Source: an uncultured Opitutaceae bacterium
GTDB lineage: Bacteria > Verrucomicrobiota > Verrucomicrobiia > Opitutales > Opitutaceae
DNA: 64,000 nt
Reading direction: 5' to 3'
Assembly: GCA_903890485.1 (NCBI GenBank)
Contig: CAITBM010000009.1
Span: 1 to 64,000 of the forward strand
The notes under the pieces were generated by a model. That model was given only the letters and a program-made list of their open reading frames with translations. It did not search any database and was not told where the DNA came from. The position numbers and the translations under genes were made by a program. The number at the start of each line of letters is the position of its first letter. The stretch's first letter is position 1. This document shows positions 1 through 64,000 of the stretch, in pieces.

Positions 1-96
1 GGAGGTACTCAAGCTCATCGAAAACTTGAATTTCGACCGAGGACCGGCCAGAATCATATACGCTTACCCCAGTCGATTCCACTGATCACTCGAAAT

Positions 97-2505
97 ATGA
101 ATCCAAATGGGAAATCCCGAATGAACTACACAAAACTAATGGGAAGACTCGCCGGACTGACCCTGGCGACCCTTGCAACAGTTGGACATGCCCAGACGGC
201 AGGTTCGACGGATACGGCTTCCACGGGCGCCGCAGTCCAGATGGAGAAATTTAACGTGAGCGACGTGCCGATCGAGCAGCAGATCCTGCCGACCTCGCGC
301 CCCTTTGCCTCGGTGTTCGGGACCGACGAGAACATCTTGGACGTCCCCAGGAACGTCACGATCATCTCGCGCGCCCAGATGGACGTGATCGACATCCAGG
401 ACGTGACCCAGTTCAGCAAGCTCACCGCGAGCTCGTTCACGACCTCCAACTTCGGCTCGCCCGCCAACCCGAACATCCGCGGACAATCGGCCGACGTCTT
501 CATGAACGGCATGCGCATGTTCATCGGCGAGTCCGGCGACGGCATGCCGGTCGACTTCAACCAGGTCGAGTCGGTGAACATCATCCCCGGTCCCGCGACG
601 GCGGTCCAGGGCGCCTCCGCCTACGTCGGCGGTTTCATCGACCTGATCTCCAAGCAGCCGTTCTTCGACGGCTCAAAGGGCTTCGTGAGCTACACCGCCG
701 GCTCGTACAACACGAACCGCTGGACCGTTGACGCCGGCGGCCCGATCACGCCGAAACTCGCCTACCGCTTCAGCTACTCGGGCGAGGACAGCAAGGGCTA
801 CTACTACAACTGGATCAAGCAGACGACCTCGGTGTACGGCGCGCTCACCTGGCGCCCCACGACGAGCTACGAGGTTGCCGCGGACGTGAAGGCCTTCTGG
901 GCCGACTACCGCGAGAACTTCGGCATCAACCGCGTGACCCAGGCCCTAGTCTCCGACGGACTCTACCTGCCGGGCACCAACATCAACAACGGGACGGCCG
1001 CCACGGCCGCCGACCCGCAAAACGCGGCAAACGTCCTCGGGAGCAACACGATCGTCTTCGGCGCCCCGGTCAAGGTCGACTACCGCGAGACGGCGCAGGG
1101 CCCCGCCAGCCACGCCCACGGAATGGAGTACAACGCCCAGGTCATCCAGACCCTCATCCTCTCAACCGACGCCAAGATCGTGAACAACACGATGGCCAGC
1201 TACACGAAGCGCGACACCTTCAACTCCGACGGCTACAGCGAGATCGTCGACCCCTCGGTCACCTTCGACAACCGAACCGAGTACATCCTGAAGAAGGGCG
1301 GCCTTACGCTGAACACGGGCGTCGAGGAGAAGTACCAGACCGTCCGCGCCTACGACGACTTCTTCTTCGAGCCGGTGAACGTATGGGACCTCTCGTCCGC
1401 CTCGCTCCGCTCCACGATCAACACCTACCTCGCCAAGGGAGGGTACGCCGGGTTCCTGGGAATGAAGACGCCGGGATTCCAGGACCGCTACTCGACGCCG
1501 GCCGTCGGGACGTTCAACGGCAAATTCTACTTCGACCTGAACAACGACTCCAACGACTCGTCGATGGAGTCGGTCGCCCCGTACATCCAGACCACCTGGA
1601 ATGTGACCGACAAGTTTAACATCGTCTCGGGTGCGCGCATGGACATCATGCATGTCCAGTCGCGCGACTCCCTCCAGCCGCAGGCGGCCGCCTCGATCGA
1701 GGTGGGTGAACCCAATGGCAACTTGAGCTTGGTCTACAAGGTCACGCCCACGGTCTCGACCTACCTCACTTACAACTACAGCCAGAACTACACGGGTGAA
1801 CTCGCGGACGGCGGCGGCTTCGCGCTCCACGCAGACGCCAATGGCCATCCGACGCTCCCCCGCAGCCTCTTCGCCGAGGTGAGCCAGCTCTGGGAGTACG
1901 GCACCAAGTTCACCCTCGATAACGACAAGCTATTCGTGACCGCGGACGTCTTCACGCAGTCCAGGCAGGCCAAGCCGCAGGGCTCGCCGGTCTACACGCA
2001 GCAGTACTACGGATTCGAGACGGCTCTGAACTTCCAGCCGAACAAGCAGTTCTTCGCGACTGCGGGTTTTTCCTTCATCAACGGGAGCCTGCCTGCCTCG
2101 GCACTGCCGTTCCAGGCCTACTCCACCAACCAGCTTCCCGGTGGCCCGCCGAACCCGTTCACGAGCACGCCGCAGAAGTCCGGGCGGCTGCGTCAGCCCG
2201 GACAGCCGCTCGAGACCTTCAACGGCCTGGCGTCCTACTCGTTTACCAATGGCTTCGGGGTTGAGGCCAACGTGCTCATCACGAGCAAGATGAACAATGA
2301 CTACCAGGGCTACATCGTGATTCCCGTCCAGTACACGCTGGATGCCACGATCTCCTACAAGACCAAGCAGTGGGAGTACCGCCTTACGGGCTCCAACATC
2401 ACCAACCAGCACAACTGGGAGCCCTCCGTGGCGACCTATGCTCTCGAGGGTATTGTCCCCCTGCCCGCGATCGAGATCGAGGGCACGGTCAAGTATAAGT
2501 TCTAG
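97..2505 (+). CDS. TonB-dependent outer-membrane receptor
   Basis: An 802-residue protein that should import a ligand, probably an oligosaccharide or metal chelate, across the outer membrane using TonB energy. Residues about 9-32 look like a signal peptide ending VGHA. A plug domain spans about 75-190 and includes the typical stretches DVPRNVTIISRAQM, NPNIRGQ and VNIIPGPATAVQGASAYVGG. The rest is beta-strand-rich barrel, and the chain ends in KYKF with the terminal Phe expected of barrel proteins. A second ATG eight codons in (position 121) would also give a good signal peptide, and neither start has a Shine-Dalgarno sequence. The gene ends at a strong shared terminator. The ligand cannot be read from the sequence; the glycosidases downstream suggest a glycan. 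Confidence 0.9.
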   Translation: MNPNGKSRMNYTKLMGRLAGLTLATLATVGHAQTAGSTDTASTGAAVQMEKFNVSDVPIEQQILPTSRPFASVFGTDENILDVPRNVTIISRAQMDVIDIQDVTQFSKLTASSFTTSNFGSPANPNIRGQSADVFMNGMRMFIGESGDGMPVDFNQVESVNIIPGPATAVQGASAYVGGFIDLISKQPFFDGSKGFVSYTAGSYNTNRWTVDAGGPITPKLAYRFSYSGEDSKGYYYNWIKQTTSVYGALTWRPTTSYEVAADVKAFWADYRENFGINRVTQALVSDGLYLPGTNINNGTAATAADPQNAANVLGSNTIVFGAPVKVDYRETAQGPASHAHGMEYNAQVIQTLILSTDAKIVNNTMASYTKRDTFNSDGYSEIVDPSVTFDNRTEYILKKGGLTLNTGVEEKYQTVRAYDDFFFEPVNVWDLSSASLRSTINTYLAKGGYAGFLGMKTPGFQDRYSTPAVGTFNGKFYFDLNNDSNDSSMESVAPYIQTTWNVTDKFNIVSGARMDIMHVQSRDSLQPQAAASIEVGEPNGNLSLVYKVTPTVSTYLTYNYSQNYTGELADGGGFALHADANGHPTLPRSLFAEVSQLWEYGTKFTLDNDKLFVTADVFTQSRQAKPQGSPVYTQQYYGFETALNFQPNKQFFATAGFSFINGSLPASALPFQAYSTNQLPGGPPNPFTSTPQKSGRLRQPGQPLETFNGLASYSFTNGFGVEANVLITSKMNNDYQGYIVIPVQYTLDATISYKTKQWEYRLTGSNITNQHNWEPSVATYALEGIVPLPAIEIEGTVKYKF

Positions 2506-2527
2506 TCCAGGATCCATCCCCTCCTAG

Positions 2528-2566
2528 AAAAAAGGCCGCCTGGCTCACGCCGGGCGGCTTTTTTTG
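2528..2566. terminator. Bidirectional intrinsic terminator
   Basis: A nine-pair stem (2535-2543 with 2550-2558, one G-T pair, loop of six) is flanked by six A on one side and seven T on the other. It can therefore stop transcription from both strands. It lies between the convergent receptor gene and the TolB-like gene, as expected for a shared terminator. Confidence 0.9.
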
Positions 2567-2583
2567 TGCCCTCTACAGGAGGC

Positions 2584-4113
2584 CTAGAACGAGTCGGAGT
2601 TGCTGACAAACGCGATCGATGTGCTGTCAGGAGCCCATGAGTTCACATTGATCGAGCCCTGTCCGCCGTAGAGGTAAGCGGCGACCGTCGGCTTGCCTCC
2701 CTCGATGGGGATCCACCGAAGGTAGACGCGCTTGTAGAAGGGATGGTCGCCCGAGGGAATTTCCGGGGGGAAGCTGATGAAGAGCACCCTCTTCCCGTCG
2801 GGGGAGACGTGCGGAAACCAGTTATTGTACTCGTCGTTCGTCACCTGGGTCTGCTCGGAGCCGTCCGCGTTCATCTTCCAGACCTGCATCTTTCCCGTCC
2901 TCTCCGAGTTGAAGTAGATGGTCTTGCCGTCAGGGGTGTACTCGGACCCGTCGTCCAAGCCCTTTGCCGTGGTCAGGCGGACCTCATCGCCGCCTTCGGC
3001 GGGAACCCGGTAGATGTCGAATTCGCCGTTGCGCGAACCCGTGAAGAGGAGCGACTTCCCATCGGGCGACCACCCATGAAAGTAGGAAGGACCGATGGGC
3101 GTGATCTGGCGGGGTGTCCCGCCCTCGATGGGAAGCGTGTAGACGATCGAGGGGGATCCGCTGCTGATCCCAAGTTTTTTCCCATCAAAGGAAAGGGCAT
3201 GGTCGTTGTTGCAGTGGACCTGGGCCCCGGTGTCGATTGGCGAGACCCTGAGGCTTGAGAGCTCGAGGCTGAACATCCGGCCGTTGTGATTGTAGACTAG
3301 GCGCTTGCCGTCGGGCGTCCAATTCGGGGCCTGCAGCGAGTCGGGCGCCCCGAAGACGGTTCGCCTGACACCCGTGTTGACGTCCATCAGCTCGATCTGG
3401 CTGCCGATGTAGTCGCGATACGGAACAAAGGTTGGCTTGGCCGGGCGGATCAGGCGGACGTTGCGAAACACGCCCTTCTCGACTGCGGCGTTGTTGTGGG
3501 CGCAGATGTAGACGCCGACGTACACCTCGTCGGGAAGGTCGATAGCCTCAAAGTCCTGGGTCGAGTACGTGTCGCCGAACCTGGCGGCGCCCATCGTGAA
3601 CCTCTTTCCGGAGCGCTCGAGCTGCAGGACGTTGGCCCCGGCGGGGCCCACTCTGACCTCTTCGGTTTGGCCGCCGAAAACCTTCCGGTACTGCAGGTCG
3701 CAGAGGCTGTTTCCGTGGAACGCCGCGTTCACATGCGCGGACTTGGGGTCAAGGCTCGCCCGGACGATGATGCCCATCTTGCGGTGCGGGCCCGTGCCGG
3801 TGCCCAGGAACTCGGCGGAGGCCTGGACGATAAAGTCGCCCTTCACCTTCTTCCAGACGAACTGAAACTCGTCGTGATCGCCCCACATATTGGTCCCCGA
3901 GGCCGACAGGAGATATTCCTGGGAGTCGCGGTCGTAGGCTGCGCTGCCGGGCGTCCCCACGGCGCCGACGTCGCCGTGCTGGTCAAAGACGCCGACAGAA
4001 GCCGGCTCATCGGAGGCCTTGGAGGAACTGATGGCGCCAACGGCGACGGCGAAGAGGAAGGCGGGCACCAGGGGGAGGGAGGATGAAAGCATCATATCGG
4101 CGGACGGGGGCAT
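2584..4113 (-). CDS. TolB-like beta-propeller protein with N-terminal DUF1349-like domain
   Basis: About 509 residues from the chosen ATG. A hydrophobic segment (LPLVPAFLFAVAVGAISSSKA) near the N-terminus looks like a signal peptide. The first half resembles a concanavalin-like DUF1349 domain (DFIVQASAEFLGTGTGPHRK, MGIIVRASL). The second half carries at least five PD40/WD40-like TolB blades, each with an S/TPDGK core (WTPDGKRLVY, WSPDGKSLLF, YTPDGKTIYF, VSPDGKRVLF). Such proteins are usually periplasmic binding scaffolds; no catalytic site is visible. In-frame ATGs lie upstream (4182) and six or seven codons downstream. The alpha/beta hydrolase gene lies 84 bases upstream on the same strand, so co-transcription is possible. 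The precise role is unknown. Confidence 0.75.
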   Translation of the reverse strand: MPPSADMMLSSSLPLVPAFLFAVAVGAISSSKASDEPASVGVFDQHGDVGAVGTPGSAAYDRDSQEYLLSASGTNMWGDHDEFQFVWKKVKGDFIVQASAEFLGTGTGPHRKMGIIVRASLDPKSAHVNAAFHGNSLCDLQYRKVFGGQTEEVRVGPAGANVLQLERSGKRFTMGAARFGDTYSTQDFEAIDLPDEVYVGVYICAHNNAAVEKGVFRNVRLIRPAKPTFVPYRDYIGSQIELMDVNTGVRRTVFGAPDSLQAPNWTPDGKRLVYNHNGRMFSLELSSLRVSPIDTGAQVHCNNDHALSFDGKKLGISSGSPSIVYTLPIEGGTPRQITPIGPSYFHGWSPDGKSLLFTGSRNGEFDIYRVPAEGGDEVRLTTAKGLDDGSEYTPDGKTIYFNSERTGKMQVWKMNADGSEQTQVTNDEYNNWFPHVSPDGKRVLFISFPPEIPSGDHPFYKRVYLRWIPIEGGKPTVAAYLYGGQGSINVNSWAPDSTSIAFVSNSDSF

Positions 4114-4197
4114 GGTCTGGGGTCTGGGGTAGAGCGCCCCCTTGGTTGAGCATCGGGGCGAGGGTTCACTGTAGCGGGGCATGCTCCCGCGGCAAGT

Positions 4198-4845
4198 TCA
4201 GAGGCAGCCGGAGAGTTTGACGACCAGCTTCTGAACGAAGGCGAGCTCCTCTCCATTCACGGTGTGCCCCATGCCGACAAAGATAGACTTGGTCACGGTG
4301 GCCCCCTGAAGGGCGAGCGCGGAAGCGCTTTCCTCGACGCTTTGGAGCGGAATGTGCGCGTCGCGGTCGCTGCAGCCCAGGTAGACCGGTGTGCCCCCAA
4401 GGCCCACGCTCACGGACCGGGGGCTTCCCGGTGGGCCGATCAGGGCGCCGCTCAAGCCCATCACCCCCCCGTACCGACGGGGATTCCTGGAAGCAAATTC
4501 CAGGGAGAGGCAGGCTCCCTGCGAGAACCCGATGAGTACGATTCGCTCATGGGGAACACCGCCGTCGACGAGGCCCTTCACCAGGCCGCCGATCACTCCG
4601 AGAGCGGAACTCAGATACGGCTCATTTTGATCGAGCGGCGCCAAGAACCGCTGGGGATACCATACGTTGCCGGCCGCCTGGGGCGCGAGCAGGGCAACCC
4701 CCGGTACACCTGTCGCAACTTCCTCCCCCAGGGAGTAGATATCCTCGGCAGAGGCTCCCCTGCCGTGGATGAGGACGAGGGCGACCTTAGCCGTTGCCAC
4801 GGGGGCGCCGCCTCTGAGTACTGGTTGACCCTCATGGATTTTCAT
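4198..4845 (-). CDS. Phospholipase/carboxylesterase-family alpha/beta hydrolase
   Basis: A 215-residue serine hydrolase of the Abhydrolase_2 (carboxylesterase/lysophospholipase) family, near full family length and without a signal peptide, so cytoplasmic. The oxyanion region VLIHGRGAS is at 24-32, the nucleophile elbow GFSQGA places the catalytic Ser at 108, the acid is Asp162 in CSDRDAHIP, and the His is 194 in GMGHT. It would cleave small acyl esters; the natural substrate cannot be told. It is followed on the same strand by the TolB-like gene and is probably transcribed with it. Confidence 0.85.
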   Translation of the reverse strand: MKIHEGQPVLRGGAPVATAKVALVLIHGRGASAEDIYSLGEEVATGVPGVALLAPQAAGNVWYPQRFLAPLDQNEPYLSSALGVIGGLVKGLVDGGVPHERIVLIGFSQGACLSLEFASRNPRRYGGVMGLSGALIGPPGSPRSVSVGLGGTPVYLGCSDRDAHIPLQSVEESASALALQGATVTKSIFVGMGHTVNGEELAFVQKLVVKLSGCL

Positions 4846-5012
4846 CGCCCGAACTCATAGCATGGCTCGCGCGTTGCCGCAAATGGCGTGCGCGGGCCAC
4901 CCCGAGCGCGGGAGGGCAGGCGTGCGAGGTTGACGCAGGCGCCCAAATATTGACCTACTCTATGAAGGTCTGCGCCCGCCCGGACCCGGGTGGGCACGGG
5001 TCCCTAAGCCCC

Positions 5013-6806
5013 ATGACTAAATCGCTTCGCTTCCTGCTACTCCTGCCGTGCATTGCGGCGATCGGCGCCGAGGCCCGCGCCACCAACCAACTGGGTTCCG
5101 AACCCTCCGCGTTCCTGAAGTCCTTTGCGTCGAGCCCCGTCAACTGGATGCCGTGGGGCGAGGCCGCAATCGCCCGCGCAAAGGCCGAGCAGAAGCCCGT
5201 GTTTGTGTTCGTCGGTTCGTTCACCAGCGAGTTGGCCGGCGCCATGCGGCGCCAGACCTTCGCCAACGCAAAGAGCTCCGATTGGCTCAACAAGAACTTC
5301 GTCTGCGTCATCGTGGACCGCGATGAGCGTCCCGACGTGGCGGCCCAGTATGAGGGGTTCGTCGGCAGCCTCAAGCAGATGACGGGATGGCCGCTCAACG
5401 TTTGGCTGACGCCTGATTTCCAGCCCTACGAGGGGGCAACGTACCTCTCCCCTTCCGAGGATTGGGGGGCTCCGGGATTCCTGAAGCTCGCCAACGAGGC
5501 GCTGAGCGCCTGGAAGACGAACCCCGCGAGTTGCCGCAAGCGCGCCACCGACTCCATCGCCCAGATGGCGCCCATTCCGTCCTCCCCAGCCGGCCCGTGG
5601 AATCCTGATAAGCTGCGAAGCCGCCTGGCCACCGACGCGGCTGCGTGGAGGGCAACCTTTGACCCGGTGCAGGGCGGATTCGGCGACGTGCCGAGGGGAC
5701 TGGAGCCCGAGCTCGTCCGCTTCATGCTGCTCCAGTCGGCCGACGACAAGGTTGCCGCCCAGAAGACGCTCAGGGCGATCGCGGCAAGCGCCGTTCGGGA
5801 TCCCCTGGACGGGGGCTTTTTCCGCCATGCCTCCGACGGGGCCTGGCATATTCCCTACCAGCAAAAGACCGTGACGGACCAGGCCCGGGTCGCCCTCGCG
5901 TTCCTCGCAGGCGCCGAGGGACCAGATGCCGCCTCCTTTGGCGAGTGCGCCCGGGGAGCGCTCGACTACGCCCTCACCCGGCTTTCCCACCCCGACGGGA
6001 CGCTGGCCTCCTCAGAGGACGCAACCGGCGACGAGTTCGCCCGGTATTACGCCTGGAGTGCAGCCGAGATCGATGCGGCCCTCGGCCCGGACGCTGCGGC
6101 CTTCAAGTCCGCCCACGGGGTCGAGGCTGCGGGCAACGTGCCGGCCGGTGACGATCCCTCGTCCATTTTCGCCCAGAAAAATCTCCTGCGTTCCACGGCT
6201 GAGACGAGTCCGGCGCTCCGGGCCGCGGCGGCCCGCCTGCTCGCGGTGCGGGACCAGCGCGGTTCATTGCCCCGGGACGATCGCGCCACCGCAGGCGCCC
6301 ATGGGCTCATGATCAACGCGCTGGCCCGGGCTGGCCTCCAGCTCAACGAGCCCCGCTACCTCGAAGCGGCCCACCGGATCCTCGACGCCGTCACCCGCGA
6401 CTTCGTCGTCTCCCCGGACGGGGCGCTGCGTCGATTTAAGGGTTCGGAGACCCCCGCCTACGCCGACGACTATGCGGCGCTCGCCCTCGGGTGCCGCGGG
6501 CTGGCGCGGGCTGCAAAGGACGACAAGGCCATGGAGCTTTCAGGCAAGTTCCTGCAGCAGCTCGACTCGAGGTTCTACGACGCGTCCAGCAGCAGTTACT
6601 TTGGGGCCGGGGCGTCGCCAGGCCCGGGATTCTTCGTGAGGCCCTTCACGGCCGGGGATCCGCCGTCCGTGGAGTCGCTAGCCCTCCTCGCCCATTCCCA
6701 GAACTCGAAGCAGGTGGCGTCCACCCTGCTCCAATTCCTGGAGGACTCGAGCGCCCAGGCCCCGGGCGACCAGCTTCTGGCGATGCAGATCTTCGGAACC
6801 CGGTAG
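5013..6806 (+). CDS. DUF255/YyaL (spermatogenesis-associated protein 20)-like protein, exported, lacking the thioredoxin cysteines
   Basis: A 597-residue protein with a clear signal peptide (MTKSLRFLLLLPCIAAIGAEARA), which decides this start over an ATG 63 bases upstream; the context is AAGCCCC-ATG. The N-terminal thioredoxin-like DUF255 domain shows family landmarks: SPVNWMPWGEAAIARAKAEQ, DRDERPDV and MTGWPLNVWLTP. The remainder is an alpha-helical region like the six-hairpin glycosidase fold typical of YyaL. The position where relatives carry CHWC reads SELA (about residues 72-75), so redox activity is unlikely. YyaL proteins have no firmly established enzymatic role. It stands alone, facing the glycosidase gene in convergent orientation. 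Confidence 0.8.
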   Translation: MTKSLRFLLLLPCIAAIGAEARATNQLGSEPSAFLKSFASSPVNWMPWGEAAIARAKAEQKPVFVFVGSFTSELAGAMRRQTFANAKSSDWLNKNFVCVIVDRDERPDVAAQYEGFVGSLKQMTGWPLNVWLTPDFQPYEGATYLSPSEDWGAPGFLKLANEALSAWKTNPASCRKRATDSIAQMAPIPSSPAGPWNPDKLRSRLATDAAAWRATFDPVQGGFGDVPRGLEPELVRFMLLQSADDKVAAQKTLRAIAASAVRDPLDGGFFRHASDGAWHIPYQQKTVTDQARVALAFLAGAEGPDAASFGECARGALDYALTRLSHPDGTLASSEDATGDEFARYYAWSAAEIDAALGPDAAAFKSAHGVEAAGNVPAGDDPSSIFAQKNLLRSTAETSPALRAAAARLLAVRDQRGSLPRDDRATAGAHGLMINALARAGLQLNEPRYLEAAHRILDAVTRDFVVSPDGALRRFKGSETPAYADDYAALALGCRGLARAAKDDKAMELSGKFLQQLDSRFYDASSSSYFGAGASPGPGFFVRPFTAGDPPSVESLALLAHSQNSKQVASTLLQFLEDSSAQAPGDQLLAMQIFGTR

Positions 6807-6841
6807 CGGGACATGCGGCCGGTCCCCGAGGCGGGACTACG

Positions 6842-8947
6842 CTAGGGACCGCGCGTGAGGACAAACGCGGCGTGGCGGAGGATCTGCGGGGCCTGGAGCT
6901 TCAATGTTCCGCCGGGATGGGCAACGGTGCTTGGAGCCAAAGGCACGCCCTTCTCCGTGTTCCACCAGGTGACCTTCCACGAGCCTGCCGGCACGTCGCG
7001 CAGGAGGACGACGCCGGAGGAAGGGGTGCTCGGCGCCTCGGCATAAATATTCTGGCGGTGCCACACCCAGCCCTCGATGAAGTGGTCGTTTCGCCTGCCG
7101 ATCATGGCCAGGACCGGAACGGGAGTGGCCAATTCGACGGCGGACACGCCGATCCAGTCGGGGCCCGGATTCTGGAGGAGCACGGAATGCGGGCCGGCCG
7201 GAATCAAGAACTCGAGGATTCCAGGATCCGGCGCGCCGGTGCCCCCGGCCCAGCGATGGGAAGCGACAAGGTTCCCATCAACCCTCACGTCGATGCCACC
7301 GCCGCCCGCGGCCATGGATCCGACGATGACCTTTGCCGAGGTTTCCTTCGGTAGATCCAGACGGTAGGTGACCCGGTCCGGGAACCCGTCGGCACGGCTC
7401 GCATCGCTCCCCACGAGCGTGGCCGGTAGGTTGGCCGCCTCAAGGGGAATTGAGCCGTCCAGGGGATAGTCGACCGTGGCGGGGTCCATCCGCTGCCAGG
7501 CCTCCCCGGCCGTCATCCGCAGGGCCACCTTGTCCGCGCAGTCCACCGGATCCGAGAAGGCAACCAGCCCCTGCTGCATCGCCACGCGGTTGATTGCCAG
7601 GAATCGGAACACCGCGCCCAGTTCCCCGAGTCGATTCTGGGCGAGAATCTGCCATCCGTCCCAGGGCTCGGCGACCAGGCTTCCCTGCCCCATCGCGCTG
7701 GCCCATATCGGAGGCACCAGGCTCACCCCTGACTTCTTCACCTGCTCAGAAAGGGCCTCGTGATCGTCTCCCTCCTCCCCGTAGAACGCAGGGCGGTCCA
7801 GCGTGGAATAGGGCAGAGCAAACGTGCGGGCCGCCGTGATCGAGTCCGATGCGTAGAGGTGCGGTTGGTAGTAATCGAGCTTCTCGTAGATCGGACTCCG
7901 GAGGTTCTCGGTGGAGGTCGTGACCAGGTGCCCGTAGGTGTCGAGCTGGCGGATCGCGGTCGCCATGGCCGAGTGCCAGCGGGCGACATCGGCCTCATGC
8001 CCGTTCCGGAACGAGTTGGTCCAGTGGACCTCGTTGAACAGCTCCCAGGCGATGATGGCCGGGGACCAGCCCCACCGTGCGATGATGTAGCGGTACTTGA
8101 GCACCGTCATGAGCTGCGCATTGGCATCCGTGAAGAAATCCTCCGGCGACTTCAGGAACCCGCCAGGGTTCGCGGCGTTCCAGGGGTTCTTGGACCAGTT
8201 CGAGTCGTTATAGGTCGTGTACTGCCCGTGGTACTGGAGCACCATCTGCACGTAGACCCCGTTCTCCTCGGCGAGCTCGAAGATCCGGTCCCAGCGCCGC
8301 GCAACCTCCTCCGAGAGCATGCCGGGCTTCGGGGACGGGCCCATCCGGGGGGGCAGCCAGTCCAGGTTCAGCCCGTCCCAGTGGGCCGTCCAGATCCGCA
8401 TCCAGTTAAGGTTCGCCTTGGAGAAGGCCGGGAAGGCGTTCTCGTAGTAGGCCACGGTGTCGGGGCTCTCGTCGGGAGCCCAGGCGAGGTTCGCACCCAC
8501 CGGGATGAACGGGAGCCCGTCGGAGCGTGAAAACTGCCGGGGATCCTTGGGGTTGATGAGGATCGAGGGAAGGCGGGTCCTTGCCGCGACCTGCACCTCC
8601 CGCGGGCTCGCCATGCTGACCACCAGGTCGGTCCGCCTGGCGCCCAGCGTGGATTCCGAGACGCTCCCAAACTTATAGGTCCCCACCTCCTCCGGTCGGG
8701 CGTGGACCGCATAGAGTCCGCCGTCGGCGTAATAGGCCGGCAGAGCGAGCTTCTGCCCGCCCGGGGTCACCACCTCGGCCCAAAGTTCCCGGGCGTAGGG
8801 GTTCTGGACCGCGGCGTTGTCGGGGGCCACGAACTCAAACTCAACGGGCTTGGCTCCCACGGGATGGGCCCGGCAGAGCGCCACGGCAACAATGAGCAGC
8901 AGGAGGGGTCGGTTTCGGAGCGGCATGGGAAAGGGGTCAGGATCCAT
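6842..8947 (-). CDS. Secreted DUF5060 + GH5-like glycoside hydrolase
   Basis: A 701-residue protein with a signal peptide (LRNRPLLLLIVAVALCRAHPVGA). An immunoglobulin-like DUF5060 domain (about 33-110) precedes a clan GH-A barrel (about 130-480). The proposed acid/base is Glu306 in WELFNEV and the proposed nucleophile Glu391 in YGEEGD. A C-terminal beta-rich region (about 510-700) may be an accessory domain. Relatives act on beta-mannans, xylans or apiosides, and the substrate here is uncertain. The chosen ATG has a rare Shine-Dalgarno (GGAG, seven bases upstream) and overlaps the end of the upstream regulator gene by 11 bases, suggesting translational coupling. An alternative ATG seven codons later (8926) is also reasonable. 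Confidence 0.85.
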   Translation of the reverse strand: MDPDPFPMPLRNRPLLLLIVAVALCRAHPVGAKPVEFEFVAPDNAAVQNPYARELWAEVVTPGGQKLALPAYYADGGLYAVHARPEEVGTYKFGSVSESTLGARRTDLVVSMASPREVQVAARTRLPSILINPKDPRQFSRSDGLPFIPVGANLAWAPDESPDTVAYYENAFPAFSKANLNWMRIWTAHWDGLNLDWLPPRMGPSPKPGMLSEEVARRWDRIFELAEENGVYVQMVLQYHGQYTTYNDSNWSKNPWNAANPGGFLKSPEDFFTDANAQLMTVLKYRYIIARWGWSPAIIAWELFNEVHWTNSFRNGHEADVARWHSAMATAIRQLDTYGHLVTTSTENLRSPIYEKLDYYQPHLYASDSITAARTFALPYSTLDRPAFYGEEGDDHEALSEQVKKSGVSLVPPIWASAMGQGSLVAEPWDGWQILAQNRLGELGAVFRFLAINRVAMQQGLVAFSDPVDCADKVALRMTAGEAWQRMDPATVDYPLDGSIPLEAANLPATLVGSDASRADGFPDRVTYRLDLPKETSAKVIVGSMAAGGGGIDVRVDGNLVASHRWAGGTGAPDPGILEFLIPAGPHSVLLQNPGPDWIGVSAVELATPVPVLAMIGRRNDHFIEGWVWHRQNIYAEAPSTPSSGVVLLRDVPAGSWKVTWWNTEKGVPLAPSTVAHPGGTLKLQAPQILRHAAFVLTRGP

Positions 8948-10130
8948 TTGTCGGCTCCGGGCCCCCGACGACAGCCTTGTCCTGCATCTTCACGCGGTAG
9001 CTGCCGGGCGAGCTGCCCGTCATGCGCTTAAAGAGCACGCACATGTACTCCATGTGCTCAAAGCCGGTCAGTTCCGCGATGCGTTTCAAGGGAAAGTCGG
9101 TCTCGAGCAGGAGCTGCCTGATTTTCCTCAGCTGCACCCGCCGGATTTCCGACTGCGGAGAGCGGCCTATGTGTTCGCGGAATTTCCGCTCCATCTGGCT
9201 TCGGGAGGCGTGGGCGTGCTGGAGCACCTGCTCGACCGTGATCCCGTGGCAGGCCTGCTCACGGATGAAGCTGAGCGCCGCGGCGACGTTCCTGTCCTCA
9301 ACGGCGAGGACGTCGGTCGAGTGGCGCGTCACGACGCCCACGGGCTCCACCCTCTGCTCCATTGCCTTGGGCTGCCTTCCCGAGAGGAGGTCCCGCATGA
9401 GGGCGGCCGCGCGGTATCCCGACTGAAAGGCGTTGGGCGCCACGCTCGAGAGCGCGGGGTCGGCCAATTCGCAGCGAATCGTGTCGTTGTTGGCCCCGAG
9501 GACGGCGACCTCCTCGGGGACGAGGATCCCAGCAGCATGGGCCGCGCTGATCACCTGCTGGGCCCTCAGGTCAACGCAGGCCATGACGCCAATGGGCTTG
9601 GGCAGACCCTTCAGCCACACGGCGAGCTTGCTGATCTGCTCCTCCTCCCAGAACGGGGTGGAGTCCCCCGGGTACTCCACGTCGAAAACCGAGCATTCAC
9701 GGCTCGAAAGACGGACCGCCTCGACGAAGCCGTCCCGGCGCTCGCAGGACCAGAGGTTGTTGAAAAACCCCGCAAAGCCGAACTTCTGGTAGCCCCGCTC
9801 GATGAAATGCTCGGCTCCCAGGTGGCCGATGCTCACGTTGTCCGGGCGGATCTTCGGCACCCCGGGGTACGGCTCCACGTCGTTCAGGTCGACGAGCGGG
9901 ATCCCCAACTCGACACAGGCCTCTGCCATCTCGGGGGTGGTATGGCGGCTGATCACCCCCTGCCATTTCTTTCCCCGGATCCATTGGGGATCGCCCTCGG
10001 AGATGCCCTGGTCGTCATGGAAGGCCGTCCAGACATGGTGGGTCCGCTCGAAGTGGGCGATCCCCTTGAGCATCGCCATGCTCTCCTCGAAACGCGTCTG
10101 GAAGATCAGAAGAACGTGGGGTTTCTTCAC
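8937..10130 (-). CDS. XylR-type regulator: sugar-binding domain fused to AraC helix-turn-helix
   Basis: About 397 residues. The N-terminal ~270 residues form a LacI/periplasmic-binding-like sensor (PHVLLIFQTRFEESMAML, DNVSIGHLGAEHFIERGYQK). The C-terminal ~100 residues are an AraC DNA-binding domain (SRSQMERKFREHIGRSP, KRIAELTGFEHMEYMCVLFK). This is the layout of the XylR-like family, in which sugar binding activates catabolic promoters. I start it at GTG 10130, directly before KKPHVLL. The frame is open much further upstream, but that part overlaps the GH130 gene and reads as low-quality antisense-like protein. It lies between GH130 and the DUF5060 glycosidase and probably controls both. The inducer is unknown. 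Confidence 0.85.
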   Translation of the reverse strand: MKKPHVLLIFQTRFEESMAMLKGIAHFERTHHVWTAFHDDQGISEGDPQWIRGKKWQGVISRHTTPEMAEACVELGIPLVDLNDVEPYPGVPKIRPDNVSIGHLGAEHFIERGYQKFGFAGFFNNLWSCERRDGFVEAVRLSSRECSVFDVEYPGDSTPFWEEEQISKLAVWLKGLPKPIGVMACVDLRAQQVISAAHAAGILVPEEVAVLGANNDTIRCELADPALSSVAPNAFQSGYRAAALMRDLLSGRQPKAMEQRVEPVGVVTRHSTDVLAVEDRNVAAALSFIREQACHGITVEQVLQHAHASRSQMERKFREHIGRSPQSEIRRVQLRKIRQLLLETDFPLKRIAELTGFEHMEYMCVLFKRMTGSSPGSYRVKMQDKAVVGGPEPTNGS

Positions 10131-10201
10131 GACGCAGAACGTGAATCCAAGCCCCCGGGGAGGCAAGAGCCGTCGAAAATTCCCGGGAATGCCCCGGAAG
10201 A

Positions 10202-11191
10202 CTAGGCCTTCAGCGGGTTGTCCTTGATGAACTTGATGATCTCCTCGGCGCTGCAGAAGCAGAGCGCGGTGAAGGTGTCGGCGGCGCCGTAGTAGAGCGC
10301 GATGCGGCCTGTCTTCGAGTCGCACAGGCAGCCCACCGGGAAGCAGACCCCGGGCACAAATCCCGTGAGCTCGTAGGGGGCCTCGGGCACGATCAGCGGT
10401 TCCCGGGCGCACGCGATCACCTTCCAGGGCTCGTCAAGGTCGAGCAGCATCGCGCCGATCGAGTAGACGTAGCCGTTGCAGGTCGTCGTGACGCCGTGAT
10501 AGAAGAGCAGCCAGCCCTCGTTGGTCTCGATCGGCGAGGGTCCCGCGCCGATCTTTGTCCCCTGCCACCAGGGGCCGCCGCGGCCGATCACGTGGCGGTG
10601 CCTGCCCCAGTGAACCATATCGGGGCTCTCGCTCACAAAGATGTCGCCAAAGGGCGTGTGGCCGGTGTCGGAGGGGCGGCTGAGCATCAGGAAGTTCTTT
10701 CCAAACTTCCGGGGGAAGAGGACGCCGTTGCGGTTGTACGGGAGGAAGGCGTTCTCGAGCTGCTCGAACTTCTTGAAGTCCTTGGTCCGCGCGATGCCGA
10801 TCGTGGGGCCGTGGTAGCCGTTGCACCAAGTTACGTAGAACGTGCCGTCCACCAGCGTCACGCGGGGGTCATACGCGTATTCAAACTTGCGGACCTCGGG
10901 GTCGTCGCAGCGCAGCTCGATGGGCTTCGTTTCGAAGGTGAAGGAGAGGCCGTCCTTGCTGCGTCCGACGTGAAGGTGCGGAATGCGGTCCATTCCCTCC
11001 GTGCGGAAGACGCCGATGAAGCCGCCCTTCCACGGGACGACGGCGCTGTTGTAGATGCCGGTAACCCTGGGGAGCGGGCGGCGGCCGACCACGGGGTTCG
11101 CGCTGTAGCGCCACGCCAGGTCGGGATTTCCGGCGGGCTTTGGCTCCCAGGGAATGTTGGGCAATGCGGGACCAACGATCTTTAACTTCAT
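10202..11191 (-). CDS. GH130 family glycosidase/phosphorylase
   Basis: A 329-residue five-bladed-propeller enzyme of family GH130, which acts on beta-mannosides (phosphorylases or beta-1,2-mannosidases). Visible motifs include NPVVGRRPLPRVTGIYNSAV, EYAYDPRVTLVDG with the conserved Asp, YNRNGVLFPRK and GAGPSPIETNEGWLLFYHGV. There is no signal peptide, so it is cytoplasmic. It differs clearly from the mannosylglucose phosphorylase elsewhere in the window and belongs to another GH130 subgroup, perhaps one acting on longer or differently linked manno-oligosaccharides; its phosphate dependence cannot be judged here. It is first in a minus-strand unit with the XylR-like regulator and the DUF5060 glycosidase. 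The context is CCCCACC-ATG. Confidence 0.85.
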   Translation of the reverse strand: MKLKIVGPALPNIPWEPKPAGNPDLAWRYSANPVVGRRPLPRVTGIYNSAVVPWKGGFIGVFRTEGMDRIPHLHVGRSKDGLSFTFETKPIELRCDDPEVRKFEYAYDPRVTLVDGTFYVTWCNGYHGPTIGIARTKDFKKFEQLENAFLPYNRNGVLFPRKFGKNFLMLSRPSDTGHTPFGDIFVSESPDMVHWGRHRHVIGRGGPWWQGTKIGAGPSPIETNEGWLLFYHGVTTTCNGYVYSIGAMLLDLDEPWKVIACAREPLIVPEAPYELTGFVPGVCFPVGCLCDSKTGRIALYYGAADTFTALCFCSAEEIIKFIKDNPLKA

Positions 11192-11494
11192 GGTGGGGAT
11201 TGGGGACACGCGCCGAACCGATGCCTGCGGACGGAACGGCGCCAAGTGGGGGCTAAAGCCGGATGGGGAAAACGAGCAGGACGGGGCTAGGGTACCCTCA
11301 ATCCGGGACGATGTTAATGAGATCCTTTGCCACGTTCTTGAGATGTTCTTCGTCTCCGACCGAAGGCCGTACCACCCACGAGTTTGCCGCAGTGGCCAGC
11401 CGAGCGTGAATCCGAACCGTGGTTTGACATCACGATGAAAATTAGCGGTTTAGGATAAGGTCAAGTTCCCGAAACCCCGTCCTCCTGTACCCCC
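11192..11494. promoter_or_regulatory. Divergent intergenic region between GH130 and GH28 genes
   Basis: These 303 bases hold no gene and must contain both divergent promoters. A perfect -35 hexamer TTGACA lies at 11424-11429 facing the GH28 gene, but no good -10 follows at 16-18 bases. A perfect ten-base palindrome AGGGTACCCT is at 11289-11298. The hexamer GTTCTT is repeated at 11334 and 11345, eleven bases apart, the one-turn spacing often bound by AraC-type proteins. These are candidates only. Confidence 0.4.
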
Positions 11495-12925
11495 ATGAGA
11501 CTGCCGGCTCTCCCCAAGCTTCGCGCGTTTTGCGCCTCCTTTCTGCCGCTCGCCGTTGTCAGTTCCTTGTCCGCCCTGTCCCCCGCTTCCTTTAGCGTCA
11601 GGGACTACGGGGCCACGGGCCGCGACATCGCTGCGGACACCGCAGCCATCCAGAAGGCGATCGACGCCTGCGCCGAGCACGGCGGAGGCCAGGTGGTGGT
11701 CCCTGCGGGTTCGACCTTCACGATCGGCACCCTTGTCCTCAGGAGCCACGTCGACCTTCACCTGGAGCGGGGAGCCCTTCTCCAGGGCAGCCCCCACCAC
11801 GGCGACTTCACCCGGTTTGCCCTCCAGCCCGTGGACATGGGGCCGACCTCCCCGCCCCCGATGGGGGTCGTCATCTACGCGGACAAGGCCGACGACGTCG
11901 CCATCACGGGCCCTGGCCGGATCGACGGAAACGAAATGGCCTACGTGACCAAGGTGGGGCCCTACATCTACACCTGCGTTGACCAAAGGCCCTTCCTGGT
12001 CGTGCTCCGGCAATGCACCCACGTCCTCCTGCGCGAGGTCACGCTTAGCAACTCGGCCTACTGGACCCTCCGGCTGATCGGCTGCGACGACGCGAACATC
12101 GATGCCATCCGCATCGACGGCGACCTCCTGATGCCCAACAACGACGGGATCGACATCGACTGGTCGTCCAACGTGCGGATCCACGACTGCAACATCTCCA
12201 CGGGGGACGACTGCATCTCGCTGAAGACGGCCCCGCTGAGCGAGGGCATCAACCGCCCCTGCGAGAATGTGGTGATCTCGGGGTGCAACCTGAGGTCGCG
12301 CTCGTCGGGTGTCGTCATGGGATGCGACGCGGCCGGTCCCATCCGCGATGTCATCGTGAGCGACTGCGTGATCAAGGACAGCCACCGGGGGGTCTCCGTG
12401 CGCCTCAGCCTCGGCGGGACGATCGAGCGCGTTCTCTTCCAAAACCTGGTGATCGAGACGCGGATCTTCGATTCCATGTGGTGGGGGCGCGGGGAGCCGA
12501 TCCAGGTCCTCGCCCTGCCCTGGACCCAGAAGACCAAGCTTGGCGTGGTCCGCGACATCCGGTTCACCAACATCATCTGCACCTCGGAGAACGGCGCGAT
12601 GGTCTACGCCGACGAGCCGGGCCACATCGAGCGCGTCTCCTTTGACCATGTGGCGGTCCGCATCAACCGCCCGGCGGTCTTCGCCGGGGGCGAGCAGGAC
12701 CTCAGGCCCAACGCCAAGGAGGGTCTGCCCAGGATCGCAACCAACGGCTTCCTCGTGCGTCATGCCTCGGGTGTCACCTTCAAGGATTGCGTGGTCACGT
12801 GGGGCCCCAATCCCCCGGAATATTTCCAGCACGCCTTGCAGGCGCAGGACAGCCCGGGTCTCTCCGACTCAGGGCTCGAAGGCGAGGCCGCCCACCCCGG
12901 GATGCCCGCAAAACTGATCCACTAG
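11495..12925 (+). CDS. Secreted GH28-family pectinase (polygalacturonase-like)
   Basis: A 476-residue right-handed beta-helix enzyme. A signal peptide covers about 1-32 (AFCASFLPLAVVSSLSALSPA), followed by the pectate-lyase/GH28 entry motif FSVRDYGATGRDIAADTAAI. GH28 acidic residues are visible in NNDGIDIDWSSN (Asp217, 220) and STGDDCISLKT (Asp238, 239). The usual GHG histidine segment is replaced by RSRSSGVVMG, as in a group of bacterial GH28 proteins, so the cleaved bond may not be plain homogalacturonan. It starts at GTACCCCC-ATG without a Shine-Dalgarno and is followed seven bases later by the GH5 gene, with which it forms an operon. It would release galacturonides or rhamnogalacturonan pieces outside the cell. 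Confidence 0.88.
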   Translation: MRLPALPKLRAFCASFLPLAVVSSLSALSPASFSVRDYGATGRDIAADTAAIQKAIDACAEHGGGQVVVPAGSTFTIGTLVLRSHVDLHLERGALLQGSPHHGDFTRFALQPVDMGPTSPPPMGVVIYADKADDVAITGPGRIDGNEMAYVTKVGPYIYTCVDQRPFLVVLRQCTHVLLREVTLSNSAYWTLRLIGCDDANIDAIRIDGDLLMPNNDGIDIDWSSNVRIHDCNISTGDDCISLKTAPLSEGINRPCENVVISGCNLRSRSSGVVMGCDAAGPIRDVIVSDCVIKDSHRGVSVRLSLGGTIERVLFQNLVIETRIFDSMWWGRGEPIQVLALPWTQKTKLGVVRDIRFTNIICTSENGAMVYADEPGHIERVSFDHVAVRINRPAVFAGGEQDLRPNAKEGLPRIATNGFLVRHASGVTFKDCVVTWGPNPPEYFQHALQAQDSPGLSDSGLEGEAAHPGMPAKLIH

Positions 12926-12932
12926 TAACCCC

Positions 12933-14036
12933 ATGATGACCCGCCGCCACTTCCTTGGCGCCTCAGCGGCCGCAGCCGCCGTGACGCTCCTGCCGAAACC
13001 CTCGCGGGCCGACTCCGGCCACAACCCGCGACCGCAGCCCAAGATCCCGCGCTGGAGGGGCTTCAACCTGACGGAAATGGCGGGAGGCAGGGACCGCGGC
13101 CCCTTCCGCGAGACGGACTTCGAATGGATGGCCGGATGGGGGTTCAACTTCGCCCGGATTCCCCTCTCCTACTGGCAGTGGTCGAGCCCCAAGGACTGGA
13201 TGAGCCTGAAGCCCGAGGCGCTTGTGCCCCTTGACCGCGCCGTTGAACTGGGCAGGCAGCACGGGGTCCACACCTGCCTTGCCCTGCACCGTGTCCCCGG
13301 CTACTGCGTGAACGGCAAGGAGCAGGAGCCCTACCAGCTCTTTGACGGCCCTCGCGACTCGATGCAGCGCGCCCTCGATGCCGCAATCCACCACTGGAGG
13401 TTCCTTGCCGAGCGCTACAAGGGCGTACCGAACGAGCAGGTGAGCTTCGACCTCCTGAACGAGCCGCCGTTCATGGCCGACCAGACCCGCTATGTGGAGA
13501 TCGCAAAGGCATTGATCGCCACGATCCGGAGCGTGAGCCCCGACCGGCTCATCTTTGCCAACGGAGCCGACATCGGCCAGACCCCGGTCCTCGGCCTGAT
13601 CGACGAGGGACTTGTCCAGAGCTCGCACGACTACCAGCCGAAGATGATCACCCACTACAAGGCGGGCTGGGTTCCCCCCAACGAGTTTGAGTCCTTCGAT
13701 GCCCCGACCTGGCCGATGGTCGACAAGCACGGAGTCCTCTGGAACAAGGAGAAGCTGCGCCAGGTGGACATCGCCACGTGGAAGCCGCTCACGGACCGGG
13801 GCGCCCCCGTCCACATCGGCGAGTGGGGCTGCCACACGCTCACGCCCCATTCCGTGTGCCTGGCGTATATGGCGGACGCCGTCTCCCTGTGGAAGGAGGC
13901 CGGCTGGGGCTGGTCGATGTGGAACCTGCGCGGGGGCTTCGGGATCGTGGACAGCGGCCGAGCCGACGTCGCCTACGAGGACTTCAAGGGCCACAAGCTC
14001 GATCGGAAGATGCTCGAGCTCATCCTGGCGGGTTAG
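12933..14036 (+). CDS. Tat-exported GH5 endo-glycanase
   Basis: A 367-residue clan GH-A enzyme. The N-terminus is a Tat signal (TRRHFLGASAAAAAVTLLP). GH5 signatures are GFNFARIPLSYW, the acid/base Glu177 in DLLNEPPF, HDYQPKMITHYKA, and the nucleophile Glu297 in HIGEWGCH. It is probably an endo-beta-1,4-glucanase or mannanase; the family alone does not fix the substrate. Two consecutive ATG codons begin the gene, preceded by AACCCC. It lies seven bases after GH28 and meets the epimerase gene tail to tail with only nine bases between stops, so there is no room for a terminator. Confidence 0.88.
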   Translation: MMTRRHFLGASAAAAAVTLLPKPSRADSGHNPRPQPKIPRWRGFNLTEMAGGRDRGPFRETDFEWMAGWGFNFARIPLSYWQWSSPKDWMSLKPEALVPLDRAVELGRQHGVHTCLALHRVPGYCVNGKEQEPYQLFDGPRDSMQRALDAAIHHWRFLAERYKGVPNEQVSFDLLNEPPFMADQTRYVEIAKALIATIRSVSPDRLIFANGADIGQTPVLGLIDEGLVQSSHDYQPKMITHYKAGWVPPNEFESFDAPTWPMVDKHGVLWNKEKLRQVDIATWKPLTDRGAPVHIGEWGCHTLTPHSVCLAYMADAVSLWKEAGWGWSMWNLRGGFGIVDSGRADVAYEDFKGHKLDRKMLELILAG

Positions 14037-14045
14037 GATCGGGCC

Positions 14046-15383
14046 TCAGGGGGCAGGCCCCTCCTCGGTCAATTCATGGACCCGCTCCATGAGCTCGAAG
14101 CAGGACCTGCCGCTGTGGTACGGGCACTTCCAAAGGCTCACCTTGGGGAGCTTCAGGGGCGTGTCGTCGCGCTTCAGCAGGTTGAACCAGTCGCCCTGGA
14201 CCCGGTCGACAAAATGGGCCTCGATGAATTCCCAGCTGTGGCGGGAAGCATCGAGATAGCGCAGGTCGCCGGAAATCTGGTAGGCATTGAGGAAGCCGAT
14301 GGCTGCCTCCGCCTGGGGCCACCATTCCTTGTTCCCGTTGGTGACGCCCTTGGGGCCTCCCTCGCTCAGGACGCCTCCGTCGGGGTCCACGCCCTCGGCC
14401 AGGGTGACTCGCGCCATGTCCACCGCGATGGCCCTGGCCTGCGCGATCGCCGCGTGGTCGCCCAGCACCTGGGCCGCCTCGACCAAGAGCCAGCTCAGCT
14501 CGATGTCGTGACCATAGGAGACTTCGTCAGAGATCGGGGTCCAGTCGTCCTTAAGGAAGAGGATCAGGTGGTGCGTCCTCGGGTCGATGATGTGCCTGAC
14601 CACCATCGAGAAGAGATCCGCCTGGTTGGCCTTGAGCCCGGCATCGGGCCAGACGCGAAGGAGGTTCGTGTAGGCCTCCAGGATATGGATGTGCGAGTTC
14701 TGCGACTTCGAGCCGGGCCCAAGGAGGTTGCCCGACGCCGGGATCCGGTTCCAGCGCTCATCGAGCACGTCGAAGTAGCCCCCGTTTACATGGTCCCTGG
14801 CGTGGGCCTCGACCAGGGAGTAGATCGCGATCGCCTTGTCCAGGGCCTCCTTTTCCCCGGTCGCCCGGTAGTATTCCGAGAGGGCGTAGACGCCGAAGAC
14901 CTGCCCGTAGATCAGCTTCATGGGAGCGCGATCCTTGCCGTCCGGGCTCGCCGAGGCCTGGCTCTTGCCGTCCGGCGTGATCGCCCAGTAGATCCCGCCG
15001 TTCTTCGCGTCCCAGAAATGGTCCACCAAGTCCCGGTAGGCGTAGCGCGCCATCTCGAGGTAGGCCGGGTCGTGGTAGACGCGGTAGGCGGTCGAGAAGG
15101 TCCACAGGATGCGGCTCGTGAGGAGGGCGCCCCTCGGCACGTTGTTCTTCACCTTCATGTTGGCGGTGATCATCCCGACAAAACCGCCGTTCTGGGGGTT
15201 TCGGGTGTGGGCGAGCCAGAAGGGGAGGATGTCCCCCTTGAGTTCCAACTCCGCGCTCTTTGAGAGCGCCTCAAGCTCGGCGAACTGGGGCCCTTTCACC
15301 GGGAAGGCGCCCGCGAAGGCGGGTGCCAGAATAAAGAGGAGCGCCCCAACGAGGGACGCGGGGAAGGTTTTCAGGTTTTTCAT
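14046..15383 (-). CDS. Exported N-acylglucosamine/cellobiose 2-epimerase family protein
   Basis: About 445 residues, with an (alpha/alpha)6-barrel of the AGE/cellobiose 2-epimerase family. Conserved landmarks are RGALLTSRILWTFSTAY, SQNSHIHILEAYTNL, SYGHDIELSWLLVEAAQ, NKEWWPQAEAAIGF and WKCPYHSGR, covering the usual catalytic His and Trp positions. Characterised relatives epimerise the reducing-end glucose or mannose of beta-1,4-disaccharides and are cytoplasmic. This one begins with a convincing signal peptide (LKTFPASLVGALLFILAPAFAGA) and should act in the periplasm. It is paralogous to the cytoplasmic epimerase beside the phosphorylase. It might interconvert mannobiose and mannosyl-glucose before uptake. 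An ATG ten codons upstream is less likely. Confidence 0.85.
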   Translation of the reverse strand: MKNLKTFPASLVGALLFILAPAFAGAFPVKGPQFAELEALSKSAELELKGDILPFWLAHTRNPQNGGFVGMITANMKVKNNVPRGALLTSRILWTFSTAYRVYHDPAYLEMARYAYRDLVDHFWDAKNGGIYWAITPDGKSQASASPDGKDRAPMKLIYGQVFGVYALSEYYRATGEKEALDKAIAIYSLVEAHARDHVNGGYFDVLDERWNRIPASGNLLGPGSKSQNSHIHILEAYTNLLRVWPDAGLKANQADLFSMVVRHIIDPRTHHLILFLKDDWTPISDEVSYGHDIELSWLLVEAAQVLGDHAAIAQARAIAVDMARVTLAEGVDPDGGVLSEGGPKGVTNGNKEWWPQAEAAIGFLNAYQISGDLRYLDASRHSWEFIEAHFVDRVQGDWFNLLKRDDTPLKLPKVSLWKCPYHSGRSCFELMERVHELTEEGPAP

Positions 15384-15474
15384 CGCCGAGGGGGTTTTGG
15401 GACGAAGGAACAAGGGGAAAGGATGCTCCCAATCCCGGCAAACTTCCAGCCCAGCCTTCAGGGTTCACCGCCCC

Positions 15475-17946
15475 TTACAGCCGCGTCCTGAGATCGCCAG
15501 GGAGCAGGTCGACCGCAAGGTCCCTGAGCTGGGGGTCCGGCACCTCGAGCTGAAGCGCATGGGAGATGACCAGGAGGTTGAAAAGGGCGCCGGTCGTGAG
15601 CGACCTGAGCCGGGGCCCGCTCGCCTCCCTGAGGCACCGCTCGACCTGCGCCTTCGCCAGTTCAACCTTTCCGGCCTGGGCGAGCACGATCGCAAGGCTC
15701 ACACGGCGGTCCCACGCCAGGTAGCGGTCCCCACCGGCCTGCAGCCGGCCCAGGAGCAGCTCGAGCGAGGCTCCCGCGGCCGTGGCGTCGCCGCGGCCCA
15801 GCTGGATCTCGATCCGCGCCGCGAGCGCCCCGACATCCCCGGGAAAGCGCCGCAGGAGCTCATCGACCGGCGCCGCCCGCTCCATGTCCCCCATCTCGAC
15901 CAGGTACTCGGCAATCCGGGCAGCCGCCAACGCAGGGGCCTGGTCATCGACGACCTCAAAGACCTGGACTGACTGTCCCTCGAATCCCCCCCCGACCGGC
16001 ATCTGGTAGGGTACCGGCCTAAGCCACGGGGGAAGCTTCAGGAGCCTGAGCTCTCCGGCAAAGAAGTTCGGGCGCGTGGAGAACCGCGGGTCCAGGTAGC
16101 GCCGGGCAAACTCGTCAAAGAAGGGATCCCAGGAGGGGATGACGATGAAGCGGACGCCGCGGGCGCGCAGGGTGTTCTGGGCCTCCTCCATCGTGAGCGC
16201 AGCGGCGATGTTGAGCGCGGCGCCAAACCCGACGCTGTTGTCGGGCGAGAACGAGCCGATCCCGCGCAGGCCCCCGAAAAACCAGAGAGCCGGCGTCACG
16301 TTCGGGGGCGCATAGACGACCGCGCCCTCTTCGCCGGCCCGCTTCGCAAGCCAGTGCGCCAGGTGCCGCTCGACCAGGGTCTCGGACTCCCTCGGGGTGA
16401 GGGAAAGCTCCGTCCCCCTGCCTGGGTGGGGAAGGAGCTGGCCGACGCCCAGGGCAAGCGAAGCGAGGATCCCGGCGGCGCCCAGCAACCGGGAGACACC
16501 CCAGGATCCCCCAGCCAGGAAAAGGACCGCCCCAAGCGCAAGGAGCGAGGCGTCGAGCGTGCTCCACCAGCTGAGTTCCCGAAAGGCGAAGAGAGCGGCC
16601 ACAACGACCGGACCGAGCGCGAGGGCTACCATCGCGCGCAGCCGCGGGCCCGAATCGGCACGCAGGAGCGCCAAGGCCGCGGCTACAGCCAAGAGGAGAG
16701 GGGCGAAAACCGCCCCGACCGCCGAGGTCACGGAGTCGTGGAGAAGCCAATCCCAGGTGCTCGCGGCTACCGGGGCCCCGGGCAACCGGCTTAACCTTGC
16801 CCACGAGAGGTCCTGCACCAGAAAGGCCCAGCTTCCGGTACCCAGGATCATGCCCGCAACGGCACAGATCCCCAGGACCGACAGGAGCAGCACAGCCCCC
16901 TCTCGCCTTCCCGGCTTCGGTGACACGCCCCGTATCCGGGCGATGAGGCCACCCAAGAATTCACCGGCACACACCCAGCCCAGTCCCTGCACCGGGTGCA
17001 CGGTGTCCTGGCCCAGCGAGCCCATGTCCGAGGGAAAATATTCCGCGAGATAGGCGGCAAGAACCGTGGCTCCCCCGACATAGCCCCAGGTCCTCCAGGC
17101 CCGCGCCGACCGGACCGGGTCGGACTCCTGCGGCCCAGCGCGGCGCCCGATCCAGGCCTGAAGGAGCGCCCCAAGGACCAGGCCCAGGATCACGGGGACT
17201 TGGAGCATGGGGTTGACCCAGACGCCCAGCCCGCCGGCAATCCCCGCCGCCGCAAACCACGCCGCGGGCGCGCCGGCCTTGTCCCCGGGACCGGGAGCCA
17301 GGCGCCAGGCGCCGGCCAGGACCAGGAGGATCGACACGAGGGCGCACCCGTCCGACAGGCCCTGCGTCCCGGGCATGCCAGGCAGGAAGCCCGCCGCAAA
17401 CGGGTAGAAGCCCGCGAGACCCACCGACACGGCCGCCGCGGCAAGGCCGCCCCATATAGCCCAAACCAGGGCGGTGGCGGCCGCGAGGAGGAGAGCGTGG
17501 AGGATCGGATCGGCCCAAAGCGCCGCCTTTTCCACGGAGATCCCGATCGGAACCCCGGTCGCCGCGTGGTGGGCCCAGGCGAGGAGGCCCAGGAACCCGC
17601 GGTAGGGCGAGGAAGCCGAGACCGGGTGCCCGCCCGGCGCGTTCTCGGCGTCCGTGTGGCGCACCCGGAGGGTTCCCGTGGAAAGCATCTGCTGCGTCTG
17701 GGCGATCCACTGGAAGCTCTCGAGGTTTCCCTCCGGCACCATGAGCTCGCGCTGGCCGCCGGAGTAGCCCGTGGGCGAGCGCCCGTCGGCCTGGTCGGCC
17801 GGCCCGGCGCGGCCCGGGAGTAGGGAGAGCGCATCCACCCGCGCAACGCGCACGGCGTCGATCCAGAGGATGAAAGCCAGGGCGCACAGGGGGACAATCC
17901 CCCACAGGCGGGTCAATTTCCTAGGGAGTGGGCCGGGCCGGGGCAT
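15475..17946 (-). CDS. Polytopic GT-C-like membrane protein with soluble C-terminal and TPR-like region (paralogue 1)
   Basis: 823 residues. After a basic N-terminus (PRPGPLPRKLTR) come about a dozen hydrophobic segments to roughly residue 510, then a soluble domain, then a helical repeat resembling TPR in the last ~130 residues. The first outer loop carries LRVRHTDAENAPGGH and SPYRGFLG, like the acidic first loop of GT-C glycosyltransferases such as oligosaccharyltransferase STT3 or PMT. I see no canonical WWDxG motif. It is clearly paralogous to the 29275-31740 product. Function is inferred: transfer of a lipid-linked sugar to an exported acceptor. It diverges from a giant FG-GAP gene. The start, preceded by AACCCCCCC, is set by the membrane topology; the frame stays open upstream. 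Confidence 0.65.
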   Translation of the reverse strand: MPRPGPLPRKLTRLWGIVPLCALAFILWIDAVRVARVDALSLLPGRAGPADQADGRSPTGYSGGQRELMVPEGNLESFQWIAQTQQMLSTGTLRVRHTDAENAPGGHPVSASSPYRGFLGLLAWAHHAATGVPIGISVEKAALWADPILHALLLAAATALVWAIWGGLAAAAVSVGLAGFYPFAAGFLPGMPGTQGLSDGCALVSILLVLAGAWRLAPGPGDKAGAPAAWFAAAGIAGGLGVWVNPMLQVPVILGLVLGALLQAWIGRRAGPQESDPVRSARAWRTWGYVGGATVLAAYLAEYFPSDMGSLGQDTVHPVQGLGWVCAGEFLGGLIARIRGVSPKPGRREGAVLLLSVLGICAVAGMILGTGSWAFLVQDLSWARLSRLPGAPVAASTWDWLLHDSVTSAVGAVFAPLLLAVAAALALLRADSGPRLRAMVALALGPVVVAALFAFRELSWWSTLDASLLALGAVLFLAGGSWGVSRLLGAAGILASLALGVGQLLPHPGRGTELSLTPRESETLVERHLAHWLAKRAGEEGAVVYAPPNVTPALWFFGGLRGIGSFSPDNSVGFGAALNIAAALTMEEAQNTLRARGVRFIVIPSWDPFFDEFARRYLDPRFSTRPNFFAGELRLLKLPPWLRPVPYQMPVGGGFEGQSVQVFEVVDDQAPALAAARIAEYLVEMGDMERAAPVDELLRRFPGDVGALAARIEIQLGRGDATAAGASLELLLGRLQAGGDRYLAWDRRVSLAIVLAQAGKVELAKAQVERCLREASGPRLRSLTTGALFNLLVISHALQLEVPDPQLRDLAVDLLPGDLRTRL

Positions 17947-18050
17947 GGGGGGGTTAAAGAGAATGCGGAACGGGAAAGCTCGGGGGCCATTGAAATGCCG
18001 CGGGCCCGCGGCGCAAGGCCTGTCGGGACGGAGGCCCTCCGATCGCGCAC

Positions 18051-18079
18051 TTGACCGCAACCGGCGTGGGCGTCCTGAT
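18051..18079 (+). promoter_or_regulatory. TTGAC-N16-GTCC promoter-like element before giant FG-GAP gene 1
   Basis: TTGACC at 18051-18056 is followed, after 16 bases counted from TTGAC, by GTCC at 18072-18075. The element lies 42 bases before the chosen ATG. The other two giant FG-GAP genes have the same arrangement. If TTGAC is a -35, the transcript would begin only a few bases before the start codon. Confidence 0.45.
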
Positions 18080-18092
18080 TGGCCCCGGCCCC

Positions 18093-21000
18093 ATGGCATA
18101 CCCAATACCGAAGCGCCGCGCCCGATTCGGGCACGCGAAACGCGTCGCGGTCGTGGTGCTTGCCGCGTTCGGCTGCCTCGTCGCGGCACAGGGGGCGGTG
18201 CCGGCCCCGGACCCGGCCCTCGCCTCCAGGCCGCTCCCCGCCCCGTCCCATCCCCGGGGCAAGACGATGTTCACCCTCCTCTCCCCCGAGGAGACCGGGG
18301 TCAGGGTCGAGAACCCCTACGACGACACGCGCATGTGGGGGGAGCTCTACCCGGAGCTCGCCGACGGGGCGATCGGGACGGGAGTGGCCATCGGCGACTT
18401 CGACAACGACGGACGGCCCGACCTGTTCGTGGTCACCAAGACCAGGGGGTGCCGCCTGTTCCGGAACCTGGGAAGCTACCGCTTCGAGGACGTAACCGCT
18501 AAGGCGGGCGTGGGGGCCACGCCCGGCATCTGGAATACGGGGGCCACCTTTGTCGACGTGAACAATGACGGCCTTCTCGACATCTACGTCTGCCGCTTCA
18601 ACGCCCCCAACCTGCTCTACATTAACCAGGGCGACGGCACCTTCAAGGAGATGGCCCATTCCTACGGGCTCGACGTGGTCGACGCGTGCGGGATGGCGTA
18701 CTTCGCCGACTACGACCGCGACGGCTGGCTCGACGTGTTCATCCAGACGAACGTCCTCGACAACAACCGGCACCCGGAGGGCCAGCGCAACCACCTCTTC
18801 CACAACAACGGCAACGGGACCTTCACCGAGGTGACCGAGAGCGCGGGGATCCTGGGCGAGGCGCACGGGCACTCGGCCCAGTGGTGGGACTACGACGGCG
18901 ACGGCTGGCCGGACCTCTACGTCGCCAACGACTTCGCGGCCCCGGACGTCCTCTACCACAACAACCGCGACGGGACCTTCACGAACGTGATCAACCAGGT
19001 CGTCCCCCACATGCCGTACTCCTCCATGGGGAGCGACGTGGGCGACGTCCTGAACGACGGGAACGTGGCGCTCCTGGCCACGGACATGGCCGCGACAACC
19101 CACGAAAAGGACATGCGCGGGATCGCCGACTCCCGCAGCCGCACGACCGAGGATCCCGAGCACCCCGAGGCCGCGCCCCAGTACGAGCACAATGCCCTCT
19201 ACCTGCCGACCGGCACCGGCCGGTGCCTTGAGGCCGCCACCCTTGCCGGGCTCGATGCCACCGACTGGACCTGGTCACCCCGCCTGGAGGACCTGGACAA
19301 CGACGGGCGCCTGGACCTCTTCACCACCAACGGCATGTACCGGGAGGCCCACAACGTGGACCTCCTTGCCCGGCAGGCCGCGGCCGACACGCCCGCCGAG
19401 CGGCTCCGGATCATGAAGGCAAGCCCGGTGTTCGCCGAGACCCACCTCGCCTACCGCAACCTGGGCGACCTCCGCTTTGAGGAGACGGGCGCCTCCTGGG
19501 GCCTCAACCAGAAGGGAGTCTCGTTCGGGAGCGCGCTCGGCGACCTCTCCGGGGACGGCAACCTGGACATCGTCACGGTCGACTACGACGGGGGAGTCAC
19601 GATCCTGCGCAACGACTGCGACAGCGGCCACCGGGTGGACATAGACCTGAGGGGATCTGTTTCGAACCGCTTCGGGATCGGGGCCGTGGTGCGCGTGGAA
19701 AGCGCCCTCGGCACGCAGGTGCGCCCCCTCCTGGCGGCGCGGGGCTACATGTCGAGCAGCGAACCCATGGTGCACGTGGGCCTGGGCCCGGACACGCAGA
19801 TCCGCCGGATGACCGTCACCTGGCCCAGCGGCCGCGAGCAAGTCTTCGAGAACCTGCCCGCCGACAGGCGGTACACCGTGACCGAGCCCTCCAGCCCCTA
19901 CCGACCCCCGGCGCAACCGCCAGCCGACAGGCCCCTCTTCGTCGACGCCACGGTGGAGGCGGGGTTCTCGGTTGCGTCGCACGAGGACGCGGTCGATGAG
20001 ACGGCCTCCCAGAGGCTCCTGCCCTTCCGGCTCAATCGGCGCGGCCCCGCCTTGGCCGTGGGCGGCGTGAACGGCGACGGCCTTGACGAGGTCGTTGTCG
20101 GGGGCACGACCCTTGATCCCGTTCGGATCCTGCGGCGCTCGACCTCGGGATCGTTCGATCCCTCGGGGGCCCCGTCCGATCCCCTCCCTGCGGACGGCGG
20201 GCCCCTCCTGGTCTTTGACGCCGCCGGCCAGGGCCACGCCGACCTGCTGGTGACGATCGGGGGCAACGCGCTTCCCTCCGGTTCGCCCGACTACGAGCCC
20301 CGCCTGTACCTGGGCGACGGGCACGGGGGCTATTCACCCGCAGCCCCGGGCGCCCTCCCCCGCTTCACCTCGAGCGTCGGGGCCGTTGCCGCCGCCGACT
20401 TTGACCACTCCGGCCGCCTCGGCCTCTTCCTCGGCGGGCGCGTCCAGACCGGGCAGTATCCGCTTCCGCCGCAAAGCGCCCTCTGGGCCAACCGCGGAGG
20501 CACGTTCGAGGACGTGACGGACGCGCTCTGCCCCGGCCTTCGCGAGATCGGGATGGTGACCTCGGCGCTCTGGACGGACTTGGACGGCGACGGGTGGCCC
20601 GACCTCGTCCTCACCCTCGAGTGGGGCACCGTGAAGCTCTTCCACAACAACCAAGGCAAGGGGTTCTCCGACTGGTCCGAAAAGGCGGGGTTCGCCTCCG
20701 CCGGGGTCGGCTGGTGGACCTCGGTGGCCGCCGCGGACTTCAACGGCGACGGCCGCCTGGACTACGTGGTCGGCAACGTGGGCCTGAACACCCCCTACCG
20801 TGCGAGCCCTGAGCATCCCTCACTTCTCTTCTACGGGGATTTTAACGGGGACGGAAGTGAACCCCAGCTTGTGGAGGCCCTGTACGAGGGGGACCGCCTC
20901 TACCCGCGGCGCACCCGCCGGGACCTGGGAGCCGCGATCCCCTCGGTCCTCAGGCATTTCCCGAGGAACAACGCCTATGCCCATGCGACGCTGGAACAGA

Positions 21001-21698
21001 TCCTGGGCGCAGCCCCCCTGGCGGCCGCCCAGCGGTTTGCGGCGACGGAATTCCGGAGCGGCGTCTTCCTGAGCCAGCCCGACGGCACCTACCGCTTCAG
21101 CCCGCTTCCCCGGATCGCCCAGATCGCGCCGATCCAGGGGCTTGTCGCCGGGGATTTCCTTGGGGAGGCCCATGCCGACATCTACGCCGTCCAGAACTCC
21201 TATGCCCCCATCCCCTTTGTCGGGCGCTTCGACGGCGGCCTGAGCCAGCTTCTAAGGGGCGACGGCAAGGGTGGGTTTGCCCCGGTATCCCCGGCCGAAA
21301 GCGGGCTTCTTGTGCCCAGGGACGCCAAGGCCCTTGCGGTCCTCGACCTCGCCCGCGACGGGTGGCCGGGCTTTCTCGTGAGCCGCAACAACGACACGAC
21401 GCTCGCCTTCCGCAACCGGGCGGCCGCGGGCCACCACTCCCTCTGCGTGCGCCTAAAGGGGCCCAAGGGAAACCCCACCGCCGTTGGGGCCCGGGTGACC
21501 CTCACCTACGCGGACGCAACGACGCGCGTCTCGGAGGTCTACGCGGGCTCGGGCACCATGAGCCAATCCTCCCCGGACTGCTTCTTTGGCTATCCCGACT
21601 CAAATCCGCCCATAAGCATTTCGGTGAGGTGGCCCCTGGGCGCGGTTTCCTCGTACCCGGTCCCCGAGGGATCGACCCACCTCCTCCTCTCGCCCTAG
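18093..21698 (+). CDS. Giant exported FG-GAP/ASPIC-UnbV (CRTAC1-like) protein 1
   Basis: 1201 residues. A signal peptide (HAKRVAVVVLAAFGCLVAAQGA) fixes the start at CCCGGCCCC-ATG. FG-GAP/VCBS calcium-binding repeats fill about 90-500 (DFDNDGRPDLFVV, DVNNDGLLDIYVC, DYDGDGWPDLYVAN). An ASPIC/UnbV domain covers about 525-600 (FGIGAVVRVES, MTVTWPSGREQVFENLPADR). A second FG-GAP series covers about 640-1110, and a second ASPIC-like domain ends the protein. It therefore looks like two CRTAC1 units joined. Such propellers bind partners or ligands outside the cell; no enzyme site is visible. It diverges from GT-C-like paralogue 1 across 146 bases, and its stop codon interlocks with that of the FKBP gene. 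Confidence 0.82.
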   Translation: MAYPIPKRRARFGHAKRVAVVVLAAFGCLVAAQGAVPAPDPALASRPLPAPSHPRGKTMFTLLSPEETGVRVENPYDDTRMWGELYPELADGAIGTGVAIGDFDNDGRPDLFVVTKTRGCRLFRNLGSYRFEDVTAKAGVGATPGIWNTGATFVDVNNDGLLDIYVCRFNAPNLLYINQGDGTFKEMAHSYGLDVVDACGMAYFADYDRDGWLDVFIQTNVLDNNRHPEGQRNHLFHNNGNGTFTEVTESAGILGEAHGHSAQWWDYDGDGWPDLYVANDFAAPDVLYHNNRDGTFTNVINQVVPHMPYSSMGSDVGDVLNDGNVALLATDMAATTHEKDMRGIADSRSRTTEDPEHPEAAPQYEHNALYLPTGTGRCLEAATLAGLDATDWTWSPRLEDLDNDGRLDLFTTNGMYREAHNVDLLARQAAADTPAERLRIMKASPVFAETHLAYRNLGDLRFEETGASWGLNQKGVSFGSALGDLSGDGNLDIVTVDYDGGVTILRNDCDSGHRVDIDLRGSVSNRFGIGAVVRVESALGTQVRPLLAARGYMSSSEPMVHVGLGPDTQIRRMTVTWPSGREQVFENLPADRRYTVTEPSSPYRPPAQPPADRPLFVDATVEAGFSVASHEDAVDETASQRLLPFRLNRRGPALAVGGVNGDGLDEVVVGGTTLDPVRILRRSTSGSFDPSGAPSDPLPADGGPLLVFDAAGQGHADLLVTIGGNALPSGSPDYEPRLYLGDGHGGYSPAAPGALPRFTSSVGAVAAADFDHSGRLGLFLGGRVQTGQYPLPPQSALWANRGGTFEDVTDALCPGLREIGMVTSALWTDLDGDGWPDLVLTLEWGTVKLFHNNQGKGFSDWSEKAGFASAGVGWWTSVAAADFNGDGRLDYVVGNVGLNTPYRASPEHPSLLFYGDFNGDGSEPQLVEALYEGDRLYPRRTRRDLGAAIPSVLRHFPRNNAYAHATLEQILGAAPLAAAQRFAATEFRSGVFLSQPDGTYRFSPLPRIAQIAPIQGLVAGDFLGEAHADIYAVQNSYAPIPFVGRFDGGLSQLLRGDGKGGFAPVSPAESGLLVPRDAKALAVLDLARDGWPGFLVSRNNDTTLAFRNRAAAGHHSLCVRLKGPKGNPTAVGARVTLTYADATTRVSEVYAGSGTMSQSSPDCFFGYPDSNPPISISVRWPLGAVSSYPVPEGSTHLLLSP

Positions 21699-22672
21699 GG
21701 GGGCGAGGCATCGCCGAGGGCGATGTAGTAGACGAGAGGGGAGCCGCGCTCAACCCCCTCGGGCCAGTCGCCCTCGCCAAACGAAAGAGACGGGGGAAGG
21801 ACGAAAACGGCAGTGGAGCCGACCGTCATCATCTGGAGCCCCTCCATGAGCCCCGGCATCAGGCCCTCCATACGGACCCGGGTCCTCTCCGTGCACAGCT
21901 GCGGGATCCGCGTGCGGCCGTCGGCGGAGGTCGTGACGCAGGAAAAGACAATCCAGTCTCCCGGCCTCGGCCGTATGCCATTGCGTCCGGTCTGCACGTT
22001 GTAGCCGAGGCCGCTCTCGGAGATCTGGAGCCCGAGGCGCCTGCGCATCCCCTTGAAGTACCGAGCCAGCCGCACCTTGGGGTCGACCGACGCCCCACCC
22101 TGCTGCGCCGCCTCCGCCACCCGGCGGCCCATTTCACCGACAAGCCTCGTGGCAACGTCGTCCATGGGGACGGGATGGCCTCCCATGGCCGCCTTGATCC
22201 CGTCCAGGAATGCGCCGAGTTCGGCCTCGGTCCAGCCGAGCTCCGCGAAGTGCGCGGAGAGGGCGAATGAGGAGCCGAACGCCGAAAAGGCCGCCGAGGG
22301 ATACTCGCGTGGGGCTCCGGTGGCCTGCGGGCCCCCGGCCATCCGGCGCGCCAGTTCTCCGGCAAGCTCCTGAGCGGCCTGGTCCATCGGGAACGGGCGG
22401 CCCTGGAGCGACGCCCGGATCCCCTCAAGGAACGCGTCAAGCTGCGCCTCGGTCCAGCCAAACTGCACAAAACGGCCCGATCCCGCGAGCGAGGAGCCGA
22501 GCGCCGCATAGGCGGCAGGCGGATAGTCGAGGACTCCCATCCCTGGAGCCGAATCCGGCCGGGTGACCGCCGTCGCGGGATCCCCACCCAGGGGCACAAG
22601 GGTACCGGAGGAAATGCCGGTGCAGAGCGTCCCGAGGAAAAGGGTGCAGGATAGGAAAAGTCGCGTCCTCAT
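21695..22672 (-). CDS. Exported FKBP-type peptidyl-prolyl isomerase with duplicated N-terminal module
   Basis: 325 residues beginning with a signal peptide (MRTRLFLSCTLFLGTLCTG). Two tandem copies of an FKBP N-terminal-like helical module lie at about 50-112 and 124-186 (FGWTEAQLDAFLEGIRA and LGWTEAELGAFLDGIKA). A C-terminal FKBP domain (about 222-320) contains GDWIVFSCVTTSADG, LMPGLMEGLQMMTVGSTAVF and LSFGEGD. It should act as a periplasmic proline isomerase or chaperone. The gene starts 11 bases after the Tat-exported FG-GAP gene and is probably its operon partner, perhaps helping fold it or the giant FG-GAP proteins. The frame is open upstream of the chosen ATG but overlaps the neighbouring gene. 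Confidence 0.78.
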   Translation of the reverse strand: MRTRLFLSCTLFLGTLCTGISSGTLVPLGGDPATAVTRPDSAPGMGVLDYPPAAYAALGSSLAGSGRFVQFGWTEAQLDAFLEGIRASLQGRPFPMDQAAQELAGELARRMAGGPQATGAPREYPSAAFSAFGSSFALSAHFAELGWTEAELGAFLDGIKAAMGGHPVPMDDVATRLVGEMGRRVAEAAQQGGASVDPKVRLARYFKGMRRRLGLQISESGLGYNVQTGRNGIRPRPGDWIVFSCVTTSADGRTRIPQLCTERTRVRMEGLMPGLMEGLQMMTVGSTAVFVLPPSLSFGEGDWPEGVERGSPLVYYIALGDASPP

Positions 22673-22683
22673 GGCCTCACTTT

Positions 22684-24987
22684 CTAGGCGCCCGAACCCG
22701 CGGGCCAGCTGAAGCTCCGGAGCTCGAAGCGCTCGGCTTGCTCCTCTCCCTCCCTCACATGGTAGCACGAGTTAATCTCGAGATCCCTCAGCACCTGGGT
22801 TGTTCCTGACACCGGCCAGAAGATCTCCACCCGCCGGATGTGGCTTGCCCTGCCAAGGCCTATCTCCTGGCGGAGCGTGGACGAGCCGAAGCTGGCCCCG
22901 GTGCCGACGATCCGGTGGATTTCGCGGTCCCCATCCTGCGGGTCGACGGCCACGACCTTGACCCGGGCGCCGATCGCCGCGCGGTTGGTCTTCACGCCCT
23001 GGAGCTGGAGCTTCAGGAAATTGTTGCCGTGTCCGGGGTTCGCGAAAAGCTGCCTCTGGTAGATGTCCGCCTCAACCGCGCCGCCAACCACTGAGAAGAT
23101 GTCCTGGGTCCCGCTGTTGTTGATGTCCCCAAAGGCGATCCCGTGACCCTTCTGGATCTGGCCGAAGCCGCCGGAGGTCGTGACATCCTGGAAACGCCGT
23201 CCCCTGTCGTTGCGGAACATCTTGTTCGGAATCAGCACCATCAGGTCGGGGTTGCCCGTGCCCATGTAGAAGTCGAGCCACCCGTCGTTGTCCAAGTCCC
23301 CGAAATTTGCGCCCATGGAAAGCAGGAGCCGATCAAGACCCGCCTCCTTCGTGACATCCGCGAACGTTCCATCGCCGTTGTTGCGGTAGAGCTTGGTCCG
23401 CTGCCCGGCGAACGGCAGGCCCAGGGCCTCCGCGGCCAGGTCGCCCACGTCCTCGATCGCATAACCGGCAACCAGGATGTCGGGCCATCCGTCGTTGTTG
23501 TAGTCCCAGAACCAGCAGGTGAAGGTCGAGGGCGGCTCGGTGACGCCCGCCTGCTCGGCCACGTCGGTAAACCTCCAGCGCGCCTTGGGCGAAGGGTCAC
23601 CCCCCACGGGTCCGTCGTTGCGGAGCAACATCTTCGGGCCGTCAAGCTTCGAGAGGTAAAGGTCGGGCCTCCCGTCGTTATTGTAGTCGGCGCTCACGAC
23701 CCCCTTGAAGTACCCGACGAAGGCGACACCGTTCTCGGCGGCGCATTCGGTGAAGGTTCCATCCCCGTTGTTGCGGAACAGCTCGCACGGGTTCTTGTCG
23801 GCCCCCTTTGACTCGTTCGCGAAGTAGAGGTCGAGCCACCCGTCGTTGTTGTAGTCGAACCACGCCGCGGACTGGGTCGGCGCGAACCGCAGGAGGCCCG
23901 CCTCCTCGGTCACGTCGGTGAACGTGAAATCCCCGTTGTTGCGCAGAAGGGAGCTTGGGTAGTGGCCCTCCGCCCCCATCCAGGCACCGCGCAGCACAAG
24001 GATGTCCATGAAGCCGTCGTTGTTGTAGTCGCAGTGGATGAGGTTCAGCCCGCCCGTCAGCCCCATGAGCCCGGCCTCCTCCGTCCGCTCCGTGAACGTC
24101 CCGTCGCCGTTGTTTCGGAAGACTCGGATCTGGTCCTCGACGCCCCAGGAGGAAACCATCACGTCCAGGAACCCGTCGTTGTCTAGATCCTCAAGGACGA
24201 TGCCCCCTGCAAGGCCCTGGAAGTCGAGCCCCACGCTCGACGCGACGTCCGGGAAGTGCTTGATGTCGTAGTCCGACGCGAAGTGTTCGGGACCGATCAG
24301 CCACTGGGAGGGAACCTTGTCGGGGTAATCGCCCAGCGTCATGTAGGCGATGTTGATCAGCCACCGCGCCCTCAAGTCCCCGGGATACTTGGTCAGGAGG
24401 TCCTTCAACACCTCGACGGCCCCGCGTGAGCCCCGCTGCAGCGTGTGGACGCCCTTGCCCGTGATCGGAAAGAGGCAGGATTCGACGTTGTGCCTCAGGA
24501 CACAGTTCTCGTTCTCCCCTAGCCGCAGGTAGCACATGGCCTTGAACGTGAGCCATTCAGGCTCCCCGCGCTGCTCCTTGGGCACCTTCATCTCCTCCAG
24601 GGTCGACTCGATGACATCGAGGTTCGAGAGGGCAACGTCGGCTGCGCCGGAGTCCAGCAACTGCCAGGCAAGTTGCATCCGGAGCTTGAGCCGCTTGTCC
24701 GGCTGGAGCTCCTTCGCAAGCAGGTCGCGAAGCACGCCGACCTGCGCCTTGTTGCGGAATGGGTTCTTGAGCGGATCGGCCTCCCGGGTGATCTTGGCGA
24801 GGAGAGCCGCCATCCTTCGGTTGCTCTCGGGTTGAGCCTTGGAGGCAGCCGCGGGCAGGCCTCCGGAGGGCGCTGCCAGGGCGGCCAGCGGCCAGGCCCA
24901 CGCCGCGGCCACGCCAAGGGATCCCCCGAGAGCGGTCCTCAGGAATCCCCTGCGATCGAGCTGAAGGCGCCTCTCGACCTCACCCAT
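22684..24987 (-). CDS. Tat-exported FG-GAP/ASPIC-UnbV (CRTAC1-like) protein
   Basis: About 767 residues. A Tat signal (DRRGFLRTALGGSLGVAAAW) is followed by a helical region to about 210 without recognisable repeats. At least seven FG-GAP/VCBS repeats follow (DLDNDGFLDVMVSSWG, DYNNDGFMDILVLRG, DYNNDGWLDLYFAN, DLDNDGWLDFYMGTGNPDL), then a C-terminal ASPIC/UnbV domain (AIGARVKVVAVDP, IRRVEIFWPVSG). Tat export implies folding in the cytoplasm, which is notable for a calcium-binding propeller. An upstream in-frame ATG at 25062 would lengthen the region before the twin Arg by 25 residues. It is first of a two-gene unit with the FKBP gene. Function is unknown; surface binding is inferred. Confidence 0.8.
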   Translation of the reverse strand: MGEVERRLQLDRRGFLRTALGGSLGVAAAWAWPLAALAAPSGGLPAAASKAQPESNRRMAALLAKITREADPLKNPFRNKAQVGVLRDLLAKELQPDKRLKLRMQLAWQLLDSGAADVALSNLDVIESTLEEMKVPKEQRGEPEWLTFKAMCYLRLGENENCVLRHNVESCLFPITGKGVHTLQRGSRGAVEVLKDLLTKYPGDLRARWLINIAYMTLGDYPDKVPSQWLIGPEHFASDYDIKHFPDVASSVGLDFQGLAGGIVLEDLDNDGFLDVMVSSWGVEDQIRVFRNNGDGTFTERTEEAGLMGLTGGLNLIHCDYNNDGFMDILVLRGAWMGAEGHYPSSLLRNNGDFTFTDVTEEAGLLRFAPTQSAAWFDYNNDGWLDLYFANESKGADKNPCELFRNNGDGTFTECAAENGVAFVGYFKGVVSADYNNDGRPDLYLSKLDGPKMLLRNDGPVGGDPSPKARWRFTDVAEQAGVTEPPSTFTCWFWDYNNDGWPDILVAGYAIEDVGDLAAEALGLPFAGQRTKLYRNNGDGTFADVTKEAGLDRLLLSMGANFGDLDNDGWLDFYMGTGNPDLMVLIPNKMFRNDRGRRFQDVTTSGGFGQIQKGHGIAFGDINNSGTQDIFSVVGGAVEADIYQRQLFANPGHGNNFLKLQLQGVKTNRAAIGARVKVVAVDPQDGDREIHRIVGTGASFGSSTLRQEIGLGRASHIRRVEIFWPVSGTTQVLRDLEINSCYHVREGEEQAERFELRSFSWPAGSGA

Positions 24988-25148
24988 CCTCAAGCGAGCG
25001 ACAGAGGAACCCTTGCCCGGGATTGGACCGGGGGCAGTGGGTCCGTAAGATTCATGAGGCATCGGGCCAAGGCTAGGATAGAGTCGCCCGGTGTTGAAAC
25101 AACTATCTGCGACTCCGGTCCGAGGCGGGAGATCCCCACGAGACGGCG

Positions 25149-25181
25149 CAAAAAAGCCCGGTGGCTTTCGCCACCGGGCTT
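25149..25181 (-). terminator. Intrinsic terminator of the large TonB receptor gene
   Basis: An eleven-pair stem (25155-25165 with 25170-25180) with a four-base loop. Read on the minus strand it is followed by a run of six T. It lies about 50 bases after the receptor stop codon. Confidence 0.9.
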
Positions 25182-25231
25182 GAATCTTTGGGTGTTTCCG
25201 GAAAGGTCGCCCGATCCGGAAACAACAGGCC

Positions 25232-28200
25232 TTAGAAGTCGAACGAGTTCTCGAGCGTCCAACCCATGCCCTGCTGAATGCGGGCGAGGGCCAAGCTGCC
25301 GTCCGGCTCGTAAGACGAGGGCGTCAGATGGTCTTTCTCGCCAACGCTACGCAGGTTGAGCTGCACGCGCCAGTTTACGTTCTTGTAGACCTTCCTCGAG
25401 TAGCCAACCCAAGCGTCCACGTGTGTGTCGTTCGGGCCCTTGAACGGCTGGTTCACGTCGAGACCGCCCTGTGTGACGGCGATGACGTTAGCATAGTTCG
25501 GGTCCGTCGAGTTCACGTTGTTGAACGTCGGGTTGTACTTGTAGCCGAGGATACGGGAGGCCTCCACGCGGAGGGCGCCACCGACGAACACTCCCTTGAT
25601 GAGGCCACGATCAAACGTGTAGTTCGTGATGACGTTCAACCTCCAAGGCGACACCTCAGGAGCGGCGTGACCCTGGTCGTTGAGCTCAACCGTCCAAGGA
25701 GCGACGATGGAGGCGTTCCAGTCGGCACCGAGGGTGCCGCAACCGTTACACCACATGCGGATCTGGCCACCGGGCCCGTTCATGAAGCCGGTCATCTTGC
25801 TGATGAAGGCCTGTGAAACCGGGTCGATGTTGGCATGCGTTGCGTTCACGTGTGAGTAGTTCAACGTGACGTTCCAGTTGCGCAGGAGCTGCGTCGTGAG
25901 CTCGATTTCAACACCCTTCGACTCGTTGTCGACCGTGGTGACGTGGTCACCGAAGTTCGAGCCGCCGCCAACGTTCGGGGCGGTGAGGTCGTTGTAACCG
26001 TTGAGGAACGCGTTGACCAGCAGGCCGCTAGACTTGGCGAGCGACGGGTGAATGGTCGGCGTGACATTGTAGCTTCCGAAGTATGCGTCCGGGAGCGGGA
26101 TGTTGAGCCAGGCGTTCACGATCGCAGCCGAGGCCGCGTTGGTAGCGATGTACTGGGAGCTGCCCGTGGAGTAGCCAGAGCCGTTGCCGTAGTCCCAGTA
26201 GTTCGTGTTGGGGGTCCTGCCCGCGAGGCCTTCCTGCAGAGCAGCCGCCCAGCCGTAACCCCAGACCACACCGTCGGCCAGGAAGTATCCGTTGCCACCG
26301 AGGCCGGCGATCGAGTTACCGTTCGTCTCGGCCAGGTTGGCGTTCTTCACGATCGTCTTGAACCAGTCAACCTTGAGGGAGACCTTGTCGTTCAGGGCGG
26401 TCGCCGTGAACCCATACTCCGAGGTGTTACCCATGGCGCTCGGGATCGGGAGGCCGGCGAGGCTCAGGCGAGCCGCGTCAGGCTTGAAGTTCGACGACTT
26501 GTTGAAGAACGCGCTGAGCGTCATGTCGCCGGGGAGCTTCGACATCAGAGCCTTCGGGAGGTGATAGACAGCTCCCCAAGTCTTGCTGACACCCTGGGAA
26601 TCCGTGCGGGAATCCAGGTTCATCGGATAATCGAGGCTCGTGATCCCCGTGGCCGGGTTCGTGACGGCGTTCGTCTGGTAGTCGGTGACCTTGTCCTTGC
26701 GCCAGCCGAGCGACGGGACCAAGTCGCCACCCAGGAAGTAACCCTGCCAGGTGATGCCTTGGGACTCGTCGATGTAGCGGCTCTTGTTGCCGGCGGTGAC
26801 GAGGTTCGAGCGGTCATTCGGGTTGGCCCAGCTCTGGTAACCGACGTTTTCGTTCTGCCAGCCCACGTAGTTGGCCGCGTTCTGGTATTGGATGCCGTTG
26901 GTCGTAACGACGTTGTTTGACAGGTTCGTGTACGAATACGGGGCCGTCGGGTTGACGTAGCCGGGGGTCATCGGGTCAAGCGGCTTGGCCCAGGTCGAAT
27001 TGAAGTTGATTATCGTCTCGTTCCGGGGAGGAGCGATGACGTAATTGATGCTGTTCAGATTCAGACCATGGGCGGAGGGGTAACCCTGCATCGCGGGGCC
27101 GAGGTAGGCGCGCCACTCAAAGCTTCCGTTGGAACCCACCGCGTTAACGATGTTGTTCGTGGGGAGGTTGTTGTTGGCGAGATAATCCGGTGTCGTCGCG
27201 AATTCGCCGAACTGGAAGTAGTCGTTCGTGACCGTCGTCTTCTCGTAGAGACCGGTGAAGATGCTCTTGCCGAGGATGTACGACATCGTCCCGTTGCCGA
27301 AGAAGTCGGAGGAGCGGAGTTCAGCCGTGGGCGTGATGCGCCACGTCTGACGGGCCGTCGTCGACTGGTAGTTGTTGTCCTCACCGCCCGAGGCGGCCTG
27401 GGCAACTTCGGGGCGTCCGGCGTTCGGGTTGAGCGTCCCGTCGGCGTAGGTCGCGTTGGCGTCTACGTTGATCGAGTAATTCTGACCCTCGAGCCAGGGC
27501 TCTGCGCCTTCGGTGTACTTCTGCTGGTCGTACGCGATTTCAATGCCGAGGCGGTCGTCGAAGAAGGTCTGGTCCAGCGCGAGATTGAACGCGGTCCAGT
27601 TCTTCCACTCGTGCTTGTTCGGGCCGTCGAGCAGCTTCTTGTAGAAGTTGAAGATCGTCGGGTCCGTGATGACCTTGTCCGCGTAGTACACGCCGCCCGG
27701 GATCGGGACGGTCGGGATGCGGTAGTTGGCGGGTGAGCCGTTGCTCGGCGTGGTGCCCTGGGTTCCGATGAACTGGGCGATACCGCTCGTGCCGGGGATG
27801 CCGACAGGACGGAACGGCGTCAGGAAGATGCCGTAGGTGTTGCCGTTGTACCTAAACCCGGGGTTGAGTCCCGTGTTCGGCTGGGCCGTGATCGACTTGA
27901 TCGGCGTGCCGGAAGGGGCAAGCGCGTTCGGAATGTTATTCTGCGAGACCGGGGTGGCCTCGTAGTAGTTCACGATGTCAGGCCAGTAGGAGCGTCCCTC
28001 GGCGTTGCCGCCCAGGCCGCTGAAGTAGGCATTATCAATCGGGCCACCTTGGCCACCAGGAAGGAGGGAGCCGCCAGCCGGATTGAACTGCTGACCGCTG
28101 AACTGGTTCAGGATGATCTTCTGGTAGCCGGGGTTCGTGACTCCGCCCAGGGTGATCGTGCTCGCAAACCACGGGGTGATCTGGTCCTCCGGGGGCAGTG

Positions 28201-29059
28201 AGCGCGGGTTGTCCGAGATCTGCTTACCGTACTCGTAGTTGCCGCGGATGCTCGTGTGGCTGTCCTTGCCGAACAGCTTCGGGTCAAAGCGGAACGCACC
28301 GTAGTAGCGGTTCGTATTGTTGAAGGCATCGCTCTGCTCATACTTCTCGTCGTCCTTGAGGACAGCGAGGCGGATGGCCAGAACGCCAGGGATGATTTCC
28401 TGGTTCAGGCGGGCCGAGTTACGCAGCGAGCCGTACTCGTCGAAGCGGTTCGTGACGTTGTACGAGTTCGAGAAGGCGGCGCCGTCCGTGCTCGTATTGA
28501 TGATACCGGCCGGGCTGCCCGTGCCGAAGAGAATCGAGTTCGGTCCGCGCTGGAGATCGACGCGACCCACGTTGAAAGCATCCCACGGAATGTCCGTCAG
28601 GAAGTAGTCACGGGTGTTGTCGGCTGAATCCAGACCGCGAACGCGGGTCGTTGCCGAAACGGTGTTTTCCTGGGCGATGGCCGAGCCAGCCGCACCAGAG
28701 AAGTTACCGCGCAGGCCTGCGACTTCCGTGCTGGGGGTGTAGACCAGGAGGTCCGAGGCGTTCTTCGCGCCGGTGTCCTGGAGGAACTGGGACGTAACGA
28801 CGGTGATCGCCGAGGCGACATCCTTCAGGTCGGTACGAACGCGGGTTCCGGCCAACGTGCTGTTGGCTTTGTAGCTTCCCTTGTCTTCGGCCGCGTCAAC
28901 GACGAAGGGGGAGAGTACTGTGGGCTCTTCCTGATCGGAAGGGGCCGCAGCGACGGCAGGAGCGGCCTGAGCGACCGCGATACGAGGCACTACTGCGAAA
29001 CCAAGCGCTGATGTGACCGTGAGGGCACGCAACAGCGCTAGTGTACGATTAGCAGGCAT
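25232..29059 (-). CDS. Large TonB-dependent receptor
   Basis: 1275 residues, much longer than usual siderophore receptors and in the range of carbohydrate receptors. A signal peptide ends near residue 30 (PRIAVAQA). A verrucomicrobial-type linker TVLSPFVVDAAEDKGSYKAN precedes the plug domain (about 65-200: GTRVRTDLKDVASAITVVTS, RVDLQRGPNSILFGTGSPAG). A long beta-barrel follows and ends in ENSFDF with terminal Phe. There is no N-terminal carboxypeptidase-like domain. The gene has its own candidate promoter and terminator and sits between the two GT-C/FG-GAP modules, so it may import a ligand captured by the FG-GAP proteins; that link is inferred from position. Confidence 0.92.
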   Translation of the reverse strand: MPANRTLALLRALTVTSALGFAVVPRIAVAQAAPAVAAAPSDQEEPTVLSPFVVDAAEDKGSYKANSTLAGTRVRTDLKDVASAITVVTSQFLQDTGAKNASDLLVYTPSTEVAGLRGNFSGAAGSAIAQENTVSATTRVRGLDSADNTRDYFLTDIPWDAFNVGRVDLQRGPNSILFGTGSPAGIINTSTDGAAFSNSYNVTNRFDEYGSLRNSARLNQEIIPGVLAIRLAVLKDDEKYEQSDAFNNTNRYYGAFRFDPKLFGKDSHTSIRGNYEYGKQISDNPRSLPPEDQITPWFASTITLGGVTNPGYQKIILNQFSGQQFNPAGGSLLPGGQGGPIDNAYFSGLGGNAEGRSYWPDIVNYYEATPVSQNNIPNALAPSGTPIKSITAQPNTGLNPGFRYNGNTYGIFLTPFRPVGIPGTSGIAQFIGTQGTTPSNGSPANYRIPTVPIPGGVYYADKVITDPTIFNFYKKLLDGPNKHEWKNWTAFNLALDQTFFDDRLGIEIAYDQQKYTEGAEPWLEGQNYSINVDANATYADGTLNPNAGRPEVAQAASGGEDNNYQSTTARQTWRITPTAELRSSDFFGNGTMSYILGKSIFTGLYEKTTVTNDYFQFGEFATTPDYLANNNLPTNNIVNAVGSNGSFEWRAYLGPAMQGYPSAHGLNLNSINYVIAPPRNETIINFNSTWAKPLDPMTPGYVNPTAPYSYTNLSNNVVTTNGIQYQNAANYVGWQNENVGYQSWANPNDRSNLVTAGNKSRYIDESQGITWQGYFLGGDLVPSLGWRKDKVTDYQTNAVTNPATGITSLDYPMNLDSRTDSQGVSKTWGAVYHLPKALMSKLPGDMTLSAFFNKSSNFKPDAARLSLAGLPIPSAMGNTSEYGFTATALNDKVSLKVDWFKTIVKNANLAETNGNSIAGLGGNGYFLADGVVWGYGWAAALQEGLAGRTPNTNYWDYGNGSGYSTGSSQYIATNAASAAIVNAWLNIPLPDAYFGSYNVTPTIHPSLAKSSGLLVNAFLNGYNDLTAPNVGGGSNFGDHVTTVDNESKGVEIELTTQLLRNWNVTLNYSHVNATHANIDPVSQAFISKMTGFMNGPGGQIRMWCNGCGTLGADWNASIVAPWTVELNDQGHAAPEVSPWRLNVITNYTFDRGLIKGVFVGGALRVEASRILGYKYNPTFNNVNSTDPNYANVIAVTQGGLDVNQPFKGPNDTHVDAWVGYSRKVYKNVNWRVQLNLRSVGEKDHLTPSSYEPDGSLALARIQQGMGWTLENSFDF

Positions 29060-29181
29060 GTTTTGGTGTTTTTGGACTTAGGGTTTAGACACTAACGGAT
29101 AGTATCTCAGGGGAGAAACGTCCGTTTTCAGGGGCGAACTGTCAGCTGTTGGGGGTAAAACCAAGGGGGGCTGACGTGTAG

Positions 29182-29215
29182 ACAGGGGGTTTATACCCTA
29201 TCCCGGACCCCCTGT
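29182..29215. repeat. Perfect nine-base inverted repeat in the receptor leader
   Basis: ACAGGGGGT (29182-29190) and ACCCCCTGT (29207-29215) are perfect inverted copies separated by 16 bases. They lie between the predicted promoter and the start of the large TonB receptor gene. They could form an RNA hairpin in the leader or be a protein-binding site. Confidence 0.55.
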
Positions 29216-29226
29216 GAATGAGAATC

Positions 29227-29255
29227 TTTATATGTAAATTGAGATCTATTACCAA
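29227..29255 (-). promoter_or_regulatory. Candidate sigma-70 promoter of the large TonB receptor
   Basis: On the minus strand TTGGTA (29255-29250) and TATAAA (29232-29227) are separated by exactly 17 bases, in an unusually AT-rich stretch for this genome. It would give a leader of about 160 bases before the receptor ATG. Confidence 0.5.
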
Positions 29256-29274
29256 TCCACAACTATTTTTGACC

Positions 29275-31740
29275 CTATTCCGGAAGGCGTTCGCGGAGGT
29301 CCGGAGGCAGGAGTTCACGGGATAATTCGAGGCGGCTGGGGTCCTTGATGGTCAGCCCCAGGGCCTTCCTGAGGACATGAAGGCGATAAAGAGAATTGGT
29401 GCTGAGCGACCGCAATTTCTCCTCATCCACCTCGTCGAGGCATTGCTTGAGCCGCTGCCGGGCGAGATCCATGTGCCGGGCCTGGGCGAGGACCACGGCG
29501 AGATTGACGCGTTGGTCCCATGCGAGGCTCTGCTCGGCCCCTCCCCCCAGCCTGCGAATGAGGACATCCACGTTCTGGGTGAACTCTTCGGTGTTTCCCT
29601 CGGCAATTGAGATCTCGGCCTTGGCCAGGAGTGCACCCAGGTCCGCCGGAAACCGCCGAAGGACCTTTCCCGCAGCAGGAACGAGGTTCATCTGGCCCGT
29701 ATCGATTAAGTACTCCACCATCCGACTTGCAGCCGTTGAATCATCTTGTTCATCAAAGATTTCCATCACTGCAGCAGACTGCCCCTCGAACCCCGATATC
29801 GTCGGGATCAAATACGGAATGGGCCGGATCCAGGCCGGAAGCATCCAGAGGTGGAGCCGCTCCAGGAATGTTCCGCCCACCTGGCCCTCGCCGATGCGAG
29901 CATAGGCATCCAGATAGGGATCCCACCCCGGAATCACGATGTGGGTGATGCCGCGCTTGGCGATCAGCTCCTGGGCCTCCTCGGGGGTGAGGGCGCTCAC
30001 GATGCGCACGGCCGCCCGGGTTCCGTCGCGGCTCTCCCAATCAAATGTGCCCAGGCCGCGGATGCCTCCATAGTAATAGAGAGAGGCGGTGGTATTGGGG
30101 GGTGCCAGGACGATGGCGCTGCCCTGACCGACATGCTGAGCGAGCCAATAGGACATGTCCCGCTCGACCAGGCCCACCACCTCGCTCTGGGTGAAATCAT
30201 CGGGGCCTCCCCCTGGGGGCCACACCCTGACTGCCCCGGGCAGGAGGATCAATGCCGCTGCGACAGCGCAGGACCAGGTCACCAGGCGGCGCCGAGGCGA
30301 CGTCTCGAGGGCAAACGCCACCGTGACCGCCAGCAAGAGGATCACCGAGTCGACCCCGTTCCACCAGCGGAGCTCGCGCAGGGAAAAGGCCAGCGCGACC
30401 CCCAGGGGCCCCAAGGTGATGGCCATGGCCGATCGCCTCCCCGGGGAAAACGAGCGCAGGATGAGGAAAGCGATCGCGGGAGCCGCCACAAGAAGGGGGA
30501 TCAGCGTGATCCAAACCGTCGCGGTGAACCCGTTCTGAAGGAGCCAGGACCACAGGCTCTCCGCCGAGGGGCTGTCCTGGAGGAGCGACAACCGGGTCGA
30601 CGAGAGATCCTCCATCAGGTAATCAGTGCTGTGGGAGAGCCAAACCGTCGCAGGGACGGCGGAAACCGCGGCCAGGGAAAGCGCGGATAGGATCCAGCCT
30701 CGGGGACCCGTGGGCTCGGGGTTCCCCTGGATTTTGGCGCTGGCCCGGGCTAGGAGCTCCCCGAGGCCGAGCCAAGCGATGCCGTAGACCGGGTGGATCG
30801 CGCGGAGCTCCCACGAACCCATGGACGCGGGGAAAAACTCCACGAGATAGGCGGCGAGGCTCATGAGGGCGCCGCCAAGGGCCCAGGCCCGCCAAGGCAA
30901 GGTTTCCCCGGGGGCTCCCGCGGGATCTTTTTTCCGAGGGCGAAGGGCCCAGGCCGATATCAACGCGCCGGCGGCGATCCCCAGGATGACCGGAACCTGG
31001 CCAGGGGGGCTGATCCAGAGGCCGACACCGCCGAGGACGCCCGCGGCAAAGAAGGCACGGCGGCGGCTTCGGGCGTTCGCCTCGCCCGCGTCACGGGCCA
31101 CCGCGCAGAGCAGCGGGAGCACGCTCCAGAACGCCAGAAGGTGGGTCAGGCCCCGGTCGTCGGGCGCCCCAGGGACAAACTCCGAGGCAAAGGGATACAG
31201 GGCCACGAGCCCGGCGGAGAGGAGGGCGGCCGCCAAGCCCCCGAACCTGCGGGCGACGACCACGACGGTCAGCGACCCCAAAAGGACCAGCAACAGGGGG
31301 TCCGAGAGCAGGGCCGCCCATTCGATCGAGGGGCCGATGCTGCTGCCGGTCGCGGCGTTCCAGCCGAGGGCCAAGGCGCCCAGCCACCACCGGTAGGGGG
31401 AGGCCGTGTTCACGTCGTGGCCCATCGGGGCGTTCTCGTAGTCGACGTGGCGGACCCGCCATTCGCCCAGGGCGAACATCTGGTTCGTCTGGTCAAGCCA
31501 CTTGTAGGACTCGTTGAGATGGCCGGGAACGATCAGCCGGGGCCTCCATCCGAGCGAGCTGGCGGCGGGCTGGCCGACCGCCGAGACGTGCAGGACCCGG
31601 CGCGTCCTCAGCGTGGTCACCAGGCAGAAGAACCCGAGGGCGAGGAGCGGCACCAGCATCCAGGCGCGCACGGTGAACTTAAGGGGGTTCTTCAACTTGG
31701 GGTCGTCGTTTTCGCTTCGATTGGGAAGGGGCGCATGCAA
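29275..31740 (-). CDS. Polytopic GT-C-like membrane protein with soluble C-terminal and TPR-like region (paralogue 2)
   Basis: Up to 821 residues and paralogous along its whole length to the 15475-17946 product. Shared blocks include WRVRHVDYENAPMGHDV with SPYRWWLGA in the first outer loop, PSIEWAALLSDP, and the C-terminal VLRRFPADLGALLAKAEI and SLAWDQRVNLAVVLAQA. There are roughly a dozen membrane spans, then soluble and helical-repeat regions. The acidic first loop suggests a GT-C glycosyltransferase, but no catalytic motif of a named family is complete. The outer start is TTG; a TTG fifteen codons later (31695) matches the paralogue's N-terminal length better. It diverges from the tandem FG-GAP pair. 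Confidence 0.65.
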   Translation of the reverse strand: MHAPLPNRSENDDPKLKNPLKFTVRAWMLVPLLALGFFCLVTTLRTRRVLHVSAVGQPAASSLGWRPRLIVPGHLNESYKWLDQTNQMFALGEWRVRHVDYENAPMGHDVNTASPYRWWLGALALGWNAATGSSIGPSIEWAALLSDPLLLVLLGSLTVVVVARRFGGLAAALLSAGLVALYPFASEFVPGAPDDRGLTHLLAFWSVLPLLCAVARDAGEANARSRRRAFFAAGVLGGVGLWISPPGQVPVILGIAAGALISAWALRPRKKDPAGAPGETLPWRAWALGGALMSLAAYLVEFFPASMGSWELRAIHPVYGIAWLGLGELLARASAKIQGNPEPTGPRGWILSALSLAAVSAVPATVWLSHSTDYLMEDLSSTRLSLLQDSPSAESLWSWLLQNGFTATVWITLIPLLVAAPAIAFLILRSFSPGRRSAMAITLGPLGVALAFSLRELRWWNGVDSVILLLAVTVAFALETSPRRRLVTWSCAVAAALILLPGAVRVWPPGGGPDDFTQSEVVGLVERDMSYWLAQHVGQGSAIVLAPPNTTASLYYYGGIRGLGTFDWESRDGTRAAVRIVSALTPEEAQELIAKRGITHIVIPGWDPYLDAYARIGEGQVGGTFLERLHLWMLPAWIRPIPYLIPTISGFEGQSAAVMEIFDEQDDSTAASRMVEYLIDTGQMNLVPAAGKVLRRFPADLGALLAKAEISIAEGNTEEFTQNVDVLIRRLGGGAEQSLAWDQRVNLAVVLAQARHMDLARQRLKQCLDEVDEEKLRSLSTNSLYRLHVLRKALGLTIKDPSRLELSRELLPPDLRERLPE

Positions 31741-31799
31741 ACGCAGTCGGAAGGGCCGGGCAAGTAAAGTCCTCTGAGCGAACGCCGGCCAAACGTTCC

Positions 31800-31828
31800 T
31801 TGACTACCCGGAGGGCCGTTCGTCCTAC
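31800..31828 (+). promoter_or_regulatory. TTGAC-N17-GTCC promoter-like element before giant FG-GAP gene 2
   Basis: TTGACT (31800-31805) and GTCC (31822-31825) lie 40 and 18 bases before the ATG. The surrounding sequence closely matches that before giant gene 3, including an upstream GGCCAAAC-like stretch and CCTTGACTA. An ATG this near to a -10 position implies a very short leader. Confidence 0.5.
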
Positions 31829-31839
31829 TGCGACCGAAG

Positions 31840-34800
31840 ATGCCTGCCGATCTGAACCGCCAGCCCCGGGTCGAGACGTCCGCGGGGCGTCCGTCCCGGC
31901 TCCTGCTCCTGGGGGTTTTGGTCCTGTGCACGCCGGGCCGGGCGGCGCAGGACCCGGGCTCTATAGTGAGTGCGCCCTTCGAGAACCGTCCTGCCCCGCG
32001 GGGCAGGACGATGTTCACGGTTCTCCCTGCCGAACAGACGGGATTGAAGACGGAGAACCCCTACGACGACCCGAGGATGTGGGCCGGGCTCTACCACGAG
32101 TTCGAGGACGGCTCAATCGGCACCGGGGTGGCGATCGGAGACTATGACGGCGATGGAAGGCCCGACGTCTTTGTGGTCTCAAAGACCAAGGGCTGCCGCC
32201 TCTTCCGTAACCTGGGGGGCTACCGCTTCGAGGACGTGACGGCAAAGGCGGGGGTCGGCGCCGAGGCAGGAGTCTGGAACCTGGGGGCGACCTTCGTCGA
32301 CATCAACAACGACGGGCTCCTGGACATCTACGTCTGTCGCTTCAACGCCCCCAACCTCCTCTATGTGAACCAGGGCGACGGGACCTTCAGGGAGATGGCC
32401 CACGCCTACGGGCTCGACGTGAAGGACGCGAGCGTCATGGCGGCGTTCTGCGACTACGACCGCGACGGGGCGCTCGACCTGTACCTCACCGTGAACCTGC
32501 TCGACAGCGAGAAGCACCCGAGCGGCCAGAGGGGCTACCTCTTCCACAACAACCGGGACGGCACGTTCACGAACGTCACCGAGCAGGCCGGGATTTCCGG
32601 CGAGACGCAGAGCCACTCGGCCACGTGGTGGGACTTCGACAACGACGGGTGGCCCGACCTCTATGTCGCCAACGACTACGGGGTCCCGGACAAGCTCTAC
32701 CACAACAACCGGGACGGAACCTTCACCAACGTGATCGACCAGGTCCTCCCCCACACCTCGTCCTTCTCCATGGGCTCGGACCTGGGGGACGTGAGGAACG
32801 CGGGCCGGATCGACCTGCTGGTGGCCGACATGGCGGCCAGCACCCACCAGAAGGACCAGCGGTTCATGGCGGGCGAGCGCGAGGGGATGCGGGAGACCTC
32901 GGCGCCCACGCCAAAGTACAACCGCAGCGCCCTCTATATCAACACGGGCGCGGGCCGCCTCCAGGAGGCGGCGATCCTCGCGGGATTCTCGGCCACCGAC
33001 TGGACCTGGTCGGTCCGCTTCGAGGACCTGGACAACGACGGCCGGCAGGACCTCTTTGTGACGAACGGCTTCAACCGAAACCCCGACTCCGACGTGATCG
33101 AGCGGGCAAGCCATGCCGGCTCGTCGGCCGAGCGCATCCGCATCCTGCGCGACACCCCCATGCGCCTGGAAAGCCACTTCGCGTTCCGGAACGCGGGCGA
33201 CCTCGAGTTTGAGAACGTGAGCTCGGAGTGGGGACTCGACCAGCGGGGGGTCTCCTTCGGTGCCGCATTCGGGGACCTGGGTGGAAACGGCAACCTCGAC
33301 TTGGTCTATACGAACTACGAGGGCGGGGTCACGCTCCTCAGGAACGACAGTGACCGGGGCCACCGCGCGAACATCTACCTGAGGGGCACCACCTCGAACC
33401 GGTTTGGGGTGGGTGCCATCGTTCGGGTTGAGAGCTCCCTTGGGGTCCAGGTCCGCCAGCTCGTGCTGGCGCGGGGCTACCTCTCGAGCAGCGAGCCCAT
33501 GCTCCATTTCGGATTCGGCCAGGACACGGTGATCCGGCGCATGGAGGTCACCTGGCCGAACGGCCGCATCCAGACTTTCGAGAACCTGCCGGTGGACAGG
33601 CGCTACACCGTGACCGAGCCCTCCGGGGCCTTCCCGCTGCCACCCGATCCCGTGCGGCCCCCCGCCCTGTTTCGCGAAGTGGCCGAAGAAAGCGGCCTGG
33701 CGGCCCGGACGCACGAGGAGGAGGTCTCGGAAACCTATCTCCAGCGGCTGATCCCGGTGCGCCTGAACCGAAGGGGCCCGTCGCTCGCGGTCGGGGACAT
33801 CCTCGGAGGTGGCCGCGATGACGTCGCCGTGGGGGGCACGACGCTTGACCCCTTGCGGCTGCTGGCCTCCTCCGGCCCGGGCCGCTACGCGGAGGCCGCG
33901 TCCCCGGTCCCGAGCGAGAAGGCTCCAGCCGACGACGGCCCGGTCCTGCTCTTCGACGCGGCCGGGGCCGGACACGCCGACCTCCTGGTGACCAAGGGGG
34001 GAAATTCCCTCCCTGCGGGCGCCCAGGAGTACCAGCCGAGGCTCTACCTGAACGACGGCCACGGCGGCTACCGTCCGGCGCCCGAGGACGCGCTTCCCCC
34101 TCTTCCCATCAATGCCGGGGCCGTTGCCGCCGCGGATTTCGAGCACTCGGGTCACCTCGGGGTCTTCATCGGGGGGCGGGTTCTGCCGGGAGGCTACCCC
34201 ATGGCCCCGCGAAGCGCGCTGCTGGCCAACCGCGGGGGAAAGTTCGAGGACGTGACGGATGCCCTGGCCCCGGGGCTGCGCGAGCCCGGCATGGTGACCG
34301 GGGCGGTGTGGAGCGACGTCGACGGCGACGGATGGCCCGACCTGCTGCTGACCCTGGAATGGGGCGGCGTGAAATACTTCCACAACACCCAGGGCAAGGG
34401 ATTTGAGGACTGGTCGGACAGGGCGGGGTTTTCCGCGGCCGGCACCGGCTGGTGGACCTCGATCGCCACGGCCGACTTCAACGGGGACGGCAGGCCGGAC
34501 TTTGTCGTCGGAAACCTGGGGCTGAACACCCCGTACCAGGCCGACCCCGCCCACCCCGCGCTCCTCTTTTCCGGCGATTTCAAGGGAGGGGGCTCCCCTC
34601 AGCTCGTCGAGGCGTACTATGAGGGCGACAAGCTCTACCCGCGGCGGGGCCGAAAGGCCCTCGGGGCCTCGGTGCCCTCGGTGCTGAAGCGCTTCCCGAA
34701 CAACGAGGCCTACTCGAAGGCCACCCTGGGCGAAATCCTCGGCGAGGAGAAGCTCGCCCATGCCCGGCGGTTCGCGGCGACCGAGTTCAGGAGCGGCGTG

Positions 34801-35436
34801 TTCCTGAGCCAGGCAGACGGGACCTACCGGTTTGAGCCCCTGCCCCGGGTGGCCCAGATCTCGCCGTTCCAAGGGGTCGTGGCGGGCGACTTCGAGGCGA
34901 GCGGCCACGCCGACATCTTCGCCGTCCAGAACAGCTACGCGCCTGTCCCCTCCGTGGGTCGCTTCGACTCGGGGTTGGGGCAGCTCCTTCGCGGCGACGG
35001 ACGGGGGCATTTCACCGCGGTGGGTCCCGCGGAGAGCGGGCTCGTGGTGCCCGGCGACGCCAAGGCGCTCGCCGTCCTCGACCTGGACCAGGACGGGCGG
35101 CCTGACTTCCTGGTCACGCGCAACAACGACTCGGCGCTCGCGTTCCATCACGCGAAGGCCGCCGGCCGCCACGCCTTCAAGGTCATCCTGCGGGGGCCCC
35201 CGGGCAATCCCACGGGGGTCGGGGCGCGTGTCTCCGTGCTCGGGGCCAACGGCTCCCGGGAGACCGCGGAGGTGTGCGCGGGCTCGGGCTACTACAGCCA
35301 GTCGACTCCGGCATGTTTTTTTGGATACGCGGAGGGTTCCCCCCCGGAGAAGATCCGGGTGAGGTGGCCCTCCGGCGCCGTGACCGAGCACCCGTTTTCA
35401 CCCGGGAGCACGGTCCTCACCCTGGCGTCGCCCTAG
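31840..35436 (+). CDS. Giant exported FG-GAP/ASPIC-UnbV (CRTAC1-like) protein 2
   Basis: 1198 residues with the architecture of giant protein 1. A signal peptide (RLLLLGVLVLCTPGRAAQ) begins after a 19-residue basic N-region. FG-GAP repeats cover about 85-490 (DYDGDGRPDVFVVSKTKG, DINNDGLLDIYVC, DFDNDGWPDLYVANDYG). A first ASPIC/UnbV domain is at about 517-592 (RFGVGAIVRVESS, EVTWPNGRIQTFENLPVDR), then a second FG-GAP series and a C-terminal ASPIC-like domain (GVGARVSVLGANGSRETAEV). It is closest to giant protein 3, which follows 66 bases later, so these two look like a tandem duplication. It diverges from GT-C-like paralogue 2. Role inferred: extracellular binding or scaffold protein. Confidence 0.82.
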   Translation: MPADLNRQPRVETSAGRPSRLLLLGVLVLCTPGRAAQDPGSIVSAPFENRPAPRGRTMFTVLPAEQTGLKTENPYDDPRMWAGLYHEFEDGSIGTGVAIGDYDGDGRPDVFVVSKTKGCRLFRNLGGYRFEDVTAKAGVGAEAGVWNLGATFVDINNDGLLDIYVCRFNAPNLLYVNQGDGTFREMAHAYGLDVKDASVMAAFCDYDRDGALDLYLTVNLLDSEKHPSGQRGYLFHNNRDGTFTNVTEQAGISGETQSHSATWWDFDNDGWPDLYVANDYGVPDKLYHNNRDGTFTNVIDQVLPHTSSFSMGSDLGDVRNAGRIDLLVADMAASTHQKDQRFMAGEREGMRETSAPTPKYNRSALYINTGAGRLQEAAILAGFSATDWTWSVRFEDLDNDGRQDLFVTNGFNRNPDSDVIERASHAGSSAERIRILRDTPMRLESHFAFRNAGDLEFENVSSEWGLDQRGVSFGAAFGDLGGNGNLDLVYTNYEGGVTLLRNDSDRGHRANIYLRGTTSNRFGVGAIVRVESSLGVQVRQLVLARGYLSSSEPMLHFGFGQDTVIRRMEVTWPNGRIQTFENLPVDRRYTVTEPSGAFPLPPDPVRPPALFREVAEESGLAARTHEEEVSETYLQRLIPVRLNRRGPSLAVGDILGGGRDDVAVGGTTLDPLRLLASSGPGRYAEAASPVPSEKAPADDGPVLLFDAAGAGHADLLVTKGGNSLPAGAQEYQPRLYLNDGHGGYRPAPEDALPPLPINAGAVAAADFEHSGHLGVFIGGRVLPGGYPMAPRSALLANRGGKFEDVTDALAPGLREPGMVTGAVWSDVDGDGWPDLLLTLEWGGVKYFHNTQGKGFEDWSDRAGFSAAGTGWWTSIATADFNGDGRPDFVVGNLGLNTPYQADPAHPALLFSGDFKGGGSPQLVEAYYEGDKLYPRRGRKALGASVPSVLKRFPNNEAYSKATLGEILGEEKLAHARRFAATEFRSGVFLSQADGTYRFEPLPRVAQISPFQGVVAGDFEASGHADIFAVQNSYAPVPSVGRFDSGLGQLLRGDGRGHFTAVGPAESGLVVPGDAKALAVLDLDQDGRPDFLVTRNNDSALAFHHAKAAGRHAFKVILRGPPGNPTGVGARVSVLGANGSRETAEVCAGSGYYSQSTPACFFGYAEGSPPEKIRVRWPSGAVTEHPFSPGSTVLTLASP

Positions 35437-35465
35437 GCCTCGCCCGCGAGCGGCCAAAACCTACC

Positions 35466-35494
35466 TTGACTAAACGGGGCCCGGTTTGTCCCAT
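35466..35494 (+). promoter_or_regulatory. TTGAC-N17-GTCC promoter-like element before giant FG-GAP gene 3
   Basis: TTGACT (35466-35471) and GTCC (35488-35491) precede the ATG by 37 and 15 bases, in the same arrangement as at the other two giant genes. It lies in the 66 bases between the tandem pair, so the second copy may have its own promoter. Confidence 0.5.
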
Positions 35495-35502
35495 CGCGGG
35501 CT

Positions 35503-38500
35503 ATGACCACGGCCGCCGCAGCGCGTAGCCAGCGACCCGCTGTTGAGCACGCGGCGCGGGCGGGGGTGCGCGGCTGGATCTGGGGTGTACTCCTTGGCGT
35601 GGCGCTCACAGCCGCCCAAGCGGAACCCGCTGGCTCGATCACGAGCGAAGCCTTCGCCCCCAACCCCCACCCTCGCGGCAAGACGCTTTTCGTCGAATTG
35701 CCCGCCTCGGAGACCGGGGTCGTCACGGAGAACAAGTTCAACGACCCGAGGATGAAGAACGAGCTCTACCAGGAGTTTGAGACCTCCTCGATCGGGACCG
35801 GGGTGGCGATCGGCGACTACGACGGCGACGGCCGGCCCGACATCTTCGTCGTCAGCAAGACCGAGGGCTGCAGGCTGTTCAGGAACCTGGGGGGCTACAA
35901 GTTTGAGGACGTGACCGAGAAGGCCGGCGTCGGCGCCGAGCCCGGCGTCTGGAACCAGGGGGCCGCGTTTGTCGACATCAACAACGACGGGCGGCTCGAC
36001 ATCTATGTCTGCCGGGCGAGGGCGCCCAACCTCCTGTACGTGAACCAGGGCGACGGGACCTTCAAGGAGATGGCCCACGCCTACGGGCTCGACGTGAACG
36101 ACTCGAGCGTCATGGCGGCGTTCTGCGACTACGACCGCGACGGCTACCTGGACGTCTACATTGCGACCAACGTCCTGAACGCGACCGAGCACCCCGACGG
36201 CCAGCGGGGATACCTTTTCCACAACAACCGCAACGGGACGTTCACCAACGTGACCGACTCGGCCGGGATCGGCGGGCCCTCGCAGAGCCACTCTGCCACC
36301 TGGTGGGACTTCGACAACGACGGCTGGCCCGACCTCTACGTCGCCAACGACTACGGTTTCCCGGACAAGCTCTACCACAACAACCGCGACGGGACCTTCA
36401 CCGACGCGGTCGACCGGGTGCTTCCCCACACGTCCTTCTCGTCCATGGGCGCCGACCTGGGCGACGTGAACAACGACGGCCTCATCGATTTCTTCTCGGC
36501 GGACATGGCGGTTTTAAGCCACGAGAAGGACCAGCACGACTTGGCCACCGCGCGCTCCCGGCTTGAGGACCCCAAGTCCCCGGGCACGGCCCCCAAGTAC
36601 AACCACAACGCGCTCCTGATCAACACCGGCACCGCGCGGCTGGCCGAGGCGGCCTACCTCTCCGGCCTCGCTGCCACCGACTGGACCTGGTCTCCCCTCT
36701 TCGAGGACTTTGACAACTGCGGCCGGCTGGACCTTTTCGTCACCAACGGGTTCCCCAGGGACCCGGGCATCGACGTGCAGCATCGACTGATGAGCGCCGA
36801 AAGCCCCGTCGAGCGGGTGAAGATCATGTACGCGAGCCCGCCCCGGGTTGAAAAGCACCTGGCGCTCAGCAACCGCGGCGACCTTCATTTCGAGGACGTG
36901 AGCGAGGCGTGGGGCCTCGACAAGCGCGGGATCAGCTTCGGGACCGCCGTAGGCGACCTCTCCGGGGACGGCAACCTGGACATCGTCTACACGAACTTCC
37001 ACAGCGGGGTGACGCTGCTTCGCAACGACTGCGACACCGGGCACAAGGTGAACGTTTACCTCCGGGGAACAGTCTCCAACCGCTACGGGGTGGGCGCCGT
37101 GGTCAAGGTCGAGAGCGCGAAGGGAGTGCTCGCCCAACAGCTCGTCCTGGCGCGCGGGTACATGTCGACCAACGAGCCCATGCTCCACTTTGGGTTGGGC
37201 GAGGAGACGCTGGTGCGCAAGATGACGGTCACCTGGCCAAGCGGCCACGTCCAGGTCTTCGAGAACCTGCCCGCGGACCGGCGGTACACCGTGACGGAGC
37301 CCGACAAGGCGATCGCGATCCCCGCGGACCCCCCGAAGCCCAGGGGCCAGTTCGAGGAGGTGAGCGCCGCCGTGGGCGCCTCCTTCAGGGCGCGCGAGGA
37401 CAGTGTCGACGAACTCTACGGGCAGAAGCTTCTGCCGCACCGCCTGAACGCGCGGGGCCCGGCCCTGGCGGTCGGCGACATCTTTGGAACGGGAGCCGAC
37501 GACGTGGCAATCGCCGGCACGACCCTGGACCCGCTCCGGATCCTTAAGTGGGCGAAGTCCGGGTCCTACTCTCCAGCCGATTCCTCCGCGATTGGCGGGA
37601 CGCCGGCGCTCGACGACGGCCCCCTCCTCCTCTTCGACGCCACCGGTTCCGGGTTCGAGGATCTCCTGGTGACCAAGGGCGGAAACGCGGCACCGGCCGG
37701 CGCGCCCGACTACCAGCCCAGGATCTACCTGAACGACGGGCACGGGGGGTTCCATGCGGCCCCCGACGATCTCCTGCCGCAGCTCTCGGTGAACGCCGGG
37801 GCGGTCGCCGCCGCCGATTTTGACCACACCGGTCGCCTGGGCCTCTTCATCGGCGGTCGCGTGGTGACGGGCAATTACCCGAGCGCCCCCCAGAGCGTCC
37901 TCCTGGCCAACCGCGGCGGAAAATTCGAGGACGTGACCGACTCCCTGGCCCCGGGGCTGCGCACCGTGGGCATGGTGACGTCGGCGCTCTGGACCGACGT
38001 GGACGGCGACGGGTGGCCCGACCTTCTCCTCGCTCTCGAGTGGGGCGGCGTGAAGTACTTCCACAACGCCCAGGGCAAGGGGTTCGAGGACTGGAGCGAG
38101 AAGGCGGGCTTCGCCGCGGCGGGCACCGGCTGGTGGACCTCGATCGCGGCGGCGGACTTTAACGGCGACGGCCGGATCGACTACGTGGTCGGCAACGTGG
38201 GGCTCAACACCCAGTACCGCGCCGACCCCGCCCACCCGGCGCTCCTTTTCTCCGGCGACTTCAAGGGAGGCGGAGGTCCGCCCCAGCTGGTCGAGGCGTA
38301 CTACGAGGGGGAGAAGCTGTTCCCGTGGCGCACGCGCCGCGACTTGGGGGCCTCCATCCCCTCCGTGCTGAAGCGCTTCCCCACGTTTGACGCCTACAGC
38401 CGTGCCACGCTTGCCGAAATCCTCGGCGCGGACCGGATTGCCAAGGCGCAGCGCTTTGCGGCGACCGAGCTGCGGAGCGGCGTCTTCCTGAGCCAGCCGG

Positions 38501-39126
38501 ACGGCACCTACCGCTTCGAGCCGTTGCCCCACATCGCGCAGATCTCGCCGCTCCAGGGTATGGTGGCCGGTGACTTCGACGGCTCCGGCCACCTGGGCCT
38601 CTACGCCGTCCAGAATTCCTTCGCCCCGATCCCCTCGGTCGGGCGCTTCGACGGGGGACTGAGCCAGCTGCTCCGCGGCGACGGCCACGGCCACTTCTCG
38701 CCGGTCACACCGCTGGAGAGCGGCCTGGTCGTGCCGGGCGACGCCAAGGCTCTGGCGATCGCGGACATCGGCCAGGACGGGTGGCCCGGCTTCGTGGTCA
38801 CCCGGAACAACGACACGACGCTTGTCTTCCGCAACCGCGGCGCCGCGGGCCATTCCCCGCTCAGGGTCACGCTCCGCGGCCCCAAGGGCAATCCGACCGC
38901 AGTCGGCGCCAGGATCACCGTGGAACTAGCGGACGGTTCTACGGAGAGTGCCGAGGTCTACGCCGGGTCGGGCTACTACAGCCAGTCGACCGCGGCGTGC
39001 TCCTTCGGCTACCCGGAGTCAAACCCCGCGACGAAGGTGAGCGTCCGGTGGCCCTCCGGCCAAGTGTCGGAAGCCGCCGTGCCGAGCAGGGCAACAGCGC
39101 TCACGCTTTCGGCACCTGGGCCATAG
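35503..39126 (+). CDS. Giant exported FG-GAP/ASPIC-UnbV (CRTAC1-like) protein 3
   Basis: 1207 residues and a near full-length paralogue of its upstream neighbour. The N-terminus (RGWIWGVLLGVALTAAQA) is a probable signal peptide after a long alanine-rich n-region. FG-GAP repeats (DYDGDGRPDIFVVSKTEG, DINNDGRLDIYVC, DFDNDGWPDLYVANDYG), an ASPIC/UnbV domain at about 522-596 (RYGVGAVVKVES, MTVTWPSGHVQVFENLPADR), a second FG-GAP series and a terminal ASPIC-like domain follow in order. NGT and NVT sequons occur in the repeats, which would matter only if the divergent GT-C-like protein were an N-glycosylase; that is speculative. The esterase-like gene lies tail to tail 14 bases beyond. Confidence 0.82.
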   Translation: MTTAAAARSQRPAVEHAARAGVRGWIWGVLLGVALTAAQAEPAGSITSEAFAPNPHPRGKTLFVELPASETGVVTENKFNDPRMKNELYQEFETSSIGTGVAIGDYDGDGRPDIFVVSKTEGCRLFRNLGGYKFEDVTEKAGVGAEPGVWNQGAAFVDINNDGRLDIYVCRARAPNLLYVNQGDGTFKEMAHAYGLDVNDSSVMAAFCDYDRDGYLDVYIATNVLNATEHPDGQRGYLFHNNRNGTFTNVTDSAGIGGPSQSHSATWWDFDNDGWPDLYVANDYGFPDKLYHNNRDGTFTDAVDRVLPHTSFSSMGADLGDVNNDGLIDFFSADMAVLSHEKDQHDLATARSRLEDPKSPGTAPKYNHNALLINTGTARLAEAAYLSGLAATDWTWSPLFEDFDNCGRLDLFVTNGFPRDPGIDVQHRLMSAESPVERVKIMYASPPRVEKHLALSNRGDLHFEDVSEAWGLDKRGISFGTAVGDLSGDGNLDIVYTNFHSGVTLLRNDCDTGHKVNVYLRGTVSNRYGVGAVVKVESAKGVLAQQLVLARGYMSTNEPMLHFGLGEETLVRKMTVTWPSGHVQVFENLPADRRYTVTEPDKAIAIPADPPKPRGQFEEVSAAVGASFRAREDSVDELYGQKLLPHRLNARGPALAVGDIFGTGADDVAIAGTTLDPLRILKWAKSGSYSPADSSAIGGTPALDDGPLLLFDATGSGFEDLLVTKGGNAAPAGAPDYQPRIYLNDGHGGFHAAPDDLLPQLSVNAGAVAAADFDHTGRLGLFIGGRVVTGNYPSAPQSVLLANRGGKFEDVTDSLAPGLRTVGMVTSALWTDVDGDGWPDLLLALEWGGVKYFHNAQGKGFEDWSEKAGFAAAGTGWWTSIAAADFNGDGRIDYVVGNVGLNTQYRADPAHPALLFSGDFKGGGGPPQLVEAYYEGEKLFPWRTRRDLGASIPSVLKRFPTFDAYSRATLAEILGADRIAKAQRFAATELRSGVFLSQPDGTYRFEPLPHIAQISPLQGMVAGDFDGSGHLGLYAVQNSFAPIPSVGRFDGGLSQLLRGDGHGHFSPVTPLESGLVVPGDAKALAIADIGQDGWPGFVVTRNNDTTLVFRNRGAAGHSPLRVTLRGPKGNPTAVGARITVELADGSTESAEVYAGSGYYSQSTAACSFGYPESNPATKVSVRWPSGQVSEAAVPSRATALTLSAPGP

Positions 39127-39140
39127 TCCGGGAAAAGGGC

Positions 39141-41447
39141 CTAGTCCGTGACGAGAAACCGTTCCACGGCCGCGCCCAGGTCCCAATCCGTGAGGCGGTA
39201 GTTGGCTGGGGCCGGCTTCACGGTCGGGGAGATGGACCAGAGCACGTCAACGGGAAGCGCGACCCGGTAGCGGCGGTCGCCCTTCACCTTCGCCGGGTCG
39301 TAGCCCACCAGGAGGACCCCCGAGTCCTTGGGGGCCACCTTCAGCGCGATCGTTCGCATCTCCTGTCCCGAAACCTCGAAGATGCCGACGGGTTCGTTGC
39401 GCACGGGCGCGAGCAGGTCAGCCAGCCGGGTCGTACCGGCCGAGGCCGCCGCCTTCCCGGACTCGCCGTAGAAGTTCACGAGGGCAAAATCCGCGGAGGT
39501 CGCGCGCCGGAGCGCGTCGCCAACCGCAACGGAAAGGGCGTCCGTCTGGCAGATCGCGGCCGGAAGCAGGGGTGAGCTCGCGCGCCCCGCCTCCCAGGCC
39601 CAGCGGGAGTCAAAGGAGCGGCAGGCGACAAGTCTCGGCTCCAGCGAATCCATCACCACCAGGTCGCCGGTGAACGCGTTGCCGAAAATCCGGACACCGC
39701 CGGCAAACAGGTTCGGTATCGGGGAATTTGGCGCGTAGGTTGCCGCGTCGTCCGAGGCGACCCAGAAAATGAGCCTTCCCGGGGCTAGCGGGTTGAAGTG
39801 GACAAGCCCGAGGGACAGGTGGGCACCCGGGAACGTGGTCCCGTCCGAGCAGGTCACTCCCGAGTCGGCGAGATGGACGGGAAGCGCGTCCGCCATCCGC
39901 GCCACGACTGCGTTCTGGCGGGCGCTGCCGATCAGGACCAAGTGGCAGCGGGCAAGGTCGAGGTCGGTGACGTCCCTGTCACTCTTGGTGTTGAGGTTGC
40001 CGTAGAGGTTGTGGCTGTGAGGGACGCCGTCCTTGCCAAGTTCGCCCCCTTCGGCGGGCCAAGCCGGGATCGGACTCTTGCTGGCCGCATCGGCCGCCGC
40101 GCGCATTGCCAGGTTTTCGGCCTCGGTGCCCCGGCTCCCGTAGACGATCAGGAGGGGCTCCCCGTCGTACAGCAGGGACGCCGAACCGGGCGTGTGCAAC
40201 CGGAAGGGCAACTGCGGCTCCTGGGTCTCAAATACCCACCCGCTCGCCCCCTTGGCCACGATGATTTCCTTGGGCAGCGGGGCCGGGAGCACGATCGGCA
40301 ACATATGGTTGACCGAAATCGCCAGGGGAAGGGCCGGATCGAGCGGGGACTCGGAGAGGCGCAGGCGAAGGCGCGTGATGTTCGCGAGGTCGGCGGACAA
40401 TTGGTTGCCGTTGCCCGCCGTGACGACGAAGCGGGCGGGCCCGGGCGAAGGACCCCACTCCGCCACCTCGGCCCACCACCCGCGGACGGCGTCGCCGTCG
40501 AGTGCGGTGTAGTCGATGCGCCGGATGGTGCGGGAGGCAGGGCGCACCTGGAGCTTCTCCCAGACCGCGCCGCGCTCATTGCCCTCCTTGTAGTTCCAGA
40601 CGGCGTGGCCGTAGCCATTGGTCAGGTCGAAGATGACCTGGCCACCGAGTTCGCCGAGCCGGGCAAGCGGCCCGATCTCGTGGAGCACCGAGACCACCGG
40701 GTCGTCGAAACTGTGCGTGGCATAGATCGGGAGCGTGACCAGGTTGCCCAGGGGCACGTAGCTCGCGAAGCCGCAGGAGGGCCTCCCCGAGGACCAGCGG
40801 TGGGGGTATCGGGACACGAGGCGGTAGGTGCCGCCCCCGCCCATGCTCCCTCCGTTCAGGCTCACCCGGTCCAGGTCGATCGACCAATGCGCCTCGATGT
40901 AGTCGACCACGTGGAGCACGTCGGCCTCGGAGAGGGCGCGGTACCCGCCCCCTCGCGACCGTCCGAGGACCGCGAGCTCGAATTTTCCCGGGTGGGGCGC
41001 AAACCCCGCCGAGTGCTCGATCTGGTTTCCGCTGTACCCGTGCATGTAGACGGAGAGCGGCGCCGGGCGCGCCGGGTCGTAGTCGCTCGGGATGACGAGC
41101 CGGAACGGCTGCCCGGAGAGGTCGGCTGGCGACTCATAGGCCCATTCCTGGACGCCGCGCAGCTTTGCGAGCACCGCCGGATCGGCCGATATCCTGTCAA
41201 GCCATTCGCCGAGGCGCTCGGCCTTTGCGGCGGGGTCCGCGCCGCGAGCCTTGGCGGTCTCGGCGTCAAAGCGCAGGTACTTGAGCCATCCCCTGTAGTC
41301 CGCGAGGTCAGGACGCGCGAGGGCCGCTTCCGTCCGCGCAAAGAGGTCGCTTGCGCCAGGCGGGGGCGGCTCCGCGCCGAAGCCGACCGCCGCCAATGCC
41401 AGGGCCCCGAGCGCGGCCAGGGTGAGGATCCGCTCCCGGGGATTCAT
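39141..41447 (-). CDS. Secreted alpha/beta-hydrolase (esterase/prolyl-oligopeptidase-like), large
   Basis: 768 residues with a signal peptide (ERILTLAALGALALAAVGFGA). An alpha/beta-hydrolase domain (about 110-290) has the oxyanion loop VYMHGYSGNQ, the nucleophile Ser201 in LNGGSMGGGG, a likely acid at Asp248/249 in THSFDDP, and His281 in NGYGHAVWNY. The later ~450 residues are beta-rich and include possible Ig-like and sandwich segments without a clear family match. It would be a periplasmic or surface esterase, possibly deacetylating or deferuloylating plant polysaccharide. It ends the sugar-catabolic gene row: the phosphorylase gene follows 13 bases downstream on the same strand as the row reads from higher coordinates, so this gene is the last in that unit. 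Confidence 0.75.
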   Translation of the reverse strand: MNPRERILTLAALGALALAAVGFGAEPPPPGASDLFARTEAALARPDLADYRGWLKYLRFDAETAKARGADPAAKAERLGEWLDRISADPAVLAKLRGVQEWAYESPADLSGQPFRLVIPSDYDPARPAPLSVYMHGYSGNQIEHSAGFAPHPGKFELAVLGRSRGGGYRALSEADVLHVVDYIEAHWSIDLDRVSLNGGSMGGGGTYRLVSRYPHRWSSGRPSCGFASYVPLGNLVTLPIYATHSFDDPVVSVLHEIGPLARLGELGGQVIFDLTNGYGHAVWNYKEGNERGAVWEKLQVRPASRTIRRIDYTALDGDAVRGWWAEVAEWGPSPGPARFVVTAGNGNQLSADLANITRLRLRLSESPLDPALPLAISVNHMLPIVLPAPLPKEIIVAKGASGWVFETQEPQLPFRLHTPGSASLLYDGEPLLIVYGSRGTEAENLAMRAAADAASKSPIPAWPAEGGELGKDGVPHSHNLYGNLNTKSDRDVTDLDLARCHLVLIGSARQNAVVARMADALPVHLADSGVTCSDGTTFPGAHLSLGLVHFNPLAPGRLIFWVASDDAATYAPNSPIPNLFAGGVRIFGNAFTGDLVVMDSLEPRLVACRSFDSRWAWEAGRASSPLLPAAICQTDALSVAVGDALRRATSADFALVNFYGESGKAAASAGTTRLADLLAPVRNEPVGIFEVSGQEMRTIALKVAPKDSGVLLVGYDPAKVKGDRRYRVALPVDVLWSISPTVKPAPANYRLTDWDLGAAVERFLVTD

Positions 41448-41460
41448 GGTTCGGGGAGGG

Positions 41461-42729
41461 TTAGCGGCCCAGGAGGGCCTTGTTCGCGCGAATTAGGGCC
41501 AGCCTCTGGTCCACTGCCCGCCGCGTCGTCAGCGCATCCTCAGGCGTGTTCATGCACCAGTCCACCAGCCTGCCCACGCTCGTCCGGGCCACGTAACAGC
41601 GGGTATCAGAGCCCCCGTAATAGATCAGGACCGTCTTCTGCTTGTCCGGCAATTGGACCCATCCACAGGAGAAGGTGACGTTGGAGACGTCGCCAAAGCC
41701 CTCCCCGCCGTAGGGCGCGAGGAAGTGGCCGCCGGGGCGGGCAATCACCCGGGTCGGGTCCTCAAGGGAGGTCATGAACATGTAGAGCACGTACCGGAGG
41801 CCGGCCGCGCAGTTGCGCACGCCGTGGGCCAGGTGAAGCCAGCCCTTGTCCGTCTTGATGGGCGTTGGACCCTGGCCGTTCTTCACCTCCTTGATGGTGT
41901 GGTAGGCCCTGCCGTCGATGATGGCCTCGGGGCCGGTGACACCAACGGTGATGTCGTCGCAGAGGGTCCAGCCGATTCCGCCGCCCGAGCCCACGTCGAT
42001 GAACCCATCCATCGGGCGCGTGTAGAAGGCGTACTTTCCTCCGACGAACTCGGGATGCAAGACGACGTTGCGCTGCTGGGAGGCCGGGGTCCTCAGGTTC
42101 GGTAGGCGCTCCCACTTCCTGAAATCCTTGGTGCGGACCATTCCGGCCACGGCCACCGCGCTGGAGAGGTCCCCGGCCTTTGCATTGGGATCCTTGGCCT
42201 CGGAGCAGAAGACCCCGTAGATCCAGCCGTCCTGGTGGAAGGTGACGCGCATGTCGTAGACATTGGTCTCGGGCTTGATCTCGGGCAGGTCGACCGGCTC
42301 GTCCCAGAAGCGCCAGTTGTCGATCCCGTTGGGGCTCTCGGCGATCGCGAAGAGGCTCTTGCGGTCGTAGCCCTCGAAGCGGACGACCATGTGGACCTTG
42401 CCCTTCCAGTAGAACGCTCCCGGGTTGAGCGTCGCGTTCACGCCGAGTCGCTCCATCAGGTACGGATTGGTCTTCGGGTTGAGGTCAAAACGCCACTCGA
42501 TCGGGGCGTGGCGGTAGGTGATCGCCGGGTTCTCGAACCGCTCGAAGACGCCGTTGTCCCACTTCCGGTCGACGGGATTGGGCTTCGAGAGGAACTTCTC
42601 GTGCTTCTTGCGGAGCTTCGAAAGGCGCTTGGCCCAGTCGCGCGGGGCGCCTGCGGGGATGCCGGATTTCACCTTCGAGGGAGCGGCCGCTTTCTTGGCG
42701 GGTGCCGGGGTCTTGGACTTCTTTTTCAT
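41461..42729 (-). CDS. 4-O-beta-D-mannosyl-D-glucose phosphorylase (GH130 subfamily 1)
   Basis: 422 residues. It phosphorolyses 4-O-beta-D-mannosyl-D-glucose to alpha-mannose-1-phosphate and glucose in the cytoplasm (EC 2.4.1.281). Nearly every block of the MGP subgroup is present: WDNGVFERFENPAITYRHAP, FEGYDRKSLFAIAESPNGID, TNVYDMRVTFHQDGWIYG with the proposed catalytic Asp159, SQQRNVVLHPEFVGGKYAF, YHTIKEVKNGQGPTPIKTD and AHGVRNCAAGLRYVLYMFMT. The first ~25 residues are a Lys/Ala/Pro-rich tail not expected in the family. The frame is open far upstream, but that part overlaps the epimerase gene. It lies eight bases after the cellobiose 2-epimerase gene, the partner enzyme of the known mannobiose pathway. 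Confidence 0.93.
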   Translation of the reverse strand: MKKKSKTPAPAKKAAAPSKVKSGIPAGAPRDWAKRLSKLRKKHEKFLSKPNPVDRKWDNGVFERFENPAITYRHAPIEWRFDLNPKTNPYLMERLGVNATLNPGAFYWKGKVHMVVRFEGYDRKSLFAIAESPNGIDNWRFWDEPVDLPEIKPETNVYDMRVTFHQDGWIYGVFCSEAKDPNAKAGDLSSAVAVAGMVRTKDFRKWERLPNLRTPASQQRNVVLHPEFVGGKYAFYTRPMDGFIDVGSGGGIGWTLCDDITVGVTGPEAIIDGRAYHTIKEVKNGQGPTPIKTDKGWLHLAHGVRNCAAGLRYVLYMFMTSLEDPTRVIARPGGHFLAPYGGEGFGDVSNVTFSCGWVQLPDKQKTVLIYYGGSDTRCYVARTSVGRLVDWCMNTPEDALTTRRAVDQRLALIRANKALLGR

Positions 42730-42737
42730 GAGTGTTC

Positions 42738-43958
42738 TCAATGGGTTGGGTTCGGATTCAAGATATCGGTGAGGCGCCGGACCGACTCGAGGCCGGCCCG
42801 GCCGTTGTGGTAGGGGCATTTCCAAAAGCTCACCTTGAGCTCGTTGTCGAGCACCCGGCCGTCCCGGGTTACGCCCCTGAACCATTCGCCGCGCAAGCGG
42901 TCGATGAGCCTGAGCTCGATGAAATCCCATGTGCGGAAGGCCGCCTGAAGGTAGCGGTCCTCGCCGGACAGCCGGTATGCGTCCAGGAGGCCAACGACCG
43001 CCTCGGCCTGCGGCCACCACTCCTTGTTGGTGTCGGTAAGCCCCTGCGGGCCCCCTTGGTTGTAAACGCCCCCGTCGGCGTCGACGCCCTCGGCGAGCGT
43101 CACGTCGGCAATCTTGAGCGCCAGAGCCTCGATCCGCGCCAGGAGTTCCTTGTCCCCGAGCGCCTCGGCAGCGCGCACCAGGAGCCACGCCGCCTCGATG
43201 TCATGGCCGTAGGAGACCCGGTCCGACTTGGGCGTCCAGTCCTCGGCAAAGAAGAGTCCCAAGTGCCCAGTCGAGGGGTCCACGATGTGCCGGAGCATCG
43301 TATCAACGATTTCCCTGAGCGCCGAGGCGAGGCCCTTGTCGGGCCAGAGGGGAAGGAGGCGCGTGTAGGCCTCCATGACGTGCAAGTGGGTGTTCTGCGA
43401 CTTGGGCTCGTTCATGTCGACCTCGCTCAGGCGCATGTCGGCGATCGGCTCCCATTTGCGGCCGAAGGCCTCAAGGTAGCCCCCGTGGCGGGCCCTGGAG
43501 TGCTCCTCGATCAGGCGGTAGGTCGCGATGGCCTCCCGCAGGGGCTCGTCCCTTCCGGTCGCAGCATGGTACTCGGACAGCGCATACAGGGCGAATGCCT
43601 GCCCGTAGACCTGCTTCCGGTCGCGCTCGACCTTTCCTTCGGCATTCACCGACCAGTAGAACCCGCCGTTTTCCTTGTCGTGGAAATGGTCCATCAGGTC
43701 CCGGTGGGCGTGGTCCGCCATGGCCAGGTACTCGGGGTCGCCGTAGGCCCCGTAGGCCGCCGCGTAGGTCCAGAGGATGCGTGAGGTGAGGAGCGCCCCC
43801 CGCTCGGCGGTGGGGTCCACCTCAAGGGCATTTGAGATCGATCCGTAAAAAGCGCCCTTGGTGGGGTTCACCACCCGCTCAATCCAGAAGGGCAGGACGT
43901 TCTGGCGAAGGTCGTCCTCAATTCGGCGCAGGTAATCGGTCGTGACGGATGGGCTCAT
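42738..43958 (-). CDS. Cellobiose 2-epimerase (cytoplasmic)
   Basis: 406 residues, the usual family length, without a signal peptide. It should convert beta-1,4-mannobiose to mannosyl-glucose for the next enzyme. AGE-family landmarks are RGALLTSRILWTYAAAYGAY, GQAFALYALSEY, SQNTHLHVMEAYTRLL, SYGHDIEAAWLLVRAAEALG, NKEWWPQAEAVVGLLDAYR and WKCPYHNGRAG, holding the expected catalytic His and Trp residues. Placement directly before the phosphorylase strongly supports the assignment. An ATG 23 codons upstream (44027) is possible but adds a non-homologous leader. Confidence 0.92.
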   Translation of the reverse strand: MSPSVTTDYLRRIEDDLRQNVLPFWIERVVNPTKGAFYGSISNALEVDPTAERGALLTSRILWTYAAAYGAYGDPEYLAMADHAHRDLMDHFHDKENGGFYWSVNAEGKVERDRKQVYGQAFALYALSEYHAATGRDEPLREAIATYRLIEEHSRARHGGYLEAFGRKWEPIADMRLSEVDMNEPKSQNTHLHVMEAYTRLLPLWPDKGLASALREIVDTMLRHIVDPSTGHLGLFFAEDWTPKSDRVSYGHDIEAAWLLVRAAEALGDKELLARIEALALKIADVTLAEGVDADGGVYNQGGPQGLTDTNKEWWPQAEAVVGLLDAYRLSGEDRYLQAAFRTWDFIELRLIDRLRGEWFRGVTRDGRVLDNELKVSFWKCPYHNGRAGLESVRRLTDILNPNPTH

Positions 43959-44079
43959 CGCGGGCGAAGGGTAAGGGGGCGTTTCCCCGGGAACGTATTG
44001 GATGATACTTCCCGGGCAGGTTGTCACTCCTTGTCGCCGCGCCGGTGGAAAAAAGGTCGCACTCGGAGCCGTTGGGGTC

Positions 44080-45294
44080 CTAGGCCCCCTGCCCGATCTC
44101 CTGGAGGAGCTTCCCGTACCAGGGGGTCTTCACGTCGAACGGCTTGCCGCCCTTGATCCGCTCGAACTCGATGGCCCGCAGGACGCCCCCGCGGTCCTCG
44201 TCGTGGCCGATCACGCCGCTCTCCCGCCGGAGTGCGCACTCGACCGCCAGGTCGCAGCATCCCTTGATCAGCCTCAGGTCGTCGGGATTCGCCGCGGCCG
44301 CGCGGGCAAAGTAGCCGCTCTTCTGGACCAGCACCTTCTCGGCCCCGATCATCTTGCCGAACTGGTCTCCGAACCACTTGCCCGGGTTGATCGCGTCCAG
44401 CTTCACGTGCCCGAAGGCGTCGCGCGGGACCTCCTGGCCCTTCGCGGTCATCTCGGCCACGATGCTCTCCACGCCCGCGCCCTCGGAAACGAAGAGGTTC
44501 ACGTTGTCCACCCGCGCCATGACAGCCTTCAGGCGCGCGGCCTCGGCAGCGATGTCGAACGCGGACTCGGGGATGTAGACCCCGTGCACCTCGAGTCTCT
44601 CCCGGGAGAGCCCGATGCCCGGGACGAATTCCTGGAGGCTGAGCATCTGGCGGTACTGGCGCGCCGTCGCGGCCGTGAGCCACCCGCAGCTGCGCCCCAT
44701 CACCTCGTGGACGATCAGCATCCGCGGGTTGGCCCCGTGCTCGGCCACGACATTTGAAAAATAGCGGGCACCCTGCTCTGCCGCGGTCCAAGCCCCCAGC
44801 GACTGGCGGATCGGGAATACGTCGTTGTCGATCGTCTTAGGGATGCCGATCACGGTCAGCCCGTACTGGTTTCTGGCGAGGAATGCCGCCAGGTCGGCGG
44901 CCGCCGTATTCGTGTCGTCGCCCCCGATCGTGTGGAGGACGTCGACGCCGTCCTTCACGAGCTGGTCGGCTGCGACCTTCTGCGGGTCCTGCCCTTCCTT
45001 CACCAGGCCCCGCTTCACGCAGTCCTTTACGTTCGTGAGCTTGACCCGGCTGTTGCCGATCGGGCTCCCGCCAAAGCGGTGCAGCAGAGGGGCGCCGGCG
45101 CGCACCTCAGGGGTGACCTTGTAGCTGTCGCCCAGGAGGAGGCCCTTGTAGCCGCTTCGGTAGGCGATGATCTCTATGTCCGGCGCCATCTCGGTGTAGC
45201 GCTCGATCAGCCCGCCGATGGCGGAGCTCAGACACGGTGCGAGGCCGCCGGCTGTGAGAAGGGCGACCTTCTTGGGACGGTTGGAGGTGCTCAT
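44080..45294 (-). CDS. pfp: Pyrophosphate-dependent 6-phosphofructokinase
   Basis: 404 residues. It phosphorylates fructose 6-phosphate in glycolysis, most likely with pyrophosphate. The nucleotide-site motif reads GGDDTNTAAADLA, with Asp127 where ATP enzymes have Gly, and the active site reads PKTIDND with Lys153; both are the marks of PPi-type enzymes. Further matches are MGRSCGWLTAATA and LDAINPGKWFGDQFG. The start context is CCCCCCTTCC-ATG. It lies 121 bases upstream of the epimerase-phosphorylase pair on the same strand, so the products of mannoside phosphorolysis would feed straight into its pathway. Confidence 0.88.
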   Translation of the reverse strand: MSTSNRPKKVALLTAGGLAPCLSSAIGGLIERYTEMAPDIEIIAYRSGYKGLLLGDSYKVTPEVRAGAPLLHRFGGSPIGNSRVKLTNVKDCVKRGLVKEGQDPQKVAADQLVKDGVDVLHTIGGDDTNTAAADLAAFLARNQYGLTVIGIPKTIDNDVFPIRQSLGAWTAAEQGARYFSNVVAEHGANPRMLIVHEVMGRSCGWLTAATARQYRQMLSLQEFVPGIGLSRERLEVHGVYIPESAFDIAAEAARLKAVMARVDNVNLFVSEGAGVESIVAEMTAKGQEVPRDAFGHVKLDAINPGKWFGDQFGKMIGAEKVLVQKSGYFARAAAANPDDLRLIKGCCDLAVECALRRESGVIGHDEDRGGVLRAIEFERIKGGKPFDVKTPWYGKLLQEIGQGA

Positions 45295-45452
45295 GGAAGG
45301 GGGGCCGCGCGGGTGCGCGGTTAGTGGAAAATGTCCCCAATCCGCAGTCCCGTGTCTAGCCGGCAGCCTGCGCATTCGTTGCCAAAAGATGCGCAACGGG
45401 GCCTCCCGAGCTGAAGGCAGTCCCAAGGACGGGAACGGTCTTCCTGCGTAAG

Positions 45453-45482
45453 AATATAATGGTTATAATCTTAACCGCTCAA
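45453..45482 (-). promoter_or_regulatory. Candidate promoter of the phosphofructokinase gene
   Basis: Minus-strand TTGAGC (45482-45477) and TATATT (45458-45453) are separated by 18 bases in an AT-rich patch between the tRNA and the phosphofructokinase gene. The implied leader is about 150 bases. Confidence 0.4.
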
Positions 45483-45511
45483 ATTCGAGCGTCCCTGCAG
45501 GCCTTGTAAAG

Positions 45512-45587
<76 letters not shown>

Positions 45588-45608
45588 GTCTAAAGACGAA
45601 AGGGCGCT

Positions 45609-45636
45609 ATTACGTAGCCGTTAGAGGGAGTGACAA
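45609..45636 (-). promoter_or_regulatory. Candidate promoter of tRNA-Phe
   Basis: Minus-strand TTGTCA (45636-45631) and CGTAAT (45614-45609) with 16 bases between, about 20 bases before the mature tRNA 5' end. Confidence 0.4.
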
Positions 45637-45678
45637 GCAATTTCGCCGGCACCGCCGGGCGCATACAAAAAGCGGTGG

Positions 45679-48138
45679 CTAATCCGCCTCGGCAATCACG
45701 TTTCGAATGACGGCGGCCAACTCGGAGATGTCGTAGGGCTTGGCCACCATGCCCCGGAACCCGTGCTTGCGAAAGTCCGACATCGCCAGGTCGCTCGAGT
45801 AGCCGCTGGAGACGATCGCCTTCACCTTCGGGTCAATCCCCCTGAGCACGGAGATAGCCTCCTTGCCGCCCATGCCGCCAGGAATAGTCAGGTCCATCAC
45901 GACGACGCTGAAGGGGCGACCCTCCTTCATGGCCTTTTGGTAGTGGTCGACCGCCGCCTTGCCGTCCAAGACGGCATCCACCTCGTAGCCCATCCGCTTC
46001 ATCAGCCTCTCGGCCATCCTGAGGATGGGCTCCTCGTCGTCCATGAAGAGCACGCGGCCCTTCGAGCCCTGGCCGTCGAAGGCCTTCGGTGCCGCGGGCC
46101 TTGGCTGGGCGACCTTGGCCGCAGGCAGCCAGAAGGTGAACGTCGTGCCCCGCCCGACCACCGATTGGACCTCGATGTGGCCTTGGTGACGGCGGATGAT
46201 CGAAAAAACCGTGGCCAGCCCCAATCCATGGCCCTGGAGCTTGGTGGTGAAATACGGATCGAAGATCTTGGGCAGATGCTCCGCGGCAATCCCTTCACCG
46301 GTGTCGGCGACGGCGATCTTCACGTAATCCCCACCGGAAAGCACCGGATGCGCGCCGGGGGCCACGCGCTCGTTGGAGGCGCTCACCCGAAGCATCCCGC
46401 CCGAGGGCATGGCCTGGGTGGCGTTGATCACCAAGTTTTGGATCACCTGGCTGATTTGGGCCTTGTCGACGTCGGCCGCCCAGAGGTCGTCGGGCATCGC
46501 AAACTCGGTGAGGACCCCGGATCCGCGCTGTGAGAAGGTCGCGGCCTCCTTCACAACCTCGTTGAGGTGGACGGCGGTGCGCACGGGATCGCCGCCCTTG
46601 GCGAAGGTTAAGAGCTGCAGCGTGAGTTCGGCCGCCCGCTTGGTCGCCCCCACGGCCTCGTCTACCAGCACCATCTGGCTCGGCGCCCCGGCCAGGTCCA
46701 GCTGCAGGAGCGAGAGGTTGCTCAGGATCGCCGTCAGGATGTTGTTGAAGTCGTGGGCGATACCCCCGGCCAGTATGCCCACGGACTCCATCTTTGCCGC
46801 GTTCTGGAGCGTCTCCTCCATCCGGTGGCGCTCGGTGATGTCGCGGAAGACGAGGACGGCTCCTATCCGCCTGCTCAAGGCGTCCGCAACGGGAACGAGG
46901 CGACCCTCGACCAGGCGAATGCGGTCCGAGCGGCCCTTCAACACCGTCTGCGCCGGCAGATCCGAAGGGAGGCCCCCTTCAAGGACCTCCTTTACCGGGA
47001 GCGGGGTCTCCGCCCCCCCCGCGGCGCTCCTCAGGGCGCACACCTCGCGCACATCCCGGCCGACCGCCTCCAACGCGTTCCATTGGGTCAGGTCGGCCGA
47101 GGCTCTGTTCATGAAGAGCACGCGGCCGAGGGCATCCATCGTGATGACCCCCTCGCTCATGCTCCCGAGGGTGACGGCGAGTCGCTCCTTCTCCGCGGCC
47201 AGCGCCAGCTCAGCCTCGCGCCGTGCCGTGATGTCGACGATGACACCTACCAGGTTCCAATTGCCTGGGCCGACATGCGAAATCGACACGTTCTCATGGA
47301 CCATGAAGGTGTTGCCGTTGCTGACCACGTGGTACTCCTGCTCATAGTCGGGCCGTCCCTCCCGGAGTGCCCGGCGAAGGGTCTTGGTGATTTGGTCCCA
47401 CTCGGGGACCAATGACTCAGACCACAGCTTGTCGGGTTTTGGGACAAAGTTCTGCCCAAAGATCTTCCGGTAAAGGACGGAGGGAGGGATGAACATCCTC
47501 CACTTTAGGCCCGTGTCGACGTCGCCTGTGACCTCGGCCTGCCAGATCAGGCATTCGGCTCCGCGGAGAATCTGGCCAAGTTGGCCCTCGGTCGTGCGCC
47601 TGGCCTCCTCGGCCTCGCGGCGCTTGGTGACGTCGGTGACCACCCCCGCCAGGTTCCATTCGTTCGGCCCGGCCGGACGAATGAGGACTTCCTCGCTCAG
47701 CCAGTGGAGGCCGTCCGTGCCAATGATCCGGAACTCATGCTGGTAGCCGCTTGCCCCTTCCGAGAGCGCCTTTCGGGCGCGCAATTCCATCGCCTCGTGG
47801 TCGGGCGACAGCTCGTCTTTCCAGAGCCAGCCTTTCTCGATCAGCGAGGCGAGCTGGAAGATGGGATTTTCACGGAGCTGGGGCGGAGTCCTGATCTCCC
47901 AGTGGATCCGGCCGGTATCCTCGGCCCTCCTCACCTTGGCCCACCACAGGAGCACGTTTGACCTGTCGATCGTGTCGAGGATCAGGTGGTAGTTCTCCTT
48001 CATTGCCGCGCTCGCAGGGTCCTCGGCAGGCTTGCGGCGCGCCACAAGGCGGCCCATGGCGTAGGCCCCGCACGCGAGCCCAAGAGCCGCCGCGACTGCC
48101 AAACCCGCCAGAGAAGCTGCTATTTCGGCTAGGGGCAT
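45679..48138 (-). CDS. Hybrid sensor histidine kinase with PAS domains and receiver
   Basis: 819 residues. One N-terminal membrane span (about 5-33) anchors it. Three PAS-type domains follow (about 50-175, 185-310, 320-445), the first two similar to each other ([20 protein letters not shown] and [20 protein letters not shown]). HisKA has the phospho-accepting His462 in [11 protein letters not shown], and the ATPase domain shows [20 protein letters not shown] and GHGLGLATV. The C-terminal receiver (about 694-815) has DD at its start, Asp749 in [10 protein letters not shown] and Lys in VAKPYD. The input is unknown; there is no large periplasmic sensor, so it probably senses cytoplasmic or membrane signals. 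No partner regulator is adjacent. Confidence 0.92.
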
Positions 48139-48280
48139 TCAGGGGTTGGGTTCGGGTCGGCTCCTCCACGGGTTGCCCCGCATCGGGCCCATCCTTCATT
48201 TATCGATCCGCCGTGGAGAATCTCCAGCCCAATTCACAAGCTCTGGCGGGGTTTGCACCCCATTGCCCGGTCGTACGGAT

Positions 48281-48760
48281 CTACTCTTCGCCTTCTAGGT
48301 AATGGGCAGGGACCGCGCGGATGACCGCTTTTCCCGGTGATCGGATCATCCACTTCTGGCTGTCGGGATAGTGGCAGGTCTCCCCTAAGGGATTGTCCGC
48401 CAAGACGTAAAGCACGAGGTCTGTGTCGGGGTCGCTGGTGATCTGATGGGGAACGCCGGGTTCAAAGAGGAAAGCGTCGCCTGCGCCAATCGGCGTCACG
48501 CCGTCGGGATCCCGAGCGAAACCCTTGCCCGAGATCACATGGTAGAACTCCCACTGCGCACTGTGCGAATGATAGGGGCAAACGGACTTGCCCGCGGGTA
48601 TGCGGCAGATCTCGACATCGAAGGGGTGCCGCTTGACGAGGTCGGTCGAGTCGGGCTGCCGGCCAAGGGCCAGGGAGAGATTCTTGTCTGCGGATGCGAA
48701 CGTGCCCTTGGGCGAGGCCCAAACCTCCTCGGCCATGGCGTTGCTGTTGACCTTCTTCAT
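48281..48760 (-). CDS. Cupin-domain protein
   Basis: 159 residues from ATCACCCC-ATG. A single cupin_2 barrel carries the metal-binding pattern PYHSHSAQWEFYHVISGKG and the second motif DAFLFEPGVPHQI. Such proteins bind a metal and a small ligand, sometimes as isomerases or dioxygenases; no specific reaction can be assigned. It begins 16 bases after the small two-span membrane protein gene and is probably co-transcribed with it. Downstream lie about 140 bases without features before the kinase gene. Confidence 0.75.
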   Translation of the reverse strand: MKKVNSNAMAEEVWASPKGTFASADKNLSLALGRQPDSTDLVKRHPFDVEICRIPAGKSVCPYHSHSAQWEFYHVISGKGFARDPDGVTPIGAGDAFLFEPGVPHQITSDPDTDLVLYVLADNPLGETCHYPDSQKWMIRSPGKAVIRAVPAHYLEGEE

Positions 48761-48776
48761 GGGGTGATCGGGCCGC

Positions 48777-49121
48777 CTAGGTGTCCTCGTCGATGTGGAA
48801 CGCGTGGATGATCCGGTGAAACACGGGGGCAAGGACGATCCCGACAGCCGAAAGGAAGACAACTCCGCTGAACAGAGCGTAGAACGTCGCGAACAGCTTG
48901 GAAGCGCTGTCCTTCATCGGGTCGACGGGGCCCATCCCCGTGAGGATCATCGCCGCGTTCAGGAGCGCGTCGACCCACGGCAGGCCGGCGATCACATGGT
49001 AGCCTGCGGTGCCGGCGACAAGCGCGAGGGAAACGATGCCCAACGTGACAGCCAGGGAGGCGGCCAGTCTCTTTGCAAACCGGGGCCACGGGAGGAGTTT
49101 GTCGGATTTCTTTTCGAACAT
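48777..49121 (-). CDS. Small two-span membrane protein with ion-channel-like pore segment
   Basis: 114 residues with two clear membrane spans (ASLAVTLGIVSLALVAGTAGY and the segment ending VVFLSAVGIVLAPVFH). Between them lies AMILTGMGPVDPMKD, in the place and style of the pore loop of two-span potassium channels, but with TGMGP instead of TVGYG. It has the layout of a channel-like family whose transport activity is not established. It lies just upstream of the cupin gene. Confidence 0.6.
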   Translation of the reverse strand: MFEKKSDKLLPWPRFAKRLAASLAVTLGIVSLALVAGTAGYHVIAGLPWVDALLNAAMILTGMGPVDPMKDSASKLFATFYALFSGVVFLSAVGIVLAPVFHRIIHAFHIDEDT

Positions 49122-49221
49122 GGACGTGGGTACAAGCGATCCCTGCTAGGGATGGCAGGAGAACCGCGCGTCGGCAAAGGGATAGTTGCGCGCCATCGAC
49201 ACCGTGTCCGAGGACTGCAGC

Positions 49222-50331
49222 CTAGCCGACGGCGGGGGCAAACGGCCGCGGGAGATGCCCCGGGCGGTAGCACCAGTGCCAGGGCTCGTAGGCGACCGCG
49301 TGGCGGTTGCCCCGGGGATAGGTCAGGGAGAACCCGAACCGTCCCGCATTCTGGACCAGCCAAGAAAACTCCCGGGTTGTCTCGAATTGCTCAGTCAGGC
49401 CGGTGTGCCCCGGTGACCCCAGGTCGACCGCCAGGCCCGTGTGATGCTCGCTAAACCCCGGGTAGGCGCTCGTCCGAAGCACGGCCTCAAGGCTTTCGCC
49501 CCGGCGAAGCTTGGCGGCCACGATCTCCCGTTGCCGCTCGAAGCTCCGGAACGAGGAGACCAGGAGGAGCGCAAGGCCGTCGGCACCCGCGGCCGCGTGC
49601 AGGGCGCGCCACGCGACAGCCGCCTTCGGCGAGAGCCGCGCCTCTCGGCCGTTCACGTCGAGGCCGATCGGATCAAGCCGCAGGGTCTCGGCTTGCCTGG
49701 GCATCCGATCGAGATACCCCGAGGGAACGGGCGGAAGCCCAGCGGCGGCCCCGGCGGGCGTGTCTTCCAGGGGAAATTCAAGCGAATAGAGGAGTCGCGG
49801 TTGGTCGCTTCCCGGCATCGCGATTTCCCGCTCAAGGCGAAGCCCCAGCTTTTGGAGCAGCGCCTGGGACCTCGCGTTCTCGCTGGTGGTGATGCCGTGC
49901 ACCCGGACAAGCCCAAGCCGGGAGCGTCCGTAGGCGAGCACGGCGGAGGCCGATTCGAACACGTAGCCCTGTCCGCCGTGGCAATCCAGGAACGCGAAGC
50001 CGATGTCGGGGTGGGCCAGGAACTCCCTCTTCACGAATCCACAGATGCCGAGGCTCTCGCCCGTAGCCCGGAGCTGGACGACGTAGAGGCCGTACCCGTG
50101 CACGTCGTAGCTTGAGACGAGCTTCTCGGCGATGTAGGCGGGCGCCTGCTGGGGCGTCCGGATGCCGCGGTCCCCGATGTTTTGGATGAATGAAGGTTCG
50201 TTGAGGAGCTCGCAGACAAAGTCGGCGTCCTCGGGCCCAACGAGCCGCAGCGTGAGCCGAGGAGTCTCTAGAAGGCAGCCCCCGGGCTGGGGTTCGACGA
50301 CCTTGCCCGCAGGGTCTGACGGCAAGGTCAT
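49222..50331 (-). CDS. GNAT acetyltransferase fused to VanY-type D-Ala-D-Ala carboxypeptidase
   Basis: 369 residues with two enzymes in one chain. Residues about 22-190 are a RimJ/RimL-type GNAT domain (LETPRLTLRLVGPEDADFVC, GYGLYVVQLRATGESLGICG, TTSENARSQALLQKLGL). Residues about 230-355 are a VanY peptidase with SSFRSFERQREIV, the zinc motif SEHHTGLAVDLG (His296, Asp303) and EPWHW (His352). There is no signal peptide, so the peptidase would face the cytoplasm unless exported by another route; recycling of muropeptides is possible. The start overlaps the MOSC gene stop as ATGA, giving tight coupling. Confidence 0.82.
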   Translation of the reverse strand: MTLPSDPAGKVVEPQPGGCLLETPRLTLRLVGPEDADFVCELLNEPSFIQNIGDRGIRTPQQAPAYIAEKLVSSYDVHGYGLYVVQLRATGESLGICGFVKREFLAHPDIGFAFLDCHGGQGYVFESASAVLAYGRSRLGLVRVHGITTSENARSQALLQKLGLRLEREIAMPGSDQPRLLYSLEFPLEDTPAGAAAGLPPVPSGYLDRMPRQAETLRLDPIGLDVNGREARLSPKAAVAWRALHAAAGADGLALLLVSSFRSFERQREIVAAKLRRGESLEAVLRTSAYPGFSEHHTGLAVDLGSPGHTGLTEQFETTREFSWLVQNAGRFGFSLTYPRGNRHAVAYEPWHWCYRPGHLPRPFAPAVG

Positions 50332-50789
50332 AGACTCACAATCGGGTCTCCCCTGCGGATAGCGCCCTCGGTGAGGATCTGGGCGCGCAGGCCCCCCTTG
50401 TGCACGAGGCCCTGGAGCGTCTCGGGAAAGCTGGTCTTGGCCAGATAGGAGCACGGCTCGCACAACCTCAGGCCCCGGATCCGCACGGCACCCACCAGAA
50501 ACTCCCGACCGACTAGGCTGTTCAGGTCCACGCCCTGGGTCACGATGTTCCTTCGCGCATGGTATTCCGTAAACGGGAGCCCGCTCTCGGCGCGGAAACG
50601 GTCAACGTTTTCCTTCTCGATGAAGGTGATCTCAAAGTCCGGCTTCTGGGGCTTGGGCGAGAAGGTCCCCGTTCCCTCAAAGTACCGGTCCCCCTCGAGC
50701 CCCCTGCCCGGCACTGCGCGCACCTCGGCCCGCGCCTCCATCGGGGAGAGCGGGGCCCGGGAAATCAGGATCTCGACAACGGAGGACAT
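50328..50789 (-). CDS. MOSC-domain protein
   Basis: 153 residues forming a stand-alone MOSC domain, as in the C-terminus of molybdenum-cofactor sulfurase and in YiiM/YuaD-type proteins. Visible features are GLEGDRYFEGTG, HARRNIVTQGVDLNSLVGREF and RIRGLRLCEPC with Cys110 and Cys113. Likely involved in sulfur transfer or Moco-related redox; the partner enzyme is not in the window. It is the first gene of a coupled pair with the GNAT-VanY fusion. Confidence 0.85.
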   Translation of the reverse strand: MSSVVEILISRAPLSPMEARAEVRAVPGRGLEGDRYFEGTGTFSPKPQKPDFEITFIEKENVDRFRAESGLPFTEYHARRNIVTQGVDLNSLVGREFLVGAVRIRGLRLCEPCSYLAKTSFPETLQGLVHKGGLRAQILTEGAIRRGDPIVSL

Positions 50790-50850
50790 GAGTAGGACCA
50801 GAAATTGACCGCGACGGCGTGGGTGCGCAAACGGTCGGAACCCAGGGGGT

Positions 50851-51411
50851 TCACGGCGGCGGCGCCTCCTGCGCTCTAGGGAGGTTCAGGGCGGCCACAA
50901 TGGCCAGCGCGGAATCGCGGGCGCTCGTCAGGGAGGAATCCAGGGCAAGCTCGGACGCAATCGCGGGGTATTCGAATGCCCCCTCGGCCCTCAGGCGCCG
51001 GTACGCCTCAAGCGAGGCCAGCTTGCGAAACGCCCGCCTGGATTCCGACTCGATCCGGCGCTCGATCTCCTCCTCGGGGCATTCGATTGAGACAAAGGTG
51101 ACCCGCCCCCCGCGGGAAGTAACCTGCGCCCTGAGCGTGGCCGGAAAGGAAGGATTCACGGTGCGTTCCGGGTTGAACGTGAAGATGAACGAGGTTCCCG
51201 CGGAAACGGCATCGGCCATGACCTCGAGCCAGATGCGTTCCCTGTGGCGCACAAATTCCGGGCTCCCGAAGGGAAAGAGCGAGAGCAGGAGGTCGACGGT
51301 GAGGTGATTGTGGAAAAGGCCGAGTCCGGTGATCCGGGAAAGTTCCCGGGCAATCGTGTACTTGCCCGCGGCCCCCGGACCGTGGAGCACAATGATCCTG
51401 GCGGTTTCCAT
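50851..51411 (-). CDS. P-loop kinase-like protein (chloramphenicol phosphotransferase/shikimate-kinase-like)
   Basis: 186 residues. The N-terminal Walker A reads HGPGAAGKYTIARELS, common in small P-loop kinases of this type, followed by HNHLTVDLL. A C-terminal helical section has EIERRIESESRRAFRKL, possibly the lid. It probably phosphorylates a small molecule; the substrate is unknown. The start is just before this motif; the frame continues upstream but overlaps the neighbouring small gene. The upstream context is CACCCTGAAC-ATG. Confidence 0.75.
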   Translation of the reverse strand: METARIIVLHGPGAAGKYTIARELSRITGLGLFHNHLTVDLLLSLFPFGSPEFVRHRERIWLEVMADAVSAGTSFIFTFNPERTVNPSFPATLRAQVTSRGGRVTFVSIECPEEEIERRIESESRRAFRKLASLEAYRRLRAEGAFEYPAIASELALDSSLTSARDSALAIVAALNLPRAQEAPPP

Positions 51412-51437
51412 GTTCAGGGTGCGGACATCCTGCGCGC

Positions 51438-51707
51438 TCAGTGCAGGGGCTCCCCTTTCTTGGCGACCACCAGCCCAAGGGCCATCGTCAGGCAAAACGC
51501 GTAGAGCAGGAAATAAAGGGGGCTTCGACCGTGCATGAACGGAGCGGGGCCGAGGATCAGAGCGAAGTAGACAGCGAGCACCACCCATCCCTGCCAGCGT
51601 ACCGGCAAGCCCCATCCTGGAAGGAATCGCCGCGCGGGAAACCACCAGGTTCCCTGAAGAATGTGCGGCTCCTTCGTCGCATCAGCGCCTGGTTCAGCGG
51701 GGTTCAT
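51438..51707 (-). CDS. Small membrane protein, unknown function
   Basis: 89 residues with two hydrophobic spans (WQGWVVLAVYFALILGPAPF and LYFLLYAFCLTMALGLVVA) and an ending KKGEPLH. Proteins with a similar RWQGWVV opening and KKGEP ending are common in bacteria but lack a known role. It ends 26 bases before the P-loop kinase gene on the same strand. A GTG five codons upstream is an alternative start. The ~195 bases between it and rhaT contain nothing I can identify. Confidence 0.6.
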   Translation of the reverse strand: MNPAEPGADATKEPHILQGTWWFPARRFLPGWGLPVRWQGWVVLAVYFALILGPAPFMHGRSPLYFLLYAFCLTMALGLVVAKKGEPLH

Positions 51708-51902
51708 TCTCGCCGGAGCCACGCAGGCCGCCCGACCCGCAATGGGAAGGGAAATAAAAGGTCCCCTATCGTGGATGCTTTCAGGACGTGGGGAGGAATG
51801 AGGGTGGAGTCCACTGTTCTCCCGCGATTCGTAGCGATCCGAAGTTCGGCGGGCGAACCAAAATTGCCCGGGCCCCCCGCTGAGGTAAAGGCCGGGCGAC
51901 GT

Positions 51903-53036
51903 TTAGTGGCCGACGCCAGCCTTCAAATAGGTCCCGAATCCGATCACGATCGTCGAGAGGATCAGGGTCGCGATGCCACCCGTGATCAGAAGGTGGGCCT
52001 TCTTGCTCGAGCCCTTCCATTCGTGGAACACCCACCCCCACATCGTGGAGAAGATGATGATGCTCGCCATGTGGAGAGTCCACGAGGCGAAGGCGAATTT
52101 GCCCATCTGGGTCTCGCCCATCGTGTAGAAGAAGAACTGGAAGTACCACGTGGTGCCCGCGAGAGCCGACAGAAGGTAGTTCCTTAGGACCGGAACCGAC
52201 AGGTCGGGGGACGCCCCACCCTCTCCGGCAAGGTGCTCGGGGCGCACCCTCGCCGAGAGGTACTGGTAGCCCGTCCTGTTCCTGAAATTGAGGAGCGCGC
52301 ACCAGACAAAGTTCGTCGTGAAGCCGCCCAGGAGCACGATCACGAGCTTCGGGAGGCCCGACCAGAGGGTCGTCGTGCCCGCCGCAAGGCTCGCCGCCCC
52401 GATGGGATTGCCCGCGGTGAGCGCGAATGCAAAGCACGCGCTCATCACCCCGGAGAATGTCGCCACCAGGACGCCCTTCCTGAAGTTGAACTCGGCGATC
52501 GCCTTTTTCTTTTCCTCAAGCGGCATCTCGCGCTCCTTGGTGAGGCCCGCAAAGGCGGCGACGCCGATCCCCAGAAGGCACACGCCGACGCCTGCTAGGG
52601 TGATCTGGCCAGGCGTGCTGGACGCGATCTGCCCCAGGGTCTCGGGAACGGGGATGGTGGCGATGAACGACTTGAAGATCGGCGGAAGGAGCGTCCCAAA
52701 CGCCGCGCAGTATCCGAGCGCCACGCCCATCCCGAGGGACATGCCCAGGTACCGCATCGTGAGGCCAAAGGTGAGGCCTCCGAAACCCCAGAGGGCGCCG
52801 AAGAAATAGGTCCACCAGAGCGTGCTCGCCGACTGCCGGTGAAGGACGCCGGGCAGGTCATTGGTGAGGACAAACGCCAGAACCCACGGGCAGATGATCC
52901 AGGAGAAAAAGCCGCCCACCAGCCAGTAGGTTTCCCAGGACCACTTGCGGACGCCCTTGTAGGGGACATAGAAGGAGCCCGAGGCGAGGCCGCCGAGCCA
53001 GTGGAAGACGACGCCAAGAAAGGGATTGGGGATCAT
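51903..53036 (-). CDS. rhaT: L-rhamnose/proton symporter
   Basis: 377 residues with about ten membrane spans, matching RhaT along its whole length. Typical blocks are FYVPYKGVRKWSWETYWLVG, FFSWIICPWVLAFVL, GLTMRYLGMSLGMGVALGY, FNFRKGVLVATFSGVMSA and LAGTTWYFQFFFYTMGETQM. It brings L-rhamnose into the cytoplasm with protons. It lies 114 bases downstream of rhaA on the same strand. The start is CGCACCCC-ATG. Confidence 0.93.
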   Translation of the reverse strand: MIPNPFLGVVFHWLGGLASGSFYVPYKGVRKWSWETYWLVGGFFSWIICPWVLAFVLTNDLPGVLHRQSASTLWWTYFFGALWGFGGLTFGLTMRYLGMSLGMGVALGYCAAFGTLLPPIFKSFIATIPVPETLGQIASSTPGQITLAGVGVCLLGIGVAAFAGLTKEREMPLEEKKKAIAEFNFRKGVLVATFSGVMSACFAFALTAGNPIGAASLAAGTTTLWSGLPKLVIVLLGGFTTNFVWCALLNFRNRTGYQYLSARVRPEHLAGEGGASPDLSVPVLRNYLLSALAGTTWYFQFFFYTMGETQMGKFAFASWTLHMASIIIFSTMWGWVFHEWKGSSKKAHLLITGGIATLILSTIVIGFGTYLKAGVGH

Positions 53037-53150
53037 GGGGTGCGGGCGGTTGGGGAACCCGGAGGCGGGTGACCCCCGGTGTCGGAAACGGGGCGGGCTA
53101 GGTTAATGGGGAGATCGGGGCCTAGAGGCAATGCTGGGCTCGGCGTGGGT

Positions 53151-54425
53151 TCACCGGCGCCGGGACAGGACCGCCTTCTCGTGCCGCGCCACGTCGCGAA
53201 GCCAGTCGGCCCCGGCGGGCACTTCGTCGCGCAAGCAGAGCTCGTCCCAGACGGCGCCCCAGGGAAGCGCCTTGGCGTGCTCCATGAGCGCCAGCCGCTC
53301 GTGGCCGCGTCCCATCCGTTCCGCCGACTGCAGCCTGGCCGTCGGGTCCAGGAGCCCAATGAGGATCGCCTCCCGGGTGGCCCGCGCACCGATGACGTAG
53401 GCCCCGATCCGGTTGATTGAGGCGTCAAAGAAGTCGAGGGCCACGAAAACCCGGTCCCACACGTCGCCGCGGGCAATCTCCAGGAAAAGGGCGCGCACCG
53501 CGTCGTCGAGGATGACGACGTGGTCGCTGTCCCACCTCACCGGGCGGCTCGTGTGAAGGAGTATCCGGGGGTGGAACTGCATGAGGGCCGAGATCTTGTC
53601 CGCGACCGACTCTGTCGGATGGTAATGCCCGAGGTCCAGGCACGGGACGAGCCGGTGCGTTAGCGCATAGGAGGAGTAGAATTCCTGGGAACCCACGACG
53701 TAGTCCTCACTTCCGAGCCCGAAGAGCTTTCCCTCGACCGCGTCGATGCAAAGCTCAGGGTCGATGGACCTGTCCCGGAAGATGGCGTCATAGGACTCCT
53801 TGAGCCGCTCGCGCGGCCCCCAGCGGTCCGCGGGACAGTCCTTGGCCCCATCGGGCACCCAGTGGTTGATCACGCTCGGTTTCCCGAGCGCCTTTGCGAA
53901 CGACTGCGCGATGCGCCGGCACGCGCGGGCGTGGGCGATCCAGAAGCTTCGCACCGAGGGGTCGGCGTGCGAAAGCGTGAAACCCGAAGCGGCAAGGGGG
54001 TGCGCGAAATAAGTCGGGTTGAAGTCGAGGCCGATCCGCCGAGCCTTTGCCCACGCCAGCCACCTGCTGAAGTGCTTGGGCCCGATCTGGTCGCGTTCCA
54101 CGGGCCCTCCCTCGCTCTCGGCGTAGAATGCGTGCAGGTTGAGCCGCTGCGTTCCCGGCAGAAGCTTGAGCACGAGGTCCAGGTCGGACCGCATCTCGTC
54201 GCCGCTTCGGGCACGCCCGGGATACGCTCCCGTAGCCATGATGCCCCCGGAGTCGACGCCCTCAGTGCGGGACTCAAGACCCCGGACGTCGTCGGCCTGC
54301 CAGCAGTGCAGGGAGATGGGTACCGAGAGCGCCTTCCTGATGGCGGCCTCGGTGTCGACTCCCACCGCACGGTAGGCGTCCCGTGCAAGGCGGTAGGAGG
54401 CTCGAATCTGTTTTTGGGTGGGCAT
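53151..54425 (-). CDS. rhaA: L-rhamnose isomerase
   Basis: 424 residues, close to the family norm. It converts L-rhamnose to L-rhamnulose in the cytoplasm with divalent metal. The match to the RhaA family is strong from end to end: VPISLHCWQADDVRGLE, RLNLHAFYAESEGGPVERDQ, GLDFNPTYFAHPLAASGFTL, INHWVPDGAKD, DAVEGKLFGLGSEDYVVGSQ, CLDLGHYHPTE and RPVRWDSDHVVILDD. It diverges from an AraC-family gene, with a palindromic operator candidate between them. Rhamnulokinase and aldolase genes are not in the window. Confidence 0.95.
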   Translation of the reverse strand: MPTQKQIRASYRLARDAYRAVGVDTEAAIRKALSVPISLHCWQADDVRGLESRTEGVDSGGIMATGAYPGRARSGDEMRSDLDLVLKLLPGTQRLNLHAFYAESEGGPVERDQIGPKHFSRWLAWAKARRIGLDFNPTYFAHPLAASGFTLSHADPSVRSFWIAHARACRRIAQSFAKALGKPSVINHWVPDGAKDCPADRWGPRERLKESYDAIFRDRSIDPELCIDAVEGKLFGLGSEDYVVGSQEFYSSYALTHRLVPCLDLGHYHPTESVADKISALMQFHPRILLHTSRPVRWDSDHVVILDDAVRALFLEIARGDVWDRVFVALDFFDASINRIGAYVIGARATREAILIGLLDPTARLQSAERMGRGHERLALMEHAKALPWGAVWDELCLRDEVPAGADWLRDVARHEKAVLSRRR

Positions 54426-54456
54426 CGGGGTAGTAAAGGCCGGCCAGGGAATTCCT

Positions 54457-54472
54457 CCAATACAGGTATTGG
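54457..54472. promoter_or_regulatory. Perfect palindrome between rhaA and the AraC-type regulator
   Basis: CCAATAC-AG-GTATTGG, seven-base perfect arms with a two-base centre, near the middle of the 83-base divergent region. It is well placed as an operator controlling rhaA-rhaT and the regulator gene. Confidence 0.65.
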
Positions 54473-54508
54473 TCGGTACTGAACCGGCGGGGTGCGCCAA
54501 GGTACGCT

Positions 54509-55459
54509 ATGCGGGAGTGCTTGGGAATCGACAAACTGACTTTTGGCATACATCTTTTGGGCTTGGCCACGCCCCTCCCCCGCGCCGATTTTTTCCGGTA
54601 TCAGGTCGCCACCCCGGGGTCCGAATCCTGGGGGGTCGTTGTGACCGGAGGCGGCCGATTCACAGCCCAACCTCGCAAGCCCTACCCCCCGCAGGGCCAT
54701 CCTCGGGACCACAATTTCACGTGGGAGGGAGGCCGAGTCCTGGGCGCTTTCCAGGTTGTCTATCTGGCTGATGGCTCCGGGGAATTCGAAAGCAAGGCGA
54801 CGGGCCGAATCCCGGTCGGCAGCGGGGATGCCCTCATGCTCTTCCCCGGGACCTGGCACAGGTACCGGCCCCTGAGCACCCAGGGATGGACCGAACTCTG
54901 GGTGGAGATCGGCGGGCCGCTCATGGAACGACTGATCAGCGACTCCGTGTTCAGCAAGGACGAGCCGGTCGTCACCGTGTCGCGCAGGCTCGAGCTGGAG
55001 GAGCGACTGAATTCAATCCATAGCTCGATGTCGGAGGAACCCGCCGGCGACGCTCCCGAAGTCGCCGTCCACGCGCTCGGGATCCTTTCCCTTCTCCATC
55101 ATTCGCGCCACGAGCAGGGCAGGCCAAAGTCGATCGTCGGGGCCGTGGAGCAGGCAAAGCGGATCATGGAGGAGAGCGGGAGCCGGCCCCTACGAATGCC
55201 GGCGCTCGCACGCTCCCTAGGGGTTGCGTACTCCTACTTCAGGAGGGAGTTCCGGAAGAGGACCGGGATCTCCCCCCGCCAGTACCTGCTGAGGATCCGG
55301 ATGCAGCGGGTTCAGCGCATGCTCGGCTCAAGCAACGCGTCGCTCAAGCAGGTGGCGGACCGCCTCGGGTTCAGCTCGGCATTCCACCTGTCCAGTTCGT
55401 TCAAGGCGCAGTTCGGGTTGGCGCCCAGCCAGTGGCGCCGACGCAAACTCGAGCGGTAG
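54509..55459 (+). CDS. AraC-family transcriptional regulator of rhamnose genes
   Basis: 316 residues. An N-terminal AraC-type cupin ligand domain (about 35-160: GDALMLFPGTWHRYRPLSTQ) precedes two helix-turn-helix motifs (about 215-312: RMPALARSLGVAYSYFRREF, ISPRQYLLRIRMQRVQRML and LKQVADRLGFSSAFHLSSSF). Divergence from rhaA makes L-rhamnose the likely inducer; this is context, not sequence, evidence. It differs in build from the XylR-like regulator elsewhere in the window. The gene downstream begins 71 bases after its stop. Confidence 0.88.
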   Translation: MRECLGIDKLTFGIHLLGLATPLPRADFFRYQVATPGSESWGVVVTGGGRFTAQPRKPYPPQGHPRDHNFTWEGGRVLGAFQVVYLADGSGEFESKATGRIPVGSGDALMLFPGTWHRYRPLSTQGWTELWVEIGGPLMERLISDSVFSKDEPVVTVSRRLELEERLNSIHSSMSEEPAGDAPEVAVHALGILSLLHHSRHEQGRPKSIVGAVEQAKRIMEESGSRPLRMPALARSLGVAYSYFRREFRKRTGISPRQYLLRIRMQRVQRMLGSSNASLKQVADRLGFSSAFHLSSSFKAQFGLAPSQWRRRKLER

Positions 55460-55530
55460 CGCATGGCCGTAACCCCAATTTCCGAGCCGAAATCGTTGCC
55501 ATGGCCGCGGGCAGCGGGTACCCGTTACAG

Positions 55531-58212
55531 ATGACTCCAAGGCACCGCCCCGTGCCGGCACTTCTTCGCCTTGGCCTTTGCCTGTCCCTCCTGCCCCTGG
55601 CCCCGTGCCTGCGCGCCGAGGTGCGCGACGTGGCGATCCTCTTCGCCGCGGGCGGTGAATCCGGGACGGTAGAGATGGAGCGCGGCAGCGTGCGCGCCGT
55701 GGACGGCGCCCAGGGGACGAGCCATTTCCAGGCTGGGACCGCGGGCAACGGCCGCGTCGTTCTCTCGATCGACGGGGACTCCTCCGCCTATGGGAGCCGC
55801 TCCTCGCTCGTGATGATCCAGGGCAAGTCCCACTCGTTCACCTTCTTCCTGAAGGACGTGGACCGCAGCTTCCCGATCCTGATCCCGTCCTACGGCGTCG
55901 CCGTGACGGAAGCGGGGGACCCCCGCACATACGACCAGGTCGCCGCTGCGGTGCGGAGTTCGGCCCGGCGGTCGAAGCTGGACCAGATCTCCGATGCCCC
56001 CGAGGAAACGTTTGACGATGCCGCTGCGCACGTCCGGAGCACCCAATGCGAGACCTGGCTTGGCCTTAGCCGCGATATCCGGATCTTTGCCGTGGGCGAA
56101 CGGCTGGACTGGATCCAGCCGAGGGACCACGGCGTCGAGGCAACGCTCGCCGAGAACGACGGGAAGCCGGTCCGCTACTCGATACTGGCGGGCCGGGGCT
56201 GGGGGGCAAGGGACGACATCGCGCGAAGATTGGAGGACGGGATTCTTCCCATCCTACACGGCAAGCTGGTCGACGAGAGTGTCACCTACGAGTTCACGGC
56301 GTTCGCGAGCCTGGAGAAGAGTCCCCTGAAGGCCGGCTCCCTTGGCGGAACCCCCCTCCCGATCGCCGACCATTTCGGACTTGGTCTCATGTTCACCCAG
56401 GAGCAGAAGAACGAGTACGAGGCGGGGCGCGCAGCCTGGGAAGCGCAACCGGAGGAGACCGTCCTCTATGTCCGAACGGTCGCCTCAAACCCGACCGGCT
56501 CGCCGCGCTATGCATTCTTCAAGAATCCATTCCCCGCGGACATGAAGGCGTCGGCCTGGTCATTCGACCCGGCATCCGGGTTCTCCCGGTACACCTCCTC
56601 CGGCCGCGTCTTTGCCGTTTCCCGCCTGAACGGGCAGCCCATGGCGCAGCAGGAGGCCGCCATCCTCCTTAGGCCAGGGGAAACGGCCGTCTTTGACTTT
56701 GTCCTGCCGCACCGCCCGGTCGACGCCGAACGAGCCCGCCTTCTTTCTGAGCAGGGCTTCGACGCCCGGCACGAGGAGGCGCGGGCCTTCTGGAAGGCCA
56801 AGCTTGGGCAGGCCGCACAGGTGCACCTGCCCGAACGGCGCATCGAGGAGATGGTTCAGGCCGGCCTCCTGCACTTGGACCTGATCACGTATGGGACGGA
56901 GCCGCAGGGAACACTGGCGCCCACGATCGGGATCTACGGGCCAATCGGATCGGAGAGCTCCCCGATCATCCAGTTCATGGATTCGATGGGCTGGCACGAC
57001 GAGGCGAGGCGCGCGCTCACCTATTTCCTCGACCGGCAGCAGGCTTCGGGATTCATGCAGAACTTCTTCGGCTACATGCTGGAGACCGGATCAGCCCTGT
57101 GGAGCATGGGCGAGCACTACCGCTACACCCGGGACGACGCCTGGGTGCGCCAGATCGAGCCGAAGCTGGTGAAGGCCTGCGAGTACATCCACGCATGGCG
57201 CCAGAAGAACCTGCGCGAGGACCTTCGGGGCAAGGGCTACGGGATGCTGGAGGGCAAGACGGCGGACCCTGAGGATCCCTTCCGGTCGTTCATGCTAAAC
57301 GGTTACCACTATCTCGGCGTCAGCCGCGTCGCCGAGATGCTCAAGAACGTCGACCCGGCGGAGTCTGCGCGGTGGCGAGCCGAGGCTGCGGAGATGAAGG
57401 CCGACATCAGGAGGGCCGTGTCGGAAACCCTGGCCCGCTCGCCCGTGATCCCGATCGGGGACGGCACGTGGGTCCCCACCCTTCCCCCTTGGGTCGAGGC
57501 TCGCGGCGCGCTCATGCTTCACGCCGAGGGCGGGGATTTCTTCACCCATGGGTCCGAGGTGACGCGCGACTCTCTCCTTGGCCCCCTTTACCTCGTCTTC
57601 CAGGAGGTCCTCGATCCCGACGAGGAGGCGACCTCGTTCCTCCTTAAGTTCCACAGCGAGCTCATGACGAGCCGCAACGTCGCCTTCAGTCAGCCCTACT
57701 ACAGCCGCCACGACTGGGTGCACCTGAGGCGGGGAGAGGTGAAGCCGTTCCTTGAGACGTACTACGGCACCATGGCCAGCCTCGCCGACCGCGACACCTA
57801 CACCTTCTGGGAGCACTATTTCCATGCGAGCCCCCACAAGACCCACGAGGAAGCCTGGTTCCTGATGCAGACGCGGTGGATGCTCTACATGGAGCGCGGC
57901 GACACCCTTGAGCTCTTCCCGGGCCTGCCCGGGGCCTACCTGGCCCCAGGCAAGACCGTCGAGCTGGACAACGTGTCGTCGTATTTCGGGCCCCTGACCG
58001 TGAAGGTCGAATCCCGGGGCGACACCGGCACCATCGCCGCGCGCATCGAGTGCCGCTCGGACCACGGGCCAAGGACCGTGGTCCTGCGCCTGCCCAATCC
58101 CCCCGGCCTGATGATTGGTCGCGTCGAGGGCGGCGTCTATGATCCCGCGACGGGACGGGTACGAATTGAGGGATTTGGCGGCACGGCCACGGTGGTGGCG
58201 CACCTGAAGTAG
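55531..58212 (+). CDS. Large secreted (alpha/alpha)6-barrel glycosidase-like protein, unclassified
   Basis: 893 residues with a signal peptide (LLRLGLCLSLLPLAPCLRA). An N-terminal beta-rich region (about 25-440) leads into a helical barrel (about 450-800) with TIGIYGPIGSESSPIIQFMD, GYMLETGSALWSMGEHYRYT and AEGGDFFTHGSEVTRDS, then a beta-sandwich tail. This is the plan of several inverting glycosidases (for example GH78, GH15 and GH63-like), but I cannot place it in a numbered family. Its neighbour is the rhamnose regulator upstream and GH26 downstream, so an alpha-L-rhamnosidase-like role is possible but unproven. The frame extends upstream into the regulator gene; the signal peptide decides the start. 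Confidence 0.65.
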   Translation: MTPRHRPVPALLRLGLCLSLLPLAPCLRAEVRDVAILFAAGGESGTVEMERGSVRAVDGAQGTSHFQAGTAGNGRVVLSIDGDSSAYGSRSSLVMIQGKSHSFTFFLKDVDRSFPILIPSYGVAVTEAGDPRTYDQVAAAVRSSARRSKLDQISDAPEETFDDAAAHVRSTQCETWLGLSRDIRIFAVGERLDWIQPRDHGVEATLAENDGKPVRYSILAGRGWGARDDIARRLEDGILPILHGKLVDESVTYEFTAFASLEKSPLKAGSLGGTPLPIADHFGLGLMFTQEQKNEYEAGRAAWEAQPEETVLYVRTVASNPTGSPRYAFFKNPFPADMKASAWSFDPASGFSRYTSSGRVFAVSRLNGQPMAQQEAAILLRPGETAVFDFVLPHRPVDAERARLLSEQGFDARHEEARAFWKAKLGQAAQVHLPERRIEEMVQAGLLHLDLITYGTEPQGTLAPTIGIYGPIGSESSPIIQFMDSMGWHDEARRALTYFLDRQQASGFMQNFFGYMLETGSALWSMGEHYRYTRDDAWVRQIEPKLVKACEYIHAWRQKNLREDLRGKGYGMLEGKTADPEDPFRSFMLNGYHYLGVSRVAEMLKNVDPAESARWRAEAAEMKADIRRAVSETLARSPVIPIGDGTWVPTLPPWVEARGALMLHAEGGDFFTHGSEVTRDSLLGPLYLVFQEVLDPDEEATSFLLKFHSELMTSRNVAFSQPYYSRHDWVHLRRGEVKPFLETYYGTMASLADRDTYTFWEHYFHASPHKTHEEAWFLMQTRWMLYMERGDTLELFPGLPGAYLAPGKTVELDNVSSYFGPLTVKVESRGDTGTIAARIECRSDHGPRTVVLRLPNPPGLMIGRVEGGVYDPATGRVRIEGFGGTATVVAHLK

Positions 58213-58342
58213 CGGGGCGGTCCCCCTGGCGACAAAGAAACCCGTTGACGCCCTATTCCCGGAGCCGACAATGCGGCCCGAGGATTTCCGCAACCTTCCC
58301 CTCTCGAATACGTCAGTCCGCCGCAATTCCGCGCCACCCCCA

Positions 58343-59482
58343 ATGAGAGTCTCCACCCTGCTCCTTGTCCTCGCCTCTACAGGGGTCTTGCCCGGTCGCG
58401 TCTCTGCAGATCCGGTAAACCCGAATGCGACACCCGAGGCCCGGAAGCTCCTGGCCTTCCTGACCGAGGTCCAGGGCCACTATATCCTCACGGGCCAGCA
58501 CAACTTCGCCACTGCGGGCTCGAAATACACGAACATCGTCCAGGCGATCACAGGCAAGAGCCCCCTCGTCTGGGGCTCGGACTTCAGCTTCGCCTATTGC
58601 GGAACCGAGCCCCAGAAATTCCAGCACTGCGGCCCGATCAACCTCACCCACTCCATGGAGCCGCTGTACTATGTGGACGTGAAGCCCCCGGAGGCGCGCC
58701 AGCGGATGGTCGACACAGCAATCAAGGAGTACAGGGCGGGCCACATCGTCACCCTCATGTGGCACGCCCCTCCCCCGGGATACGGGGACACGTGCGATGG
58801 GAAGCTCATCTGGGCCATGGACAGGCGACCCTCTAAGGCGGATTGGGATCAGCTGACGACCGACGGCACTCCGGCCAACAAGGCGTGGAGGGAGCAGGTG
58901 GACGTGATCGCCGGCTACCTGGGACAGCTGCGGGACGCACGGGTCCCGGTCCTGTGGCGCCCCTATCACGAGATGAACGGGGTTTGGTTCTGGTGGTGCG
59001 ACCAGAAGGGTGACGCCGGGTTCAAGAAGCTCTGGGTGATGATGTACGACTACATGGTTAACCACCATCACCTGGATAACCTGATTTGGGTCTGGGACAC
59101 GAACGCCCCGCGCACGAATCCGGGCGACGAGGCGTTCCCCTACTCGGAATTCTGGCCGGGGGCCGCCTACGTGGACGTCCTTGCCGCGGACATCTACCAC
59201 AAGAAGGCGGACCAGGGGGCCGATGACCAGAAGAACTACGACGACCTGGTTGCCCTCGCCGCAGGCAAGCCCGTGGCAATGGGCGAGGTCGGGGAGCCGC
59301 CAGGCACCGACGTGGTGACCCGGCAACCGAAGTGGGTCTGGTTCATGCCGTGGCCCCCGTTTGGAGCGCTGGCCCGAGACAACCCGGCGAAGCTGAGGGC
59401 CCTTTATGCGAATCCCCGGGCGCTCGCCCTTAACGACGTCAAGATCGGCCCCGACGGAACCTACAGCGTGCAGAAACCGTAG
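58343..59482 (+). CDS. Secreted GH26 endo-beta-mannanase-like enzyme
   Basis: 379 residues with a signal peptide (VSTLLLVLASTGVLPGRVSA). The GH26 barrel shows YILTGQHNF near the start, LMWHAPPP, the acid/base Glu210 in LWRPYHEMNGVWFWW, and the nucleophile Glu315 in AMGEVGEPP. It should hydrolyse beta-1,4-mannan internally, outside the cytoplasm, giving manno-oligosaccharides for the epimerase-phosphorylase route. The start (CCACCCCCA-ATG) is chosen by the signal peptide over an ATG 72 bases upstream. The next gene begins six bases after its stop. Confidence 0.9.
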   Translation: MRVSTLLLVLASTGVLPGRVSADPVNPNATPEARKLLAFLTEVQGHYILTGQHNFATAGSKYTNIVQAITGKSPLVWGSDFSFAYCGTEPQKFQHCGPINLTHSMEPLYYVDVKPPEARQRMVDTAIKEYRAGHIVTLMWHAPPPGYGDTCDGKLIWAMDRRPSKADWDQLTTDGTPANKAWREQVDVIAGYLGQLRDARVPVLWRPYHEMNGVWFWWCDQKGDAGFKKLWVMMYDYMVNHHHLDNLIWVWDTNAPRTNPGDEAFPYSEFWPGAAYVDVLAADIYHKKADQGADDQKNYDDLVALAAGKPVAMGEVGEPPGTDVVTRQPKWVWFMPWPPFGALARDNPAKLRALYANPRALALNDVKIGPDGTYSVQKP

Positions 59483-59488
59483 CAACGC

Positions 59489-62146
59489 ATGCCGTCCGCG
59501 AGCCACCGGCGGGGAACACCGCTCCCCAGTCCAATATCACCCACAATAGGGTTCGCCCTGGCAGCGGTCCTGTTCAGCCTTTCGGCACGGGCCGGGGATT
59601 CGCCCTTGAAGTCATTCAACCGGGAGGTCGAGCCCGTCCTGGACCAGTATTGCTACGATTGCCACGGGGGCGGGGCGACCAAGGGCAACGTCGACCTGGA
59701 TGATTTCCGAACCGATGACCAGGTCAGGAATCACGCCCTCTGGTGGCGGGTCATGAAGAATGTGCGCGCGGGCATCATGCCGCCGGCCGACAAGCCCCGG
59801 GTGCCCCCCGACAAGGTGAAGAAGCTGATGGCCTGGATCAAGGTGGAGGCCTTTTCGCTCGATCCCGCCCACCCCGACCCGGGCCGGGTGACGGTCCGGC
59901 GGCTCAACCGCGTCGAATACCGAAACACCATTCGAGATTTGACCGGGGTCGAATTCGACACGCTCAAGGAGTTCCCCGCCGACGATACCGGTCAGGGTTT
60001 CGACAATATCGGGGACGTCCTGACCATTTCCCCGATGCTCTTGGAGAGATATCTCGACTCCGCCCAGACGATCATCGGCGAGTCCGTTCCCACCCAGGCG
60101 CGTGTCGTGGCGGAGCATGTTATCCCCGGCGGGCAGTTCCTTCCCCTCTCGGTTGGCGCCGCGCCCCAAAGGGAGGCCGCGGGTCCCGCCACCGCGAGCT
60201 TCAAGCGCCCCGCGCCCAAGGTCGTCGGGTCCGCGCTGGACCTCTCCTATTACACGGCTGCAACCGTGGCCACGGACTACACGGCCGAGCACGAGGGGAA
60301 ATACCAGGTCAAGGTCAGCCTCAAGGCCGTCGAGAGCTACGTGGATGACCAATTCGACCTCAACCGGTGCCGCCTGGTCTTCAAGATGGACGGCCAAACC
60401 TTGACCACCCAGGAATTCGTGCGCGAATCCGACAAGGACTTCGAGTACACCTTTGACAAGAGCTGGAAACCGGGAGCCCACAGGCTTTCCTTTGAGGTCC
60501 AGCCCATCGGGCCCGACCAGGACCAGAAGCGGCTTCTTCGCCTTCGTCTGTCCTCGGTCACGGTCCGGGGCCCCCTGGAAAAGGAGTACTGGGTTCCCCC
60601 TGCAAGCTATGCGAAGTTTTTCCCGAGGAAGGTGCCGGCCTGGCCCCCCAGCCGGAAGAAATACGCGAGCGAGCTCCTGAGGGATTTCGCAACCCGGGCC
60701 TTCAGGCGGCCGGTAGACGAGCCCACCGTGGCGCGCCTGGCCGCCATGGCGCAGTCGGTTTCCGCCCAGCCCGGTTCCACTTTCGAGGCGGGCATCGCCC
60801 AGGCGATGGTCGCGGTCTTGGCCTCGCCCCGGTTCATCTTCCGCGACGAGGACACCGAGCCTCTCGCGCCGGGACAGGTGAATCCCAACATCGACGAGTA
60901 TTCCCTGGCGTCTCGCCTCTCCTATTTCTTCTGGTCCTCGATGCCCGACGAGGAGCTCATGCGCCTGGCTTCTGCGCGGCAGCTGAGGGCGCAGCTCCCG
61001 GCCGTCGTGACCCGGATGCTGGCCGACAAGCGCTCGTCCGAGTTCATCAGCAACTTCACGGGCCAGTGGCTCCAGGCCCGTGACATCCCCAACGTTCAGA
61101 TCAATTCGCTGGCCGTTTACCTGCGCGAGCATCCCAATCCCGAGGTTGAGAAGGCGATGGAGACCTTCCGAAGGATAAACCGGATAGCGGAGGACAAGCG
61201 CACCGCCGAGGAGCAGGCCGAGTTCACCCAGGCCCGGAAGGCCTTCTTCACGATGTTCCGGACACCCAAGCCCCAGCTCTCGGAGGGCCTGCGCGACGCG
61301 ATGCGCAAGGAGACCGAGATGACATTCGCCTACGTCATCAGGGAGGACAGGAGCCTCTCGGAGCTGATCGAGAGCAACTACACGTTCCTAAACGAGGACC
61401 TGGCCAAGCACTATGGGATTGCCGGCGTCTCCGGCCCGCAGATGCGCAGGGTGGAGCTGCCACCAGGCAGCCCTCGCGGCGGCGTGATCACCCAGGGCAC
61501 CGTTCTGTCCGTCACCTCAAACCCGACCCGCACCTCGCCCGTCAAGCGGGGGGTCTTCATCCTGGACTCGATCCTCGGAACCCGGCCCCCTCCCCCGCCC
61601 CCGAACATCCCCGCCCTCGAGGACGCCGCGAGCCCGGAGAAGCTTCGCACCATGACGCTCAGGGAGAACCTCTCGCTGCACGCCACGAACAAGTCGTGCG
61701 CGTCCTGTCACAGCCGCATGGACCCGCTGGGCCTGGCCCTTGAGAACTTCAACGCGATGGGGATGTGGCGCGACGCCGAGCTGAACCGGCCCATCGACCC
61801 GGCCGGCAGGCTGATCACCGGCGAGACTTTCTCGGACATCCGCGAACTCAAGCACATCCTGGCGACAAAGCACGTCCACGACTTCTACTACTGCCTCACC
61901 GAGAAGCTGCTGACCTACGCCTTGGGCCGGACCCTCGACTATTACGACGTCGACACCGTGGACCGGCTGGTCGGGCAGCTCGAGGACTCCGGCGGCCGCC
62001 CGACTCTGCTCTTGCAAGGCATAGTGAACTCCGCACCTTTCCAACAGCGCCGCGGGACGCAACGACAGCGCATGGCCGAAGCGTCCCCGGAGGCTGCCCC
62101 AGCGATAACCGCCAGTAGCGACCACCCCCATGAAGACACCCGCTGA
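59489..62146 (+). CDS. DUF1592/DUF1588-type exported cytochrome c protein (planctomycete-type)
   Basis: 885 residues. A signal-like N-terminus (IGFALAAVLFSLSARAG) precedes a cytochrome c-like domain with the haem motif CYDCH at 55-59. The regions that follow match the PSD series: DUF1587 (VTVRRLNRVEYRNTIRDLTG), DUF1595/1592 (FATRAFRRPVDEPTVARLA, SRLSYFFWSSMPDEELM), and DUF1588/1585 with a second haem-type motif CASCH near 735-740. Such proteins are common in Planctomycetes and Verrucomicrobia, and their biochemical role is unsettled. Here the gene is six bases after GH26 and overlaps the DUF1552 gene by 17 bases, so all three are probably one operon. Confidence 0.9.
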   Translation: MPSASHRRGTPLPSPISPTIGFALAAVLFSLSARAGDSPLKSFNREVEPVLDQYCYDCHGGGATKGNVDLDDFRTDDQVRNHALWWRVMKNVRAGIMPPADKPRVPPDKVKKLMAWIKVEAFSLDPAHPDPGRVTVRRLNRVEYRNTIRDLTGVEFDTLKEFPADDTGQGFDNIGDVLTISPMLLERYLDSAQTIIGESVPTQARVVAEHVIPGGQFLPLSVGAAPQREAAGPATASFKRPAPKVVGSALDLSYYTAATVATDYTAEHEGKYQVKVSLKAVESYVDDQFDLNRCRLVFKMDGQTLTTQEFVRESDKDFEYTFDKSWKPGAHRLSFEVQPIGPDQDQKRLLRLRLSSVTVRGPLEKEYWVPPASYAKFFPRKVPAWPPSRKKYASELLRDFATRAFRRPVDEPTVARLAAMAQSVSAQPGSTFEAGIAQAMVAVLASPRFIFRDEDTEPLAPGQVNPNIDEYSLASRLSYFFWSSMPDEELMRLASARQLRAQLPAVVTRMLADKRSSEFISNFTGQWLQARDIPNVQINSLAVYLREHPNPEVEKAMETFRRINRIAEDKRTAEEQAEFTQARKAFFTMFRTPKPQLSEGLRDAMRKETEMTFAYVIREDRSLSELIESNYTFLNEDLAKHYGIAGVSGPQMRRVELPPGSPRGGVITQGTVLSVTSNPTRTSPVKRGVFILDSILGTRPPPPPPNIPALEDAASPEKLRTMTLRENLSLHATNKSCASCHSRMDPLGLALENFNAMGMWRDAELNRPIDPAGRLITGETFSDIRELKHILATKHVHDFYYCLTEKLLTYALGRTLDYYDVDTVDRLVGQLEDSGGRPTLLLQGIVNSAPFQQRRGTQRQRMAEASPEAAPAITASSDHPHEDTR

Positions 62147-63524
62147 CACCGCGACCGAACGCCACCGGGCGGAGATGAGCCGACGCAACTTCCTGAGGGG
62201 GATGGGGGCCTGCGTGGCCCTGCCCGCGTTCAGCTCGCTTCTCCCGAGCAAGGTCCTCGCAGCCACGGCGCCCGAATTGCAGCTCGCCACGACGGCCACC
62301 GGAGCTCCCCTGCGCACCGCGTTTGTGTTCTTCCCAAACGGGGCCATCCCGAGCCGCTGGTGGCCAAAGGAGGCCGGATCCGCCTTCAACCTTAGCCCCA
62401 CCCTCCAGTCCCTGGACCCCGTGCGCCGCTACGTGCAAGTTCTCGGGGGGCTCGCCCATGCAAATGCCAATCCGGGCAACGACGGCGGCGGCGACCACGC
62501 CCGGGGGAACAGCGTCTTCCTGACGGGCGTCCGGATCAACAAGAGCGCGACCGACATCCGGGCGGGAGTCTCGATAGACCAGGTGATCGCGAACCACGTG
62601 GGCCACCTGACCCGGTTTCCCTCGATCGAACTCTGCTGCGACGCGACGCGGAAGTCGTCCGACTGCGATTCCGGGTATTCCTGCGCCTACGTTTACAACA
62701 TCTCCTGGCAGTCACCGACGACGCCGATGACCCCGGAATCCAATCCGCGGCTCGCCTTCGAACGCCTCTTCGGCGCCGGGGCCCACGGGGAGCGTGCCCA
62801 GAACGCCCAGCGCCAGATGAGGGCGAGGAGAAGCGTGCTCGATTTCGTGATGGGGGACGCCCGCGCCATGCAGAGCCGTCTATCCCTCCGGGACAAGGAG
62901 AAGCTCGACCAGTACCTGACCGGCATCCGGGACGTCGAGAAGCGCATCCAGAAGGCCGAGCAGTTCGGCCCGAACACCGACCCGGACGAGGCCACGCCCG
63001 CGGGAATACCCGCCAAGCAGGTGGAGTACGTGGAGCTCATGTACGACATCATGCTCCTTGCCTTCAAGACGGACTCCACCCGGGTAGCGACGTTTGTCCT
63101 GGGCCACGACGGCGACAACCGGTCGTTCAGCGAGATCGGCATCACCGAGGGTCACCACGACCTGTCGCATCACCAGAACAATCCCGAGCGCATCGAGAAG
63201 GTTGCGCAGATTGACCGCTGGTACGTCGAGCAGTTCTCGCGCTTCCTCACCCGCATGGACAGCATCCAGGACGTGGACGGCAACTCGCTGCTCCACAACT
63301 CGCGCATCGTCTACGGGAGTGGGAACGCCGACGGCAACCGCCACACCCACGAGAACCTGCCGGTCGTCCTCGCGGGCGGGGGCGGCGGCGTCCTCCATGG
63401 TGGGCGCTTCGTGCAGCATGGCTCCAAGCCGCTTTCAAACCTCTTTGTGAACCTCGCCGAGACCGCCGGAGTGAGGGACCTGGAAAGGTTCGGGGACTCA
63501 ACGGGTCGCCTGACCACCGTCTAG
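62130..63524 (+). CDS. Tat-exported DUF1552 protein
   Basis: 464 residues with a Tat signal (SRRNFLRGMGACVALPAF). The DUF1552 core is recognised by FFPNGAIPSRWWP, GLAHANANPGNDGGGDHARG, SIDQVIANHVGHLTRFPSIE, DSGYSCAYVYNISWQ and GEIGITEGHHDLSHH-like text near the C-terminal third (SEIGITEGHHDLSHHQNN). DUF1552 genes almost always accompany DUF1592 genes. The fold is thought to be related to alkaline phosphatase/sulfatase-like proteins, but no reaction is established. The start (CCACCCCC-ATG) lies within the end of the cytochrome gene. Confidence 0.9.
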   Translation: MKTPADTATERHRAEMSRRNFLRGMGACVALPAFSSLLPSKVLAATAPELQLATTATGAPLRTAFVFFPNGAIPSRWWPKEAGSAFNLSPTLQSLDPVRRYVQVLGGLAHANANPGNDGGGDHARGNSVFLTGVRINKSATDIRAGVSIDQVIANHVGHLTRFPSIELCCDATRKSSDCDSGYSCAYVYNISWQSPTTPMTPESNPRLAFERLFGAGAHGERAQNAQRQMRARRSVLDFVMGDARAMQSRLSLRDKEKLDQYLTGIRDVEKRIQKAEQFGPNTDPDEATPAGIPAKQVEYVELMYDIMLLAFKTDSTRVATFVLGHDGDNRSFSEIGITEGHHDLSHHQNNPERIEKVAQIDRWYVEQFSRFLTRMDSIQDVDGNSLLHNSRIVYGSGNADGNRHTHENLPVVLAGGGGGVLHGGRFVQHGSKPLSNLFVNLAETAGVRDLERFGDSTGRLTTV

Positions 63525-63620
63525 TTCGACCGCCCGCCTGGCGTGACGACCCCGGGATCCCGTTTGTAAGCCCTGGATCGGCCCGCCCCTCGTTCCCAAC
63601 GAATTCCCCACGAGAAACCC

Positions 63621-64000
63621 ATGCCCTCCAAACACCCCTCTCGACTCCTCGGTGCCGCCCTGCTTGCCCTTCTGCTTCCACCCCAATTGCTGCGCGCGGC
63701 CGACCCGGCCCCTTCCGGTGTAACAGCGGCGGTACCTGCAGGCCTTCCCGCGCCCCCCCCCCCGATGGGCGTCCCGGCGCCCGGCCCAAGGACCGATCTC
63801 CCGTATGCTCCGCAGCCTATCGTCCCGGGAGGAGTCGTCATCCCCCTGTACCCGCCCGACTCGCCCTACCTCAAGCAGGAGAAGATCCGCGAGCCCGAGG
63901 AGTACCATTTCTACGAACCGGGAAGGGTCGGTTACATCGTCCACATCCACAATCCGTCGATCGAGTTCCATGCAGGCAACGGCCAGCTCAACACCGGAGC
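63621..64000 (+). CDS. Secreted alpha/beta-hydrolase (polysaccharide esterase-like), 3' end cut by window
   Basis: The first 126 codons of a gene running off the window. A signal peptide (RLLGAALLALLLPPQLLRAA) is followed by a proline-rich linker and then GYIVHIHNPSIEFHAGNGQL, the entry strand of a group of secreted alpha/beta-hydrolases found beside xylanases and mannanases. The catalytic residues lie beyond the window. The start context is GAAACCC-ATG. It is 96 bases after the DUF1552 gene and may belong to the same unit. Confidence 0.65.
   Translation, partial: MPSKHPSRLLGAALLALLLPPQLLRAADPAPSGVTAAVPAGLPAPPPPMGVPAPGPRTDLPYAPQPIVPGGVVIPLYPPDSPYLKQEKIREPEEYHFYEPGRVGYIVHIHNPSIEFHAGNGQLNTG

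Follow-up and report, generated by a model that had tools for sequence, protein, structure and literature searches.

Oligosaccharyltransferases (OSTs) are known as enzymes, and in the O-mannosyltransferases TMTC1-4 a membrane-embedded GT-C part is joined to TPR repeats. The active site of the archaeal OST AglB is built from Asp47, from Asp161 and His163 of an Asp-His-His motif, and from Glu360 of the TIXE motif (PMC8342417), and the phylogeny of STT3 has also been treated (PMC4973528). TonB-dependent carbohydrate utilisation loci occur in Verrucomicrobia (PMC5615132). For the propeller proteins considered below, one source describes the function of integrin-type propellers in bacteria as unknown (PMC3192720), and a table in another includes an ASPIC/UnbV gene without stating a role for it (PMC3174227).

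A locus in an uncultured Opitutaceae bacterium brings these elements together in a combination of which a search of open-licence PMC papers found no description. The window, the 64,000-nucleotide stretch of contig CAITBM010000009.1 that was analysed, carries two copies of a module in which an OST-like membrane protein (MEM1, MEM2) is encoded beside one or two very large exported proteins, here called giants:

15475..17946, minus strand: MEM1, OST-like membrane protein of the eroded clade (defined below), 823 aa
17947..18092: divergent spacer between MEM1 and giant 1, 146 bp
18093..21698, plus strand: giant 1, exported FG-GAP/double-ASPIC protein, 1201 aa
21695..22672, minus strand: FKBP-type peptidyl-prolyl isomerase, PF00254 and PF01346 above cut-off, signal-like N-terminus by eye
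22684..25062, minus strand: FG-GAP/ASPIC protein, 792 aa, with a Tat-like N-terminus
25232..29059, minus strand: TonB-dependent receptor, 1275 aa, Plug domain PF07715 (E 8e-10), co-variation with MEM in relatives
29275..31740, minus strand: MEM2, OST-like membrane protein of the eroded clade, 821 aa, start probably 31695
31696..31839: divergent spacer between MEM2 and giant 2, about 144 bp with the revised MEM2 start
31840..35436, plus strand: giant 2, exported FG-GAP/double-ASPIC protein, 1198 aa
35503..39126, plus strand: giant 3, tandem copy, FG-GAP/double-ASPIC protein, 1207 aa

The reading frames of both modules lie where the earlier sequence-only reading had placed them, and MEM1 and MEM2 are, as it proposed, paralogues (41% identity over 822 columns; BLASTP, 501 bits) standing head-to-head with giants. 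Pfam likewise bears out its TonB receptor, FKBP and FG-GAP/ASPIC protein between the modules, the Tat motif of the last (RRGFLRT) being recognised by eye only. Translation of MEM2 probably begins at the TTG at 31693-31695, because two relatives (L032 and L033) start at the codon aligned with MEM2 residue 16.

The membrane proteins resemble oligosaccharyltransferases

A resemblance of the MEM family to STT3, AglB and PglB, with a probable GT-C-like fold of the OST class, is supported by several comparisons. The STT3 family PF02516 exceeds its cut-off in one relative, L042 (27.4 vs 24.5 bits). It has no match in MEM1 or MEM2 in the Pfam scan, passes in only one of 27 canonical relatives and matches two of 37 members at E<=0.5; of 145 Verrucomicrobiota genomes searched for it, 10 held weak matches, above cut-off in four (best 25.3 bits). 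The best PDB sequence matches of the family core are the C-terminal domains of AglB (3vu0, E 0.0018; 3vgp, E 0.0046).

The AlphaFold model of MEM2, built with five sequences drawn from the window and from L032/L033, is poor (pLDDT 50), and comparisons made with it are to be read in that light. Foldseek placed AglB (7e9s) first, at E 2.1e-3 and probability 1.00 with a TM-score of only 0.26, and returned no match at E 0.001 or better with this model. In VIA-align the best match of the membrane part was AglB 3waj (Z 9.8, model residues 112-457 on chain residues 80-425), values under about 13 being weak for helical proteins; the first-ranked entry, 6hd5 (Z 9.9), covers the TPR tail only and is uninformative on the membrane part. 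Against 3waj and 3wak the model is shifted by 32 residues at either end, whereas the shift at the N-terminal end is 14 for 7e9s and 26 for 5gmy. The GT-C fold suggested from the letters alone is tentatively narrowed by structure comparison, with AglB first among the Foldseek matches, to the OST class.

The TPR-like tails of the same reading hold at the level of the family but not for the window proteins individually: TPR_19 in MEM2 is not significant (E 0.085) and MEM1 has no TPR match, whereas an engineered TPR protein is hit by the family profile (A3) with E 8e-19, most strongly over 675-777, and TPR proteins are also the structural matches of the modelled tail. A membrane GT-C part followed by TPR repeats recalls TMTC1-4; unlike these, the window proteins have no PMT or TMTC Pfam domain, and none appears among the 25 of 32 families listed for 37 members. 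Relatives of MEM were absent from a viral-contig scan and from a plasmid search.

One clade has lost the active-site residues

From 85 MEM reading frames, in a sample that took in part of the distant members found, 82 were used (two G052 pseudogene fragments and one frame cut by the locus end were set aside). Members were called eroded when they keep at most two of the four AglB motif residues and intact when they keep at least three, a cut chosen after the alignment had been viewed. The pattern Asp / Asp-His-His / xIxE of Archaeoglobus fulgidus AglB is kept, with its motifs in the same order, in many relatives: at the four columns the 36 intact members have Asp in 36, Asp in 35, His in 34 and Glu in 36, against 5, 27, 9 and 6 of the 46 eroded members. 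The clade that holds both window proteins is without it, as alignment columns show:

17719..17721, minus strand: MEM1, column of the first DXD Asp, Glu76 (ATG numbering)
17362..17370, minus strand: MEM1, Asp-His-His column, Gly-Thr-Gln 193-195
16768..16770, minus strand: MEM1, TIXE Glu column, Val393
31510..31512, minus strand: MEM2, column of the first DXD Asp, Glu77
31153..31161, minus strand: MEM2, Asp-His-His column, Asp-Asp-Arg 194-196
30565..30567, minus strand: MEM2, TIXE Glu column, Ser392

The 32-residue offset to AglB 3waj also places Glu360 at MEM2 Ser392. The first DXD Asp of external loop EL1, present in 36/36 intact members, is Glu in both window proteins and something other than Asp in 41 of the 46 eroded ones; the TIXE/SVSE Glu of EL5, again in 36/36 intact members, is replaced in both. 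No WWDYG string was seen by eye in the MEM1 or MEM2 translations, and in the intact relatives a YWEN motif may take its place. The first-loop motif that had drawn attention to these proteins, (D/E)NAPxG..SPYR, is a genuine family signature but not the Asp motif that matches the AglB metal site; its acid stays acidic in 45/46 eroded members.

The eroded members form one clade (SH-aLRT 100 in a quick unrooted tree that included the motif columns). It most likely no longer transfers glycans, because the metal-binding and acceptor-activating residues are lost. The clade is under purifying selection, with dN/dS of 0.14-0.39 in five pairs, rough values at a dS near 1; in the intact pair dS is 2.8 and dN/dS likewise rough. 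It has also fixed residues of its own (MEM2 numbering): W399 in 46/46 eroded members, where the commonest intact residue is Leu at 17%; E588 in 46/46 vs 42% of intact members; W532 in 98% vs 25%; W606 in 98% vs 39%; and further P604 and D607. One clear MEM pseudogene with stops lies at G052:C3:2127 kb, and matches in G013 and G061 carry single stops.

That MEM is merely a decaying glycosyltransferase copy beside common FG-GAP genes, as the lost active-site residues and the occasional stops might suggest, is very improbable and already contradicted by this constraint, by the newly fixed residues and by the pairing over many genomes described next.

The eroded clade and the giants are inherited together

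The pairing of MEM with a giant is well supported. Among eroded members 43/46 have a giant within 3 kb, among intact ones 1/36 (Fisher 1.6e-18, shared ancestry ignored; the active site may have been lost only once, and the pairing may likewise have arisen only once), and the pairing spans 20 genomes or records. In 31 of the 43 the two genes are divergent. The three exceptions are G003:706933, where an FG-GAP protein of 435 aa takes the place of the giant, and two members on short contigs (G036:C121 and G056:C79). Of the genomes searched, 18/18 that encode an eroded member have ASPIC genes, against 1/22 of those with only intact members or unexamined distant ones. Distances between MEMs follow those between the adjacent giants (Mantel r 0.886), where swaps within genomes average 0.607 and 0/5000 reach the observed value.

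Viewed from MEM, the two families are therefore neighbours beyond chance, with a shared pairwise history; only from the giant's side are they mostly apart. Counting a giant as used only if it was the nearest to a MEM and within 2 kb, 66/102 listed giant places, tandem copies and fragments among them, fell outside this definition (the count left out seven second-fragment MEM match rows and the last 13 rows of a further list), and five genomes have giants with no membrane protein above 200 bits. With so many giants lacking an adjacent MEM, the two partners need not be encoded together in cis.

The giants themselves contain 10, 10 and 9 FG-GAP_3 stretches (giants 1, 2 and 3) and two UnbV_ASPIC domains each, and as whole proteins they score above the cut-offs of Pfam; giants 2 and 3 are 64% identical to giant 1. 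For giant 2, whose AlphaFold model, built with eight window and L032/L033 sequences, is weak (pLDDT 55, better in residues 40-600), the best structural match is murine CRTAC1 (9etn, E 5.4e-25, TM 0.69 normalised to the target); the next, a DDB1 complex, follows at a wide distance (E 4.9e-9). The giants thus share FG-GAP repeats and ASPIC with CRTAC1 and other ASPIC/UnbV proteins; they differ in their length of about 1200 aa, their two ASPIC domains and the presence of FG-GAP repeats in both halves.

TonB receptors and sugar-degradation genes lie near the pairs

The sequence-only reading had also drawn the TonB receptor into the system, and this stands: a receptor lies within 12 kb of 36/46 eroded vs 7/36 intact members and co-varies with MEM, less strongly than the giant does (Mantel r 0.56; swap mean 0.27, 0/5000). 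Together with the TonB Plug, the GH28, GH5 and GH130 sugar-degradation genes of the window make it a TonB carbohydrate locus. Among 91 of 101 candidate neighbours of eroded copies, LacI accounts for six and GH43 for five (within the 25 of 86 families listed). The module resembles SusC/SusD and verrucomicrobial TonB loci in its receptor and nearby sugar-degradation genes, and a Bacteroidota (Hymenobacter) homologue of the giant directly follows SusC/SusD; it departs from SusC/SusD loci in its additional pseudo-OST and in the lack of a SusD match among the window proteins scanned, which are part of the window's reading frames. The N-X-S/T comparison for the TonB receptor gave 29 vs 17.

A proposed catalytically silent partner of the giants

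The reading we favour, at a probability of roughly 55%, is that MEM is a pseudo-OST with which, within a TonB uptake module, a glycan-binding propeller docks or is assembled at the inner membrane. In the ancestor of this Opitutaceae clade, the metal-binding and acceptor-activating residues would have been lost; the fold, the TPR-like tail and the C-terminal domain, which the analogy with AglB places in the periplasm, would have been retained and new conserved residues gained. MEM would then have become a heritable, paralogue-specific partner of a giant with CRTAC1-like propellers, alongside a TonB receptor and sugar-degradation genes. After export, the giant may be held at the inner membrane by the tail of the pseudo-enzyme and by its periplasmic face, which formerly bound acceptors, either for folding (with the FKBP) or for hand-over; the giant would go on to bind a polysaccharide, the ligand imported by the TonB receptor. 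A more specific version, in which the clade has given up modifying exported proteins and each copy acts at the inner membrane as receptor or assembly factor for the giant of its own paralogous set, with a matching TonB receptor, kept in up to seven copies per genome as a sugar-uptake cassette, is put forward tentatively, the odds leaning somewhat against it.

The earlier proposal that MEM modifies the giants is not supported: the AglB metal and transfer residues are missing throughout the giant-linked clade, and the N-X-S/T counts of the giants (2, 6 and 5) show no excess over shuffle means of about 5.5-5.9. N-glycosylation of the giants was on this last ground rejected as a function. Modification of another kind would follow if MEM were an active, metal-independent GT-C glycosyltransferase that places an O- or C-linked sugar on its own giant, with the (D/E)NAP acid as base. 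The modelled GT-C-type fold would suit such an enzyme, the retained acid could be used by one, and TMTC enzymes target particular exported proteins, for example cadherins (PMC11292533). The non-Asp residues at the first DXD position, the drift of the AglB EL2 and EL5 motif residues and the catabolic genes among the neighbours all speak against it, and we regard it as unlikely.

Equally unlikely, in our estimate, is an arrangement in which MEM and giant make no contact and have merely been duplicated together within one utilisation unit, MEM binding, sensing or transporting a lipid-linked or free oligosaccharide at the inner membrane. Linked genes that duplicate together yield matching trees without physical contact, so the Mantel signal could be obtained from co-duplication alone, and the receptor and sugar-degradation genes do share these loci. 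However, MEM tracks the giant more closely than it does the nearest TonB receptor, and the prevailing divergent arrangement means that the two genes, mostly in separate operons, are still kept together.

If the docking reading is right, the eroded clade is a functional, non-catalytic OST branch with its own client, and the fold can be reused for recognising exported proteins; the OST fold would gain a new role, as fixed genetic partner of giant propellers in the sugar-uptake clusters of Opitutaceae, a family found in soil and water, and a role would be suggested for large ASPIC/FG-GAP proteins. The paralogue-specific MEM-giant pairs are ready material for swap experiments.

Intact relatives and their neighbours

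A first clustering gave the intact clade FG-GAP neighbours, which proved to be a product of single-linkage merging: these neighbours are TPR membrane proteins, which we take to be TMTC-like from an N-terminal 'FDD..NP' motif. They are proteins separate from MEM, and in two of those scanned PMT_2 matches, below cut-off only. They adjoin mostly intact-clade MEMs, and similar ones lie near two eroded copies (L055 and L060). Lacto-N-biose phosphorylase matches account for 2 of 91 intact-copy neighbours (among the 25 of 89 families listed), in a sample that stops within L052 and so leaves out L053, L085-L094 and L106. With this sugar phosphorylase near intact copies and TMTC-like-similar proteins near eroded ones, the contrast in context between the clades is not clean. 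The catalytically intact Verrucomicrobiota relatives, several beside TMTC-like proteins, are candidate bacterial protein-glycosylation enzymes.

The module in the window

The source genome (a 3.1 Mb assembly) encodes two copies of the paralogous membrane protein family MEM, both of which lie inside the window, on contig C9. All the genes of the locus were found where the sequence-only reading had put them, and its observation is confirmed:

15475-17946, MEM1, membrane protein
18093-21698 (+), giant 1, exported FG-GAP/double-ASPIC protein of ~1200 residues
29275-31740, MEM2, membrane protein
31840-35436 (+), giant 2, as giant 1
35503-39126 (+), giant 3, as giant 1

MEM1 and MEM2 are 41% identical over their full length, the other giants share 64% identity with giant 1, and each giant carries 9-10 FG-GAP and two ASPIC stretches. 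Between the two MEM/giant modules lie an FKBP, an FG-GAP/ASPIC protein and a TonB receptor, and GH28, GH5 and GH130 enzymes are also encoded in the window. The predicted giant structure is closest to CRTAC1; lower-ranked matches include PVL lectins (rank 5) and DDB1 propellers, whose rmsd is very large. On plasmids, the giant has its best relatives in Gemmatirosa (38%) and Hymenobacter (34%); the latter (L121, 8010-11285) directly follows SusC and SusD, and has downstream of it a vanadium-dependent haloperoxidase, three genes on, and a GH3 enzyme.

MEM resembles oligosaccharyltransferases

MEM matched no named family in Pfam or NCBIfam scans. AglB of A. fulgidus uses Asp47, Asp161 and His163 (in Asp-His-His) and Glu360 (in TIXE) at its active site (PMC8342417). 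The 27 relatives with such a pattern (the canonical relatives) share a first-loop Asp that never varies, together with Asp-His-His and xIxE. Four results point to a place near the oligosaccharyltransferases. One MEM relative, L042, exceeds the PF02516 (STT3) cut-off (27.4 vs 24.5 bits, core residues 67-194); 26 of the 27 canonical relatives gave no PF02516 match at E 0.01. When a profile of 37 relatives was built with the TPR tail removed, the only PDB entries to score better than E 1 were AglB C-terminal domains (E 0.0021 and 0.02), and the canonical relatives alone gave E 0.0018 and 0.0046 for these domains, the next PDB match being at 0.74. AglB was also closest in Foldseek to a poor predicted MEM structure (pLDDT 50; E 2.1e-3, prob 1.00, TM 0.26), nothing reaching E 0.001 with this model. 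VIA-align placed model residues 112-457 on residues 80-425 of the 3waj chain (Z 9.8), an offset of 32 at either end that, as judged from these alignment ends, would carry AglB Glu360 to residue 392 and Asp161/His163 to 193/195; a sequence alignment independent of the structure puts these AglB positions on 392 and 194/196. The N-terminal-end offsets for AglB entries 7e9s and 5gmy differ from 32. The earlier description of MEM as GT-C-like can be sharpened to oligosaccharyltransferase-like.

Loss of the active site in one conserved clade

Across 82 MEM members, at least three of the four AglB-type active-site residues are kept in 36 (intact) and two or fewer in 46 (eroded), a cut that was set after the alignment had been seen. 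The calculated loss affects the first Asp (36/36 intact vs 5/46 eroded), the second Asp (35/36 vs 27/46), the His (34/36 vs 9/46) and the Glu (36/36 vs 6/46). At these columns MEM2 has Glu77, Asp-Asp-Arg 194-196 and Ser392, and MEM1 has Glu76, Gly-Thr-Gln 193-195 and Val393 (numbered from ATG). Eroded members are therefore presumably inactive.

A quick unrooted tree groups all the eroded members into a single clade with support 100. Five pairs within it gave dN/dS values of 0.14, 0.18, 0.20, 0.39 and 0.27, as against 0.17 for a giant pair and 0.12 for an intact pair, most dS values being near or above 1. Within the eroded set 48 columns are conserved at 85% or more, including W399 (46/46; the commonest residue in the intact set is Leu, at 17%), E588 (46/46 vs 42% intact), W532 (98% vs 25%), W606 (98% vs 39%) and D607 (91% vs 25%). 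Collectively, the single clade, the low dN/dS and these columns argue, at the level of sequence, that the eroded clade is not decaying.

Pairing of MEM, giant and TonB receptor

Of the 46 eroded members, 43 have a giant within 3 kb, as does one of the 36 intact members (Fisher p = 1.6e-18, which takes no account of shared ancestry). Even a generous rate of 6% per member for chance neighbours makes 43/46 practically impossible. The 43 pairs are divergent in 31 cases, tandem in eight and convergent in four. The sole intact member near a giant (L116, G060:C27:19468-22032) is 314 bp from it, in a cluster that includes two eroded members. ASPIC (PF07593) occurs in 18/18 searched genomes with an eroded member vs 1/22 others, the latter comprising six intact-only genomes and 16 with distant members, motifs having been examined in part of these.

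In cross-genome comparisons of the 43 pairs, which involve 40 distinct giants and come from 20 genomes or records, MEM distances correlate with those of the neighbouring giants at 0.886, a value reached in none of 5000 same-genome giant swaps (mean 0.607, maximum 0.859). For the nearest TonB receptor the correlation is 0.56 vs 0.27 for swaps (0/5000; 32 pairs, 26 distinct receptors), and a receptor lies within 12 kb of 36/46 eroded vs 7/36 intact members. On this pairing and correlation, the proposal of a co-evolved envelope unit holds; the literature searched contained no description of such a MEM/giant unit.

The pairing is one-way: an eroded MEM nearly always has a giant close by, and the converse does not hold. 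With at most seven candidates scored in each genome, 66 of the 102 listed giant places (tandem second giants and fragments included) are not nearest to any MEM within 2 kb, and five genomes have giants but no MEM above 200 bits. Giants occur in 23/100 family genomes (E 1e-50) and 7/276 phylum genomes (E 1e-60), every one of the latter from the same family, and MEM in 45/100 and 29/288, respectively.

Gene neighbourhoods and proposed function

Family counts among 91 neighbours of each set, small as the numbers are, lean towards glycan synthesis around intact members and glycan use around eroded ones. Intact neighbours are headed by DegT aminotransferase (4), followed by sugar epimerase, GDP-mannose dehydratase, HATPase_c and SSF transporter (3 each), with lacto-N-biose phosphorylase at 2; eroded neighbours are headed by HATPase_c and LacI (6 each), GH43 and HisKA_3 (5 each), with SASA esterase at 3. 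Several intact members adjoin TPR membrane proteins, which we take to be TMTC-like from an N-terminal motif, and similar TPR proteins lie near two eroded members (L055, L060). Ten loci (L035-L038, L041, L042, L086-L089) have a motif-intact MEM-type protein near at least one TMTC-like protein and are candidate bacterial protein-glycosylation loci. Near some eroded copies (L055, L057, L065, L095, L102) there is a second unit, an FG-GAP-family protein of ~440-530 residues beside a TPR-family protein of 480-600 residues, the Pfam assignment covering just L055 and a single protein of L065. Freshwater Verrucomicrobia are reported to carry putative loci for TonB-dependent use of carbohydrates (PMC5615132).

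The loss of active-site residues, the gain of a matched giant and the lean towards glycan use suggest that an acceptor-binding membrane protein has been re-used as the partner of one exported protein. MEM would contact the giant in the periplasm and dock it there while it folds or is handed over; giant and TonB receptor may then capture a polysaccharide, the presumed ligand. The main rival is that MEM is a metal-independent transferase using the acid of the first-loop (D/E)NAP motif, which is retained in 45/46 eroded members. The sequence-only reading supposed that MEM modifies or anchors the giants; modification is unlikely, since it is the giant-paired clade that has lost the active-site residues, and anchoring may hold.

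Further features of the window

The TonB receptor (25232-29059) has 29 N-X-S/T sites vs 17 in shuffles (sd 3.5); the giants differ in having no such excess. A 1070-residue open frame antisense to giant 2 (32179-35391, -) is regarded as a side effect of the GC-rich composition of coding DNA. At 59489-63524 a DUF1552 (HXXSHH) protein comes immediately after a PSCyt1/DUF1587-1595 protein. A 768-residue hydrolase-like protein (39141-41447, -) has weak matches to Peptidase_S9 and PHB-depolymerase, and a relative of it adjoins giants in two other loci (L032 and L062).
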